From Echinarachnius parma (lineage: Eukaryota; Echinodermata; Echinoidea; Clypeasteroida; Echinarachniidae): a DNA stretch of 64,000 nt. The stretch covers positions 1 to 64,000 of the forward strand of contig JBAMJV010007513.1 of NCBI GenBank assembly GCA_037951105.1, read 5' to 3'. Below the pieces are notes generated by a model. The model was not told where the DNA came from. It was given only the letters and a program-made list of their open reading frames with translations, and did not search any database. Positions within the stretch are counted from its first letter, which is position 1. The number at the start of each line of letters is the position of its first letter. Below are positions 1 to 64,000 of this stretch, one piece after another. The position numbers and the translations under genes are program-made.

Positions 1-215
1 CATTTCCTTAGTAGCAATATTTATTATAGATGGTAATATATCATTTTTTGTAACAAAAACTTATGGAAACAGACAAAATTGATCTTGATCTTGAACCGCA
101 TTGACGTACGTGGGAATCCCCACAATTAGTGACGTCATAACATGTTATGTTTGCTTGATTTTGAGCTATAGTAGGCGTGGTAAGGGGTCCGTGACTGTAT
201 TTTGGGGTACGATTG
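1..215 (+). promoter_or_regulatory. Relict RLR promoter block (kappaB-like site plus CRE)
   Basis: About 190 bases closely resemble the promoter of gene B (26510-26700). GGGAATCCCC is at 112-121 and TGACGTCA at 130-137, an 8-base gap identical to genes B and D. No Death-domain exon follows; the next recognisable RLR piece is the exon at 1896. It may be a leftover promoter of a deleted paralogue. Confidence 0.6.
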
Positions 216-231
216 TTTTACTTGGCACACA

Positions 232-495
232 TATTCCTTGGATCAAAAGAAAATATTCATCCAAAGAGACACTCTGTATCTATGCAAATTAGGCCTAATT
301 TCCATTATTTATGCAATTTTATTCATGAAAATGAGATATTCTATGAAAATGGTGTTTTTATATTCCTTGGATCAAAAGGAGAAAATTCATTCACAGAGAC
401 ATACTGCATACCATATGCAAATTAGGCCTAATTTCCATAATTTATGAACATTTATTCTTGGGAATGGGATATTCTATGGAAATGGTGTTTTTAAT
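232..495. repeat. Two-copy tandem repeat, about 130 bp unit
   Basis: Two adjacent copies share ATTCCTTGGATCAAAAG near the start and ATGCAAATTAGGCCTAATTT in the middle, ending in a GGTGTTTTTA segment. No coding potential. Confidence 0.75.
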
Positions 496-748
496 TGACT
501 TGAGAGAATAACTTTGAAGATAGATGGTCTAGGGTAAATCAAGGCCAGTGGATCAATCTAGCAGATTATTTTAACCTTTCATGGCCATCTAAATAGTCCC
601 TCAAATCCAAGATGGCCGTTGGCAGGAATGTTAAATTGTGTATATTTTGTCTTACTTTTGAACTAATCATGGTACAAACATGTGTGATGTGTCTATTTTA
701 ACAATTGTTTGGATGTCTGAATCAATTTTGGATCCATCCTTTGAACCA

Positions 749-1093
749 CACTCTAAAAAATAACTAGTCAAAATGACCAGAAACCTATTCAGTCGGGCAC
801 CTGCACTATTCTAGTCAAAATGATCCGGAAAATCTAGTCAAATACATTGATGTTTTAATTTAATATTGCCTTTTTATAGAGAAAAATAATCTAAAATATG
901 TTATTATACTCAATAGCGTTTTCACGTTATTGAGTATAATTTCAATATATTTTTCTGTATACAAAGGCAATATAAAATTAGAACATCAATGTATTTGACT
1001 AGATTTTCCGGATCATTTTGACTAGAAATAGTGCAGGCCAGTGCCCGGCTGAATAGGTTTCTGGTAATTTTGACTAGTTATTTTTTTAAAGTG
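749..1093. mobile_element. Foldback (MITE-like) inverted repeat
   Basis: The left arm (about 749-890) returns in reverse complement at about 945-1093; both ends carry the CTAGTTATTTTTT/CACT pattern and the arms share the segment around TCCGGATCATTTTGACTAG. The centre is AT-rich and itself palindromic. No transposase is present, so this fits a non-autonomous DNA transposon. Confidence 0.75.
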
Positions 1094-1295
1094 CAGTGGC
1101 GTAGCTACGGGGGGGGGGGGGAGGGCACGTGCCCCCCCCCCCCCCCCCAATAATTTGAAGAAAAAAACAATAGAAAACATAAGGGGACATTTTCTGGAAA
1201 AAAAACAAAGAAATACATAAGGTGTGCCCCCCAATAATTTTGCATGCCTCCCCCCCCCCCCCCCCCCCAATCAGTCCAACCACGCTACGCCACTG
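1094..1295. repeat. Poly-G/poly-C element with GTGGCGTAGCTAC ends
   Basis: Starts CAGTGGCGTAGCTACGGGGG and ends CACGCTACGCCACTG, enclosing homopolymer G and C runs. Related elements occur at 17190-17410, 27033-27700, 44836-44908, 46545-46800 and 62868-63205. Confidence 0.7.
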
Positions 1296-1829
1296 CTTTG
1301 AACAAACTAAGAAGAATCATCAAAAGAAGCACACTTTATCGATGTTAATTAGATCATGCACCTGCAATAACTGAAAGTCAATGGAAGCATGCATTCAGTC
1401 CACTAAGCTATTTTGCCAGTGGAATTTTTAAGTTTCAGGTAAGATTTACTGTGCACTTTCTTCATTCCTACATGCATGAATTACTAATAATCCTATTTAA
1501 CATTATTAAGCCAAAATGTATCATTACTCACTAATAAACTGACTTGAATCAATCATTAATTAAGGCAAAACGTCTCGTGTTTACGCCCTTAACGTTCGTT
1601 AATGTAATCAATCAACTTCTGAATACTGTTCTGTGATTGGCTGAAAGTGCCACGACTGGTCGTGAAAATTCGACATGTCGAATCCTCACGACTGGCTTTG
1701 CGACTCGGTCATAAGATCTGGCTAAAGCAGGTATGTGACGTCACACTCCCAGTCGTAGTCTTACCACCGCTGAATCGTGGCAAAATCGTACAGTGTGCGG
1801 CGGGCTTTAGACACAACAACGAGTGTGGA

Positions 1830-2115
1830 TTTTGACAGGCTGATTCAATAAAATTCATTGAATAGTTTTATTTTTGACCATTATTTAATCCACAGAAAGG
1901 AGGCGCATTCGTTGATATCATGAATAAAATCAGAGAGACTAATACAAAAACAATACAGGTGAAGTATACATTTTGCCTTTCAAAATGATATGTTTAGACA
2001 AATTTAACGTACATAATTTCATAGAACTACTACTTTTGAAATGAGCAACATTTGTTTTTTTGTTTGTATTTTGTGTGTTCAGAGAGATTTAAAAATCCAT
2101 ATAAGACCTACCCTT
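1830..2115 (+). pseudogene. Relict RLR helicase exon with intron flanks
   Basis: An exon-like segment at 1896-1958 (acceptor CAG before it, GTGAAG donor after it) encodes KGGAFVDIMNKIRETNTKTIQ minus one end residue. It is clearly paralogous to exon 6 of gene B (32324-32386) and gene C (47001-47063). Homology continues about 65 bases into the upstream intron and 150 bases into the downstream intron, then stops near the LINE. No other exon of the gene is visible nearby. Confidence 0.75.
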
Positions 2116-2202
2116 ACCAAACAAAACTGCTTATTAAGCAGTCGCTAAACCTTCAAAGATATCAGACTGCTTAACCCAATATTCTAGAAGCAGTCGTGGC
2201 CT

Positions 2203-4193
2203 TTGAATACCAAGGTGCAACATTTCCAGAACAAGATTCTTGACTCAGACCAGAAGCAACTCTTCCACATCATAGATCAACTAACATCACCAAGAGAGAG
2301 AATAGTCCTCCCGAACCATGAGAGCCCAACAGCGTTAGCAAACGAATTCGCAGATTTCTTCCAGGAGAAGATCCAGCTTCTCCGACATCAGCTAGACCTG
2401 GAAACAGAAGGCGCACTGACAGTAGACATTACTAGGCCTGCCTGTCCCAAGTTTGAAGAGTTAAACTCTGTTCAGGAGGGTGATATAGAGCGAATCATCA
2501 AGACTGCTTCAAAATCATCTTGTGAACTTGATGCTATCCCGACCTCGATCCTTAAGGAATGCCTTCCGAGCTACAAAGTACAATAACGTCTATTGTAAAC
2601 ATCAGCCTCCAGTCAGGTGTAGTTCCATCGACGATGAAGAAAGCTATCATGGCTCCCCGGCTGAAGTCCAATGATGCACCTTTACAATCACTTTCAAGCT
2701 ACCGCCCCATTTCGAACATCAGTTACGTGAGCAAGATTATGGAAAAGGCTGTTGTCATCCAGGTCCAAGAACACCTCCGTCACAATGACTTATACGCCAA
2801 GACACAGTCTGCATATCGACCACATCACAGTGTAGAGACAGCCCTGGTCAGAGTACAGCATGACATCCTCTCAGCACTCGATAAGAGGAAAGAGGCAGTT
2901 CTAGTACTCTTGGATTTTTCGGCAGCTTTCGACACCATAGACCATGAAATTCTGATTGAGCGACTTGCGGAGCGATTTGGATTTGCTGGAACAGCTCTCA
3001 ACTGGATACGCTCTTATCTACATGAACGCAGCCATACTGTCAAGATTGGAAACTCTTCTTCAAAGCCTGTCCTTGATGTCTGCGGCGTCCCACAAGGGTC
3101 TGTTATCGGACCACTTCTGTTCACACTGTACGTCACACCAATAGAAGACATTATCCGGGCGCATGGTCTTAATGCCATGCTGTACGCAGATGACTCCCAG
3201 ATCTACTCCATCTTTGACTCTACTGACTATGACAAAGCCATTGCTGATGTGAATGCCTGCCTGAAGGACATCAGGATATGGTCGACAAAAAACAAGCTCG
3301 CATTGAATGATGCCAAGACAGAAGTACTCCACCTCACTTCCAAGTTTGTGCAAAAACACATCTTAGACGCCAAAGTACAGATGGGGGTGACGAAATAAAC
3401 AGTTCTCCTGTGGTTCGTAATCTTGGTGCGAAATTGGACGAACACCTGACCATGTCGGCTCAGGTGGCAAAGACCTGTCAAGCAGCAATGGGAGCGATCC
3501 GCAAGATTGGCAAGATTCGCGACCACCTGGACCAAACTACTGCAGAGATGCTTATCCACGCATATGTCACATCCCGGCTAGATACATGCAATGCACTCTT
3601 GGGGGGGCTTCCAGACACTCAAATTAACAAACTCCAGCGCATACAGAATATAGCCGCAAGGATTGTCACCAGATCTCGCAAACAAGAGCACATCAAACCC
3701 ATCCTCTACCGTCTACACTGGCTTCCAATTCACCTCCGTATCCAGTTCAAGATCCTGCACCTAGTTTACAAATCCCTCAATAACACATCTCCTCACTACA
3801 TCTCAGATCTCATCAAGGAATACACCCCAACCCGTACACTTCGCTCAAATAACCAGAACCTTCTCCAGATATCTAGGACCAATACTAAATTCTATGGGGA
3901 ACGTGCCTTCGGCACCATAGCTGCACGTTTATGGAACTCTATTCCTCTTCACATACGCAATGCCACATCTGTCGACAGCTTCAAACGTACCCTCAAAACA
4001 TTAATGCTCTCCCCTTAAGTACCCAATATTGTTCCATATTATGTATATTTTGTAGCGTTTGTTATTTAATTGTTTATTTTTGTAGTTTAATTATTTATGT
4101 TTGAATTGTATAGAGTTAAATGTGCTGAATATTTCTTTGTACTAATTGTGAAGCGCTTAGAGATGAGCACATATTAAGCGCTATATAAGTGTT

Positions 4194-4231
<38 letters not shown>
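2203..4231 (+). mobile_element. CR1/L2-like non-LTR retrotransposon, 5'-truncated and frameshifted
   Basis: Three reading-frame pieces (2203-2586, 2559-3398, 3410-4018) make one decayed ORF2. The middle piece is a reverse transcriptase with YRPIS, LLDFSAAFDTIDH, GVPQGSVIGPLLF and the catalytic YADD. The last piece is the typical C-terminal tail (RLHWLPI, ARLWNSIP). The 3' end is an (ATT)n microsatellite at about 4196-4231, usual for this type. The endonuclease domain is missing, and frameshifts near 2570 and 3398 make it inactive. It is nested within a repeat whose AAGCAGTCG segments lie on both sides. Confidence 0.85.
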
Positions 4232-4234
<3 letters not shown>

Positions 4235-4384
4235 AGAAGTCCTGAATTGCGACTGCTTAAATAGAAAAAAGGCCTTCATGCTTAAGCAGTCGAAGAGTTG
4301 GTCTTAGTAGTCAAACGTTAGAAGGCCTAATTACACGAAGGCTTATGGCAATTTTAAATGGGGGAGGGGGGGGGGAACTACTGC

Positions 4385-4446
4385 CCATCATGCACCCACA
4401 ATAACTGAAAGTCAATGGAAGCATGCATGCAGTCTACTAAGCTATT
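4385..4446. repeat. Second copy of a 60-bp segment found at 1353-1413
   Basis: CAATAACTGAAAGTCAATGG and GAAGCATGCAT are shared with 1353-1413. The two copies bracket the relict exon and LINE. Confidence 0.7.
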
Positions 4447-4655
4447 GTACGGATTAATGTCTGTCAGGGCTTCGGTCATGTCGGTGAGGGACTCCTCTAC
4501 CTCCTCGAAAGACTATTACTTCCTGGGTGGCGATGTAGAGATCATCATCGTACAAGGAGCTCCTAGCGCTCAGATGGAATAGTAGGTCATTCGTACATAC
4601 GTTGAAGAGTAGCGGTTCAAGGACGCTTCGATCCTTGTGGGAGGCCATTCTTCTG
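4440..4655 (-). mobile_element. Decayed reverse transcriptase fragment
   Basis: The minus-strand frame reads SVLEPLLFNVCTNDLLF and LYDDDLYIATQE, a degraded version of the GSVLxPLLFNxYTND...YADDLxIATQ region of Jockey/RTE-like LINEs. The catalytic YADD is changed and only about 60 codons remain. Confidence 0.65.
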
Positions 4656-7190
4656 TCTTCCCCAACTGTTGCGGTTTCCGTTGAAGTCTACATAAATTAA
4701 TCTACTGTTGGACAGCACATTACTGCCCCCTACATAATATACTGCCACGTCGCTTGTATTTGATTTCGTCCCGTGGTTGGTCAATTTTTGTTGCAGAGTG
4801 AAATGGATTGTACTTCATTCAACCACGCCTTTAATACACCACACGGATTACAACGTGGGGTAAAGCCGACCCCCTAACTTCGACTGATCACAACTCGGAA
4901 ATAAAGAATACCACTGGTACTTGAAACCATTCTGATGTTGTGGCAATGAACTGTATTTGAGAATATTGCTAAACAATCATTATAACATTTTTAACTTACC
5001 CCCTAACTTCGACGGATCGCATTTCTATAATAATGAATACTTGAAACCATTTTAATTTAGTGACAATAAACTGTATTTGAGAATATTGCTAAAATTCCCT
5101 ATAAAATCTTAAACCAATTAAACGACATGGTCTGTTTTGCTCCATGAATGCAACTATAATGAAAAAAGATCCTTAAGTACGTTAATATTCCGGTATATAT
5201 AATATTATAAAATGGGTAGAAGAATCCCTGCATTCGGATTGGTCAATTAGTAAAAGTTTTTTACTGATACATGGCTCACTTTAGTTTGATTTTCATTTTT
5301 TTTTTCGCTTATTTTATAAAAACTAATGCTGCACAGGGGTATTTTGTGGATTAAAAAAAAAAAAAAAAAAATTATCGTTAAAAAAAATATTTCTGTTAAA
5401 ATTGATATAAATTTTTTTATTTCATAAATCTGATTTTTTTTTTCTTCATTTTTTTTTTTTAAATTAATATAAAAAAATGTTATAATAAAAATTTAAAAAA
5501 TAATTAAAATGTGAAATCAAATTTTTTCCCAGCCATGGGTCGGTACTTTTGCAGCCATGGGTCGGTACTTTTGAAGCCATGGGTCGGTACTTTTGAAGCC
5601 ATGGGTCGGTAAATTTACTGGGAAAAAGTCTGATTTTCACATTTTTTGCGCCCATTTTATAAAACAAATGCTGCACAGGCATATTTCGTGGATCGGTACG
5701 AATTGTATGCATTCTTTTAACTTTGAAAATGGTCTAAAACCCACTCGCTGCGCTCGTGGGTTTAAACCATACCAAAGTTAAACTCGTGCATCAAATTCGT
5801 ACCGATCCACTCATGCCTGTGCATCATTTGTATAATAATAACTAATAGTAATAACTTGCATTACATGATTACAGGGTTTCTAAGCGCAAGTATTATTACC
5901 CATGGTTACCAGGTACAGTTCAAACCCACACAGTGATATTGCGTACTTTCTCAACTCCCTGGGGAGCATACTAAGTCGAATACAATCATTATAATTCGAA
6001 AAGCTTTGCAAGACTATTCACGCACATCATTATGTATATCCTATTGTCTTTTTTACGTCTTACTCACCTATTCTAATAAGTAATATAACGAGACAAAGAT
6101 TTCAATGCAGGATTACGAAAATATTATCAGCTATTTCAGATTCTCTCTTGATCATTGTACTTTATTATATTGCAAAATTTCCAAAAATTATTGTATACAT
6201 ATTTGGAAAGGGGACGTATGTGATTTATATATACATTTTAGTGTAAGAATGACAGTGTATTAATCTCATATTGGAATACAATGTGTACATTTAATATTAT
6301 CATAGAAGAGGAATAGTACATGTATAATGTTTTTGCAATTACGAACAATATATTTTTGTATTCAAATCATATTAATCATTTCATATACATCCTTTGAAAA
6401 TGTCGCTTGACTTAAGGAACTAATAACTCGTCTATATATTCATGATACATTATATACAATTCTAAATATATTTAATATGCATGCATTTACAAAGATCAAT
6501 TTTAGTCCACCTTGTAAAAATATTTCGATATCAATGACATTGAAACCTGAGTATTTCATTATCAGGCACTCTCACACAGAAATTTCAAGATTACAACAAC
6601 AAAAAATCGTTTTAAAAAATATGTTTTTCCCGTTATGAGTGACGTATTAGTTATTTTATTATATTTTTCAACTTCAAATTTTAATTTCTTATTATTACTA
6701 ATCCTTTCTTGACTAAAAATCACTTTTTTTGGCAAGAAAAATTATAATTTCCTGCATAATTGATGTTATATATTGATAAATAACATTTGAACATTAGACG
6801 TTCTCACTTCTATTTTGCGTTTTTCATCGTTTTTATTTCGCCATTTATGTTGTTGGAAATGTGAAAATAAATAAATTAAATAAAACAAAATCACTTGTAC
6901 ATAAATTAAGAGATTTCTAGTACGACATCTCCGTACATATGTTTATTTGACTTCGTAGAATTACCTACCCAATCAACGCAAATTTGGTCTAAAAAGACGC
7001 GCTGGGTTGAAAAACAAATCTGATGACATGACGTAACCATAATATCATATATAATTGTGCGCTGCCGTTAATCACGCAAAAACGTTGAGGGGCGGTTCTG
7101 GCCCCGGCCCTTTTATGTTTAAAGGAGTCATTTTCAAATTTATTATAGCAACTATACATAAGGAAACGTTTTGGCATGAGAATAGTATAG
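4656..7190. other. Intergenic, AT-rich, no gene recognised
   Basis: No coding region supported. Contains a two-copy repeat at about 4870-5095 (ACCCCCTAACTTCGAC units), four copies of a 21-bp unit (GCCATGGGTCGGTACTTTTG) at about 5531-5610, a foldback at about 5676-5822 sharing GGATCGGTACGAATT, and poly-A/poly-T runs. Confidence 0.6.
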
Positions 7191-7690
7191 GTAAAATGTT
7201 GCAAGTACACAGGATATGATCTATGAAGCTACATGAACTGGTACGTCTTGTATGGGTATCATTAATTATTGTTCCACACATACTTTAAGGGAACCAACAC
7301 CCAAATATACAATTGAAGGTAAAATAGTAAAGATAAAATAGCAAAGTTAAAAGGTAAAATGTTGCAAGTACACAGGATGTGATCTATGAAGCTACATGAA
7401 CTGTTACGTCTTGTATGGGTATAATTAATTATTGTTCCACACATAATTTAAAGGGAACCAACACCCACATATACTATTGAAGGTAAAAATAGTAAAGATA
7501 AAATAGCAAAGTTAAAAGATAAAATGTTGCAAGTACACAGGATATGATCTATGAAGCTACATGAACTGGTACGTCTTGTCTCAGTTTAGCATGTATTTGT
7601 GGAATGTTTTATGCAAGGGTATCATTAATTTTTGTTCCTCATTTAAGTGAAAGGGAACCAACGCTCAAAAACAATATTCTTATAAATGAA
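7191..7690. repeat. Three-copy tandem repeat, about 165 bp unit
   Basis: Each unit contains AATGTTGCAAGTACACAGGA, ATGAAGCTACATGAACTG and a GGGAACCAAC segment. Short frames across it repeat between units and are not genes. Confidence 0.75.
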
Positions 7691-8139
7691 AGGTAATAAA
7701 TTTAATAGTCCATTCCACCAACAAGTTCAGAAAAATAGGTTTCCAGACAAATTATCGACATACAAAGGGTATGTGTTCATGGGTCTGCGGAAGATGACTA
7801 TCTATTGTCTAGGACGTACGCATCTTCCGTGTTTATATTGTCTCCAAACGTACGCGTGTATAGAATTGGCGCACTCGCAGACGTTTGGTGCATACGATCC
7901 CATATGAGGCCTAGCTGTTGGTTCTGTAAGTGTTGGTGATTAATTGTAATGTTTCTGAATTACACAACTCTTTGCAAGTGTTGGACATCTATTTAATATC
8001 AAACAACTGTACCAAAAACGGATGCTGGGTGTTTGTCTCTTGGTATAATGATGAAATTAGTTTCCTTTTTTCTCCAGTGTTGCAAGAATATAACAAGGAA
8101 TACATCATGCCAAGAGCACCTACTACATTCTAAAGACTC

Positions 8140-8272
8140 CTAATTGAAAGACATTTGACTGATTTCATCAGGATTGGAGCAGCACTTTCCTGCTGCAACT
8201 TTCCCCACTTTGCGTAAGACATCGATTTCGAGGAAAATCTTACTCGCAGATTCCGTGAGGAAAGCGCAAGTA
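8140..8272 (-). repeat. Tandem copy of the 3' end of the gene A last exon
   Basis: The segment duplicates about 130 bp of the final coding part of gene A (8273-8420), including GACATTTGACTGATTTCATC and the AAGTAAGAC boundary. It lies just beyond the gene A stop codon and probably forms 3' UTR. Confidence 0.75.
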
Positions 8273-8278
8273 AGACTC

Positions 8279-8833
8279 CTAATTGAAAGACATTTGACTG
8301 ATTTCATCAGGGTTAAAGCAGCACTTTCCTGCTTTCTCCTCACGTAGGCGGAAGGGCAACTTTCCCCACTTTGCGTAAGACCTCGATTTCGAGGAAAATC
8401 TTACTCGCAGATTCCGGGAGGAAAGCGCAAGTAAGACCCCGTGGCTGCAATTGAGGACGCTACCCCATTTCCTGACGCAGACGCTGCATTTGATTTCATC
8501 CCCAGATTTCTTGATGTCTTTCCATCCCCTTACTTCCTCGTCTTCCTTCACGACCTCCATTTCCTCATCGTCATCCTGTACCAGAATGTCTGGTTTTGGC
8601 GACCTGATCGTGATCCTGTTTAAGATCTCGCGATCGACGACAACATGGTGACCTCCTTCTGCAATCTTCCAAATATCCGCGGATCGGCAAACCGGGGTGT
8701 CACACTTCCAGCAGTAAAAGCTGTACGTGCCAGAAGTATCATATGGTTTGTCTGCGTTGATCTGGTTGCGTGTACCGGCCTGTTGATTTCGGTGTAGTTT
8801 TGACTCAGCGCGTGATTTCAACTCCGCTGAAAC
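8279..8833 (-). other. Gene A RIG-I-type C-terminal regulatory domain (last exon)
   Basis: Single exon of 185 codons including the stop, phase-0 acceptor at 8833/8834. Zinc-site cysteines are seen in CWKCDTPVC and [14 protein letters not shown], with EGGHHVVVD between them and [10 protein letters not shown] near the end, corresponding to the SKWKDF region of vertebrate RIG-I. An acidic loop ([14 protein letters not shown]) sits between the two zinc half-sites. The exon continues past this core into a short tail ([16 protein letters not shown]) whose DNA is repeated just downstream at about 8140-8272. Confidence 0.88.
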
Positions 8834-11800
8834 CTATCAATTAAGAAGAAATAAGCGCCATTATCGATGAGATGAATGTTCCAGAAGATGTAAGATAGAA
8901 CCTTGTCATTATAGTATAATGTACATGTATATAAGTTGATTATCATCTGGATTATACCAAAAATATGCTTGTACGAAAATATGATGCAAAATATTGCTAA
9001 AACCTTTTGATATGTACAGAATATTCATAAAGAAGATAAATAGCATTGACACATCAAGTCAAACTACATCACCATGAGTGGATAATAACAAAAATAACAC
9101 TAATATGGCTTTTGCATATATATTTGACATTCTTTGAGTGAAACTAAAGGGCTTTCTATTTTGATTGCTCACCAGTTGCTTCATCTCTTCAATTTCGAAC
9201 TTTCCGAGTTCCTCCGTGGCTTTTATCATCAATGCCTCTTGTTCTTTTCCCATACTGTCCTTCTGGTGGAGACCTCTGCATTCGTGTACCACCAACTCAA
9301 ACCTCCCTTCTGGTGCTCGCGTGCGACCTAGAAAATGATATTAACATTGTAATTAATGTATGAGCATAGGAATGCGTGCATAGGTCAATAGGTCAATTAA
9401 CCAGAAACCATTAGTCTGTACAAATATAACCAACTGTGACTGTTTTGATTGGCCACATCCTACCACCCGAACATGGGGCAGATTAGCACCACCCATGGTG
9501 TACATGTGCACAAACAGTCTATACAGCTACAATTCATTAGACGAAGAGTAAATTACCTTCAAGGGAGTTTTGTTATGCCTGCACTGGCTATTCAACCCTA
9601 TACAGGGTGACCCAGAAAGGATACAACACCTACGATCGTTAATTTCATCAACACTATCGACCAAATGTCTTCTTTTTTTTTTTGATTGGGTAGAACATTC
9701 TTTTTCCAACAAAATGATACCATGAGCATTGATTTTGGGTAAGGCGTTTGGATCCAAGGACCATTTTTCTGAGGCAATGTCGTTTCCTAAATTTGCTACT
9801 TTTTCATCTCCAGCGAACCTCGGAACACTGAGACATTCTCGCCCCACGGCCTGCCGTAGAATTAGCTGTACATAAGAATGGCTCACATTGTCTTCCTTAC
9901 AAAGGGAGAGCAGTCATGCGGTTCTTCTGTACAGCTGATTCTATGGCAGGCCGTGGGGCGAGAATGTCTCGGTGTTCCGAGGATCGCTGGAGACGAAAAA
10001 GTAGCAAATTTAGGAAACGACATTGCCTCAGAAATATGGCCCTAGGATCCAAACGCCTTACCCAAAATCAATGCTCATGGTATCATTTTGTTGGAAAAGG
10101 AATGTTCTAAATTGATTCTAAATTGATTCTAAAAATCAATGACATTTGGTTGATGGTGTTGATGAAATTAACGATCGTAGGTGTTGCATCCTTTCTGGGC
10201 CACCCTGTATAGCTACATGGATGTACGTAACCAAATTCACACCACACTTTGAACAAAATAAGAAATTGGTGCATATATTTAATATAGTAATAGCGTATAA
10301 CTAAACTTTTGTTTTTACATTATAAACAAATACAATTCATCAATACCTCGTGTTTGCATGCGTCCCACAGCATCACTGGTGTAGTTATACCGAGCGACAC
10401 AGTTGCATGCTGGGACATCGATCCCCTGTTGAAGCACAGAGGTTGCAATGAGCAAGTGATGATGTCCGTCCCTAAACCTGTCCAAAACTTGTGTCTGGTG
10501 TCGTTGGCTCATGCCTGTATTACCAAAAGGAGAGCAAAGAAAGTTGATTGAGGCGAAGTTTGAATCATGAACATCTGGATTAGGTGGCCGACCCGATCAA
10601 ACACTCATTAGCCATATTTATATTAAGTCTTGCGATGGCATCCTCCTTTCATAGATGGTATTGTTTTCCATCATTTGTAAAGGTACTGAACAGGATAAGA
10701 GTCCAGGGAAGTTATATAAAGTGATTCCTGATTCCTACCAGACGCTCAGGGTTGAGGTGATTCAGAGACTCGGTTTCCATGACCATGCCTCGGGGGCATG
10801 CGTGTAGCCAATAGTCTGTATGAATAATAAACCACTGCCAATATAAAATGATATGAGTTCGTCCAGATGCTTGCCTTAGAACTACAGGCTACGACAAGTG
10901 ATTATTACTTACCAGGATTCCTGCATCCTACCAGAAGCTCGGGGTTGAGGTGCTTCAGGGTCTCGGTTTCAAAGACCCACGCCTTGAGAGCATGTGTGGA
11001 TGCAATGGTCTGTGTGAACAGGATCCCCCTGAAGTTATTACGGACTCCTGTACTAGTGTGGCAAGCTTCCTCTAGAAGTTCCTGGAGCTTCAACAGTCCT
11101 GGGTTCTCGCTGCCCGGACGACGACTAAGCTCCCTGAGTTCTGGCTCCTTTTCTGCAAGATTTAGTCCATGCAAATACAGTCAAACCAGTGTATATATAG
11201 CGACCAACTTAAGGGAAACAATACGATTGGCCAATGCATACAGGTGTTCTGTTTCATTATTTTTATCTGCAGGGGATCACTTGTGTTGGCAACCAGATGC
11301 AGGTTTGCTGCTGTAGCGTACATGTGAACACTAAGACAGGTTTGACTGTCATTTGTGTAATTTGTATTTAATAATAAGAATTAGATTAACTCAATGAACA
11401 TTCAAGAAGAATGATATTCAATGTATGGTTGCATGGAGATACTTCTTCATTTCGGATAAAATTCTCTTCTTCTTCCTCCTTTCTATCATGCATACATTAT
11501 GATATTAATAATTTAATAAAACATCTTGAAATGATTTCAATTAAATCTCAAAAAGAAAATTACACATATGGCAGTCGGCAGAGTATCTTTAGAGGTCAAC
11601 AAAACGAGGATTCAACACGTTATGGTGGTTCTGCATGGGGATGTTTCATAAAGAGTTGCAATTAATCACAAGTCAGTAAACATGTGCACTTGAGCCAATC
11701 AGATTTGTGCATTTAGGCGCATTTTCTGACTTGCGATTAATCGCAGCGCTTTATGCAACACCCCCTGGTAAAATAGGGCCCAATTAGGGGTTACCGATGT

Positions 11801-14800
11801 ATCCATAATAAGTCATCTGGTCAATAATGGATCAAGGCCAAGTTGCATACAGTTGCGATTAGATATCAACCAAATAAAGCTTCTTGAAGATTCATGAAGC
11901 GAACGTCACATATTTCTTAAATCAGAAAGGTTTGATCGCGGCTCAAAGCGTTGTGCAAATTAAAGGCCCCTGATTACCGTACCTTGGAACATTTGGAGAA
12001 GCATTCTGTCGGTGTCGGTATGAGTTGCTGCCTCCTGACGTTGTTCCTCCATGAATGTTTGAATGTGTTTGAGGGCGTCCTTTGACCTAACAGTCTCATG
12101 GATCGCAAGAGAGCTGCTGTATTTCTGATAAGGATAATCACATACAAGACAAAAATATTACAATTATTATTATAAAATGAACATGGATTTTCTCAAGATT
12201 CAGCACTATTTTGCATACTACCACGCCATATCTCTCATTATAAGTGGCTTATAAGCGTGGTCGGACTGATTGATTTAAGGGGCCGGGGCGTGCAAATAAA
12301 TTTGAGGTGGTACACTCTGTGAATTTCTATATTTTTAATGATTTTCCCATGAGTTTGGTCATTGTTTTATTGAATAACTGGTGACACATTGCCCCCCCCC
12401 CTACCTCCCGGCTCTATATGCCACGTACTAATCATCACCATCCATGTTGTTTTTTCATTGTTCCGTTTCCATACCCAACATGTGCCGGAATATGACATGG
12501 TTTTACCCCAACAAAATATTGTACATGTATTGCCCAAATATGACAATATTTTGCCTGAATATGGGTTGATTCTTGCACGAATATTGTAATTTCAAAACTC
12601 TCAGGAGGGAGCTGCAGCCCTCTGTGCCCTCGAACTTGTAAGTCTATATTGAATCATATTGATAAATGTGAGGGTTATTCACCAACATTTGCATCATTTA
12701 CTAACATAATACATAGAGCTAAGAATATGTTATTGTTTCATGTTTAGATATAAATCGCAAAAATGATAGCAAGTTTGATAGGGTATACCTGAAGATGCTC
12801 GCAGCAGGTGATGAGACTGCGTTGTCTGCCCGGCGCCCGTGCCATATCGCCGATCGATTTCCCTAGCTTGCCCAGAGCGTGCCCGAACCTTTCTGACGAG
12901 TGGTTGTAACTCTTAAGGGTCGTTAGGGATTTCTCCGATTCCTTAACTAGGGACGTTTCTGCTAAATGAAACAAAACAACGTTATCATTTTTCTGACATG
13001 TAACATTTCAAACATTTAGCATGTTTAATGATATTCTAAGTGTTTTCAGCAACCCTATACCAGTATACCATAATCTTGTAAAGAGGTATTCTGGTCTAGT
13101 GGTTAGAGCTCCGCTCTATGCACTAATCGGCCCGGGTTCGAATCTTGGCCGCGTCTATCGGAAGGTGACGATAAAGGGCGGTCCCAGACGTAAATAATCA
13201 TAATTGATTGAATGCGTCTGCAAAAACCAACCAACCAACCTTATAAATCATCAACCAATTTTCCCATGCTTGATCAGAGCGAATAATGTACGTGATCCAA
13301 TAGTATTTGCTGTAGAGCATTAATTTGTTTCTATTTAAGGTAATTTAAATTTAAATTGTTATAAATCACATTTATAATGATTCGTTTTTCTTAATAATGT
13401 AATTAAATAAAGATATCTATATTTAAATAGTTTATCAATATGAAATGTGTACAAACGCTAGAAGATCCGTGCTGATAACGCATTCATGTTACAATTTAAC
13501 ATTTAGTATAGTGGAATGTCAAGCTCAAAACTAATTGGTAACTTATTTAATTAAATTATTATAAATTAAAGTTGGTCTAAATGACGTGAACTGATCCTTT
13601 TCACACGGGGGCCAAATCGTGTTTGCAATCATGATTGTAATCATGTTTACAATCACGGTGATTCTGTTGCCGACCTTTCACACGACAAAAATACTTCGAG
13701 CACACCGTGATTAGAATTAGGATACGTGTTTATGTGTACATGTCAATTAAATCAAACAAGGAGATACACTTCATGCACTGCACTCGAAGCGAAGAGCTCG
13801 CGGTTTATCGGCGGAAGTGCATGTAAGGTCACGTAAGCTCCGCCTCCTAAATCGTGTTTTGGCGGTCAAGCCTTACAAATGAGATATTCGCACCGTGATT
13901 TAAGTGAATCGTGATTAGAAAACACCTTCGGATAACGATTACAGTTTCGCGATTCGTGATTCTAGTTTGCTTTCACACGGTCAAAAAATACCGTGATTGG
14001 AGTAAAAAATTATTCCAATCGTGATTGCAATCACGATTTGACCCTCGTGTGTAATCCTCATTTGCCACTAGTCTGTTTGTCACAACAATAAAGTTACCAT
14101 GAACACTTCATCTAAGTTATTAAAGCTCAACATAATCAATGCATTTTCCTTACCCGAGTTTTTAGACATCCAGGAAAAGATTTTAAACATGATATCGTGG
14201 ATCGCCTCCTGGAAAGCATCATTCACCCGATCTGGAACTGTGTGAGTATCTGTAATTAAAAAGGGAATCCTTACTTAATTAAAGATAATGCGGTGGTTCA
14301 AACTACAATTAAATATATTTGGTATGTGTTACTACATTTGAATCGTTATTAAACTATGTCATGAAACTGATTATGAAATCCTTATTTTGACTCCACGGAT
14401 GTATAATAGATAACGGGCGAGGAATATGACAATTAAAATATTGTACGAAATAGGGAATTAAGAAAATGATGCATTTATACGAGATTGTTACCCAATACAG
14501 ATAACTGATTATATATACCTTCGGTTGGCTTATTTTCTACCTCCGCAAGAGATTTCGTGTGTTTTTGGACCGTCACAATTTTCATGACGTCAAGATTTGC
14601 GCAAATCCTGATCATGTACATTTTGACAGACTCTACATCACGAGCCCCACCGACGCCCAGGGAGGCCGTCATACCAAGAATCTGTGAAAAAAGAATAAAA
14701 TTACTCAAGTATTATAATTTTAATAAATTGCATTTCTGCGACCCTTAATCATGGCCATAATGGACGACAAGTGGCTTGGATGTTCAGTAATATCAAAGAA

Positions 14801-17800
14801 ATTAACCTGTGCAATTAATCATCAAACCCAAGTTAAACTAATAATTATAAGCATCGTTATTACATCAAAATTAAATCAACTTATATATTGAAAATACGAA
14901 TAATAAGTAAGAATAACATTAAAAAGACATACTATTATTTGAATATTTTGTATTGATATTTTGAAGACGCATTTGATCATGTAATTATTGTAAGATTAAA
15001 AACTGATAATTAAAAATACATTTTCCAAAATGTTATTACTTCATCATTAAAAAAAAATCATTGATCATTTATAAGGAAATAATAAGATAATTTTAATTCA
15101 GAAATGGCAACACTATCTTTACCTGAGGAAGCAGGCGTGGTTCCGCATGTTCGTCACCATCAAGCTTGTATTGATAATATAGTTCCATTATCATGTTGTA
15201 CTGGTTCCCTTTCTGTAAAGTGTAACATATATATCAATATATACATATACATTAGCCGTCAGTGGATTAGATTAATGGTAATTTTCATCAACTTTAGTCG
15301 CCCAATTGACCATAATAAGATTATCCAACGTCAGCTGCATTTAGTTTATATCCACTTTATAGCACCATTTAAGTTTTGATATAAGAAGCTTACCCATTTA
15401 GATGATAATACATTTATTCCGTCAAAACAAACACATTGAAAATAAGTCGAGATATTCAAGCGTTGTAGTGCTTCGATCAATAAGTATGCTCTAACTTATC
15501 ACACCATCGTTGTTTCAACATACCATATGGTAGACTAAGTATTCAAAATATTTATGAAAGAACATGAGAACATGTAAATAAATCTTGAGCCAGTTGTTTA
15601 GATGATGAATGTATTACCTTGGTTTCGTGACATTCGTCAAAGATGATGAGTCCAATGTCTTTCAGAGAAACTTGCTTGCTCTGTAGGGCGTCCACCAATA
15701 TCTGCGCCGTGAGTACCACGACATCGTTGTCTCTCAGGAGGATGTTGAGCGGGAGGCGTGGTCGTTGCCCACTCTGTCCGTGATCACCGCAAACCTTGTC
15801 GACTCGCTGGATGTACTTCTTGAACACAGTGCTTTGTTGGTCGACAAGTGGAACCTATACACACATTTCAAACAATTATACGTACAAGGAGTTTAAGACA
15901 ACTAAGATTGTATATGTATTCTAAAGCATTGCAATGGTTTTCTAAAGAGACACGTACTGACAGTCATATATTTTTAAGTCTGTTATACATGTAAATGTTT
16001 GGTATAAGAGACATATTTAAAAGTATGACTAATATTAGAGTCTAGAGATTAGGCGCTACATGGATATAAATCTAACACATGCTCTGTTTTGTACAACGAT
16101 TGTACGTTTTATATGTCAATAAACCGAATATTATTATAAGTATTATTATTATTATACGTCTTATACATACATGAAGAGTTTAAAAGAATACTGATATATG
16201 TATCTTATATACAAGTCTGACATTATATTCTGATAAAAGAGACATATATATAAGATTCTATATAAGCCGGGGATATAAGTGTCTGATATAGGAGTCTTAT
16301 ATAAGAATCAAGATATGCAGTAATATTCAACTATAAGAGCCCAATATGCAGGTCAGCATGTCTATAGTCAGATATGAGAGTCCGCTATAAAAATGTGTTC
16401 ATAAGAGTCGGTAACAATCAACAATCAATAACAACGAATGCATGATATTTAAGGCCACAAGAGGTACTGCAAGAAAATAAGGGTCACTTTTTGATAGAGA
16501 AAATAACCTTGACCTTGACATCGAACTTGATAATGCAGATGATAATAAACGTTATAATACCAATTCATACTTAAATGTGTCTCAATTTATAAACTATCAT
16601 CATACATAAAGGTTAGGCAAATTCAAAATAAGAACAAATAAATACCTGATTGACGACAAATATCACTTTCCTTCGACGTTCACATTCTTCTAGTACGTGC
16701 TGAGCAACGGCAACAGCAACGAACGTTTTGCCCGACCCAGTGGGGGCGACTACTATCGTGTTATGCCCCTGGAGGGCTGGCTGTGCAAGCTCTACTTGGT
16801 AGTCGCGTAGGACAAGTGTTTCCGTGGATTGGGTTACGCCTGGAAATAAATATATTGGATGTAATGGAAAAATGAAATTGAAGATTTAAATAAACAAAAC
16901 ATACATATTTAAATATCAATAAACCTTTCAGCACTCGAGAATAATACAGATACAATGATATATAAACATGATACAAATATATAATAGTTCATACTTTTTT
17001 TTAAGAGAAGCACAACAAATTTTACTAGGAAACTAAAGTTTAATTGATTAACTGTCTTGATTGATTTGAATAAATGCTATAATCTCAATTGTTTTCTTTA
17101 GAATGCACATATGCTAAACATGGAAATAATGTGCACTAATATAGAGAAAGGTCAAAAGTGGATAGCAACAAAGGCCAATCGTTATTTTGCACAGTGGCGT
17201 TGCGTTGTGGGGCTGTTTTTTCTTCTTCTTTTTTTTTTTTTGGGGGGGGGGGGGGGGCCCGGGGGGGGAGGGCGCAAATTATTGGGAGGGCACGTCTTAT
17301 TCATTTCTTTATTTGTTCAAAAATATATTATTATTATCATTTTTGTTGGGGGGAGGGGGGGGGGGGGGGGGCGACGTGCCCTCATGCCCCCCTATATATC
17401 ATATTTTACCTGAATAACGATCTCCACCAGGCAGTGCCCTCATTTCATCATCATTAGCATATCCGTTTTGATGTTCTTGCACCCATGCTGCTGCCGCCGT
17501 TGCGCCACCACTTGCGCCACCTGGATATGGGGGCAAAGCAAAGTAAGAATTGACAGATTAGTTTTCCTGCAATATAATGTAATTACTCATTCATTCATTC
17601 ATTTATTCATTCATTCATTCATTCATTCATTCATTCATTCATTCATTCATTCATTCATTCATTCATTCATTCATTCATTCATTCATTCATTCATTCATTC
17701 ATTCATTCATTCATGTAAACTATGCATTCATTCATGTAATCATTCATTAATTCACTCATTCATCCATTCAATAATTAATTAATTAAATTCTTCATTATTT

Positions 17801-18706
17801 AATGTATTCATGTAATCACTTATTCATTCATTCATTCATTCATCCATCTATTAACTTGCATTAACATGCATTAAACTAATTCATTAATTAATTAATTAAA
17901 TTCTTCATGCATTTATTCATTCATGTATGCTTCCATGTAATCACTAATTAATTCATTCTTTCACACATTCATTAATTCATGTATTATTTATATTCATTCC
18001 CATTCATTTGAATTGAACATTGAAAGTTTGACAACCAAACGGAATGTCATTCATGAATTAATCGGTTAATATTAATTTCCACATTTTAAAGGTAAACCAA
18101 AAAAGTAGACGTTCATTAATTTTGTAATATATTAAAGGGATAATACAGTTCTGGTCAAACTGAATTTAAGTAACCAAAACTTGAGTCCCAAAACACACCC
18201 AACATGACATTAAAGGAACTAAAGAATACAACGCACTTTGGCACTTTTTCCATAGTTGATGACTTGTAAAATAGGTCTGCCGAAAAAAACTCCATGAAAA
18301 TAAACACAGTAGTGATTTTTGACTAATTTTCTGATGCCAAATCTCACTTAGCAGCCAGTCTACGCCCCACCCACATTTAGGGTCCAGAATCGGCAGCGTG
18401 ATTGACATGTGATTAACAATTAATTGGCTTACGTCATCTACAGAATTTAGTTCATTAGTCCGTTCTTTAGATGACGTCACATTTTGGCGATTTAAAAGGG
18501 GCGTTCCCAGGGCAATTATATATTTACTAATTACCCCAAAATTGATTGATTTCATGGGACATGACTGCCAAATTCTTTTTCTTGAGGAAAAATTACATAT
18601 AGAGAGCCTAATTGTGAAGATTAGGCCATATATAGACGCTGTAGTTCCTCTAATGGTCCATTTCAGAGGTTGATGGACACGGGTGGGTAGCACTTTTGAA
18701 TGAGAG

Positions 18707-18737
<31 letters not shown>

Positions 18738-21700
18738 ATGACAAATTGTGTATTATACCTGGTGGTTGCATCACGTTAAGACGATCCATGTCGGCTGTCA
18801 TTCCAGTCGATGAACTGGTGCTAGCAGCTAAAGAATTGTAATGATTAAAAGACAACAATACTAGGATCATAAATGACAGTGTTATATTTCAATTTACTAT
18901 TATAATGATAATGTATTAGATATATTGGAATTCTCATTTAAAAACGAAGTAATCATTGCATGTGAGTCCGTTAAGTGATTAATTGTTCTTGGTTTGTGTA
19001 CAAAATATTGGAACAATTGTTTTCCTAAAAACTAGATTTTAAAATGTTGATTGTTTAAAATGTAGATGTTTGATTTTGGGTTCATTGTAATTTAAAGGGG
19101 TAGTACAGCTTTGGTAAGGCTGAGATTTAGTAACCAAAACCTGCATAATAACTTTAGAAACTAATAGTTATAACTCCACCATGCTCGAAAGTTATAGAAA
19201 TTTACAAACGACTATTGGTCGTAAAAAGCCTGTTAACATTAAAAAATAGCCATTAAAACACAAAAGGATGCTCGCTAAAAAGCAATGGTTTTAATCATTT
19301 TTCATACACAATTATGCATGTAATGTTTTGTTGAAATAACGATTTAATAGAAATATCATCAACAACTATTTAAAAACCTCTTTTGAAAATGTTTGAACAA
19401 ATGTAAGCATATTTTAAATCTAAAAAAACAAATCATTTAATAAATCTGGGGACCAGATTTATTCCGATCGGATAAACTTATTGATATTTCAGCCGTTTCT
19501 GAACCGATTTTGATGAAAAAAGGTTTATTCTGTCATTAAAATTGTATGCGCTTTTAAATTTAACACCCAGTTTTTCATTATCTCACACCAAAACAAATTA
19601 TTTTGTTCAGCGCCCTCTATACCAAAACGGAACTACCTCATTAATAATTGCAAGTAATCAAAAGTGTTAATAAAGTAGTAAATGTCCATGAGCGTACCAA
19701 CTTTTCTCGACCCGCCATCTGAAGAAGGAAGCATGCTATCCTTCTCAAATTTGCTTTCCTTGGAATAGGTAAATGACTTAGATGACCTGGAGGCCCCCGA
19801 GGTCACAGAGGTCACCATGCTGACGTCATCACCGACATCGCTACTGAGATCGCCGAGGGAAAACTTGACGGCAATACTGTTCTTGCCGATGCTTGATGAC
19901 GTGTCAGATGAAGCAGTCGCCTCAGCCAAATAGGGGTACTTGGCAACTGAATTCAGCGGAAATTAAGAAAAGTTATGGGTAAGACATAAAACTACACATA
20001 TTATTATATTATTCGATCTTTTGCAGCACAGCAATTTAAATATATCGAATGCTGTCCGTTCCAATGAATGATGGTGTGTCAGAAGAATCATTCGCCTCGT
20101 CTCAGCCAAACTGTGGGAAATGGCAACTGGATTCAGTGGAAATTAGGAAAAGTTATGGATAAGACATCAAATAACACATTCTTAGATTGTTTGTTATAAA
20201 GCAAATGAGAAAGTGGCGTCCCTATACGGGGGAAATGTATAACTATAAATATTTTACAAGTTTATTGAGTGGTTATAACAACAATTGTTCTCAGCAGTTT
20301 CTTTCTATGTCGATAGCAATTATTGCAAGATCCCAGATACACAATACATACTCTAGCAGGAAAGTGTATATGACAGTGTTTTATATCAATTAACACTCAG
20401 ATATTCGTGAATATAACGTATGTTACGAAATCAACTAAACACGTAATCTATGTGAACATTTTACGGACAGAATGATTTGACCAATACAATTTAAAGTTAT
20501 CCATTAACATCATAAGATTTTTCTAAAGTGATATTTGAGGCTCAATCATATACCAATATACCATCGTGAGATTCTTCTGAATGACGTGTGAAAGTTTCAT
20601 ATAAATAAAAAACTGTTTACCAGGTGAAAAGGTGAAAATAGATGTCAGATTTCATCACCTATATACTGCCCATTGATTTCCACTACAATCGAAAAGCGTT
20701 CTGGATCGCTTTTCAGACAAATTCAGTTTCTCCATAATTAGGAAGATATTTGAAAAAATGAAAACCTGTTTTATTCTTCCTATTAGCCAAACAAGAAGGT
20801 ACACAACAAATATGAATAAGGTGAAATTTGACAAAGTTGATACCTGTAAGTATGTCGATGGCAAGATCAGTGAGACCCTCTTGAATCAAGATATGGTATA
20901 GTTGACTTCTTGCGGTAGGTCCCGTCCGCCTGCGCCATTCTGTGAGGACTTTTAAATCATTGCAATAATGAAAGATAACCATTTATATAGTTCCATCAAA
21001 GACCATCAATGATTACCAAGTACACAAATAAACGCTAATATACATTAAAGATATAATTATAAGACATATAATGGTCAGTCGTGTGTATAGTGGCAACAAG
21101 TTATCTCGGGTGTATTTTGTTTCTGTTGATTTTAGTCAAATTTCTTCATCATTGGGGCCATTCTTTGAAAAGTGAAACTTTTTTGGAAAAAATGAAGTTT
21201 GTTTTTTCAGTTGTTTTATTCCATTATTGGAAAGATCAATGTCCAAGGTTTTATGAGATATATGTTTTATATTGAATTTTACAATTTTCTTACTCATTTG
21301 CATAAATTTACATATTTCAATATTCAAATAAAAATCATAACTCAAAAAATAATCAAGCTAGCTTATTCCTCTTATTCTCCTGTACATGTTGATACCAACT
21401 TTGTGACAATTGAACTTCATGTTACTATCGAAACCTAATATTTGTAAAATTCATATTTCCATTCACATTGTACATGTCACACACGTGACCACCCCAAAAT
21501 GTCACACACGTGACCCAGACATCCCCACATAATAACATACATTATAAAACAACTGTTTGAGATCAATTTTATTTTTTACCATTTTCTTACTTACAGATAT
21601 ATATCAGTTGTCTGATACTAATATGAACATTTTAGCTTTTCATATCTCACAGGATTTCGTACGTGAAATTGAGTTTAATTTTTTTTCTAAAAAAATGCTC

Positions 21701-22692
21701 CCGTGCAAAGTCACACATGTGACCGATGCCATTTGACCTCTGTCCTTGGGTAACGTAATCCTGATTAAAAAATGTGTGTTACACTTGAAAGACTTCAACA
21801 TATGCAAGTCATATATGAAGTTCACATCATCATACCTCCTATACTAAAATATAAGCATCCCATTTCAATTTTTTTTATATTTTAGGTCACACACGTGACC
21901 AAGAATGGCCCATTGATTACACAAAATCCACTGTTGTAGTGATCATTATATACATATTGTGAAATTAAAGGGATAGTACAGTTCTGGTCAAACATAATTT
22001 GAGTATCTAAATCTTGTCAGTTATCATCAATGATGCTTGAATGGTAGAAAAACATATAAATGGCTAAATTACGGAGCTGTTTTCATCCCAAAAGCAGCTG
22101 TGAACATTAAAGGGCGCCTTTTAATACAGACACGTCAAGTTTCAACGGCATTTGTAAAACAAATTATATTTATGTTTGGTAAAAAAAAAAAAATTCAATA
22201 GAGAGATCCATACAAACAATTTTAAAACCATAGTTGCATTTTTTCCAAAATATAGGCATTATAAATATTTTCTTAAATGATTGAATCAAAGATGGTCCCC
22301 AACATGTATTCCAATCAATTACATTATTATGGATATTTCAGCCGTTTCTGATCAAAGTTGATTCTGTCATTAAAATGGTGACATACCTTTTCAAATGTTA
22401 CACCAAGTCCTCACCAAAAAAAAATCTTGAAGCGCCCTCTAAACCAAAACTAAACTACCCCTTTAAAAGAATTGAGCATTTCCATTGGAATAAAGTATGC
22501 TTTAATTTGAATACCTTTTAATAAGGCACGGAAGAAGTCATCTTTGTATTTGTTTAGAAGCTCCTCAAGTTCTTCACATTTAGAACCCAAGGCGATACCA
22601 ATAACCCAATAATGCTTGTTGTCTTCCCGCAGGATTTCTCGGCTTAAAGAGACTAACTCTTTGTCTGAGATGCATAGTTGTGAATCAGCCAT
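8279..22692 (-). CDS. Gene A: full-length Death-domain RIG-I-like receptor (DECH helicase), 16 coding exons
   Basis: Predicted cytosolic RNA sensor of the RIG-I/MDA5/LGP2 family, about 974 residues. Coding exons, 5' to 3' on the minus strand: 22515-22692, 20844-20948, 19698-19946, 18759-18827, 17410-17520, 16646-16839, 15618-15854, 15123-15212, 14519-14681, 14154-14249, 12789-12961, 11983-12124, 10913-11152, 10347-10514, 9173-9327, 8279-8833. Every junction is GT-AG and the phases join without a stop. Domain order: one Death domain (exons 1-2), Ser/Ala/Gly linker (3-5), Hel1 (6-9), helical Hel2i (10-12), Hel2 (13-15), C-terminal regulatory domain (16). Helicase motifs visible: LRDYQVEL (Q), APTGSGKT (I), DECH (II), MTAS (III), LFTQT (IV), [14 protein letters not shown] (V) and QTRGRTRA (VI, completed across a splice). 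The start is the first ATG that opens the Death domain; an upstream ATG stops after two codons and overlaps it. Gene B diverges from the same upstream interval. Family assignment is firm; individual splice sites are visual predictions. Confidence 0.9.
9600..10211. mobile_element. Foldback element, arms about 290 bp, in a gene A intron
   Basis: Ends are TACAGGGTGACCCAGAAAGG and its near reverse complement at 10190-10210. Arms match through the CAGGCCGTGGGGCGAGAATG region at the centre. Non-autonomous; no transposase. Reading frames inside are repeat-derived. Confidence 0.8.
13083..13250 (+). mobile_element. tRNA-derived SINE-like element
   Basis: TGGTCTAGTGG resembles a pol III A box and GGTTCGAATC a B box about 40 bases later; the element ends in a CCAACCAACCAACC tail. 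The cloverleaf is not intact, so a SINE is likelier than a tRNA gene. Confidence 0.5.
13601..14053. mobile_element. MITE-like element with CACACG termini in a gene A intron
   Basis: Left end TCACACGGGGGCCAAATCGT and right end ACGATTTGACCCTCGTGTG are inverted repeats; the body is rich in AATCACG/CGTGATT blocks in both orientations. Confidence 0.65.
14519..16839 (-). other. Gene A Hel1 RecA-like domain (exons 6-9)
   Basis: Exon 6 (16646-16839) holds the Q motif LRDYQVEL and Walker A APTGSGKT and ends in VIFVVNQ. Exon 7 (15618-15854) holds motif [12 protein letters not shown]. Exon 8 (15123-15212) is a 30-codon exon. Exon 9 (14519-14681) begins [12 protein letters not shown] (motif III). All ATPase residues expected for an RLR/Dicer-type SF2 helicase are present, making this the internal reference for the changed exons of genes B and C. 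Confidence 0.9.
17581..17850. repeat. (ATTC)n microsatellite
   Basis: Long near-perfect TTCA repeats, with degenerate extension to about 18000. The Ser-Phe-Ile-His frame through it is an artefact. Confidence 0.95.
19091..19634. mobile_element. MITE of the AAAGGGGTAGTACAG family
   Basis: Starts TTTAAAGGGGTAGTACAG and ends with GCGCCCTCTATACCAAAAC followed by an AACTACC segment. Related copies lie at 21967-22466, about 41935-42304 and 56170-56642, so this is a local interspersed family. Confidence 0.7.
20062..20180 (-). pseudogene. Decayed duplicate of gene A exon 3 splice region
   Basis: GAATCATTCGCCTCGTCTCAGCC and the following bases up to AAAGTTATGGATAAGACATC parallel the 5' part and acceptor intron of exon 3 (19880-19990). 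Open coding is not maintained; it reads as a dead tandem exon copy. Confidence 0.65.
21480..21915. other. Cluster of TCACACACGTGAC palindromes
   Basis: The motif or a close variant occurs near 21477, 21500, 21711 and 21886, each with a CACGTG-type core. The stretch lies in gene A intron 1 and contains no exon. Either E-box-like sites or arms of an old repeat. Confidence 0.4.
21967..22466. mobile_element. MITE of the AAAGGGGTAGTACAG family (copy 2)
   Basis: Starts TTAAAGGGATAGTACAG and ends ACTAAACTACCCCTTTAA after a GCGCCCTCTAAACC segment. Immediately 3' of gene A exon 1 in the transcript sense. Confidence 0.7.
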
Positions 22693-22864
22693 TACGGCAT
22701 CTACAAGGGAATCAATATTGAAATGAGAGAAAATTCAGATCAAATCTATTGAGCCAATTAATCTAATTAAGCAGCCAACGTGAAATCTTTTGCCTATTTT
22801 GCAAGGCAGTCATGAAATTGCAATCATCACAGTTTTAAATCAAAGTTAACATTCAGGCTGCACA

Positions 22865-23092
22865 CTAATGCCCGGCGCAGACGGAGCCGACTCGGCCCGA
22901 ACCGACTGGTTTTCAGTCAGGCTAGAGTTAGTTTCGCTCAGTTGGAGCCGATCCAACATGTTGAATCGGCCTCGAATGACCTCCGACTGGCACTTGGGAA
23001 AAACCCGAGTCCTGAGGCAGCGCATACTGAGTTAATCAGGCTGAAAACCAGTCGGATCGGGTCGAGTCGGCTCTGTCTGCGCCGGGCATTAG
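22865..23092. mobile_element. Palindromic MITE, TGCCCGGCGCAGAC termini (copy 1)
   Basis: Ends CTAATGCCCGGCGCAGAC and its reverse complement; the interior has ACCAGTCGG and GAGTCGGCTC blocks. A second copy in opposite orientation is at 40573-40805. Confidence 0.75.
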
Positions 23093-23638
23093 AGTCGTCG
23101 AAGACAACTGCTTAAAAATGGGGTCCTTTTGTCATTTTAAGAAAATCGTTATTATCAAAGAATGCCCTATAAAAGACTGATATTTTTGTCTAGACTAATA
23201 ATGTTCGATTCGAGACACACCCCCCCCCCCCCCCCCCCCCCCCCACCCATATAATTCCATCGACCATAATGTCCCGCATAATGTACAGCTACACTCTAAA
23301 TTACAGGGATTTAAAATCTAAATCGTAGCTTGGATTAAAACAAATATAAATACACTTAGATTATTTGTAAATCTATGGAGACTTAAAAAGTCGCGCGAAA
23401 GCAGTTGTTAATCGAAGGCCAAGGTGTGATTTTCAATCCATCAAAGGATTGGAAAATAACGCCAGGTTATCGGAGATTTGACGAATGAGAACAGAGATAT
23501 TTCACACGTGACCTACTGCGGTATTCTGAAGCTCAGTTTTCTTAGTTTTATACTCATGAATATTCATAACTAGGATTACGGTTTTGGTTAGAGTTAAGGA
23601 TATGATTACAATGAGACCACTCTTTCCATCATCGATTT

Positions 23639-23705
23639 ACGTAGCGTAGTGGTCACGCTGTGGACCTCCACGCTCGGTGTCTCGGGTTCGAATCCTCTCT
23701 TAGTC
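23639..23705 (+). other. tRNA-like sequence (SINE head or tRNA relict)
   Basis: GTAGCGTAGTGG resembles an A box and GGTTCGAATCC a B box, spaced as in a tRNA, but the acceptor arms do not pair convincingly. Confidence 0.4.
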
Positions 23706-24594
23706 TTCTATTTTTTCTTTTGCGATGCTAATTGGTGAGTAGCGCTTTATTTAGTAAATGTATCATGCACAGTAAACTAAAAACTGAAAATTGTGGCCTG
23801 CATCACTGATTATGAATAATTCATTAGGATGCCATGAACTCGCCTGGGGCCTAATAAGATTAACATAAAACAAATCCAAAAGGGCTTCATTTTTAATCTA
23901 TCTGGATTTATATTTTTTAAATCCAACAAAAGATTTATTTTAAATCATGATCGGCTGGTCCCTAACCACAGCCGAAGAAAGATTTAAAAGTAAATCTAAT
24001 AGATTTAATTTTAAATCCTTGTAATTTAGAGTGTAGTCATACAGTATACTAGTATCTTTGCTACTAGTACTACTAGTTATTCATGCGTAAAATTTGCGTA
24101 TAATAATAACAATAAGTTACATTTATATATAGGCCGCATGATATGAAAGGGGAAAATATTACAACCAATTACAATTACAAAGTTAATAAACCTATAAAAT
24201 AATCAACTTACATATTATCTTCAAAAATTAATGTAAAGAAACAACACAAAATATCATCGAAAACACCCTGCAAGTCAATGGGATAACCGCGTTAGACGAG
24301 GCTGAGGGATCCTCGGGCGATTTGATAACAATTTTCATTATGTCAGGTTTTTTTGTTTGAATGTCATACCCTTTGTTTAAGCCTTTAATATACCAACTTA
24401 ATATTAGGCAAACAGACCGTATAGTTATATAGCATTATACATAATGATGATTATAACAAAGAGATTTTTTGAGAAGAAAATGGATACATGCAGGGACATG
24501 CATACTTAACAACTAACAAGTCACCAGAAAGAATTATAATATATGCACTCTGTTGAAATCGCCGTTATTTGTTAGATCAATGATTATTACTCAC

Positions 24595-25180
24595 CGCATA
24601 AATTATCAGGAACAACCTTTGGAACAGATCTACCGGTGCGTAGAGGATTGACTAAGCGTAATGGTCTAATACTCGTATTACTGTAATAGGCTACAGTTTT
24701 CTTGAAGAAACGGGGAAAGTTAGCGCCCACGGCAAATTTGATGTCGGCGAGTATATTCCCTTGTAGTGTCTTTGATTATATTCACCTAGCTTGTAGTAAG
24801 TCCCTTTACTTTAGTTGCAGGGGTGGATAATAAAATTATCTACCCGTGCCACGATGACCGTGCAGTCCAGATCAGTCCAATGTCCGTGATGATCCAGAAA
24901 CTGTTCCAGTGACTCTCTAGCTTTGGCAATTTACTGATTAGGAGATTTACATCGGACATGTATCGACTATCGTGAATTTTAAAGCTATAGTATTAGTAAG
25001 CGCGCCTGCATATCCAGTATAACGGCAGTTGGTGTCATACCAATAATGCAAAACGCACGGCAAATAATATTGGTCGTACACGTACACACGTACATACTGT
25101 AGCTATATAGCTAGCTTCGATGCGATGGGGAATCCCACATTGTGACGTCATCATGTCATGTACGGGGAATCCCCAGGTCA
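24595..25180 (-). promoter_or_regulatory. Gene A upstream region with two kappaB-like sites and a CRE
   Basis: GGGGAATCCC lies at 25127-25136, TGACGTCA at 25143-25150 and GGGGAATCCCC at 25164-25174. These match NF-kappaB/Rel and ATF/CREB/AP-1 consensus sites. A strong splice donor (GCG|GTGAGTAA) on the minus strand at 24595/24594 suggests a noncoding first exon ending there, spliced to an acceptor just upstream of the start codon at 22692. The noncoding exon and the start site are inferred. Confidence 0.6.
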
Positions 25181-25289
25181 CGTAAGCTGTATTGCAGTTC
25201 ATGTATCAAAGGCTGGTACATGATGTGCAATATGGCGAATGCGTGCGTGTGTTTGTGTACGCGTGGGCGTCTGTGTGTTTCGTGTACTT

Positions 25290-25460
<171 letters not shown>

Positions 25461-25714
25461 GTACACGGTGTATTTGTGTTTCTGTGTGTTTGTGTGCGTG
25501 TGTGAGTGTGTATGTGTAAGTAAAATAAACAGAATAAGAGAGTTCCACAGGGTTTGATAAATCACCTTTATCGGCTTGTGAAAAGTTAATAGGGAAGAAA
25601 GAAATTGCCAATGTATCAAAATGTTGTATTTTATAATAGTCATGTATAGCCTGCATTTTAAAATGAAAATTAGTATTCCATGTCGGGTGCACGGGGCACT
25701 ATTCGGCTCTACAT

Positions 25715-26267
25715 TAAAGTGATGCCTGTAAAGTGTCTAACTCCACGAAAAATAATTGGAGCTTCCTCGTTTCTCTTCTGCCGTGTTATTTAGCTTATGG
25801 TAAGAGAAGAATAAAATAGGGTTAGATTTTTTCAAATGTCCCTTTGGTATGAAGATAATTATCATTGAAAATCATTATTTCAAAAGCGTTAATTAACGCT
25901 TTTGATAAAAAGTACAATTGTCTTAGCTGAGAACGTCCGCATGCAGCACGCGTGAGAACATTCCGGAGATTGAACTTTGAGCCGAGCGAGTTCAAATTCC
26001 ATGAATTATGTACTACGTGTGTAAACATACATGGGTGCGAATATCTCAAACGGATCATTCATTACTGCGACAAATGTATGGCAGACCATCAGTATTCGGT
26101 GATAAAATATGAACTCAATATTCGTTTTTTTCACTAGGTAAACAGTGTTCGTTTTCTTTCAAACTTTCACAAATCTTTCAATTGTATTTTACAATGATAT
26201 TGATATAGGATTGAAGTCTCAAATGTCATTTTGTGCAATATCTGACACTTTACAGGTATCACTTTAA
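25715..26267. mobile_element. MITE with TTAAAGTGATACCTGTAAAG termini
   Basis: Ends are inverted: TAAAGTGATGCCTGTAAAG at the left and CTTTACAGGTATCACTTTA at the right. Related copies at 28904-29285, 60695-61088 and 63763-64000. Confidence 0.7.
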
Positions 26268-26509
26268 TAGAAAAGTATTGTATCGCGCAAATTGGCACGG
26301 CACAACCAGCAGTTCCCACTGGGTACTGTACATAAAATTAATGTACAAATGCATGCATATTTACCCGTTGTGTGTATTCATCCGTTTTAAATTACTTACT
26401 TCCGAGGTATCGATACAACCCCAAAACTACGCCCCTTTTCTTTTTTAAATTAATAATTAAAATAGGACTAATAAATTACAACAACGAACGATGTATTTTA
26501 TATTTCCTT

Positions 26510-26902
26510 AGTATGAATATATTATAATGGAATATAATAATATATCATCTTGTATAACAAAACATTCTGGAAACAGACAAAATGTTGATCTTGAACCGCG
26601 TGGACGTGGGAATCCCCAAAGTTAGTGACGTCATCACATGTTATGTTTGCCTGATTTTTTACGAACTGTCGTACAAAGGGCCTAGGGCGCGCGCGGTGTT
26701 TTACGGCTTGCTATTATTTTAGTATACACTCTTGACAATGCACCTTGTTGTAGGTATATGTTGCGGATTCAGATGTCGGAGCTAAATCATACATTAATTA
26801 CATATAATTATAATACCACATGAGCGTATAGGCTTATTACTTGACGACTGGAAATAGACTGATATATATACTGTAGTTGTCATTTATTGGAGACAAACCA
26901 AC
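26510..26902 (+). promoter_or_regulatory. Gene B promoter with kappaB-CRE module
   Basis: GGGAATCCCC at 26608-26617 and TGACGTCA at 26626-26633, separated by 8 bases. Flanking sequence is shared with the relict block at 1-190 and with gene C upstream sequence (39720-39910). Suggests induction by Rel and ATF/CREB factors; no clear TATA box is seen. Confidence 0.65.
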
Positions 26903-29900
26903 ATGGACGCACTACTTGCTGAAATGAGGGCACAACAGCAGGTAAGAAATTGAGCACTCGTAAACAAACACATAAATCATGTACTACATGATTGCTACCA
27001 TTGCTTCCTGTATGAAAGGTACGCGAAGAGAGCAGTGGCGTAGCTAGGTTTTTTTCAGTGGGGTGCCCGAGCCGGGGGGGGGGGGGGTGATTTTCATGAG
27101 GGGGCACAGGCATCCTCCTCCTCCTGACAACCACAAACAAGATCCTTGCCCCTTTAGATACCCTAACACATACCTCATAAATAATCTTATTTGGCCAGAA
27201 AAGTAAATTTTGACAATGATCTTGCTCTAACCCAGCTAGCCACCTGACGTTGGGCCGATGTCGGAATTTGGTTGCCGGATGTCGGCATATCGCCGTTGGC
27301 TCGAGGTTAAAATGTCCGCCAGCCCAACATCGTCACGACGTCATTTTTGTGATATTGGCATAACGTCATTTTCCGACAATGGCCCAACATCATCTCATGA
27401 CATGATGTTGGGCCATTGTCGGAAAATGACCTTATGCCAATATATCACAAAAATGACGTCGTGACGATGTTGGGCTGGCGGACATTTTAACCTGCGAGCC
27501 AACGGCGATATGCCGACATCCGGCAACCAAATTCCGACATCGGCCCAACGTCAGGTGGCTAGCTGGGTAATATGCTTATATTTAAATGTTTTGGGGCAAA
27601 ATATGTTATCCTCTTTTTCCTGGAAGTGTGCACTTTTCATGTGGGCACCTGTGGGGCACAAAGCCCCCCCCCCCCCCCCCCCCCCCTGTAGCTACGCCAT
27701 GCATGTACGAGAGAGAAAGAGATGGGTAATGGTGTAGCGTCACTGTTGGATTAATTCACTTGTCTAGTACTATATGCATTTTGCAACATTTGACTTTTGA
27801 CTTTGCCCCATATTCGGGTGTCATGCACATTCCATGATTCCATAATGTTATGATTTATAGCAAATGTCATATCAAGGTAAAGGGGGGGGGGGAATACAAG
27901 CTGTCCAATGATACCAAATTCATGAACGATAATACCGTAATATAGGAGAGATATGAACTCTCAAACTTGAATTGCGGAACTTTTTGTGATATATGTGTAT
28001 TATAGAAAGGGGGAAGACAGAGTCAGAAGGGATGGATATAAGTGAATTAAACTAATATCATGATATACTCGAACAGTAAATACAAAATGTTCGGTTTTCA
28101 GCTGGATTATCACACATGACCGTACACATAAATTTAAATTTGCCTAGCTATAGTATATTTACTAGTTAATTCCGTAACATGATACCAAATTACGTTTGTT
28201 TTTAAAGGTAAACAAAAAAATGTTATTTGATATAGAAAAAGACCAATAATCACTAATTATTTACATAATTTTCTGACACTAACTTGTCATGCTTGTGGTC
28301 AGTGGCATACCCCGAGGGGGGGGGGGGGGGGGGGGGGGGTAAGGTTATCATGCCTGCATTGATAAACGACGGAAAACAATAAATACTGTACTACGTTGCA
28401 ACACCTATAACTTTGTTATTGGAAATGATGAATTAATAACACTTAACATTACGTAATACTGTGCTTACGACTAATTTTTACTGATAAATAGCGAGTTATA
28501 TGCATATGATGACAAATAGCTTCCTAAAATAGTACATCTTTTTCCATGCAGGCTAGAAATGATGAACCGCTTAGTGTCATCGAAGCCATGCTACAAATGT
28601 GCGATGAAAATGATAAGAAAAAGGAGCAATTTTTTGAGCTTGGAAAGCACCTTGGATTCGTCGATGAATACCTCGAGTTACAGAAGAAGAACTGCAAGAA
28701 TCCGGATGTTCTTATTGGAATGGATTACTTTAGAGCCACGCTGAGGATCCTGACCCGATGGAGGGTGTGTCAGAGAGGGAGAGATGCAGCAAGGTCTTTC
28801 CTCCGCAACATACTCTCTCAGATGGACCTGGCGGATGCTTGCCAGATTCTGGATGCAGGTAATGTATGTAGGAAGGTTTGTAGTGGGTTATGGTAAACTT
28901 GTTAAAGGTGCACCTGTTAAGTGTCTAACTCCACACAAATTAGTTTGAGCTTTCACATTTCTCTTCTACCGTGTTGTTTGGCTTAAGGTAAGAGAAGAAT
29001 AAAATACCGTAGGGTTACATTTTTTCAAATGCCTCTTTAGTATGACGATATCTATCATTTATAATCCTTCAGCTCAAGAGCGTTAATGAACGGTCATAAA
29101 CCTCATAAACGTCATACAATAATTCGTTGTAAAAGCTGACGCAAATTTTCTGTTTTTTGTTTACCCGGAAAGCAGTGTTGTCTTTCACACATCATTCGGA
29201 CATATCTTACAATGATTTTGGTATAGGATTGAAGTCTCAAATGTCATTTTTGGCAATATATGACACTTTACAGGTGCACCTTTAAGAGCCACATTATGGA
29301 ACCTGACACGATGGGACCCGATGAAGTGCGCCAGAGGCAACAAGACAATATGCAGCCAGTTTGTTTGGCACCATACTCTCTGGGATGAATTGACAAAGGC
29401 ATTTGAAACTGTCTGTATACAGTATAGCACTCATTATTAGTTCATTATGTTTATAAAACAATTACAACACTATCATCGTCAAGTGAGAATTCAGTACGAC
29501 TTCTTAGAAACTCGAGCCACATACAGACGTAGCGGAACCCGACCATATTCCGGAGTGGGTTTCAGGCAGAGAGAGGCAACTTTGGTGTATAAGATATTTC
29601 CTCAGCAACTTATACTCTCACATATAAATCTAACAAATGTTTGTCAAAGATCTGTCTGTATATAGAATACGTAGTTAGCTTAAATAGCAACTTATTACAT
29701 TGAATCTATTTTGCGATGGGAATTGTGAAGTCTTTTTCAGCCACGCGACAGAATCTGGCCTGATGAAGGGTGTGCCAGAAGCAAAGATATGAAGCAAGGC
29801 CTTTCCTCGGCAAAATACTCTCTCAGATAAATTAACAGATGCATTTGAATTATGACAGCAGTCGAAGGGACATTATTTAGTTCATAGAACAATAACAACA

Positions 29901-32900
29901 ACATTTGATATATGTAATGAAAACAACTACCTTAAGTCATTTAGAGAAACGCAAAGGAACCTGACCATCTGACGGGTGTCCGTGAGGCAAAAATGTCAAT
30001 GCTGCCATGATGACCAGTTCTTCGGCATATCTCTGAGATGTGGCTCTCGATCCTCTTATGATAATCGTCATGCTCGCAGTGGCAACATTTTTTCCTCGGC
30101 TTTAAATATTCAATAATAGTTTTACTTCTTTAGTAAATCTTATTAATGTAAACTATAAAGATCCAATATGAGTCAATTCTGAACTGATCATTAAATTATC
30201 GTCGCTTTTTCAGATGAGAGTCAGGATGGAGTCAAAACGGACATTCTTTTGGATGTCGAGATCGTCAAGCTGTCCTTGGCGATCACGGGGAAGAACGGCG
30301 ACTACTGGGTTATCGGCTCCACCCTGGGCATCGGTCTGGATGTGCTGGACAATATGCTGACCAAGTGTGGGGAGGATGGGGATGGGGCGGCCCTAGCAAC
30401 CAAAAAGATCCTGAGACAATGGCGAAACGGTACAGACAGAGGTGATGACGTCAGATGCGTACTATCAGAGATGTTGATTGATCGGGGATGGCTTGATGAC
30501 TGCACGTTTCTCGTTAAAGGTATGTTGTATGTGTTCGGGAACATCAGCTAAAACTAAAGAAGGGGCAAAACGGAATTGTTACGTCATTCGCAGTGAACCG
30601 CTTTAATATGTCAGTACAGTTAAACATGTCTTAGTGGCCACCTGGCTGAGGTCACATTTCTACAGTCTAAAATCATGCATGCTTTGCTGAATAAATCCGT
30701 AATTCATTACAGTGCTCGTTAGTGGCAAATGTGTTTTGTTTATCAATAATAAGATATTCATCATTTGATAACCCATTATGTGTTGGAAACATTTATTTAC
30801 TTAACTGTATAGAAATTAGTGGGGTAGCTAATTTGTGTGCCCCTCCCCCTTATCAGTCCGACCACGCTAAGCCACTGATTGGCATTCAGAGAAAAGGTGT
30901 TAATTGGCAGCAATATCTATATTTAAGGTGCCGATGGGGTGGGATGGACATCAACAAACAAACCAAGATGGCTGAAATGGGCAGACTCCGATGCCAGTGC
31001 CAAAGCCTTAACTGGAAGTAATCGGATAATCGTGACGTCACTTGGTGATATCGTACCGAAACTTCTGGTGGCGTTAACCCATCGTGTGCTGATGCGATTT
31101 GAGGAGAAACCAACGATCGTGGTTGTTGTCAATCAGGTAAAACGGATGATTCGTGACAATGACGTTTCATAGAATCGCTATGTAATAATGATAATAGGGG
31201 ATGATGAAAGCCTTTATTTTGTAATGGCTTGTCCGTGTAAATACCGCCTATATATAATGTTATATAAATATTATTGCAACGAAATAATCTTACTTTTAGA
31301 GAGACATCAATAACAAACGAGTTTACCTCGAGTTTTCGTTGGTAGCTGTTGTAATAAAACGAAGGTACATCGTAGCGATGATAAAAATGCCCTTTCTCTG
31401 CGTTATCGTTTGTTTACATGCCGGATTTACTTTCTTGCAAGGAAGAATATCATTCATGTACAATGGTCCTTGTATAAATCTGACATTTTCATTCTGAAAA
31501 CCATACACCAATATTCAAGGTATGTCGTGCCGAGGTGTATGAACGAGCTCTGAAAGAGCGCTTTGACCGAATTGGGTGCCTCACTGGGAAGCAGATGCCT
31601 AGAGACCCCGGTTCGACATCGATGACCATGGAGAAAGGGCTTCCCTTCGATGTCATCGTGCGACGCAACGACGTGCTCGTGGTGTCTGCCCAGATATTCG
31701 TGGCTGCTCTCCGCAAGGAACAGGTGTCTACGGAAGACATCGACGTCATCATCTTCGACGAGTGTCACGTGGCAAAGGTTGGAATTTTAATTCATCCATG
31801 CTATAGTTCTGATTCAAATCCTTCGATTACAGTAACGTTTTTTTCCTTGTTCCTTCATTTTACATTATTAATGTTATTGTGGATCTATTTGTTTATTTTA
31901 TTTAAATAATTTAGATTATATAAAGTATATTCATCCATTTCTGATTTCACTTGATCAACAATATTGTTTCTTCATTTGTATTTGACTTGGTTACCTTATT
32001 TATGATAATAAGTAAACAATTATTTTGTTTAGACATGTATGTAATGATTTGCTTATTCATGTATCTACCTTTTCTGACTTGACTCAATTTACGATGAAAA
32101 CGTATTGATTTAGATTTTGTGAATGGATGGGTGTGATAAATCTATACAGCCATCGGCGTATAACATACATGTTCATGTTACCATTTCATAAGGTGTATCC
32201 ATTTGCTCCTATTTAAAAGACGTTATGTTAGATCATACAACAACGTATGCGGATTCGAGTCAACAGGCTAATTCAATATAATTCATTATGTTATTAATTG
32301 TTTTACCATTATTAAACCCACAGAAAGGAAGCGCATACATTGACATCATGGACCAGATCCGAGAGACTGAGACAAACACAATTCAGGTGTAGTTTTAATT
32401 TTGCCTTTCCAAATAATGCATTTAGACAGACTGGCAAATAATTTAAGAAATCTAGTAAGTTTGAAATGAACAGCATTTGTTTCTTTCTTTGGATTTCGCG
32501 TGTTGAGAGAGATTCAAAAATCCGTACAAGACCTATTTTCTGATGGCTATATCTATTCCAACTTTCAAGTGGATCATGCTAAGAATGTGTGTCGATTATA
32601 TGTAAAGCGATCTACCACTTACATATAACCCATTACGCCCATGATAAGGAATAATTTAAAACTTATCCATGCGATCATTTTTGATAATAACATTTTATAA
32701 TTACATTATACTGAGTTTTGCCCGCCATAAAATGTGTCTGTTTTGTACAGTAATCGATTTTACTTTTAAGTCTGTCTATTTATTTGTATTCATATTACTA
32801 TTATTCATTTGTATTATAATCATTATGATTATTATCATAATTGAACATTATCGTTTTTGATATGGCAAACAGATTATTGGTCTAACCACGCTCGCAGGAC

Positions 32901-33168
32901 TCGACAATTTGGTGGGCAAAAAAGCCACCAAAAACCAAGCGACCCGGTGTGTGATTAATATGTGTGCCAATCTCCGTGCGGTCCGCCTGGTCATTCACAA
33001 GACGGATGAACAAAATCAGAGCACACAGACTTCTGTTCCTCAAAAAAAAGGTAACAAGATTTTTTCCGGTGATTTTGTTTGCTTTTGTCAAATTTACGAT
33101 CGAAATATGCAATAAGAAGAAGTAGTAGTAGAAGTAGTAGTAGTAGTAGACGTAGAAGTCGTAGCAAC

Positions 33169-33208
<40 letters not shown>

Positions 33209-34802
33209 ATAGTAGTAGTAGCAGTCTCCATGTACTAGTTATTATGGTAATATAAGTAGTAGTCATAGTTGTAATAGTAGTAGTATCGTTACTTTATAAT
33301 CTATATGCAATGAAACAATTCATATTTTAAAACTTTAAATAGAAGAAAAAGCAACGACGCCAGAGGATAGTTCCAAAGAAGCCGACGCTGAGCTCGGTAA
33401 TCAGTCGGAGAAGCCAGACTCGATGATCAAGGGAATCGTGCAAGAAGTCAGCGGCCTCTCCGTCAAAGAAATGAAACTCATGGTAAGTTTATACAAATTG
33501 ATGCAATGTTTCATTTGAATAAATATAAAATTTCAAGATGTATTCTTGCCTTAATGACTGTAAAAAATTTGAGACAATTTGAGGAAGCCTACAAACCCTC
33601 AATATGGCACTTACTGCCAGAACCTGAGAAATACAATGTATACTGTGTATATAGTGCATATTGTCAGAATTCGTTCTTAGCAAGAAGTCATCCATAATAT
33701 TTTCATTCTGAACATGATTTCTATGGCAAACCCTTGGCTGCATGGCGAACTCTCGGCAGCTTGATGAATTTTATATAAATACACAGTCACGCTCTGTAAA
33801 ATTTCCCAAATTAATGTAAATCAAGTGCTCGGAATTTTCTGGGTTGCCGAATTCAGGCATAATGCTATAATATCAACTGCTTCACTTACATGCTTGTATT
33901 GGTATTTTACTGATGTTGATGCTGTTGTTACTGTTGTTGTAATGCTTTTTTATGAAACACCAACACAGATGAAACTTCACGATGTGGTGAACATAATTGC
34001 CCCTACAATCGGTAAACCCCAAGACTTCCGGGATAACCGATTCCACTGCCGACATTCACAGTGCGATGCGCTCGTCTGCCGATCAGCCGACATCCGAATC
34101 GTTCCCGGTGGTCACCACGTGGTCGTCGATCACGACATCCTGACGAAGATTGACATCAAATCTTCCGACGTTGCGGAAGAAAAGAAGGCGGGCAAGCGAT
34201 GGGGGTCCATAGAGCACACGGGACACGATGTCTGCTGTAAGGTCTGCGGCACCAAATGGGGAAGCGTCCTCGGATGCCGCAGTGGAGCAGCAGGGGCAGG
34301 GTCAAGTGAAGTGGCAGCCATGATAATGACAAAAGTAAAGGCAGCTAGAGCAAGGGCAGAGACAGGCGGAACAGGGGCAGAGGCAGCCAAGGCAGAGGCT
34401 GACACAGCCTGTGTAGGGACAGGGATAGTGACAAGAGCAGGGGCTGCTAGAGCAAGGGCGGAGGCTACTAGGTCAGGGAATGACACAGCTAGTCAAGGGG
34501 CAGGCGCAACTGGGCCAGGGGCAGAGGCAGCTAGTCAAGGGACAGGAATAGTGACAAGGGCAGGGGCTGCTGGAGCAAAAGTAGAGGCAGTCAAGCCAGG
34601 GGTAGATGCAGCTCGACCAGGACCAGGCGCAGTTAGGGCAGTGACAGGGGCGCTACTAGCCATCTCGCCAAAGAACCTGCGCATGAAGAATGAGACAACA
34701 ACGCCCAAAACCGTCACCAAGTGGCGTGATCTGCCCTTTACCTTCGCGGAGGCGGCGACATCAGAAGCGGCGTTCAGATGGGAACAAGTCAAATTACCGT
34801 AG
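26903..34802 (+). CDS. Gene B: RLR-derived protein, two Death domains, P-loop-less Hel1 remnant, split C-terminal domain
   Basis: Nine coding exons: 26903-26941, 28552-28858, 30214-30519, 30928-31136, 31520-31777, 32324-32386, 32873-33050, 33343-33482, 33969-34802; 777 residues if all are joined. Phases agree and no stop interrupts. Domain order: short leader MDALLAEMRAQQQ, Death 1, Death 2, a Hel1-like segment that keeps IIFDECHVAK but lacks Walker A and has GLTTLAG for motif III, a 60-residue linker, and a RIG-I-type C-terminal domain interrupted by an Ala/Gly-rich insert. Hel2i and Hel2 are absent. Acceptors of exons 4 and 5 end in AAG and look weak; C has CAG in both places. Start chosen as the first ATG downstream of the promoter, in frame with a good GTAAG donor. 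Gene C is a paralogue with the same exon order and phases. Confidence 0.85.
27033..27700. mobile_element. Poly-G/C element carrying a nested palindromic MITE in gene B intron 1
   Basis: Outer ends GCAGTGGCGTAGCTAG and GTAGCTACGCCATGC. Nested at 27230-27568 is a nearly perfect inverted repeat, arms about 165 bases, with termini ACCCAGCTAGCCACCTGACG and its complement, containing GGCCCAACATCATC at the centre. Confidence 0.8.
28552..28858 (+). other. Gene B Death domain 1 (exon 2)
   Basis: A 307-base exon, phase 0 in and phase 1 out. Shows FFELGKHLGFVDEYLEL, a LTRWR segment and AARSFLRNILSQMDLADAC, typical of a six-helix Death fold. Closely paralogous to exon 2 of genes C and D; partial decayed copies follow in the intron. 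Confidence 0.8.
28904..29285. mobile_element. MITE with GTTAAAGGTGCACCTG termini in gene B intron 2
   Basis: Left GTTAAAGGTGCACCTGTTAAG and right CTTTACAGGTGCACCTTTAA minus terminal bases form inverted ends. The matching copy in gene D (60695-61088) is at the equivalent place, so insertion predates that duplication. Confidence 0.7.
29285..30060 (+). pseudogene. Array of four decayed Death-exon copies in gene B intron 2
   Basis: Segments at about 29285-29410, 29514-29645, 29738-29850 and 29942-30060 each echo the second half of exon 2: an AACCTGACCCGATGG-like start, a GTGTGTCAGAGAGG-like middle, a TTTCCTCxGCAA segment and a CTCTCAGAT segment. All carry stops or frameshifts. The same array occurs in gene D intron 2. 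Confidence 0.7.
30214..30519 (+). other. Gene B Death domain 2 (exon 3)
   Basis: A 306-base phase-1/phase-1 exon with YWVIGSTLGIGLDVLDNML, ILRQWRNG and a GDDVRCVLSEMLIDRGW segment. It is a compact one-exon version of the Death domain that gene A splits over exons 1 and 2. Confidence 0.85.
30928..33050 (+). other. Gene B Hel1 remnant without Walker A (exons 4-7)
   Basis: Exon 4 (30928-31136) ends in TIVVVVNQ like gene A exon 6 but has RIIVTSLGDIVPKLLV where A has [16 protein letters not shown]; no P-loop and no Q motif. Exon 5 (31520-31777) keeps IIFDECHVAK. Exon 6 (32324-32386) encodes 21 residues beginning KGSAYIDIMDQI. Exon 7 (32873-33050) has IIGLTTLAGLDNL where A has [12 protein letters not shown]. 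Confidence 0.85.
33116..33230. repeat. (TAG)n microsatellite in gene B intron 7
   Basis: AGTAGTAGTAG-type triplets; gene C has a longer tract in the same intron (about 50220-50400). Confidence 0.9.
33969..34802 (+). other. Gene B C-terminal regulatory domain with Ala/Gly-rich insert
   Basis: The exon encodes [24 protein letters not shown] and CCKVCGTKWGSVLGC, then an Ala/Gly/Thr/Arg-rich insert (about 34281-34650), then LLAISPKNLRMKN and TKWRDLPFTF. Without the insert it aligns directly with gene A. The first zinc half-site is CX4C rather than the CX2C of A and C, from a 6-base insertion. Confidence 0.85.
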
Positions 34803-36960
34803 CTCTTTAAATGGGCTATTTGAAGCGAGTGGCGTAACTGGAGTTTTAGAGGAAGGGGTTTCTCGATCACCGTTAATATGACAATATGAGCTAGGGATCT
34901 CAGAAATGCATATCATGTCAGTAGCGTAGCTAGTCTGGGCTTACTTTTTAGGGGCAGGAGGCATGTCATTTATTAGGGGATACACTATCAATATTTTTGT
35001 TTGTTTATATATGTTTCCAATTGTACTTGAAGTTGATAGTATGATAGTCATTACTACGCAGTATTTAATGCTGAACATGTTTCTCTTTTATTTCAATTTC
35101 CTACAGCGCATAGAGACATAGGCCTATGTGATATGCGCGTTATAAATACATTAGTATTAGTATTATTATTTGTATTCCTATATATGGTCTGTATATACAA
35201 AAAAGAGTATATTAAATTTTGGGCATAAGCTGCACACATATGATTAAACGCCACTTCTAGATTGGGTGGCTACTTGGCCACATCTAGTCACGTGAAGTGT
35301 AACAACATGATTTTTCTTAATCAAAGATATTTGAAAATCATTATAGCTATAATAGCAAGATTGTAATTGTTTCATACATTGTTTAACTTGATTCGAATGC
35401 TGTATAACTAAGATAATCTTTAAAAGTGAAATTACCTCAAATGGTCTCATCTAGATGCTGAACATGCGTCGATGGTTATTACCACATAACTTGAACTATA
35501 GAACTGCCGAACTAATAATGATCTCGTTATCAATTATGTCCAAAATGAAAGTGGATAAATTGATACAATATAAATATAATGTTGTTCTGTAACTAGCTAT
35601 GTTTGATGTTTCTTTCGATGGTTATAAGAGATACTCTGTTGCATGAAAAACATGCCGAGTTGTAAATATCGACGGTAGTATTATGATGTAAACAAATTAT
35701 CATCATTTCAAAACCATGTGACTGTAAATTAGTTAGTTATTCAAAATATTTTGATATAATTAAGTTAAGTTTAGAGGAGACTTTATATGACCTGAATATG
35801 ACATACTTTTCTAGATAACTGTTACAACTGAAATGATTATGATAACCATCTAGTATCACGTTTATATAGAAAATATCGTAAAGTGTATCAGTATAACTGG
35901 CAACCTTTTCTTTTGTTTGTAATTAAAATGGATGTTACCTGCATATATTGTTTTATAACACATGATAGTTTAGATAGATTATAACATACATTGGTGTATT
36001 GTTTGTTATTCAAATGTATTGAATTGTTGTATTTAGCGTAGTGTAATAAGATAGCTATTTACAAATGAAACTGTACACAAAATAGTTTATATAAGAACTG
36101 TTGTATACTATAATCTGTATTATTGTCTTGCTTGTAAATACATGTACGTATATTTAAACAAGAAAACCCTTTCAAATCTGTCAAACCATGTATAGCTGAT
36201 TGCTGATCAAAATAATGGTATACTTTGTTTTTATTTAGTAAGGGTGTGTAAGTATAATTTATTTAGATAGTTGAAAACATTGATTTAATAATGAGTTTCA
36301 GTTTGGTGAAATATTTTGATGGGCAACAGCTATAGATGTTAAGGAGCAGATATATGTTTCAAACTCGACTACTATTTCCCATTCTAGTGTCCGTGCATTT
36401 GGGAACCTCCTTCAGCGTTTGTTTGAGGTAGTTTTTTTTACAAGAACGTTATTTTATTTTAAGAAACAAGCGTTTCAGTATATTGATAAATTCCACATAT
36501 TGTTTTGTTTGACTGTCTTCTCAATAACTTTCTTCAATGATCCCGGTTTTCGTGTGTTCAATTTTACATCAAAATATCATTCGTCGGTTGTTGAATAATC
36601 TTTTGAACTATGAAAATAAAAGAAATGCATCGTTACGTAATAAGACAATAAGTACAACATTTTGTTTCTTTGTTTGTTAAATAGCCTTTTCGACCAGTAC
36701 AGCAAGCATGTCACTGTATTCATAAAGACATCCAACATTGACATCCAACAACCACACCTGCGATATCACATCTTCTTCGTCAATCACTTCAAGCGTATAG
36801 TTTTAAAAATTGTAGAATGTGTAGCTGAGAGCTGTTCCCACGAACGTTATTATTAATTTGTCTGATAATTCAGATGACCAATATCAATATGTGATAGCGA
36901 TACAATATTATATACGACCTGATATATCGTATCACCATCACATATTGCTGGTCGTCTTTT
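34803..36960 (+). other. Gene B 3' flank / probable 3' UTR, AT-rich
   Basis: No gene recognised. Sequence around 35280-35490, 36158-36215 and 36661-36740 is shared with the gene C 3' flank (54112-54330, 57312-57355 and 57793-57870), marking the extent of the duplicated block. Confidence 0.55.
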
Positions 36961-37480
36961 GTTTTAGTAAAAAATGAAGTTGGTGGGGACAGCTCTCAGC
37001 CAAACAGATTGCAGAGCTTCTTCTACTTCTGTTTCGCGGAGCGATTTAATTTTAGTTGAAAACTTTAGAGACACCATACGTGACCTTTGCTCCGAATACC
37101 TTTGAATGACGTGCTGAGCTGAAGCGCAAAACACGAACAAATCAGTTAGCATGAGGGATGCACAACGTTATGGACGTCTGTGATGTACGGCTGAAGTTTA
37201 AAGCAGGACTTGGACGCTAACTCGCCTGTTTTACTGCGGTTTCTTTACCTTTATGGAAGGATGTTAGTTTGTCCCGCCACAGAAGTAAGTTTAATGAAAT
37301 AAATACTATAAATTTGTCCAATATACCACAGATTTGAGCAAGAACATTAGTGCTCAAAAATGAACTATGAATGAACTCAAGTTGAACGTATTAGCGCATC
37401 CAAAATGGCTGCGCACAGATTACGCTATATCATGTAGTGATTTAGTGCGGATGACTGATTGATGAATTTAATGTAACAAT

Positions 37481-38020
37481 AGCCGCAATCAGACGATAAA
37501 AGCAAATCTCGTGGTTATCTTGTGGTTATCTTGTGGTTTGCAATTCTTAAGAATATCTTGTGGTTTGCGCTCGTTTGAACACGCAAAACTCGTGGTTATC
37601 TTGTGGTTTCCAAACCACGAGATTGCGCACACTGCAAAAAATGCGCAATCTCGTGGTTATCTTGTGGTTATCTTGTGGTTTGCAAACCACAAGATAACCA
37701 CAAGATACTTGTAAGATTTTGCGCAGAATGAGCGCGCGATAAGCGCGCGACTGCGCGCAGTCTACTTTTTTTACCGTCTGAACACAATCAGCTTCGAGAC
37801 TCGTGGTTTGGGTTGACCTCATGACCGAGATATGCTTCCGGTGTGAAAACAAGTCAAGTGAGCGCGCGTGACCTCAAATGAGAAAGGCGTGCATGCTACT
37901 TCCGGTTTTAATTCTTAAGAATTGCAACTCTCGAGAATTGGCATCGTTTGAACACACATTTTGAAGTTCTTAAGAATTGCAATTCTTAAGAACTTGGCTT
38001 TCATCGTCTGAATACGGCTA
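37481..38020. mobile_element. Palindrome-rich MITE-like element
   Basis: Ends AGCCGCAATCAGACGAT and ATCGTCTGAATACGGCT are inverted. Inside are many TCTTGTGGTTATCTTG blocks, their reverse complements, GCGCGC runs and TTCTTAAGAATTGCAA palindromes. Confidence 0.65.
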
Positions 38021-39700
38021 GTTACTCTGGCAATTTATACTGTCATACTCATGAACCAATTATGGTACCAGTGTTAAGAGGATTTATATGAAATAATGAA
38101 TCAAGTTGACAAACTTGAAAGGTGTGCCAATTAATGAACGCTATGTGAACAGAGTTGCCAAGTGATAAACAGATATAAATTGTATTCAACAGAAGAGAAT
38201 ACAATATGGAAATTCCAAAATGTGAGGGTTGCTATTGGAATGCAACCAGTTTATATTTAGTTTGTTTTTCTGGAAAATGATCTAGATTGTGGAAAAACAC
38301 AAATTGTGTTTTCCTGACAAAATATTGTTGGTTGTCATGTGATATTTGATTTGACAAAACTTTGTTGCTGTATTGATACACTTGGCAGCTATGGTGTAGG
38401 ATTAGTTAAGAGTCAAAATAAAGGCAAATGCGAGACTGAAAGTATTAGCATTTAATGGAGGTTTTATTGGTTAACAAAGTCAAAGATACATTATTTTCTA
38501 GATATGTCGGATACATCAGACTGTCAAGGTCAATTGAATGTCACTCTAGGCAAACAGACACAAGTGACATAGTCTATTACATTCAAGAGTGATTTAATAA
38601 AATGTAGATCAAGTAATCAAGTATATGCATCAAGTACAAGCCTCGATACAAGGAAGAGTGGTTGTGTACTTGTGTTTTATATGCAAATTAAGACTTGCAA
38701 ATTGTTTGATTCATATGCAAATTTAGCTATGCAAATCTTTCATTTATATGCGAATTAGCAAGTGGAAATTGTAGAATCACTAGTGTAGTAATTTGAAGAT
38801 GAATTGCGAGCTCATAGAATTACTGCCTGAGTTTTCGTAGGTCATATTTGATAGGTTTCTAGACAGATTCAGTGATTAATAAAGACAGGTTAAGATTTAA
38901 AGAGTTAATTACATTCATCATGTGATAAGATTGTAGACAATTATTCAGGAATTGATTGATGAGGTTTATGCATACTAGTAAAAGCACAAGGGTTTGAAAT
39001 TTATATTAATTTTGAGAAGCAAATTCTAAGGATGAAAACACTAAGATTTAAACTTTGTTTTCTGAAAAGTATGACAAAAACTTGTGAAGCTTATAGAATG
39101 CAAACTTAAATAAGTGTTTTTATTCTTACACAAGCTGTATTTAAAGGAGCGGTTATTAATGCTTAAAGGTGCAGTAGCATTTGTTGCATACTTAAAGGTA
39201 ATTTTGTACTGTAAAATGTCATATACACTTATGTGAACAAGACTATGTGAATAATGTACTAAATCATTTCTTTGGTTCTTTCTGTTTTTTACAGATCGAA
39301 TAAAATAAGCTTAACGGCTTACCTATCTCAATTTCAAGCGGCACAACATTCCTTTCTTGCTGACTCCCTTTCGTCATCGATCCAACTTCTATACCCATTT
39401 TGTCCTCCCCCCCCCCCCCCCCCCCCCCCCCCCCACACACAAATACTGTAGGTGGGATTGCCCTTTCAACATTAACTAATTTCCAAACGGGTCCCATTCT
39501 ATACTTTCTTTAGACTAGCAGCTTGTAAATTATATTTCACATAACGTTCACAATAATATTCCACCACCACCACCATCACATTCATTATCATCATCGTCAG
39601 CATCATCATTATAGCAAGAAATAAAACATCATAATCTCTTATACAAAAAACACAGCAGATAATACAAAAATAAAGATTACAGATTAGAGATTACAAATAT
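38021..39700. other. Intergenic between genes B and C, no gene seen
   Basis: AT-rich, with a poly-C run at 39407-39434 and short CAC/CAT triplets near 39560. No coding region can be supported. Confidence 0.5.
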
Positions 39701-39719
39701 TTATTTTGCTTATCCATCA

Positions 39720-40013
39720 AATTATGGAAACAGACAAAACTGATATTGATCATTGATCCGCGTGGACGTGGGAAAACCCAAAAGTTAGTGATTTTGAGAT
39801 ACGAACTGTTGTATAAATGGGTCGCGGTGTTTAACGGCTACTATTATTTCAAAATACACTCTTGACATTGTACCTTGTTGTTTGTACATGTTGCGGGTTC
39901 AGAGGTCGAAGCTAAATCCACATGTCTTACGATTATAGTATCACATGAGTGTAGGCTTATTACTTGAATGTGGAAATTTAATGGTAGTTGTCATTCATTG
40001 GATACAGACAACC
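39720..40013 (+). promoter_or_regulatory. Gene C promoter, degenerate kappaB-CRE module
   Basis: Aligns with the gene B promoter, but the kappaB position reads GGGAAAACCC (39770-39779) and the CRE position reads TGATTTTG (39789-39796). The rest of the block, including TACACTCTTGACA and TGTTGCGG segments, is conserved. Confidence 0.55.
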
Positions 40014-43000
40014 ATGGACGAAATAATTGACGAAATCGAAATGGACGCACTATTACTGCAGGTAAGAAATCCTCTGGTTATTGTTTCATAAATAATAATA
40101 ATAATATAATATTCTCGATATATAGCGCCTAATATGATTGCTAATAATCTCTACAATTATATTATTACCCCTCGGTCATCGGATGTATACTGCAATCAAT
40201 CCAGCACACAGGTGCACGTTTCCCACTCCCTACATGGAGAGCATTCCAGCCAGGCAACCTTGTAGGTGTATGACATGTTTTTGGGGCAACATAATTATGC
40301 TGTCCATTTTTTCCACGAAGTTTGAATTTTTCGTGGAGGCACCTGTGGGGCACAGAGCCCCACCCCCTCCCATCCCGCTTAGCAACGCCCCTGGACGAGA
40401 CGGATATAGAGGAGTAATGGTGTAACACCACTGTCTTATCAATTTGGTGGAAATACACTATACGTATGTCTTTAAAAAACTACCGTTGAGTATTGGTATT
40501 TTCCGAATTTCTCCCCCGATATTAATTGTAAGGGATTCGGTTTTTGTCGAGCCCATCGTAGGTGGAGGGAGACTTATGCCCGGGGCAGACAGAGCCAACT
40601 CGACCCGATCCGACTGGTTTCAGCCTGATTAACTCAGTATGCGCTGCCTCAGGACTCTGGTTTCGCCAGTCAAGAGCCATTTGAAGGTCATTCGAGGCCG
40701 ATTCAACATATTATTGGATCGGCTCCGACTGAGCGAAACTGACTCTAGCCTGACTGAAAACCAGTCGGATTGGGTCGAGTCGACTCTGTCTGCGCCGGGC
40801 ATAAGGGATCCAAATTGCGTCCGTCCGTCTTTCCGTCCGTCCGTCTGTCCGTCCGTCCGTGACGATTACAAAAATGTGAATAACTTTCCAACCCTGCATC
40901 CGTTTGTAACCAAATTTGATTGGTAGATGCCCTACATTGGCCTTCATGATATTATTGGGTCAAAGGTCACATAAATAGGTCAAAGGTCAAATGGGGTCAA
41001 ATGTGAAGTTTTACCTGTAAGAGTCTATTAGGGTTGGTAACTTTCCAACCCTGCATGTGTTTGTAACCAAACTTGATTGGTTGGTGCCCTATATTTTGGC
41101 CTCCATGATGTCATGGGGTCAAAGGTCACGTAAGTAGGTCAAAGGTCAAATGAGGCCAAATGTGAAGTTTTACCTGTAAGAGTCTATTAGGGTTGATAAC
41201 TTTCCTACCCTGCATTTGTTTGTAACCAAACTTGATTGGTAGATGCCCTACATTGGCCTCCATGATATTCTGGGGTCAAAGGTCACATAAGGAGTTCAAA
41301 GGTCAAATGGGGTCAAATGTGAAGTTTTACCTGTAAGAGTCTATTAGGGTTGATAACTTTCCAACCCTGCATGTGTTTGTAACCAAACTTGATTGGTTGG
41401 TGCCCTATATCTTGGCCTCCATGATATCCTGGGGTCAAAGGTCACGTAAGTAGGTCAAAGGTCAAATGAGGCCAAATGTGAAGTTTTACCTGCAAGAGTC
41501 TATTAGGGTTGATAACTTTCCAACCCTGCATTTGTTGTAACCAAACTTGATTGGTAGATGCCCTACGTACATTGGCCTCCATGATATTCTGGGGTCAAAC
41601 GTCACATAAGAAGGTCAAAGGTCAATTGAGGTCAAATGTGATATTTTACCTGCAAGAGTCTATGAGGGTTAATAACTTTCCAACCCTTCATCTGTTTGTA
41701 ACTAAACTTGATTGGTAGGTGCCCTATATTAGCCTCCATGATATTCTTGGGTCAAAGGTCAAATGAGGTCCAATGTTGTATGAATGCGCGTAAGTGAGCG
41801 AGACACTCTACGGCTATCGCCTTGTTTTAATTCCATTCGAAAGTTCATTGAATAAAACATGTAAAATAATAATCATTCGCATTCAAATGCTCTCATTGTT
41901 GTAAAATTTGATTTGAAAATAGTTTATTAATAAGATTCTCCGCCAGGGGACATTTAGATTTTTTAGAAAGAAAAAAATAATACTTATAGACTACTTTGAA
42001 AAAAATCTAAATAGGTTTTTTAAAAAGTTGTTGAGAGATATCTCTATTGAATCATTATTTTAAAAAAACATCAAATGCACAATTTTGTATGAAAATGGCT
42101 AAAACCAATGATTTTTTTAGAAAGCACCCTCTTGAGTTGTAACGGCTCTTTTTAAATTATAACAGGGGTTTTACTTAGTCGTTTGTAATTATGTATACTT
42201 TTCGAGCATGGTAGAGTTATAACTATTATAGTTTTTACTGTAATGGTGCAGGTTTTGGTTACTAAAGTTAAGTTTGACTAATACTCAACTATCCCTTTAA
42301 TTTAAAGGACTTGCCATTATGTTTGTTGTTGTTTTGTAATCATCGTGAGGATGCCTCCATCCCTGCGCTAGCCTACAAATGTATTTGGATTAAAGTCATT
42401 ACAAATAAAGAATATAGTACATACTAACTCAAACGATTTTAGCCACTAATATCAATGTTCGCAAATATCTCTATACAGGTTTATTTGTTTATTCTAGTTA
42501 TGTATCTACTTAATTATGTATTTATGCATGTATTTATTTTGTTAATTGTTTAAATAAAATCTTGAACACTATGTCATTTTCTTTGTTTTGACGCGCAATG
42601 TAAATACGAGTCGAGAGTATTATGTTCATAATTTAATGACGGCGGGATTGACGGGAAATGATTATGTCCACACAGGTAATATGCGGCATGCAAAACATGC
42701 CAAACATGGCATACAAGCCAGACAAGCCAGAAGAAAGTAAGCTATTACGGGTGTACGACCAGCTGAGAAATGGGATGAACGCCGACAAGATAAAACAAGT
42801 GTACTTTGAGATGGGGAAGCGCCTCGGATTTGACTCTAAATACCTGAAACTGCAGATGAAGGATTGTAAAGAGGATTTCCTAAGAGCTTCACTGCGGAAC
42901 CTGACCCGATGGAGGGCATGCCAAGATCAAAGCCAGAGAGGTGCAGCAAGGGCGTTTCTCAGCGACATTCTCTCTCAGGTGGATCTGGCAAGTGCCTATC

Positions 43001-46000
43001 AAATTCCGGATGCAGGTAATGTCCGTAGTATAGCAGTGGTAGTATACATACATGCGTAAATATACATTCCACTGCGGATATGCCCATTTGGTGTGTATGT
43101 CCCCGGTTTGATGGAACGCACACGGGATGATATGCCCCATTGCCCAGTACACAAACACACACTCTAACTCACAAACGTATACACGAATTGGTAGTATACA
43201 TACATGCCTTAGTGTTACGTCAAAAAATAATATGACGACTTCTATACTATTACTAATGATAATAATGATGATCATGATAATAACAAAATAATAACAAAAA
43301 TAATCAGCCAATAACGATCATATGCACCAGCATTGTATCTATTTAAGACGGCACGTGATTGCCCGCTTATTTATATCTAAGAGCGCATAAGTAAATTGTT
43401 GTTTTTATTTTCAACATTTTAAATGCACGCTCACACTAACACACACACACGCACGCACACACACACACGCACGCACGGACACACACACCGCAAGCACACA
43501 CTCACACACGCGCGCACACACACATACACGCACACATGTACACACTATTTATGATAATAAAGAAAATGTATAACAACTTGTTTTTTATTCATAATTACGA
43601 AAGAGTATTTAATTGTGCAAGCTCAAGTTTTAGAATGGTTACAATTAAACACTTTATAATGATGATCAATACGAAATAAATTATTTACCAATTCATCGAT
43701 TAACTATTTGGTCAGATGAGAGTCAGGAAAGAGACCAAACGGATATCCTTACTGATGTCGTGATCGTCAATATATCCTTGGCGACCACGGGAAATATGGG
43801 CGCCTACTGGGTTATCGGCTCCACCCTGGGCATCGGTCTTGATGTGCTAGACAATATGCTGACCAAGTGTGGGGAGAAAGGGAATACGGCATCCATAGCA
43901 ACTGAAAAGATCCTGAGACTATGGCGAAGCAGCTCAAAGAGAGGTGATGACGTCAGATGCGTTCTGGTAGAGATGTTGATTGATCGGGGGCTGTTTGATG
44001 ACTGCTCGTTTCTTGTCAAAGGTGTGTTTTTTGTTCGGGTATATCAGCTTAGATATAAACAAAACGTAGGAATGTTCGCTTACTGTTTCTGAAAATTAGT
44101 ATGCATGATTCCGACCACGTTATGAAACGTCATCTGAGCGCTTCTGATCACGCACTACCAATGAAACCGCTGTTGTTGAATTTGCTGTCAGTGGTTACGT
44201 AAACTGCTTTTGTTTGAGCCAATCGCATGATGTTTCATGTGGTACCGTTTGAAAACTTGGCGGCCTCCAGTGTTCCAAAAATAGATGAGAGCCTAGTGGT
44301 TTAGAAAACATTGATTATTTCCATTGTTAGTGATACCCAAAAGGAAATATACGACCAGAAATGAAGGGAATTATGCAATCAGTAACAATAGGCAAAAACA
44401 CCAGTGCTTAACACCCTCTTCAAAAAGGGGGCAAAGGGGAGTTAGGTAATTAAACGTGCTCCAATCTAGTAAATAAGAAGGACATAAAAGAAGAAAAAGT
44501 AAGGTATTCTTCTACCTGTTCCAGGTTATTCGTTAAGTCATTGATTACATTTTCTCTAAAGTCATTAATGCTTTGCTGATTAAATCTAGGAATAGTGGTG
44601 ATGTCTTTTAAACTACATTAGTGCTTGTTATAGTGGCAGACTTTGTAATGGTGTTCACACGGGCGTAGCGAGTTACGTAATACCTATTCAACTGGGGGGG
44701 ATGTAATCCGATGAATGAATAGCTCATCCCCCCCACTTGAATGGGTATCAATGTCATGTCTACGCCCGTGGGTATTCATAATATATTAACTGATTACATG
44801 TAGGAATCCGTAGAACCGTTCATACACTTATGAGATCAGTGGCGTAGCTACGGGGGCAACTTGTGTGCCCCCACTCAGCACGACCACGCTTAGCTTAGCC
44901 ACTGATGGGCATTTATATATATGTATATTTTCAGGAACCGATTGGGAGTTATTCCAATCGGAAAAAACACCGAATCTGCTGAGATTGGCGGTCTCCGATA
45001 TCAGTGCTGATGCCCTATCCGATGGAAGTAATCGGATAATCGTGACGCCACTCGGTGATATGGACTCAAAACTTCTGGTGTCGTTAATTCTTCGTGTGCA
45101 GATGCGATTTTATGAGAAACCAGCGATCGTGGTTGTTGTCAATCAGGTAAAACGGATGATACGTCAAATTGTTATTTTATAGAATCACTGTGTAGTCATG
45201 ATTACAGGCGTAGACTGGGATGATGATAGCCTTTCTTTTGCATTAGCTTGTACATGTGAACACCGTATATAGTGTTATATAGATTCTATCATAACGAAAT
45301 AACCTTACTTTAAGATATACATTTAGATATGAAGAGCTTTCTTCCAAAAGGCGCTATATCCACTTTTTCAACTTTCGAAGTAAACAGGTTTCTTTGCCAA
45401 ACTTTGTACTATGGGAATATGAAAATTGAACTTTCTATATGTTGAATTTGAGTGAGTAATCTGTAGCTTATAAATGTAGATATATCGTTAACTCAATTTA
45501 TATGGAAAGTGGATTTAGACCCCGTTTACAGTGTAGGGCCGGGCCGAGCCGCGGCTCGGCCCTGCCTAAATTGCGGTACTCGCCCCCCCCCCCCCTCCCC
45601 CCCCCCCCCCAATTTTGTGCGTTTACAGTGAAAAAAAAGGCCGGGCCGAGCCGCGGCTCGGCCCGGCCTTTTTTTCACTGTAAACGGGGTCTTAGCTCCT
45701 TTTGGAACTGAGCTCTTCATATAAACTTTTAGAATCTATTATTAAAACGGAGTTGTATTAATTTATTTTGTATTTATTGTTTATTTGCGGAAATGAATTT
45801 CTTTCAAGGAGGATTATAATTCACTTACAATGGGTTTTGTTTATCTGACATTTTTAATCCTGAAAACCGTTCCCCAAATAATCCAGGTATGTCATGCTGA
45901 GGCGTACAGAAAGGCGTTGAAAAAGCGCTTTGAGTATGTTGGATACATCACTGGGAGCCAGAGGCCTAAAGACCACGGCCCAACATCAAAGCTTCCCTTC

Positions 46001-49000
46001 AATATCATCATGGTAGTCAACGACGTGCTCGTGGTGACTGCCCAGATATTCGTGGCTGCTCTCCGCAATAAAGAGGTGTCTACGGAAGACATCGACGTCA
46101 TCATCTTTGACGAGTGTCACGAGGCTAAGGTTGGAATTCATGGAGTGATTGAACACACCTATTTCTGTATTAATTGACTCTTTAAATTATTCATACGTAG
46201 TTTACCTAGTTTATTCATTGTATGTTATTGGAGGTGTATCGTGTAATTTTGTGTATCTTTTGATGTAATGATACGGTTATTTATACAGTACTGTATATTC
46301 ATCTATTCATGATTTGGATTACTTGTTAGTTCCCCTTTTTGTTGTTTTTTACCTCTGCATTTGTTACTTTATTTGTCCATTTAATGATTAACTCATTAAT
46401 GTATTTACAGTATCTTTTTTTACAGATAAATTCATTTATTTAGTTATTCATTCATTTATCATATAAATGATTTGGTTATTTATTTATTTATCTATTTATG
46501 AATTTATGATTTTAAAATGTCTTTAAATACGTGTAAATGGATCGTCGGCGTACCTAGGCGGGGGGGGGGGATTAACCCCCCACCCCTTTTTCAAAATTGA
46601 AGTGGTCTCGAGGTCACTTTTTAGCGGTCTCGACCATCATAACAATGGTCTTGGCCCCCAAAACCAAGTGGTCTCGGTCTCGGCCTCGAATTTGTTTGAC
46701 CCCCCTCGAACAAATTTTGACGGACCTCCCCCGCGAAACATTTTGACGGACAACCCCCCCCCCCCCCTTCTCCCCTTGGACAACTCCTGGGTACACCAGT
46801 GAAATGGATGGTTATAAAAATTCTACAGTAATCTGCATATGCATGTATTGGTGTGAACATTTGAAATGGTTTATCAAATTGCTCCTATTTTAATTAATGT
46901 TCTCTTTGATAAAAACAACGTAGGTGTATTTTGAGTCAACAAACTCATGTATATTGTTGTTAGAAATCATTGAATAGTTGTATTATTTTCAAACCAACAG
47001 AAAGGAAATGCTTATGTTGACATCATGGACAAGGTCCGAGGGACTAGGACAAAATTCATACAGGTGGAGTATTAATGTTGCCTTTCAGAATAAAAATAGA
47101 TTCAGACAAGAAATGTTCATTTCATAAAAATAATGAGCTTGAAATGTGCAGCAACCATTTGTTGTTCATTGTTGTTTTTTCCGTGTTCAGAACGGTTCAA
47201 AAACCCTTATGATACTTCTTTTTTCTGATGGCCATATCTTTTCCGACTATGATCAAGCGGATATCTTTTAATGTGTGCCGATTAATCCTAGAGCAATATG
47301 CCACACATGACCTATTATAATGTATGAGATATTATCCATATTATCATATTTCAAATTTACATTTTTGAATTCCATATACTATATCCTGCCTGCCATCCGA
47401 TATCGATTAAAGTGGCCCCGACATGAAATGGCGCAAAACGTTTGACTGACTTTTGTAACTGTTAACGGTAAATCCAAACATGAGAACAGTTTGTCTTTGT
47501 CACCTTTGGGAACGCCCCCTCCCCCCGAAAAAAAAACAACAACAACAAACAAACAAACAAACAAAAACAAAAACAAAAACAGGAAAAACAGAATTGAATA
47601 TAAAACATGTTATTATTATGATTGTGATTAGTTTAGTACACACTAAGAAAAAATGGGTCAATCTTACACCTATATAGGTGCAAACCGTTGCCACACTGGG
47701 GGCTCCTATATAAGTGCAAAAGTTCACCTTTTGGTAAAGGTTCAGATTTAATCCTTCACCGTTTGCACCTTGAGGGTGCAATATTGTATATTTAGGAAAA
47801 GGTGCAGAGTTGCACCTAAAAAAAAAGATACGTGTAAGTGTAAACTTAAGTGTAAGTGTAAGTGTAAATATAAGTTAAAGGTGCACAGTTGCACCAGTGT
47901 GGTGCAACATTGCACCTTTGAGTTAAGTGTAAAGATGCACCAAAAATGGTTAAAAGTTGAACACCCCTTTCCTGCGAGTGCATGTGTGTATAGTCCTATT
48001 CTCGTAGTCCTAATAACCTATGATATAACCTATGATATAACCTATACGTACTTTGCCCTAAGCCTATACCTATCATTCCTAACCATCGGTCCTTGTTCAC
48101 GTTTAGCTTATAAGCAGGTTACAACACGATGTATGTTTTATAGTGGTTAGTAATTAAACACAGACGTTAAAACAGTATCGCCTTAATTCATTACCCCCAA
48201 AATGGTTCACAAGAGTCCACTGATAATTAATTGTTACTAAATTAAATTACAAATGCATTCTGATAATTATTTCACAAAATAACGAGATTATGAAGAGATT
48301 AAATGTTCGTTTTGCAAAAGCACAAACTAGCACATGAATATTCATGAACCTGTTACAAATTACTGCAAATCGTGCGGTTTTATTTGTATTCAATGTCAAC
48401 AACAAACGAATACGCTGTTTTGACCTGGAGTCATACTATTGATATAAATGCGATTCAATACGTATACTAGTCGTACACAAATCAGCTGTTGCTGTGTCGG
48501 AAAAACCTGAAAAGCTTTTAAAATTGCCATGAGCAACCATTGTTGATAGGCTACGCATAAACTGGTCTTTAGATCATCGAATTAATGATGTCGCATTATG
48601 TTATTATTACTCCGGTTATAATGTATACTCTGCATCATCTGCACCTTCCGATTAATGTATTTCTTTGTGTGAATAACGTGCGATATCTTGGCAAAACAAA
48701 TTACCAATCAGAGGGGCTGTAACGAAACTATTTTTAAATTATAAATATTCTCATAATACTTTATTTCCTTCATGCATAATAAGCTATCATTTTACAAAAG
48801 AATCATAGAGTAGTGATGGATATTAAACATTTTGCATTAAAACACTAAATGCATATTTTGTCTCTCTGTGAGTTAACTATTTCTCTCGGACCTTGTAATT
48901 GGCTGACTGCCTTGCCGTGGCCGTAGTTGTCATTTATTTTCAGACCAATTTCAATAATTTCAAAAAGACAGTTGACACATGTTCATTATAAAACCATAAA

Positions 49001-50286
49001 CTTATACACTCATTATGGTGCACAATACTTTTGATGTTGGCATAGAGTTTATCATGGTATATATCTCAGAAACCACGTGTGCAGTAGGACCGTTGTATAG
49101 GAACAAGACCAAGAATAGTGGGTCTTTGTAGCAAAAAATCACCTAAATAGGTGCACAAAATGGTGCAATGTTACTCCTTTACCAAGTCTGCACCTTTCGC
49201 CGTTACTTTGCACCTTGTTTGATTCTCGCTTGGTAGCTTATGAAACAAATGACCAATCAAAGGGGCTTTAGTGAATCTACGTGTGAAGAAGAACTATTTT
49301 CATATTACGTTACTGCCAATTTCTCTGTTTTTCAAATCCCTGCATGCATGATGAGCTATTATTTCACGCAAGAACCAATAGAGCAGTGATGTAAATCAAC
49401 AATTTTGCATTTAAACACAAAATACATGTGTTTTCTCTCCGTGAGTGAATTGTTTCTCTCGGACCCTGTAATTGGTTGATAGCCTTGCTGTGGCCGTAGT
49501 TGTCATTAATATGATTGTACAGACCCATCTAATTCTTTTCAAGATTATATTAAAATAAAATTGGCACATATTCATTCAAAACCATAAGGGTATACATTCA
49601 TAATAGTGCGTGATGATATATTTGATGATTGACATAGAGTGTACGAATCTTATATTAACAGAGGAGTACATAAAACCATGCATGCAGTAGGACCATGGTT
49701 TAGGAACAAGACTAAGAAAGGTGCGACTTTGCCCCTTAGCAAAATGCACCCTAAAAGGTGCATAAAATGGTGCAACTTTAATCCTATGCCGAGTCTGCAC
49801 CTTTTTTCGTTACTTTGCACCATTTATCAACCATTTTTTCTTAGTGTGTAGTAGTAAAAGTACTATTATTAGTTTCGTTATTGTTATAATAATTAGTGTT
49901 ATTTGTATTATCATTATCATTCTCATTATTATTTTTTTATTGTCATTGTTATTATTATTATTAAATGAAGTAGTAGATTATTATTATTATCATAATTATC
50001 ATCATTTTCGTATCATTATTAGTTAGTATAATTATTACTTTCGCAAACAGATTCTTGGTCTGACCACGTTCGCAGGACTCGACAACATGATGGGCAGAAA
50101 AGCCACCAAAAACCAAGCGACCCGATGTGTGATTAATATGTTTGCCAATCTCCGTGCGGTCCACCTGGTCGTACGCAAGTCATGGGAAACGAATAAACAA
50201 AATCAGGGTATGATCAGTAGAAGTATTCAAGTAGTAGTAGTAGTAGTAATAGTAGTAGTAATAGTAGTTAGTAGTAGTAGTAGTAC

Positions 50287-50345
<59 letters not shown>

Positions 50346-50352
50346 GTAGTAT

Positions 50353-50396
<44 letters not shown>

Positions 50397-52998
50397 TAGT
50401 AGTAGTGGAAGAAGAAGAAGTATTAAATGTAGTAGTCGTACGTGGTAGTAGTATTACAAGTAGTAGTCTTTAAAGTAGCAGTATTAGTGTTTGTTAACTA
50501 TCGGACATCGTCTGCTAATGACGTCACAGTATTTCAGCTGGTTTCGGCGGGACTTTTGATGCCATAATGGGCTTACGAATTACCACTATTTCATTGATGA
50601 TAACTCCTTAATAACAATGTTTTGAAACATTTACTTGTAATATTCGTGTTATGGATTATGTATGAAATATGGAAATATGAGCTGAATCTGAATTAAAAAT
50701 CAATAAAATTATACTTTAATAAGACAAATTGTTTTTTGTAATTTCATGTTGATAGGAGCAAGTGCAGCAAAGGCGGCTCAACCCGATAGTCAGCCGCAGA
50801 AGCCAAATCCCATGATCCAGGAAATCTTGCAAGAAGTCAGCGGGCTCTCCGTCAAAGAAATGAAACTCATGGTAATGGTATGGAAGTAGCTACATGGGCG
50901 TAGGGGCACATTTTTTTCCAGGCAGTCTGAGGTCTTCTGCCTAAACAATTATCCTCGCCTATTTCATGCCTGAAATCATACGTCTTTTTAATGGTTTTGT
51001 CCAAAAAGGTAACTATTTTTGCACGAATATAAAACGTTTTTTCCAGAAAATGACGTAAAATTAGTCTGCCCGAATATGGCATTATTTTACCCCTAATGTG
51101 ACATGGATTTGCCCGAATAAGAAATTGTTTTGCCGGATTATGACATGTTTTCTCCCGAATATGGCAAGGCTTGCCCCGAATTTGATCTGATTTCTGCCAT
51201 GAGCTGCTTTTTGCAAGTCAGATGCGCATCGGGGAAATCAAATTAAATGATTTAAGGGTATTTTGTTATATATTGATGAAAGGAATAACATAGGTGGTTA
51301 ATTTTAGGCTTAGTAGGACATGACTTTGTTGTCAGAATTCGTTCTAAGCCTGAAATCAACCACCTAATTATTCCTTTCAGTTTCAGCGATAACACAATAT
51401 ATGTGGCCAATCTTTTGAATAATTGAAGACACCTGGCAGCGATTAATTTCACGTCGATATAATATCACTCTCTATATATTATCTAGTCGTCTCTTAAGAT
51501 GTATGCTTCTTTTTTTTAAACACTAACACAGACGAAACTTCAGGATGTGGTGAACATTGCCCCTACCATCGGTAAATCCCAAGACTCCTTGGAGAACCGA
51601 TTCCATTGCCGACAGTGTGATGCACTCGTCTGCCGATCATCCGACATCCGAATCGTTCCCGGTGGTCACCACGTGGTGGTCGATCATGACATCCTAACCA
51701 AGATTGACGTCAGACCTTCCGACGTCGCGAAAGACAAGAAGGCGGGCAAGCGATGGGGGTCCATAGAGCACACGGGACATGATGTCTGCTGTAAGGTATG
51801 CGGAACTAAATGGGGAAGCGTCCTCGGGTGCCGCAGCCGCAGTGGAGAAGCAGGAGCAGGGACAAGTGAAGTGGCAGCCATGATCATGACAAAAGTAGAG
51901 GAAGCTAGGGCAAGGGCAGCTAGGGCAGGAACTGGGGCAGATAACCCAAAGAAAGATAGGCCAGGGGTAGAGGCAACTAGGTCAGGGAATGGCGCAGCTA
52001 GTCAAGACACAGGGATAGTGGCAAAGGACGGGGCAACCAGGCCAGGCGCAAAGTCAGCTGGTGATGGGGCTGGAATAGTAACAGGGGCAGGGGCAGGGGC
52101 CGATAACCCAGGGAAAGACAGGCCAGGGGCAGAGGCAACTAGGTCAGGGAATGGCGCGCCCATTGAAGGCACAGGGGGAGTGGAAAAGGACGGGGCAACC
52201 ACGTCAGGGGCAGAGTCAGCTGGTGATAGGGCAGGAATCGTAACAGGGGCGGGGGCAGAGGCAGATAACCCAGGAAAAGACAGGCCAGGGGCAGAGGCAA
52301 CTAGGTCAGGGAATGGCGCACCCATTGAAGGCACAGGGGGAGTGGAAAAGGACGGGGCAACCACGTCAGGGGCAGAGTCAGCTGGTGATAGGGCAGGAAT
52401 CGTAACAGGGGCGGGGGCAGAGGCAGATAACCCAGGAAAAGATAGGCCAGGGGCAGAGGCAACTAGACCAGGGAATGGCGCACCCAGTGAAGGCACTGGG
52501 ATAGTTGCAAAGGAGGGGGAAACCAGGCCAGGCGAAGATTTAGCTGGTGATGGGGCAGGAGTAGTGGCAGGGGCAGGGGCAGCTAGGGCAAGGGTAGAGG
52601 CAGGTAAGCCGGAGGAAAACGCAGATAGGTCAGGAGAATCTAGTCCGGGGGCAGGCGTAACTAGGCCAAGGACAGTTAGGCCAAAAACAGGCGCAAGTAA
52701 GCCAGGGCCTGACGCAGCTAATACAGGGACAGGAATAGTGGCCCAAACATCGACAACTGGGACAGGAGCTGACTCAGCTAGACCAGGCGCAAAGGCAGCT
52801 AGTGCATATAATATAAAGGCATCTAGGACAGGAGCAGGCGCTGTTAGGGCAGGGACAGAAGCGCTAATTGCCATCTCGCCAAGGAACCTGCGCATGAAGA
52901 ATGAGGCAAACACGCCCAAATCCTTCACCAAGTGGCGTGATCTTCCCTTCACCTTCGCGGTGGCGACAACATCAAAAGCGGCGTTCAGAGTGGAGTAA
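40014..52998 (+). CDS. Gene C: RLR-derived protein, two Death domains, P-loop-less Hel1 remnant, C-terminal domain with a large repeat insert
   Basis: Nine coding exons: 40014-40061, 42676-43015, 43716-44021, 44935-45146, 45887-46129, 47001-47063, 50051-50207, 50756-50871, 51532-52998; 983 residues if all are joined, with consistent phases and no stop. Order as in gene B: leader MDEIIDEIEMDALLLQ, Death 1, Death 2, Hel1 remnant with [10 protein letters not shown] but RIIVTPLGDMDSKLLV in the Walker A position, motif III replaced by GLTTFAG, linker, C-terminal domain. Hel2i and Hel2 are absent. The last exon is much longer than in gene B because of an Ala/Gly-rich insert with four 54-residue repeats. 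The gene spans 13 kb because its introns took in transposons, including a 2.2 kb TA-flanked element. Splice acceptors are CAG or TAG throughout. Confidence 0.85.
40573..40805. mobile_element. Palindromic MITE, TGCCCGGCGCAGAC termini (copy 2)
   Basis: Same family as 22865-23092, opposite orientation, inserted in gene C intron 1. A CCGTCCGT microsatellite follows at about 40818-40860. Confidence 0.75.
40880..41780. repeat. Six-copy satellite-like tandem repeat, about 158 bp unit
   Basis: CTTTCCAACCCTGCAT recurs at about 40883, 41041, 41200, 41357, 41517 and 41677. Each unit also holds GGGGTCAAAGGTCA and GAGTCTATTAGGGTT. It lies within gene C intron 1. Confidence 0.9.
41935..42304. mobile_element. 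MITE of the AAAGGGGTAGTACAG family (partial, inverted)
   Basis: Ends CTCAACTATCCCTTTAA; the left terminus is not clear. Shares the AAAGCACCCTCTTG and TTCGAGCATGGTAGAGTTAT segments with 56170-56642. Confidence 0.55.
42676..43015 (+). other. Gene C Death domain 1 (exon 2)
   Basis: Longer at the 5' side than in B and D, beginning VICGMQNMPNMAYK. The core reads YFEMGKRLGFDSKYLKL, a LTRWR segment and a ARAFLSDILSQVDLASAY segment. Less similar to exon 2 of B and D than those are to each other. Confidence 0.8.
43440..43545. repeat. (AC)n/(CG)-interrupted microsatellite
   Basis: ACACAC tracts with GCACGC interruptions in gene C intron 2. Confidence 0.85.
43716..44021 (+). other. Gene C Death domain 2 (exon 3)
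   Basis: Same length and phases as gene B exon 3. Contains YWVIGSTLGIGLDVLDNML, KILRLWRSS and a GDDVRCVLVEMLIDRGLFDD segment. Confidence 0.85.
44656..44772. mobile_element. Small foldback with CACGGGCGTAG ends
   Basis: CACACGGGCGTAG at the left and CTACGCCCGTGGG at the right, with ATTCAAGTGGGGGG-type arms. In gene C intron 3. Confidence 0.65.
45518..45691. mobile_element. Hairpin MITE, GACCCCGTTTACAGTG termini
   Basis: Inverted ends GACCCCGTTTACAGTG and CACTGTAAACGGGGTC; internal GGCCGAGCCGCGGCTCGGCC palindrome occurs twice around a poly-C tract. It sits inside an outer inverted pair (about 45330 and 45722). Confidence 0.75.
47639..49848. mobile_element. 2.2 kb TA-flanked non-autonomous DNA transposon in gene C intron 6
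   Basis: Termini CACACTAAGAAAAAATGG and CCATTTTTTCTTAGTGTG are inverted and flanked by TA on both sides (47637-47638, 49849-49850), as expected for a Tc1/mariner-type TA target duplication. The interior contains GGTGCAA/TTGCACC blocks near both ends and a roughly 350-bp internal duplication (about 48680-49020 and 49230-49570). No transposase frame. Confidence 0.75.
50220..50400. repeat. (TAG)n microsatellite in gene C intron 7
   Basis: Long AGT/TAG triplet tract with few interruptions; the polyserine frame is an artefact. Same intron as the gene B tract. Confidence 0.95.
51532..52998 (+). other. Gene C C-terminal regulatory domain split by a 340-residue insert
   Basis: Zinc-site halves HCRQCDALVC and CCKVCGTKWGSVLGC, with [12 protein letters not shown] between them, are followed by the insert (about 51841-52860) and then by LIAISPRNLRMKN and TKWRDLPFTF. 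The insert is Ala, Gly, Thr, Arg and Asp rich, with motifs such as GIVTGAGAG, GKDRPGAEATRSGNGA and GATTSGAESAGD. The flanking domain halves align with gene A without gaps, so the insert lies in one loop. Confidence 0.88.
51941..52588 (+). repeat. Coding minisatellite, four 162-bp units
   Basis: ATAACCCA-type unit starts occur at 51941, 52103, 52265 and 52427, exactly 162 bases (54 codons) apart. Units 2 and 3 are nearly identical; units 1 and 4 are more diverged. The spacing keeps the frame. Confidence 0.9.
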
Positions 52999-53565
52999 CT
53001 CTTAAAAGGGATCTAGTAATATTGTCAAAACTCACACAAATTAGAGCGGTTCTTACATAGCTCATTGTATTAATTTTACCAATAGAAGCATGGAACAGCT
53101 TCGGTTTTCCAAATTTCTCTTTCGTTATAAAGATATATACGATTGAAGTGTTCAGATTTATAATTATCTACTGGAAAATAATAACTGTGTACAAAGTCAG
53201 TGCACTGAGATAGCGAATATAACATTGCATGTTCGCTCATTAGGCCTACTTGGTCATGTGACATTCATTTACCGTCTGATATTAACACATCACTCAGTGG
53301 ACATAATACATAATCAGATCACGTACACTTGTTATCAACTATTTGCCAGTTTTTACAAATTTTAACAAAGTTACTAGATTACTTTAAATGGGCTATTCAT
53401 CGTGAGTCGCATAGCTTGAGGTTATAGAAGAAGGGGTATTATGCTCATCGTTATTATGACAGTAAATGGAAGAACTCATATTTCTTTTTGGTCTTTATCA
53501 ATACACTGTGGGCATATTTGGGCATATACTGTACCCTCATGGATAAACTGCGTGCCATATTAGTT

Positions 53566-54098
53566 ATACAGGGTGGCCCTAAAAAACGGAACGGGGCACT
53601 TCCAAAAAATAGAGTTACAAAATAATCATGTCCATCGGATAGGGTGTCTTTTTCAATGAAAGACAATACCAAGAACAGTCATTTTGGTCGTGTAGTGTTT
53701 GTTTTAGGGCGCTGTTATAGTGTCACCACGTCAGGTTCCCTTTTTTTTTCTTCAATTTTTACCAAGTCAGTGCTTGATAAATCGCACTTACTGCCCTTCA
53801 TAGCATCGAACAACGAGCGGTACGATCATGATTGTTAGTGTGCATTCAGCTGTGTGCCGAGAGAATTGGCATAGTTGTTCGATGCTATGACGGGCAGGAA
53901 GTGCGATTTATCAGGCAATGTGACTTGGTAAAAAAGGACAAAAATGGGAACCTGACATGGACGTCCTACAACAAAAACTACTCGTCCAAAATGTTCTTGG
54001 TATCGTTTTTCATTGGAAAGGATAGATCCGATGGACATAACCATTTTGTTACTATATTTTGAAAAGTGCCCCGTTCTTTTTTTTTTTTTTTTTTTTTG
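53566..54098. mobile_element. Foldback element downstream of gene C
   Basis: AAACGGAACGGGGCACTT at the left pairs with AAGTGCCCCGTTCTTTTT near 54064; arms meet around 53820-53870, sharing ATAGCATCGAACAA and GCACTTxCTGCCC. The TACAGGGTGG start resembles the 9600-10211 element. Confidence 0.7.
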
Positions 54099-54694
54099 GC
54101 TACACATCTATAATATGTTCACATAAAGTGTAACAGATTGATTAATTTGTCTATATCAAAGGTTTTGGAAAATGATTATGACCAACAGCAAGATTATAAT
54201 TGTTTTAAGCATGTTTTACTTGATTAAATGCTATAATGAAATATAACCTTTAAAAGTCTTCGAAAGTATCTAAAAATAAAGGACTCATCTAGGCGCTGAA
54301 AACGCGTTGATGAGTATTACCACATCTATAGAACTATAAAAAGAAAATGAAAGTGGGTGAAATGTACATATCTTGCTCTGTAACGTACTGGCATAGGCGC
54401 CGGAAGTGGGGGGCAGGGGGGCGGCCACCCCCCCCCCCCCCCCCCCCCATCCAAAAAGTGGGGGGGCAAAACGCAATTTTGCCCCCCAAAAAGCCCCCCC
54501 CCCCTCAAAAAAAAAAAAAGAGTGGGAAAGACACAATCAAATGTATGAGCTTACGTTTAAAAGTTTATACATCCATTTTCAATTTTCGCTGCGCGCTTCG
54601 CGCGCGAACAGATTATCTCAGTTTGTTGTAAACATCTGATGAGAGCATAGACATTTTATTATTTTTTTGTTTAACTCTGATTCAAAATTTCCTT

Positions 54695-55850
54695 CACAGG
54701 TATGGCATGCAGTGCATCATATTGCACCATTTCAAGTATATACATGCAAAATATTCCCCGTGGGAGGGGGATACCCCCTCCCAAACCCTTCCCCTCTGGC
54801 TCTGTCCAAGCCCTCGGTCGCTTCGCTCCCTCGGGATTCATTATTGGCTGTAGGCCATCTTGTTGGATCATACATGCGCTATATGGGTTATGTTGGAACT
54901 GTGTATGACACTAAATACAATATTTATGTGTGAGTTTGGGTGCATATTTATTAGTACGCCAATTATTTGTTTACTTTGTGAAAAATATATCAAATCATAA
55001 CACGCTTTCCCAGATACAGTTAATCTTAAGCCCGAATGTCCTATCTAGGTATGCAACAGATTGCACAATTTCAAGTCCATAAATGCAAAATCTTTTTTTA
55101 CCTTGGGAGGGGGATACCCCCTCCCAAACCCTCCCCCTCCCTCCCTGCCCCAGCCCTCAGGCGCTTCACTCCCTCGGGACTCATTATTGGCTGCGTGTTG
55201 TTGAATCATACATAATGTTGCATATTTATGGTTTATGTTGTGTGTGTGCTTTGGGGTACATATTTATTAGTGCGTCAATTATTTGTTTACTTTGTGAAAA
55301 ATATATCAAATCATAACACGCTTTCCCAGATACAGTTAATCTTAAGCCCGAATGTCCTATCTAGGTATGCAACAGATTGCACAATTTCAAGTCCATAAAT
55401 GCAAAATCTTTTTAACCTTGGGAGGGGGATACCCCCTCCCAAACCCTCCCCCTCCCTCCCTGCCCCAGCCCTCAGGCGCTTCGCTCCCTCGGGACTCACT
55501 ATTGGCTGCGTGTTGTTGAATCATACATAATGTTGCATATTTATGGTTTATGTTGTGTGTGTGCTTTGGGGTACATATTTATTACTGTGTCAATTATTTG
55601 TTTTCTACGTGAGAAATATATTAAAACTTCCTGGTCGATCAAATCATATCACGCTTTCCCAAATACAGCCGAAATTTCCTATCTAGGTATGCACCAGATT
55701 GCAAAATTTCAGGTCCAAAAATGCAAAAGCTCCCTACCGTGGGAGGGGGGACACCCCCCTCCCACACCCTCCCCCCGCTCAGTCGCTTCGCTCCCTCGCA
55801 ATGTCTCACTCTCCCATCTACCGTAGCTCAAAGTTGGCAATCCAGAGTGT
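54695..55850. repeat. Tandem repeat, about 315 bp unit, 3.5 copies
   Basis: Units start near 54699, 55054, 55364 and 55686 with AGGTATGCAACAGATTGCA. Each contains GGGAGGGGGATACCCCCTCCC and a GCTTCGCTCCCTCGGGA segment. Proline-rich frames across it are artefacts. Confidence 0.8.
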
Positions 55851-56169
55851 GGTTGGGCATGAACCCCTACACACACAAATTGTGAGCCCCCTTGGGGTTT
55901 TGCCCCCCCCCCCCCCCCCCAATCCAAAACTGCTTCCGGCGCGCCTGCGTACTGGGTATATATTGTGTCTTCTTCCATGTCTTCGATGGTTAAAACGGAC
56001 AAATTTGTCACAAGAAAAACATACCATGTTGTAAATATTATCAGTAGCATTATGATTTATACAAGAAATAATGTATTTTAATTCTTTAATCATGTTACTG
56101 TATACCAGTATAATTGATTCTTATCGCAATAATATTTAGTTTTACTTTAGAAATGATTTGATGTGACCT

Positions 56170-56642
56170 TAATTAAATGTTGGTACAGAGGGCGCTGCAC
56201 GAAATAATTGTGTTGTGAGGTAATGAAAAACTGAGTGTAAAATGTGAAAGAGCATACATTTTTAATGGCGGAAAAAACTTTATTTGATCAAAATCGGTTC
56301 AGTAACGGCTGAAATAGCAATAAATATATCCGATCGGAATAAAAAGGGCCCAGATTTATTCGATGATTTAAAAGATGTTTTTAAATAGTTGTTGATGATC
56401 TCTCTATCTTATAATCATTTCAACAAAACATCACATGCATAATTTTGTATGAAAAATTATTGAAACCAATGCTTTTTTACAGAGCGCCCTCTTGTGTTTG
56501 AATGATAGCAGGCTTTTTAATTAGTCGTTTGTAATTTTCTATACCTTTCGAGCATGGTAGAGTTATAACTATTCGTTTGTAGTGTTATTGTGCAGGTTTT
56601 TATAAAGCTCAGCCTTACTTAAACTGTACTACCCCTTTAAAT
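56170..56642. mobile_element. MITE of the AAAGGGGTAGTACAG family (copy 4, inverted)
   Basis: Begins TTAATTAAATGTTGGTACAG with GAGGGCGC next and ends AAACTGTACTACCCCTTTAA. Confidence 0.7.
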
Positions 56643-57960
56643 TATTACTTGTATTTTTTATGAGATATGAAAGAACATTATTTAGTTCAATTAAAATTTA
56701 CAAATCATATCTCATGAAAATACGATGCTAAAAGAACAACTATAGAATACACCAAAATATACAAAAATATTCGTAAAATACAGATTATGAGAATGAGATT
56801 AAATGTGATATAATCCTTAATTTAGTAAAACTATAATCAGATGTTTATGTTTGTTATGAAGATATATTGTAATTGTGGTTTAGTGTGGTTTAGTGTAGTT
56901 TAGTCAGAAATCAATACAAAATGATACATCGCGAGCATTGACAATAACATTGAAACCAAATAAATGACAACTTAATTGTATACATATTATATATTATTTG
57001 TTATCATATTGCTTTTAATAAATATGCAATGTACGTACACCGGGGGAGGTGGGGGTGGGGGTGGGTACTCGAATTATCTTTTGGCGGAGTGTCCCTCAGC
57101 CAAATTCATAACGGGGGTCTAGGAGCGGCAATTGTTATTGAATTATAGTCTCTAGAGCGGCCATGTGGGTATCGTTTACTTATAGGTGTACAGAGCTGCC
57201 TTTTGAAAGAAAAATAAGACCCTTGAGAGTGCGAATCGGCTCCGAAAGGGGGGATCTTCAAAGCGGTACCCCCCCCCCCGGCACATACATGCCATACATA
57301 TACATTATATATAAACAAAGCATTTTAAATCAGTCAAACCACGTATAGCTGATTTGTTTTCTTCTTCTTCTTCAAAGTAGTGTACAATTTACTGTTGCCA
57401 CTAATTTAGTGTGAATTTTTCAGATTTGTTTTAAATAGAATTGATAAAGTTATGAGTATTGAATTGTATGAAATATTCTGGTGCGCAGCGAACAGAATTA
57501 ATGAGCAGAGTGTTGCTTCAATACGACTACTGAAATTATTGTCCCACGATTTAGGCTATTCATTACCAGTGCATTGTTTGTATTCATTCATTCGTTCGTC
57601 GTTCAGTAAACTAAAATCATCGTATAATTTATGTATGGTATGATACAAAAATGATGCATTACACATATTGATTTGTTTGTCGGTTATCATGTCTTCCTAC
57701 TCCACTCTATTTTATCTGTCCATTTAAAAAACCTTTTCAACGAAGAAAATAAAGGAAATATCATAATTATTGAGTTTGAATTTTTCGGATTGTTTGTTGT
57801 TTGTTTGTTGAATAGAATTTCCGTCCAGTACATCAACAATCATGTCACTTAATCTGACTATTCATCATGAAGTACATACATTTTTTAAATCATGATATTG
57901 ATATCAACAATCATGCCTGCAATTAATATCAGTCACATAATATGCACACAATATAAATAT
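56643..57960. other. Gene C distal 3' flank, no gene seen
   Basis: AT-rich. 57312-57355 and 57793-57870 match the gene B 3' flank. A poly-G/C element is near 57040-57290. Confidence 0.5.
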
Positions 57961-57974
57961 ATTTCACCTAACGT

Positions 57975-58890
57975 TCACAGTATTCCATCATCATCATCAG
58001 CAGCATCAGTAACATTATCATCATCATCACCACCACCCCACCATGCGCCTCATCCTCAGCAGCAGCATCATCATCATCAGTGGCGTAATGAGCAGAAACT
58101 TTTTTTTGCGCGGGAGCAAAGCGACTGAGCGGGGAAGGGAGGAATGTTCCCACACCCACGGTAAGGAGCTTTTGCACTTTTTGTTATACTTGAAACTGTG
58201 CATACCTAGGCAGGAAATTCGGAATTGACGCCATGTACTATATGTGGATGTTTGATTTGTTTTTGTTGTTGGGGGGGGGGGGGGGGGTGGTAACAGCCCT
58301 AATCACCCCCACCAGTACGCCAATGATATATCATCATCTCCATAACCATCATTATCATCATGAACATAATCATCAGTCATCATCATCATCATTTACATCT
58401 TCATCTTCATCAACATCATTATTATCCTGAACATCATCATCATGATCATTATAATCATCGTCATCATAATTGACACCATCATCAACAGCATCATCATACC
58501 CACCACCATCATCATCATCATCAACAGCAGCAGCAACAACATTATCATCATCATCATCACCCCACCACCATCATCGTCGTCACCATCATTATTATCATCA
58601 TCACCAGCTGCACCAGCATCTTCACCACCACCATCCTTATCATCATGAATATAATCATCAATCATCATTGTCATCATCATCTACATCTTCATCAATCATC
58701 GTCGTCAACAACAACAATATCATCATCATCATTATGAGCATAATCATCAGTTATCATCATCTTCATCACTACCCATTATTATCAATAATCATCCATCATC
58801 ACCACTACCACTATCATTATCATAATGAATATAATTATCACTCAGCATCATCATCATTTTCATCATAATCATAATCATCATTACCGTCAT
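57975..58890. repeat. (ATC)n-rich triplet region
   Basis: Nearly continuous CATCAT/CACCAC/CAGCAG triplets, interrupted by a poly-G element at about 58225-58320. Ser, His, Met and Asp frames are artefacts. Confidence 0.9.
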
Positions 58891-58974
58891 CATCATAACT
58901 ACGAAACAAAACATACTAATATTTAAATGTCTTTTGAGTTTCATTCGTAATAATTATGGAATATGATCTGGAAA

Positions 58975-59279
58975 AATGTATAGAAAATAAACTAATTTAA
59001 CTTGGGTCTTTAACCGCTGGGAATCGGCCCAGTGTTGGGAATCCCCAGTGTTAGTGACGTCATTTATGATGGCTTGTCTCCTATATAAGCAACGAAACCA
59101 TGGACTGGGGTGAGTTAGTATCGGGCTAGCTATTAGAACACATTCGTATGAATACCTCGTTGGACATACATGTCGTAATGGAGGATCGCATAATCATAGC
59201 CGATGGGTGCAGTGGTTGCAGGCTTATCTAATGATTATCATTATTTTTTGAGAAGGAGAAATACATACCAACAACAACA
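58975..59279 (+). promoter_or_regulatory. Gene D promoter: kappaB-CRE module and TATA box
   Basis: GGGAATCCCC at 59037-59046 and TGACGTCA at 59055-59062 with an 8-base gap, followed 19 bases later by CTATATAAGC (TATA box about 59082-59089). The start site is expected near 59115. The only clear TATA box among the RLR promoters here. Confidence 0.7.
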
Positions 59280-59673
59280 ATGGAGTTGGTAATGGATCAG
59301 GTAAGGTGATTCTTCAGCGCACTCCGCTGATAGTTGTATATAGGTAGATACAGGTAGAGAAATCGTTAAATGGACACATAATAATCCTAGATTATTATAT
59401 AATCTTATATATTTATATTTAAATAATTACAAAGAATAATCATAAATGATTCCCTTTTGTCATTTGGAGGAGCCAAGGGAGGAACATTGTTTAAAGCAAC
59501 GCTATATGTCTTTCTTTTCAATAATTTATGATTATTCGTTTCAATTATTTAAAATATAGGAAGAGGCCGAAGCTGTATGTATTGGTCCACTTTTCGCTTA
59601 TATATTTATATTTATATAGTTGTTATATTGCCTTATTCATCAGGGTGGACCATGAAAATTGATATTAATATGT

Positions 59674-59714
<41 letters not shown>

Positions 59715-62700
59715 AGAGGAGGGAGGGAATATAATACATGTGATAGGTTTCAGAGCTATATCTTTTTTTTCTATATATGTATCTGTCAACTTATATATTA
59801 TCTATGTAAATTATGCACATGCGTGTAGTATAGAAAGGGGAAGACAGAGTTAGAAGTGATGACTAAACTAATGTCATAATGATACTCGAACAGTGAATAC
59901 AAATGTTCGGTTTCCGGCCGGATGTATCACGACTGTACACGTAAAATGGAACTTTGCACTATTCTTTTTACCAGTCAATTCTGTAACATGACACCGACTA
60001 ACGGTTTTTTTCTAAGGTTAAACAAAATATATTATTTCATCTATAGGCATGATAGGTTATACAGATCAGTAGTCATTAATTATTTACATAAAGTTATGAC
60101 ACTTACGTGTCAAGCTTATGGTAAGTGGCACACACTGAGGGGCGGGGGGGGGGGGGGGGTAAGGGTGATCAGGGTGGTTATGCCTTTGATCGACGGAAAC
60201 AAAATAAATCGAAATATGAAGGATATAATGCAGTTGCAATTATCAGTGGAAATCACAAATTGATAACACTGAACATAATGCTGTGCTGTGAGTTATATGC
60301 ATAAGACAGGTAACTTCCTAAAAAAGTGCATTCTTTTCTATGCAGGATATAGATGAAAGTCTCAGAGCCCTGATCAATAAATTTGTAGAAAATGATAAGA
60401 AAAAGGAGCAATTTTTTGAGCTTGGAAAGCACCTTGGATTCGTCGATGAATACCTCGAGTTACAGATGAAGAACTGCAAGGATCCGGATGTTTTTAGTGA
60501 CATGTATTACTGTAGAGCCACGCTGAGGAACCTGACCCGATGGAGGGTGTGTCAGAGAGGGAGAGATGCAGCAAGGTCTTTCCTCCGCAACATACTCTCT
60601 CAGATGGACCTGGCGGATGCTTGCCAGATTCTGGATGCAGGTAATGTCTGTATGAAGGTTTGTAGTGGGTTATGGTAAACTTGTAAAGACTCTTAAAGGT
60701 GCACCTGTAAAGTGTCTAACTCCACAAAAATGAGTTTGAGCTTTCACATTTCTCTCCTATACCGTGTTGTTTGACTTATGGTATAAGAGAAGAATAATAT
60801 AGGGTTAGATTTTTTTCAAATGCCTCTTTAGTATGACGATATCTATCATTTATAATCATTCAGCTCAAGAGCGTACGGTCATAAACCTCTTTTAAAAACG
60901 TCATACATGCAGTAATTCGTTGTAAAAGCTGACGCAAATTTTCGTTTGTTTAACCAGGAAAGCAGTGTTCTTTTTTAATGAAATTTTCACACATCATTCG
61001 GACATATATTACAATGATTTTGGCATAGGATCGAAGTCTCAAAAGTCATTTTGGGCAATATCTGACACTTTACAGGTGCACCTTTAAGAGCCACATTATG
61101 GAACCTGACCCGATGGGACCGATGAAGTGCGCCCGAGGCAACGAGACATACATGCAGCCATTTTGTTTGGCACCATACTCTCTGGGATTAATTGACAAAG
61201 GCATTTAAAACTGTCTGTATATAGCACTAATTATTAGTCCATTATGTTCACAAATTAGTTAAAACACTAATATCGTCAAGTGAGAATTCAGTACGACTTC
61301 TTAGAAACTCGAGCCACGAACAGACGTAGCGGAACCTGACCCTGTATAACGGAGTGGGTATCAGACAGAGAGGGGTAGCTTGGTGTATAAGATATTTCCT
61401 CAGCAACTTATACTCTCACAGATAAATCTGACAAATGTTTGTCTAAGATCTGTCTGTATATAGAAGTTAGTAGTTAGCTTGAATATCATAAACATCATAA
61501 CACATTGAATCTACTTTGCGATGAGAATTGTGAAGTCTTTTTCAGCCACGCGACAGAATCTGACCTGATGAAGGGTGTGTCAGAGGCAAAGATATGAAGC
61601 AAGGCCTTTCCTCGGCAAAATACGACTCTCAGATAAATTAACAGATGTAATTGAATTATGACAGCAGTCGAAGGGACATTATTTAGTTCATAGAACAAAA
61701 CCAACAACATTTGATATGTAATGAAAATACTACCTTAAGTCATTTAGAGAAACGCAAAGGAACCTGACCATCTGACGGGTGTCCGTGAGGCAAAAATGTC
61801 AATGCTGCCACGACCAGTTATTCGGCATGTATCTCTGAGATGTGGCTCTCGATCCTCTGATAACAATCGTCATGGTCGCAGTGGCAACATTATTTCCTCG
61901 GCTTTAAATATTCAATAATAGTTTTACTTCTTTAGTAAATCTTATTAATGTAAACTATAAAGATCCAATTGCCGGGCAATATGAGTCAATTCTGAACTGA
62001 TCATTAAATTATCGTCGCTTTTTCAGATGAGAGTCAGGATGGAGTCAAAACGGACATTCTTTCGGATGTCGAGATCGTCAAGCTGTCCGTGGCGATCACG
62101 GGGAAGAACGGCGACTACTGGGTTATCGGCTCCACCCTGGGCATCGGTCTGGATGTGCTGGACAATATGCTGACCAAGTGTGGGAAGGATGGGGATGAGG
62201 CGGCCATAGCAACCAAAAAGATCCTGAGACAATGGCGAAACGGTTCAGACAGAGGTGATGACGTCAGATGCGTACTGGCAGAGATGTTGATTGATCGGGG
62301 ATGGCTTGATGACTGCACGTTTCTCGTCAAAGGTGTGTTTTATGTGTTCGGGTATATCAGCTAAAGGAAGGGGGCAAAACGAAATCGTTACGTCATTTAA
62401 CTGTACAACTTATGCCGAAAGGGTGGGTAGCGTCGCGTCGCGTCGCGTTGACTAGAACGCGACCATTCGTCCAAAGCCCCCCCCCCCCCCCCCCGGTTTT
62501 GCCGAAAGGGTGCGTTGGGGGCGTCGCGTCGCGTTGCGTTGACTGGAATGCGACCATTCGTCCAAAGCCCCCCGGTTTTGCCGAAAGGGTGCGTTGGAAG
62601 CACTGATTTCTCATTGACAAAAAAGAAATCATTCGGATAGGCATATCTCAGCCAATTCTTAACATATTTAATTGATTTTTGGTATTTGGACATTATTGTT

Positions 62701-63344
62701 TATGCTCTTTAGGTAAATGAAGTTCAAATTTGAAAATTCAAAAAATAGATTTGTATGATGTCATATCTTGTGTACTCAATTTGCTAAAGAGTAAACCTTC
62801 GGATTGAATCAATTTGTGTGTAATCGAAACTTGAAATGACACAAACCTGAATGATGATGATCAGACCAATGGCGTACCCAGGATTTTTCAAGGGGGAGGG
62901 GGGGTATGTCGTCTGACAAATTTCTGTAACCAGGGGGGGGGGAGAGAGTGGCCGTAGACAATTTTTGAAGGCGAGACCAAGTACATTTACAATTTTCGAG
63001 GTCGAGAACAGGACTAGTCACAAATTTTCGAGGCAGAGACTAAGACATTTTTCTAGAATCCTGTAAGTGGGAGGGGGCAGCTACAAGTTGTAAAGAGGGG
63101 GTTCAACCCCCCCCCCCCCCAAACAGACACTTTTTGGTCAAAGGGGGGCCGTTGAACCCCCCCCCCCCCCCCCTCCACCCCCTCCCCTGGGTACGCCTAT
63201 GGATCAGACTCAAATTAATTAATTCCGAAGGTAAACTATTCCAAGTCTTAGATGTTGACTCTTTAGTAAATGTGTATTTTAATCAAATAGGCCCTTCATA
63301 AATTATATATATTTTCAGGGACAGAATCAAACACACAGTCATGA
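59280..63344 (+). CDS. Gene D: two-Death-domain RLR paralogue, short or running past the window
   Basis: Exons 59280-59300 (MELVMDQ), 60346-60640 (Death 1) and 62027-62332 (Death 2) match genes B and C in order and phase. Where B and C have the Hel1 exon there is an acceptor TTTTCAG at 63318 followed in the correct phase by GTESNTQS and a stop at 63342-63344. If this exon is used, the protein is 215 residues with only the two Death domains. The alternative is that helicase exons lie beyond 64000. The Death exons are nearly identical to those of gene B; the last exon is tentative. Confidence 0.65.
60346..60640 (+). other. Gene D Death domain 1 (exon 2)
   Basis: Contains FFELGKHLGFVDEYLEL and RSFLRNILSQMDLADACQIL, nearly the same as gene B. 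The first residues (DIDESLRALINKF) differ from B, showing a changed N-terminal helix. Confidence 0.82.
60695..61088. mobile_element. MITE in gene D intron 2, matching the copy in gene B
   Basis: TTAAAGGTGCACCTGTAAAG at the left and CTTTACAGGTGCACCTTTAA at the right. Same position as 28904-29285. Confidence 0.7.
61087..61860 (+). pseudogene. Array of four decayed Death-exon copies in gene D intron 2
   Basis: Segments at about 61087-61220, 61309-61445, 61540-61655 and 61746-61860 match the array in gene B one to one. All are non-coding now. Confidence 0.7.
62027..62332 (+). other. Gene D Death domain 2 (exon 3)
   Basis: Same length, phases and core (YWVIGSTLGIGLDVLDNML, KILRQWRNG) as gene B exon 3, with a few substitutions. 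Confidence 0.85.
62410..62602. repeat. Two-copy tandem repeat, about 95 bp unit
   Basis: GCGACCATTCGTCCAAAGCC and GTCGCGTCGCGT recur in adjacent copies with TTTTGCCGAAAGGGTG at the boundaries. Confidence 0.75.
62868..63205. repeat. Poly-G/C element with TGGCGTACCCAGG ends
   Basis: Left CAATGGCGTACCCAGGA and right CCTGGGTACGCCTATGG are inverted around G- and C-runs. It lies in gene D intron 3. Confidence 0.65.
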
Positions 63345-63762
63345 CTCGCAACTGAGCTTTATTATAATACAACATTAAAGGGATCTAGTAACATTGTTAA
63401 CATGTGCAAAAAGTTATGAGTGGTTGATACGATGTATATTGTTGTTATCTAATATGTCCATTGGGTGTTGTGTGAAAATTTCAAGTTAAATGGACTTTAT
63501 ATGGCCGAGTAATGAGTATAAATGCAAAGTGACATTTACTAACTCATTGCATGTACTCACTTTGTACACGGTTCTGACGATCCATTGGATAATTTGACAT
63601 CTAATCACTTCAATCGTAAATATTTTTTTAACGAAAGGGAAATTTAAAAAAAACAGAACCTGTCCAATGCTTTTTTTGTTGATAAGAATACAACAAGGTA
63701 TGAGGGAACCGCTAGAATTTCAATTGGATTTTGAGGATTTGGACAATGTTACTAAGTCCCGT

Positions 63763-64000
63763 TAAAGTGATACCTGTAAAGTGTCAGATATTGCACAAAA
63801 TGACATTTGAAACTTCAATCCTATATCAATATCATTGTAAAATACAATTGAAAGATTTGTGAAAGTTTGAAAGAAAACGAACACTGTTTACCTAGTGAAA
63901 AAACGAATATTGAGTTCATATTTTATCACCGAATACGCGAATACTGATGGTCTGCCATACATTTGTCGCAGTAATGAATGATCCGTTTGCGATATTCGCA
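63763..64000. mobile_element. MITE with TTAAAGTGATACCTGTAAAG terminus, cut by the window end
   Basis: Starts TTAAAGTGATACCTGTAAAG and matches the reverse complement of 25715-26267 to the last base. Confidence 0.7.

Follow-up and report, generated by a model that had tools for sequence, protein, structure and literature searches.

The window, 64,000 nucleotides of DNA from Echinarachnius parma, contains on its minus strand a RIG-I-like (RLR) gene bearing a helicase motor, gene A, and on its plus strand the RLR paralogues B and C together with the N-terminal exons of a third, D. Genes B and C and the part that they share with A were reconstructed from the raw sequence, one exon at a time. The features are given below by window coordinates; DD1 and DD2 are the exons of the two N-terminal domains, CTD is the RIG-I C-terminal domain, and genes of the type of B and C are called half-helicases.

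1896..1958, plus strand: E, a lone short exon of half-helicase type upstream of A, probably a relict
8279..8833, minus strand: A CTD exon, without insert
9328..14518, minus strand: A block with the Hel2i and Hel2 exons (motifs IV, V and part of VI; Pfam RIG-I_C and Helicase_C)
16646..16839, minus strand: A Walker exon, APTGSGKT, with VVNQ end (motor comparator)
26903..26941, plus strand: B exon 1, MDALLAEMRAQQQ, phase 0 end (ATG...CAG/GTAAG); 95% counterpart at C6232:64417-64460
28552..28858, plus strand: B exon DD1, death-like N-terminal domain 1 (the death assignment is weak), AG/GT borders, phases 0-1
30214..30519, plus strand: B exon DD2, putative death-like N-terminal domain 2, phases 1-1, 73% identical in C and 93% in D
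30928..31136, plus strand: B Walker exon, IIVTSLGDIVPKLLVA in the place of the P-loop; same place and phases as in A (start 1, end 0), VVNQ end
31520..31777, plus strand: B motif Ib/II exon (SAQ, DECH)
32324..32386, plus strand: B short exon, motif II to motif III
32873..33050, plus strand: B motif III exon (TTL), phase 1 end
33051..33342, plus strand: B intron of 292 bp, TTG-rich, where A has 5,191 bp with the Hel2i and Hel2 exons
33343..33482, plus strand: B linker ("pincer") exon, phase 1 start; it follows Hel2 in A
33969..34802, plus strand: B CTD exon, RIG-I_C-RD (Pfam E 4.8e-14) with a 127-residue Gly/Ala-rich insert, stop at 34802
40041..40061, plus strand: C exon 1, MDALLLQ, phase 0 end (CAG/GTAAG), ATGGACGCACTA in common with B exon 1
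42676..43015, plus strand: C exon DD1
43716..44021, plus strand: C exon DD2
44935..45146, plus strand: C Walker exon, IIVTPLGDMDSKLLVS; place, phases and VVNQ end as in A
45887..46129, plus strand: C motif Ib/II exon (TAQ, DECH)
47001..47063, plus strand: C short exon, motif II to motif III
50051..50207, plus strand: C motif III exon (TTF)
50756..50871, plus strand: C linker exon
51532..52998, plus strand: C CTD exon with a 346-residue insert, stop at 52998 (Pfam E 7.2e-13, query cut before the insert)
60346..60640, plus strand: D exon DD1 (third half-helicase)
62027..62332, plus strand: D exon DD2

B and C are each built of two N-terminal domains, then a degenerate Hel1, then a RIG-I C-terminal domain. 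The exon phases are the same in A, B and C: 1-0 for the Walker exon, 0-0 for the motif II exon, 0-0 for the short exon, 0-1 for the motif III exon, 1-0 for the linker exon and 0-stop for the CTD exon, with AG and GT at the borders. Each of the two genes has eight homologous exons free of stops, which with the short exon 1 make up the nine open exons that an earlier, sequence-only reading of this DNA had claimed. Its further claim that Walker A has been replaced was confirmed by the exon comparison: when the exons were matched by place, phases and the VVNQ end, the APTGSGKT of A was found to correspond to VTSLGDIVPK in B and VTPLGDMDSK in C. DECH closes the motif II exon in both genes and TAS of motif III has become TTL in B and TTF in C, again as that reading had it. 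Both LRDYQ and APTGSGKT were read in A, neither in B or C. The Q motif and P-loop of B and C are gone and motif III is altered; what the two genes retain are the N-terminal domains, motif Ib/II and the zinc-type CTD.

A cryptic exon with GxGKT, named beforehand as the finding that would overturn this picture, was sought by regular expression in six frames, and none was found on the plus strand in B or C. The pattern G.GK[ST] gave no plus-strand match in 26,900-35,000 or 42,600-53,000 in this search of genomic frames, in which a motif interrupted by an intron would be missed. A looser pattern gave one plus-strand match in C, APTIGKS at 51559, which is one residue short and falls not in Hel1 but in the first part of the CTD exon; B, D and two copies on another contig (B' and F, see below) read GKP at this position. 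The plus-strand G.GK[ST] at 39764 was rejected as a hidden P-loop, as it is located between the genes and has no helicase context.

The motif III and linker exons of A are separated by 5,191 bp containing five Hel2i/Hel2 exons, in which what we take to be motif IV (ILFTQT), motif V and the start of motif VI (QTRG) are readable; the corresponding gap in C is 548 bp. When these five exons were used as tblastn queries at loose settings, only chance matches were obtained in B or C (lowest off-target E 0.17), and there was no counterpart at E 0.05 in the loci of D, B', F and a further copy, G. A hidden Hel2 in B or C was rejected on the combined result of tblastn and Pfam scans of the whole stretch (C to 52,400), both of which returned chance matches only. 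Since Hel2i and Hel2 are missing, B and C are half-helicases; the sequence-only description of a helicase domain minus its P-loop was correct for the P-loop, but what is left is really half a helicase. The motif III exon ends in phase 1, the phase in which the linker exon begins, so that the loss leaves the frame intact. With Hel2 gone, ATPase activity and translocation would not be expected even given a P-loop, and the anatomy of B and C leads us to expect that their ATPase is absent. The non-ATPase character proposed earlier is supported by the lack of an ATP site and by the open frames, and a non-ATPase role is probable, since the genes have no ATP site and are kept open.

A search of B against human RIG-I with phmmer gave a whole-sequence E of 4e-13, the Hel1 stretch (query 228-475) alone giving 4.9e-10 and a second stretch, on the CTD, being only weak. 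The Pfam DEAD profile fails on B with a score of 15.9 against a cut-off of 26, and ResIII passes with 24.6 against 22.5. The matches of PF11648 to B and C cover the profile to approximately position 70-74 of 117, that is, up to a point before the insert. LGP2 was among the best PDB matches of the CTD of A (E 6.5e-6). The 3' end of the CTD exon of A is duplicated in short tandem at 8134-8459, and a degenerate second copy of the Hel2 motif IV exon lies behind the real one at 10724-10833; such a copy is also present in three other A-type genes compared (C6232, and C8767 twice).

The CTD insert is Gly/Ala-rich and consists partly of repeats. It occurs in all six half-helicase copies detected in the genome, with a different length in each (127-346 residues); the CTDs of four motor copies and of five other RLRs, aligned with them, lack it. 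That each of these six lengths preserves an open frame speaks for the insert being coding and against an intron. Within the CTD of C there is a coding minisatellite with a 162-bp unit (52082-52501), and G has a different unit of the VGADTADT type. An insert that is open in every copy and missing from the other RLRs aligned would suit a structural or condensate-forming RNA binder, a non-immune scaffold unrelated to antiviral signalling. The tandem array adjoins motor RLRs, however, and DD2 is similar to its counterpart in A (tblastn E 1e-4), and we consider such a function very unlikely.

The genome of the same animal (1.2 Gb, 14,790 contigs) was searched for further copies, and all counts are lower bounds. 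PF11648 gave at least 19 matches. Half-helicases number at least six on three contigs: B, C and D on that of the window (C7502), where D extends past the window end to 70440; B' and F on C6232; and G on C13327. A seventh half-helicase Walker match, D' at C6232:124420, belongs to a contig that ends just before the site. The Walker exons of the six fully read copies all lack GxGK[ST] and share the replacement IIV[TA][SP]LGD..[PS]K, whereas GxGKT is intact in 10 of 10 other RLR Walker exons read, from at least 28 Walker-type matches of which 18 were unread. Motif III is TT[LF] in the five readable half-helicase exons and TAS in none, DECH is present in five of the six copies (F has DACH), and the four zinc-type cysteines of the CTD are kept in all six, with CX4C for CX2C as the first pair in B and B'. 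The identity of the Walker exon to that of B is 59-100% among half-helicases, compared with 28% outside the group. Inner supports in the CTD tree are weak and the tree alone leaves a half-helicase clade unproven; the grouping is based instead on the shared losses and the Walker exon identity.

Four of the copies (B, C, D and B') are complete, with AG/GT borders and no stops in 8 of 8 exons. The fifth, F, is probably complete: it is open throughout, and the borders of its DD1 (CCACAG/CAA, GCAG/GTAATG), Walker (AAG/AT) and short exon (CAG/GTGAAG) were read by eye. The sixth, G, is without recognisable motif III and linker exon and looks damaged. The region 42-73 kb of C6232 is collinear with 6-36 kb of C7502, mostly at 94-98% with some blocks at 87-92%, which makes B' probably the other-haplotype version of B.

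Several further observations were made on the arrangement of the copies. B' and the cut D' flank F in the way that B and D flank C. In Hel1, F is nearer to B (Ka 0.14, against 0.26 to C), but over the whole CTD exon it is nearer to C (78% against 66%, tblastn), and between B and B' the Ks is 0.018 in Hel1 but 0.159 in the CTD; on the sequences compared, the pattern among B, B', C and F looks as if pieces had been exchanged between copies. Near-identical inverted copies lie at 26009-26337, upstream of B exon 1, and at 63716-64000, in the intron of D between DD2 and Walker exon. A relict DD1-like piece with stops is found between DD1 and DD2 at 29734-29832 in B and 61539-61658 in D, and also in B'. 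The lone exon E looks damaged and is probably a relict: tblastn over the preceding 1.9 kb gave no motif II exon, and between E and A it gave no plus-strand motif III exon. E is followed at 2188-4018 by a reverse-transcriptase-like reading frame which, by its appearance, we take to be a non-LTR element. A lone exon similar to E was found at C8767:15742 (minus strand). G is followed by two tandem CTD exons, C13327:21170-22525 and 23177-24575, which are 95% identical in DNA, and there is a further partial one at 20098-20514.

The dN/dS ratio of B and C over Hel1 was 0.86 (0.56-1.26) or, by a second computation, 0.90 (0.59-1.37), not different from 1, and was highest in the Walker exon (1.24). For the half-helicase set, pairs with fewer than 15 codons were skipped and DD1 was left out, and G contributes no motif III or linker exon. 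The Hel1 ratios in this set were 0.49-1.60 in 14 of 15 pairs, the remaining pair, B-B', giving a value of 0.10 that rests on four changes. In five of the 15 pairs, four of them with G, the upper bound was below 1, indicating that Hel1 is not a wholly free spacer. The CTD core gave 0.24-0.43 in every one of the 15 pairs, with an upper bootstrap bound below 1 in all but one (B'-C, 1.02). It is thus the RNA-binding end, and not Hel1, that is under the strongest constraint. The four motor paralogues gave 0.25-0.44 for Hel1 in six of six pairs and 0.46-1.35, with wide bounds, for the CTD; as these CTD ratios rest on 12-23 changes, the swap in constraint is firm for Hel1 only. The constraint on Hel1 has weakened along with the loss of the motor, while that on the RNA-binding end has not.

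Hel1 ratios near or above 1, as found for B-C, B-D and B-F, would also be produced by a non-functional duplicate lineage that has been caught before stops build up, and the missing motif III and linker exons of G, the DACH of F and relicts such as E fit such a decay. The sequence-only reading had named a ratio near 1 combined with stops in other individuals as evidence against a conserved role; the ratio is indeed near 1 for B-C Hel1, but stops are absent in both B and B'. The CTD ratios, the intact frames and splice sites of B, C, D and B', and the age of the lineage, which is taken to be old because the synonymous distance to A is near or at saturation, all oppose decay. A neutral simulation, started from the open sequence of B as a rough proxy for the ancestor, gave P 0.004 for a Hel1 free of stops in both lineages. 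The introns of B and C differ by 22% and contain many indels: 32 in 1034 bp when the TTG repeat (33051-33342), the CTD insert (34290-34660) and 29600-29900 are excluded, and 76 in 1336 without exclusion. Approximately 19 frame-breaking indels would be expected in a neutral B-C Hel1, but the exon lengths differ by whole codons only. The differences are 15 in the motif II exon, where the proteins align with one 5-residue gap, and 21 in the motif III exon; the blastn gaps, counted without regard to direction, are 1, 1, 2 and 13 in the former and 2, 3, 6 and 9 in the latter. Decay of the family is quite unlikely in our estimation.

The DD2 domain gave no Pfam match in any of the six members, and a DD2 profile gave only chance matches against the PDB. 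The best Pfam Death matches were weak, with E 0.021 for DD1 of G and 0.1 for A, and on this evidence DD1 and DD2 are perhaps of the death fold. DD2 is 72-100% identical to that of B in the five other copies; DD1 shows little conservation from B to C (Ks 1.98, Ka 0.32).

The conservation of DD2 and the constraint on the CTD would both be expected of a direct receptor, in which the loss of Hel2i, the part to which CARD2 is held in RIG-I, and of ATP gating leaves the N-terminal domains always exposed and the CTD gathers molecules on RNA, so that they signal without proofreading. The interface of CARD2 with Hel2i is described as the RNA-selection gate of RIG-I (PMC4737149), and free 2CARD is reported to signal strongly (PMC4733034), both of which accord with this reading. 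Constitutive signalling would however be costly, DD1 is poorly conserved, and the RIG-I mutant K270I is reported not to signal, its authors concluding that SF2 and RD can recognise immunostimulatory RNA with no requirement for ATP binding (PMC4733034). According to the same source RNA recognition in RIG-I uses SF2 as well as RD, and since most of SF2 is missing from B and C the parallel with K270I is weakened. A direct receptor is a rather unlikely reading. It is unlikely that the family constitutes a separate, ATP-free animal RNA sensor, whose CTD would bind RNA ends and couple death-fold partners directly, without a proofreading motor, and whose hypervariable repeat, located within the RNA-binding domain, would set clustering; in such a sensor the replaced P-loop (LGD..xK in the six copies) would have acquired a new binding role.

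The reading that we prefer, with a probability of about 0.5, is that B and C are members of a multiplied family of RIG-I-like proteins that have lost the motor and most likely regulate the motor RLRs by competing for RNA ends or by serving as decoy or scaffold. The protein would use its CTD to bind RNA, with no gating by ATP, no proofreading and no translocation; its N-terminal domains would interact with the partners of the N-terminal domains of gene A, and the Hel1 remnant would act as a fast-changing spacer. The conclusion drawn from K270I, and the LGP2 findings on CTD binding and catalytically inactive protein cited below, serve as precedents. The regulator or decoy ranks before the direct receptor, followed by decay and the non-immune scaffold; regulator, decoy and direct receptor cannot be told apart by sequence.

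Comparison with known systems gave several partial parallels. Utp25 is likewise a helicase-like protein, termed a pseudohelicase (PMC9539457), but belongs to another family and to ribosome assembly. Lophotrochozoan RLRs with death, DED, IG or SAM N-termini resemble the present family in their tandem expansion and in including death-domain RLRs, although the variety described there is at the N-terminus (PMC8998645). That survey, of 227 RLRs from 58 species, required a DEAD/DEAH domain and RD, and its abstract, Results 2.1-2.6, Methods 4.2 and legends describe no half-helicase (PMC8998645). Screens of this kind may miss such genes, as the DEAD score of B falls below the cut-off. In an older survey, some sea urchin RIG-I-like models are short, with lengths of 209 to 480 residues (PMC2686710), and none of the literature matches listed concerned a motor-less multi-copy RLR.

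LGP2 (DHX58) is similar in being a proposed regulator, partly without catalysis (PMC3914343), and it is matched by the CTD of A. The human LGP2 CTD alone is reported to bind dsRNA and catalytically inactive LGP2 still to inhibit RIG-I, but K30A mice suggest that the LGP2 ATPase is needed (PMC3914343). LGP2 has a complete helicase and no N-terminal signalling domains, the reverse of B and C. The nearest published parallel found, a truncated RLR with an intact one alongside it, is DRH-2 of Caenorhabditis elegans, which was suggested to be a negative regulator of RNAi (PMC2629121); its role is disputed, as later work reported no antiviral role (PMC3793227). DRH-2 is a single recent copy that lost its domains by frameshift, whereas the family of B and C has six copies, mostly open, with an old shared loss.

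RIG-I and MDA5 have the same order of paired N-terminal domains, Hel1 and RIG-I C-terminal domain as B and C. Unlike them, B and C are without P-loop, Q motif, Hel2i and Hel2, motif III is altered, the CTD carries a long insert, and the N-terminal domains are perhaps death-like rather than CARD. In RIG-I, the binding and hydrolysis of ATP are thought to help tell viral from self RNA, and a natural, old and multiplying RLR lineage that has no motor offers a way to test how much the RNA-binding and signalling ends can achieve by themselves.
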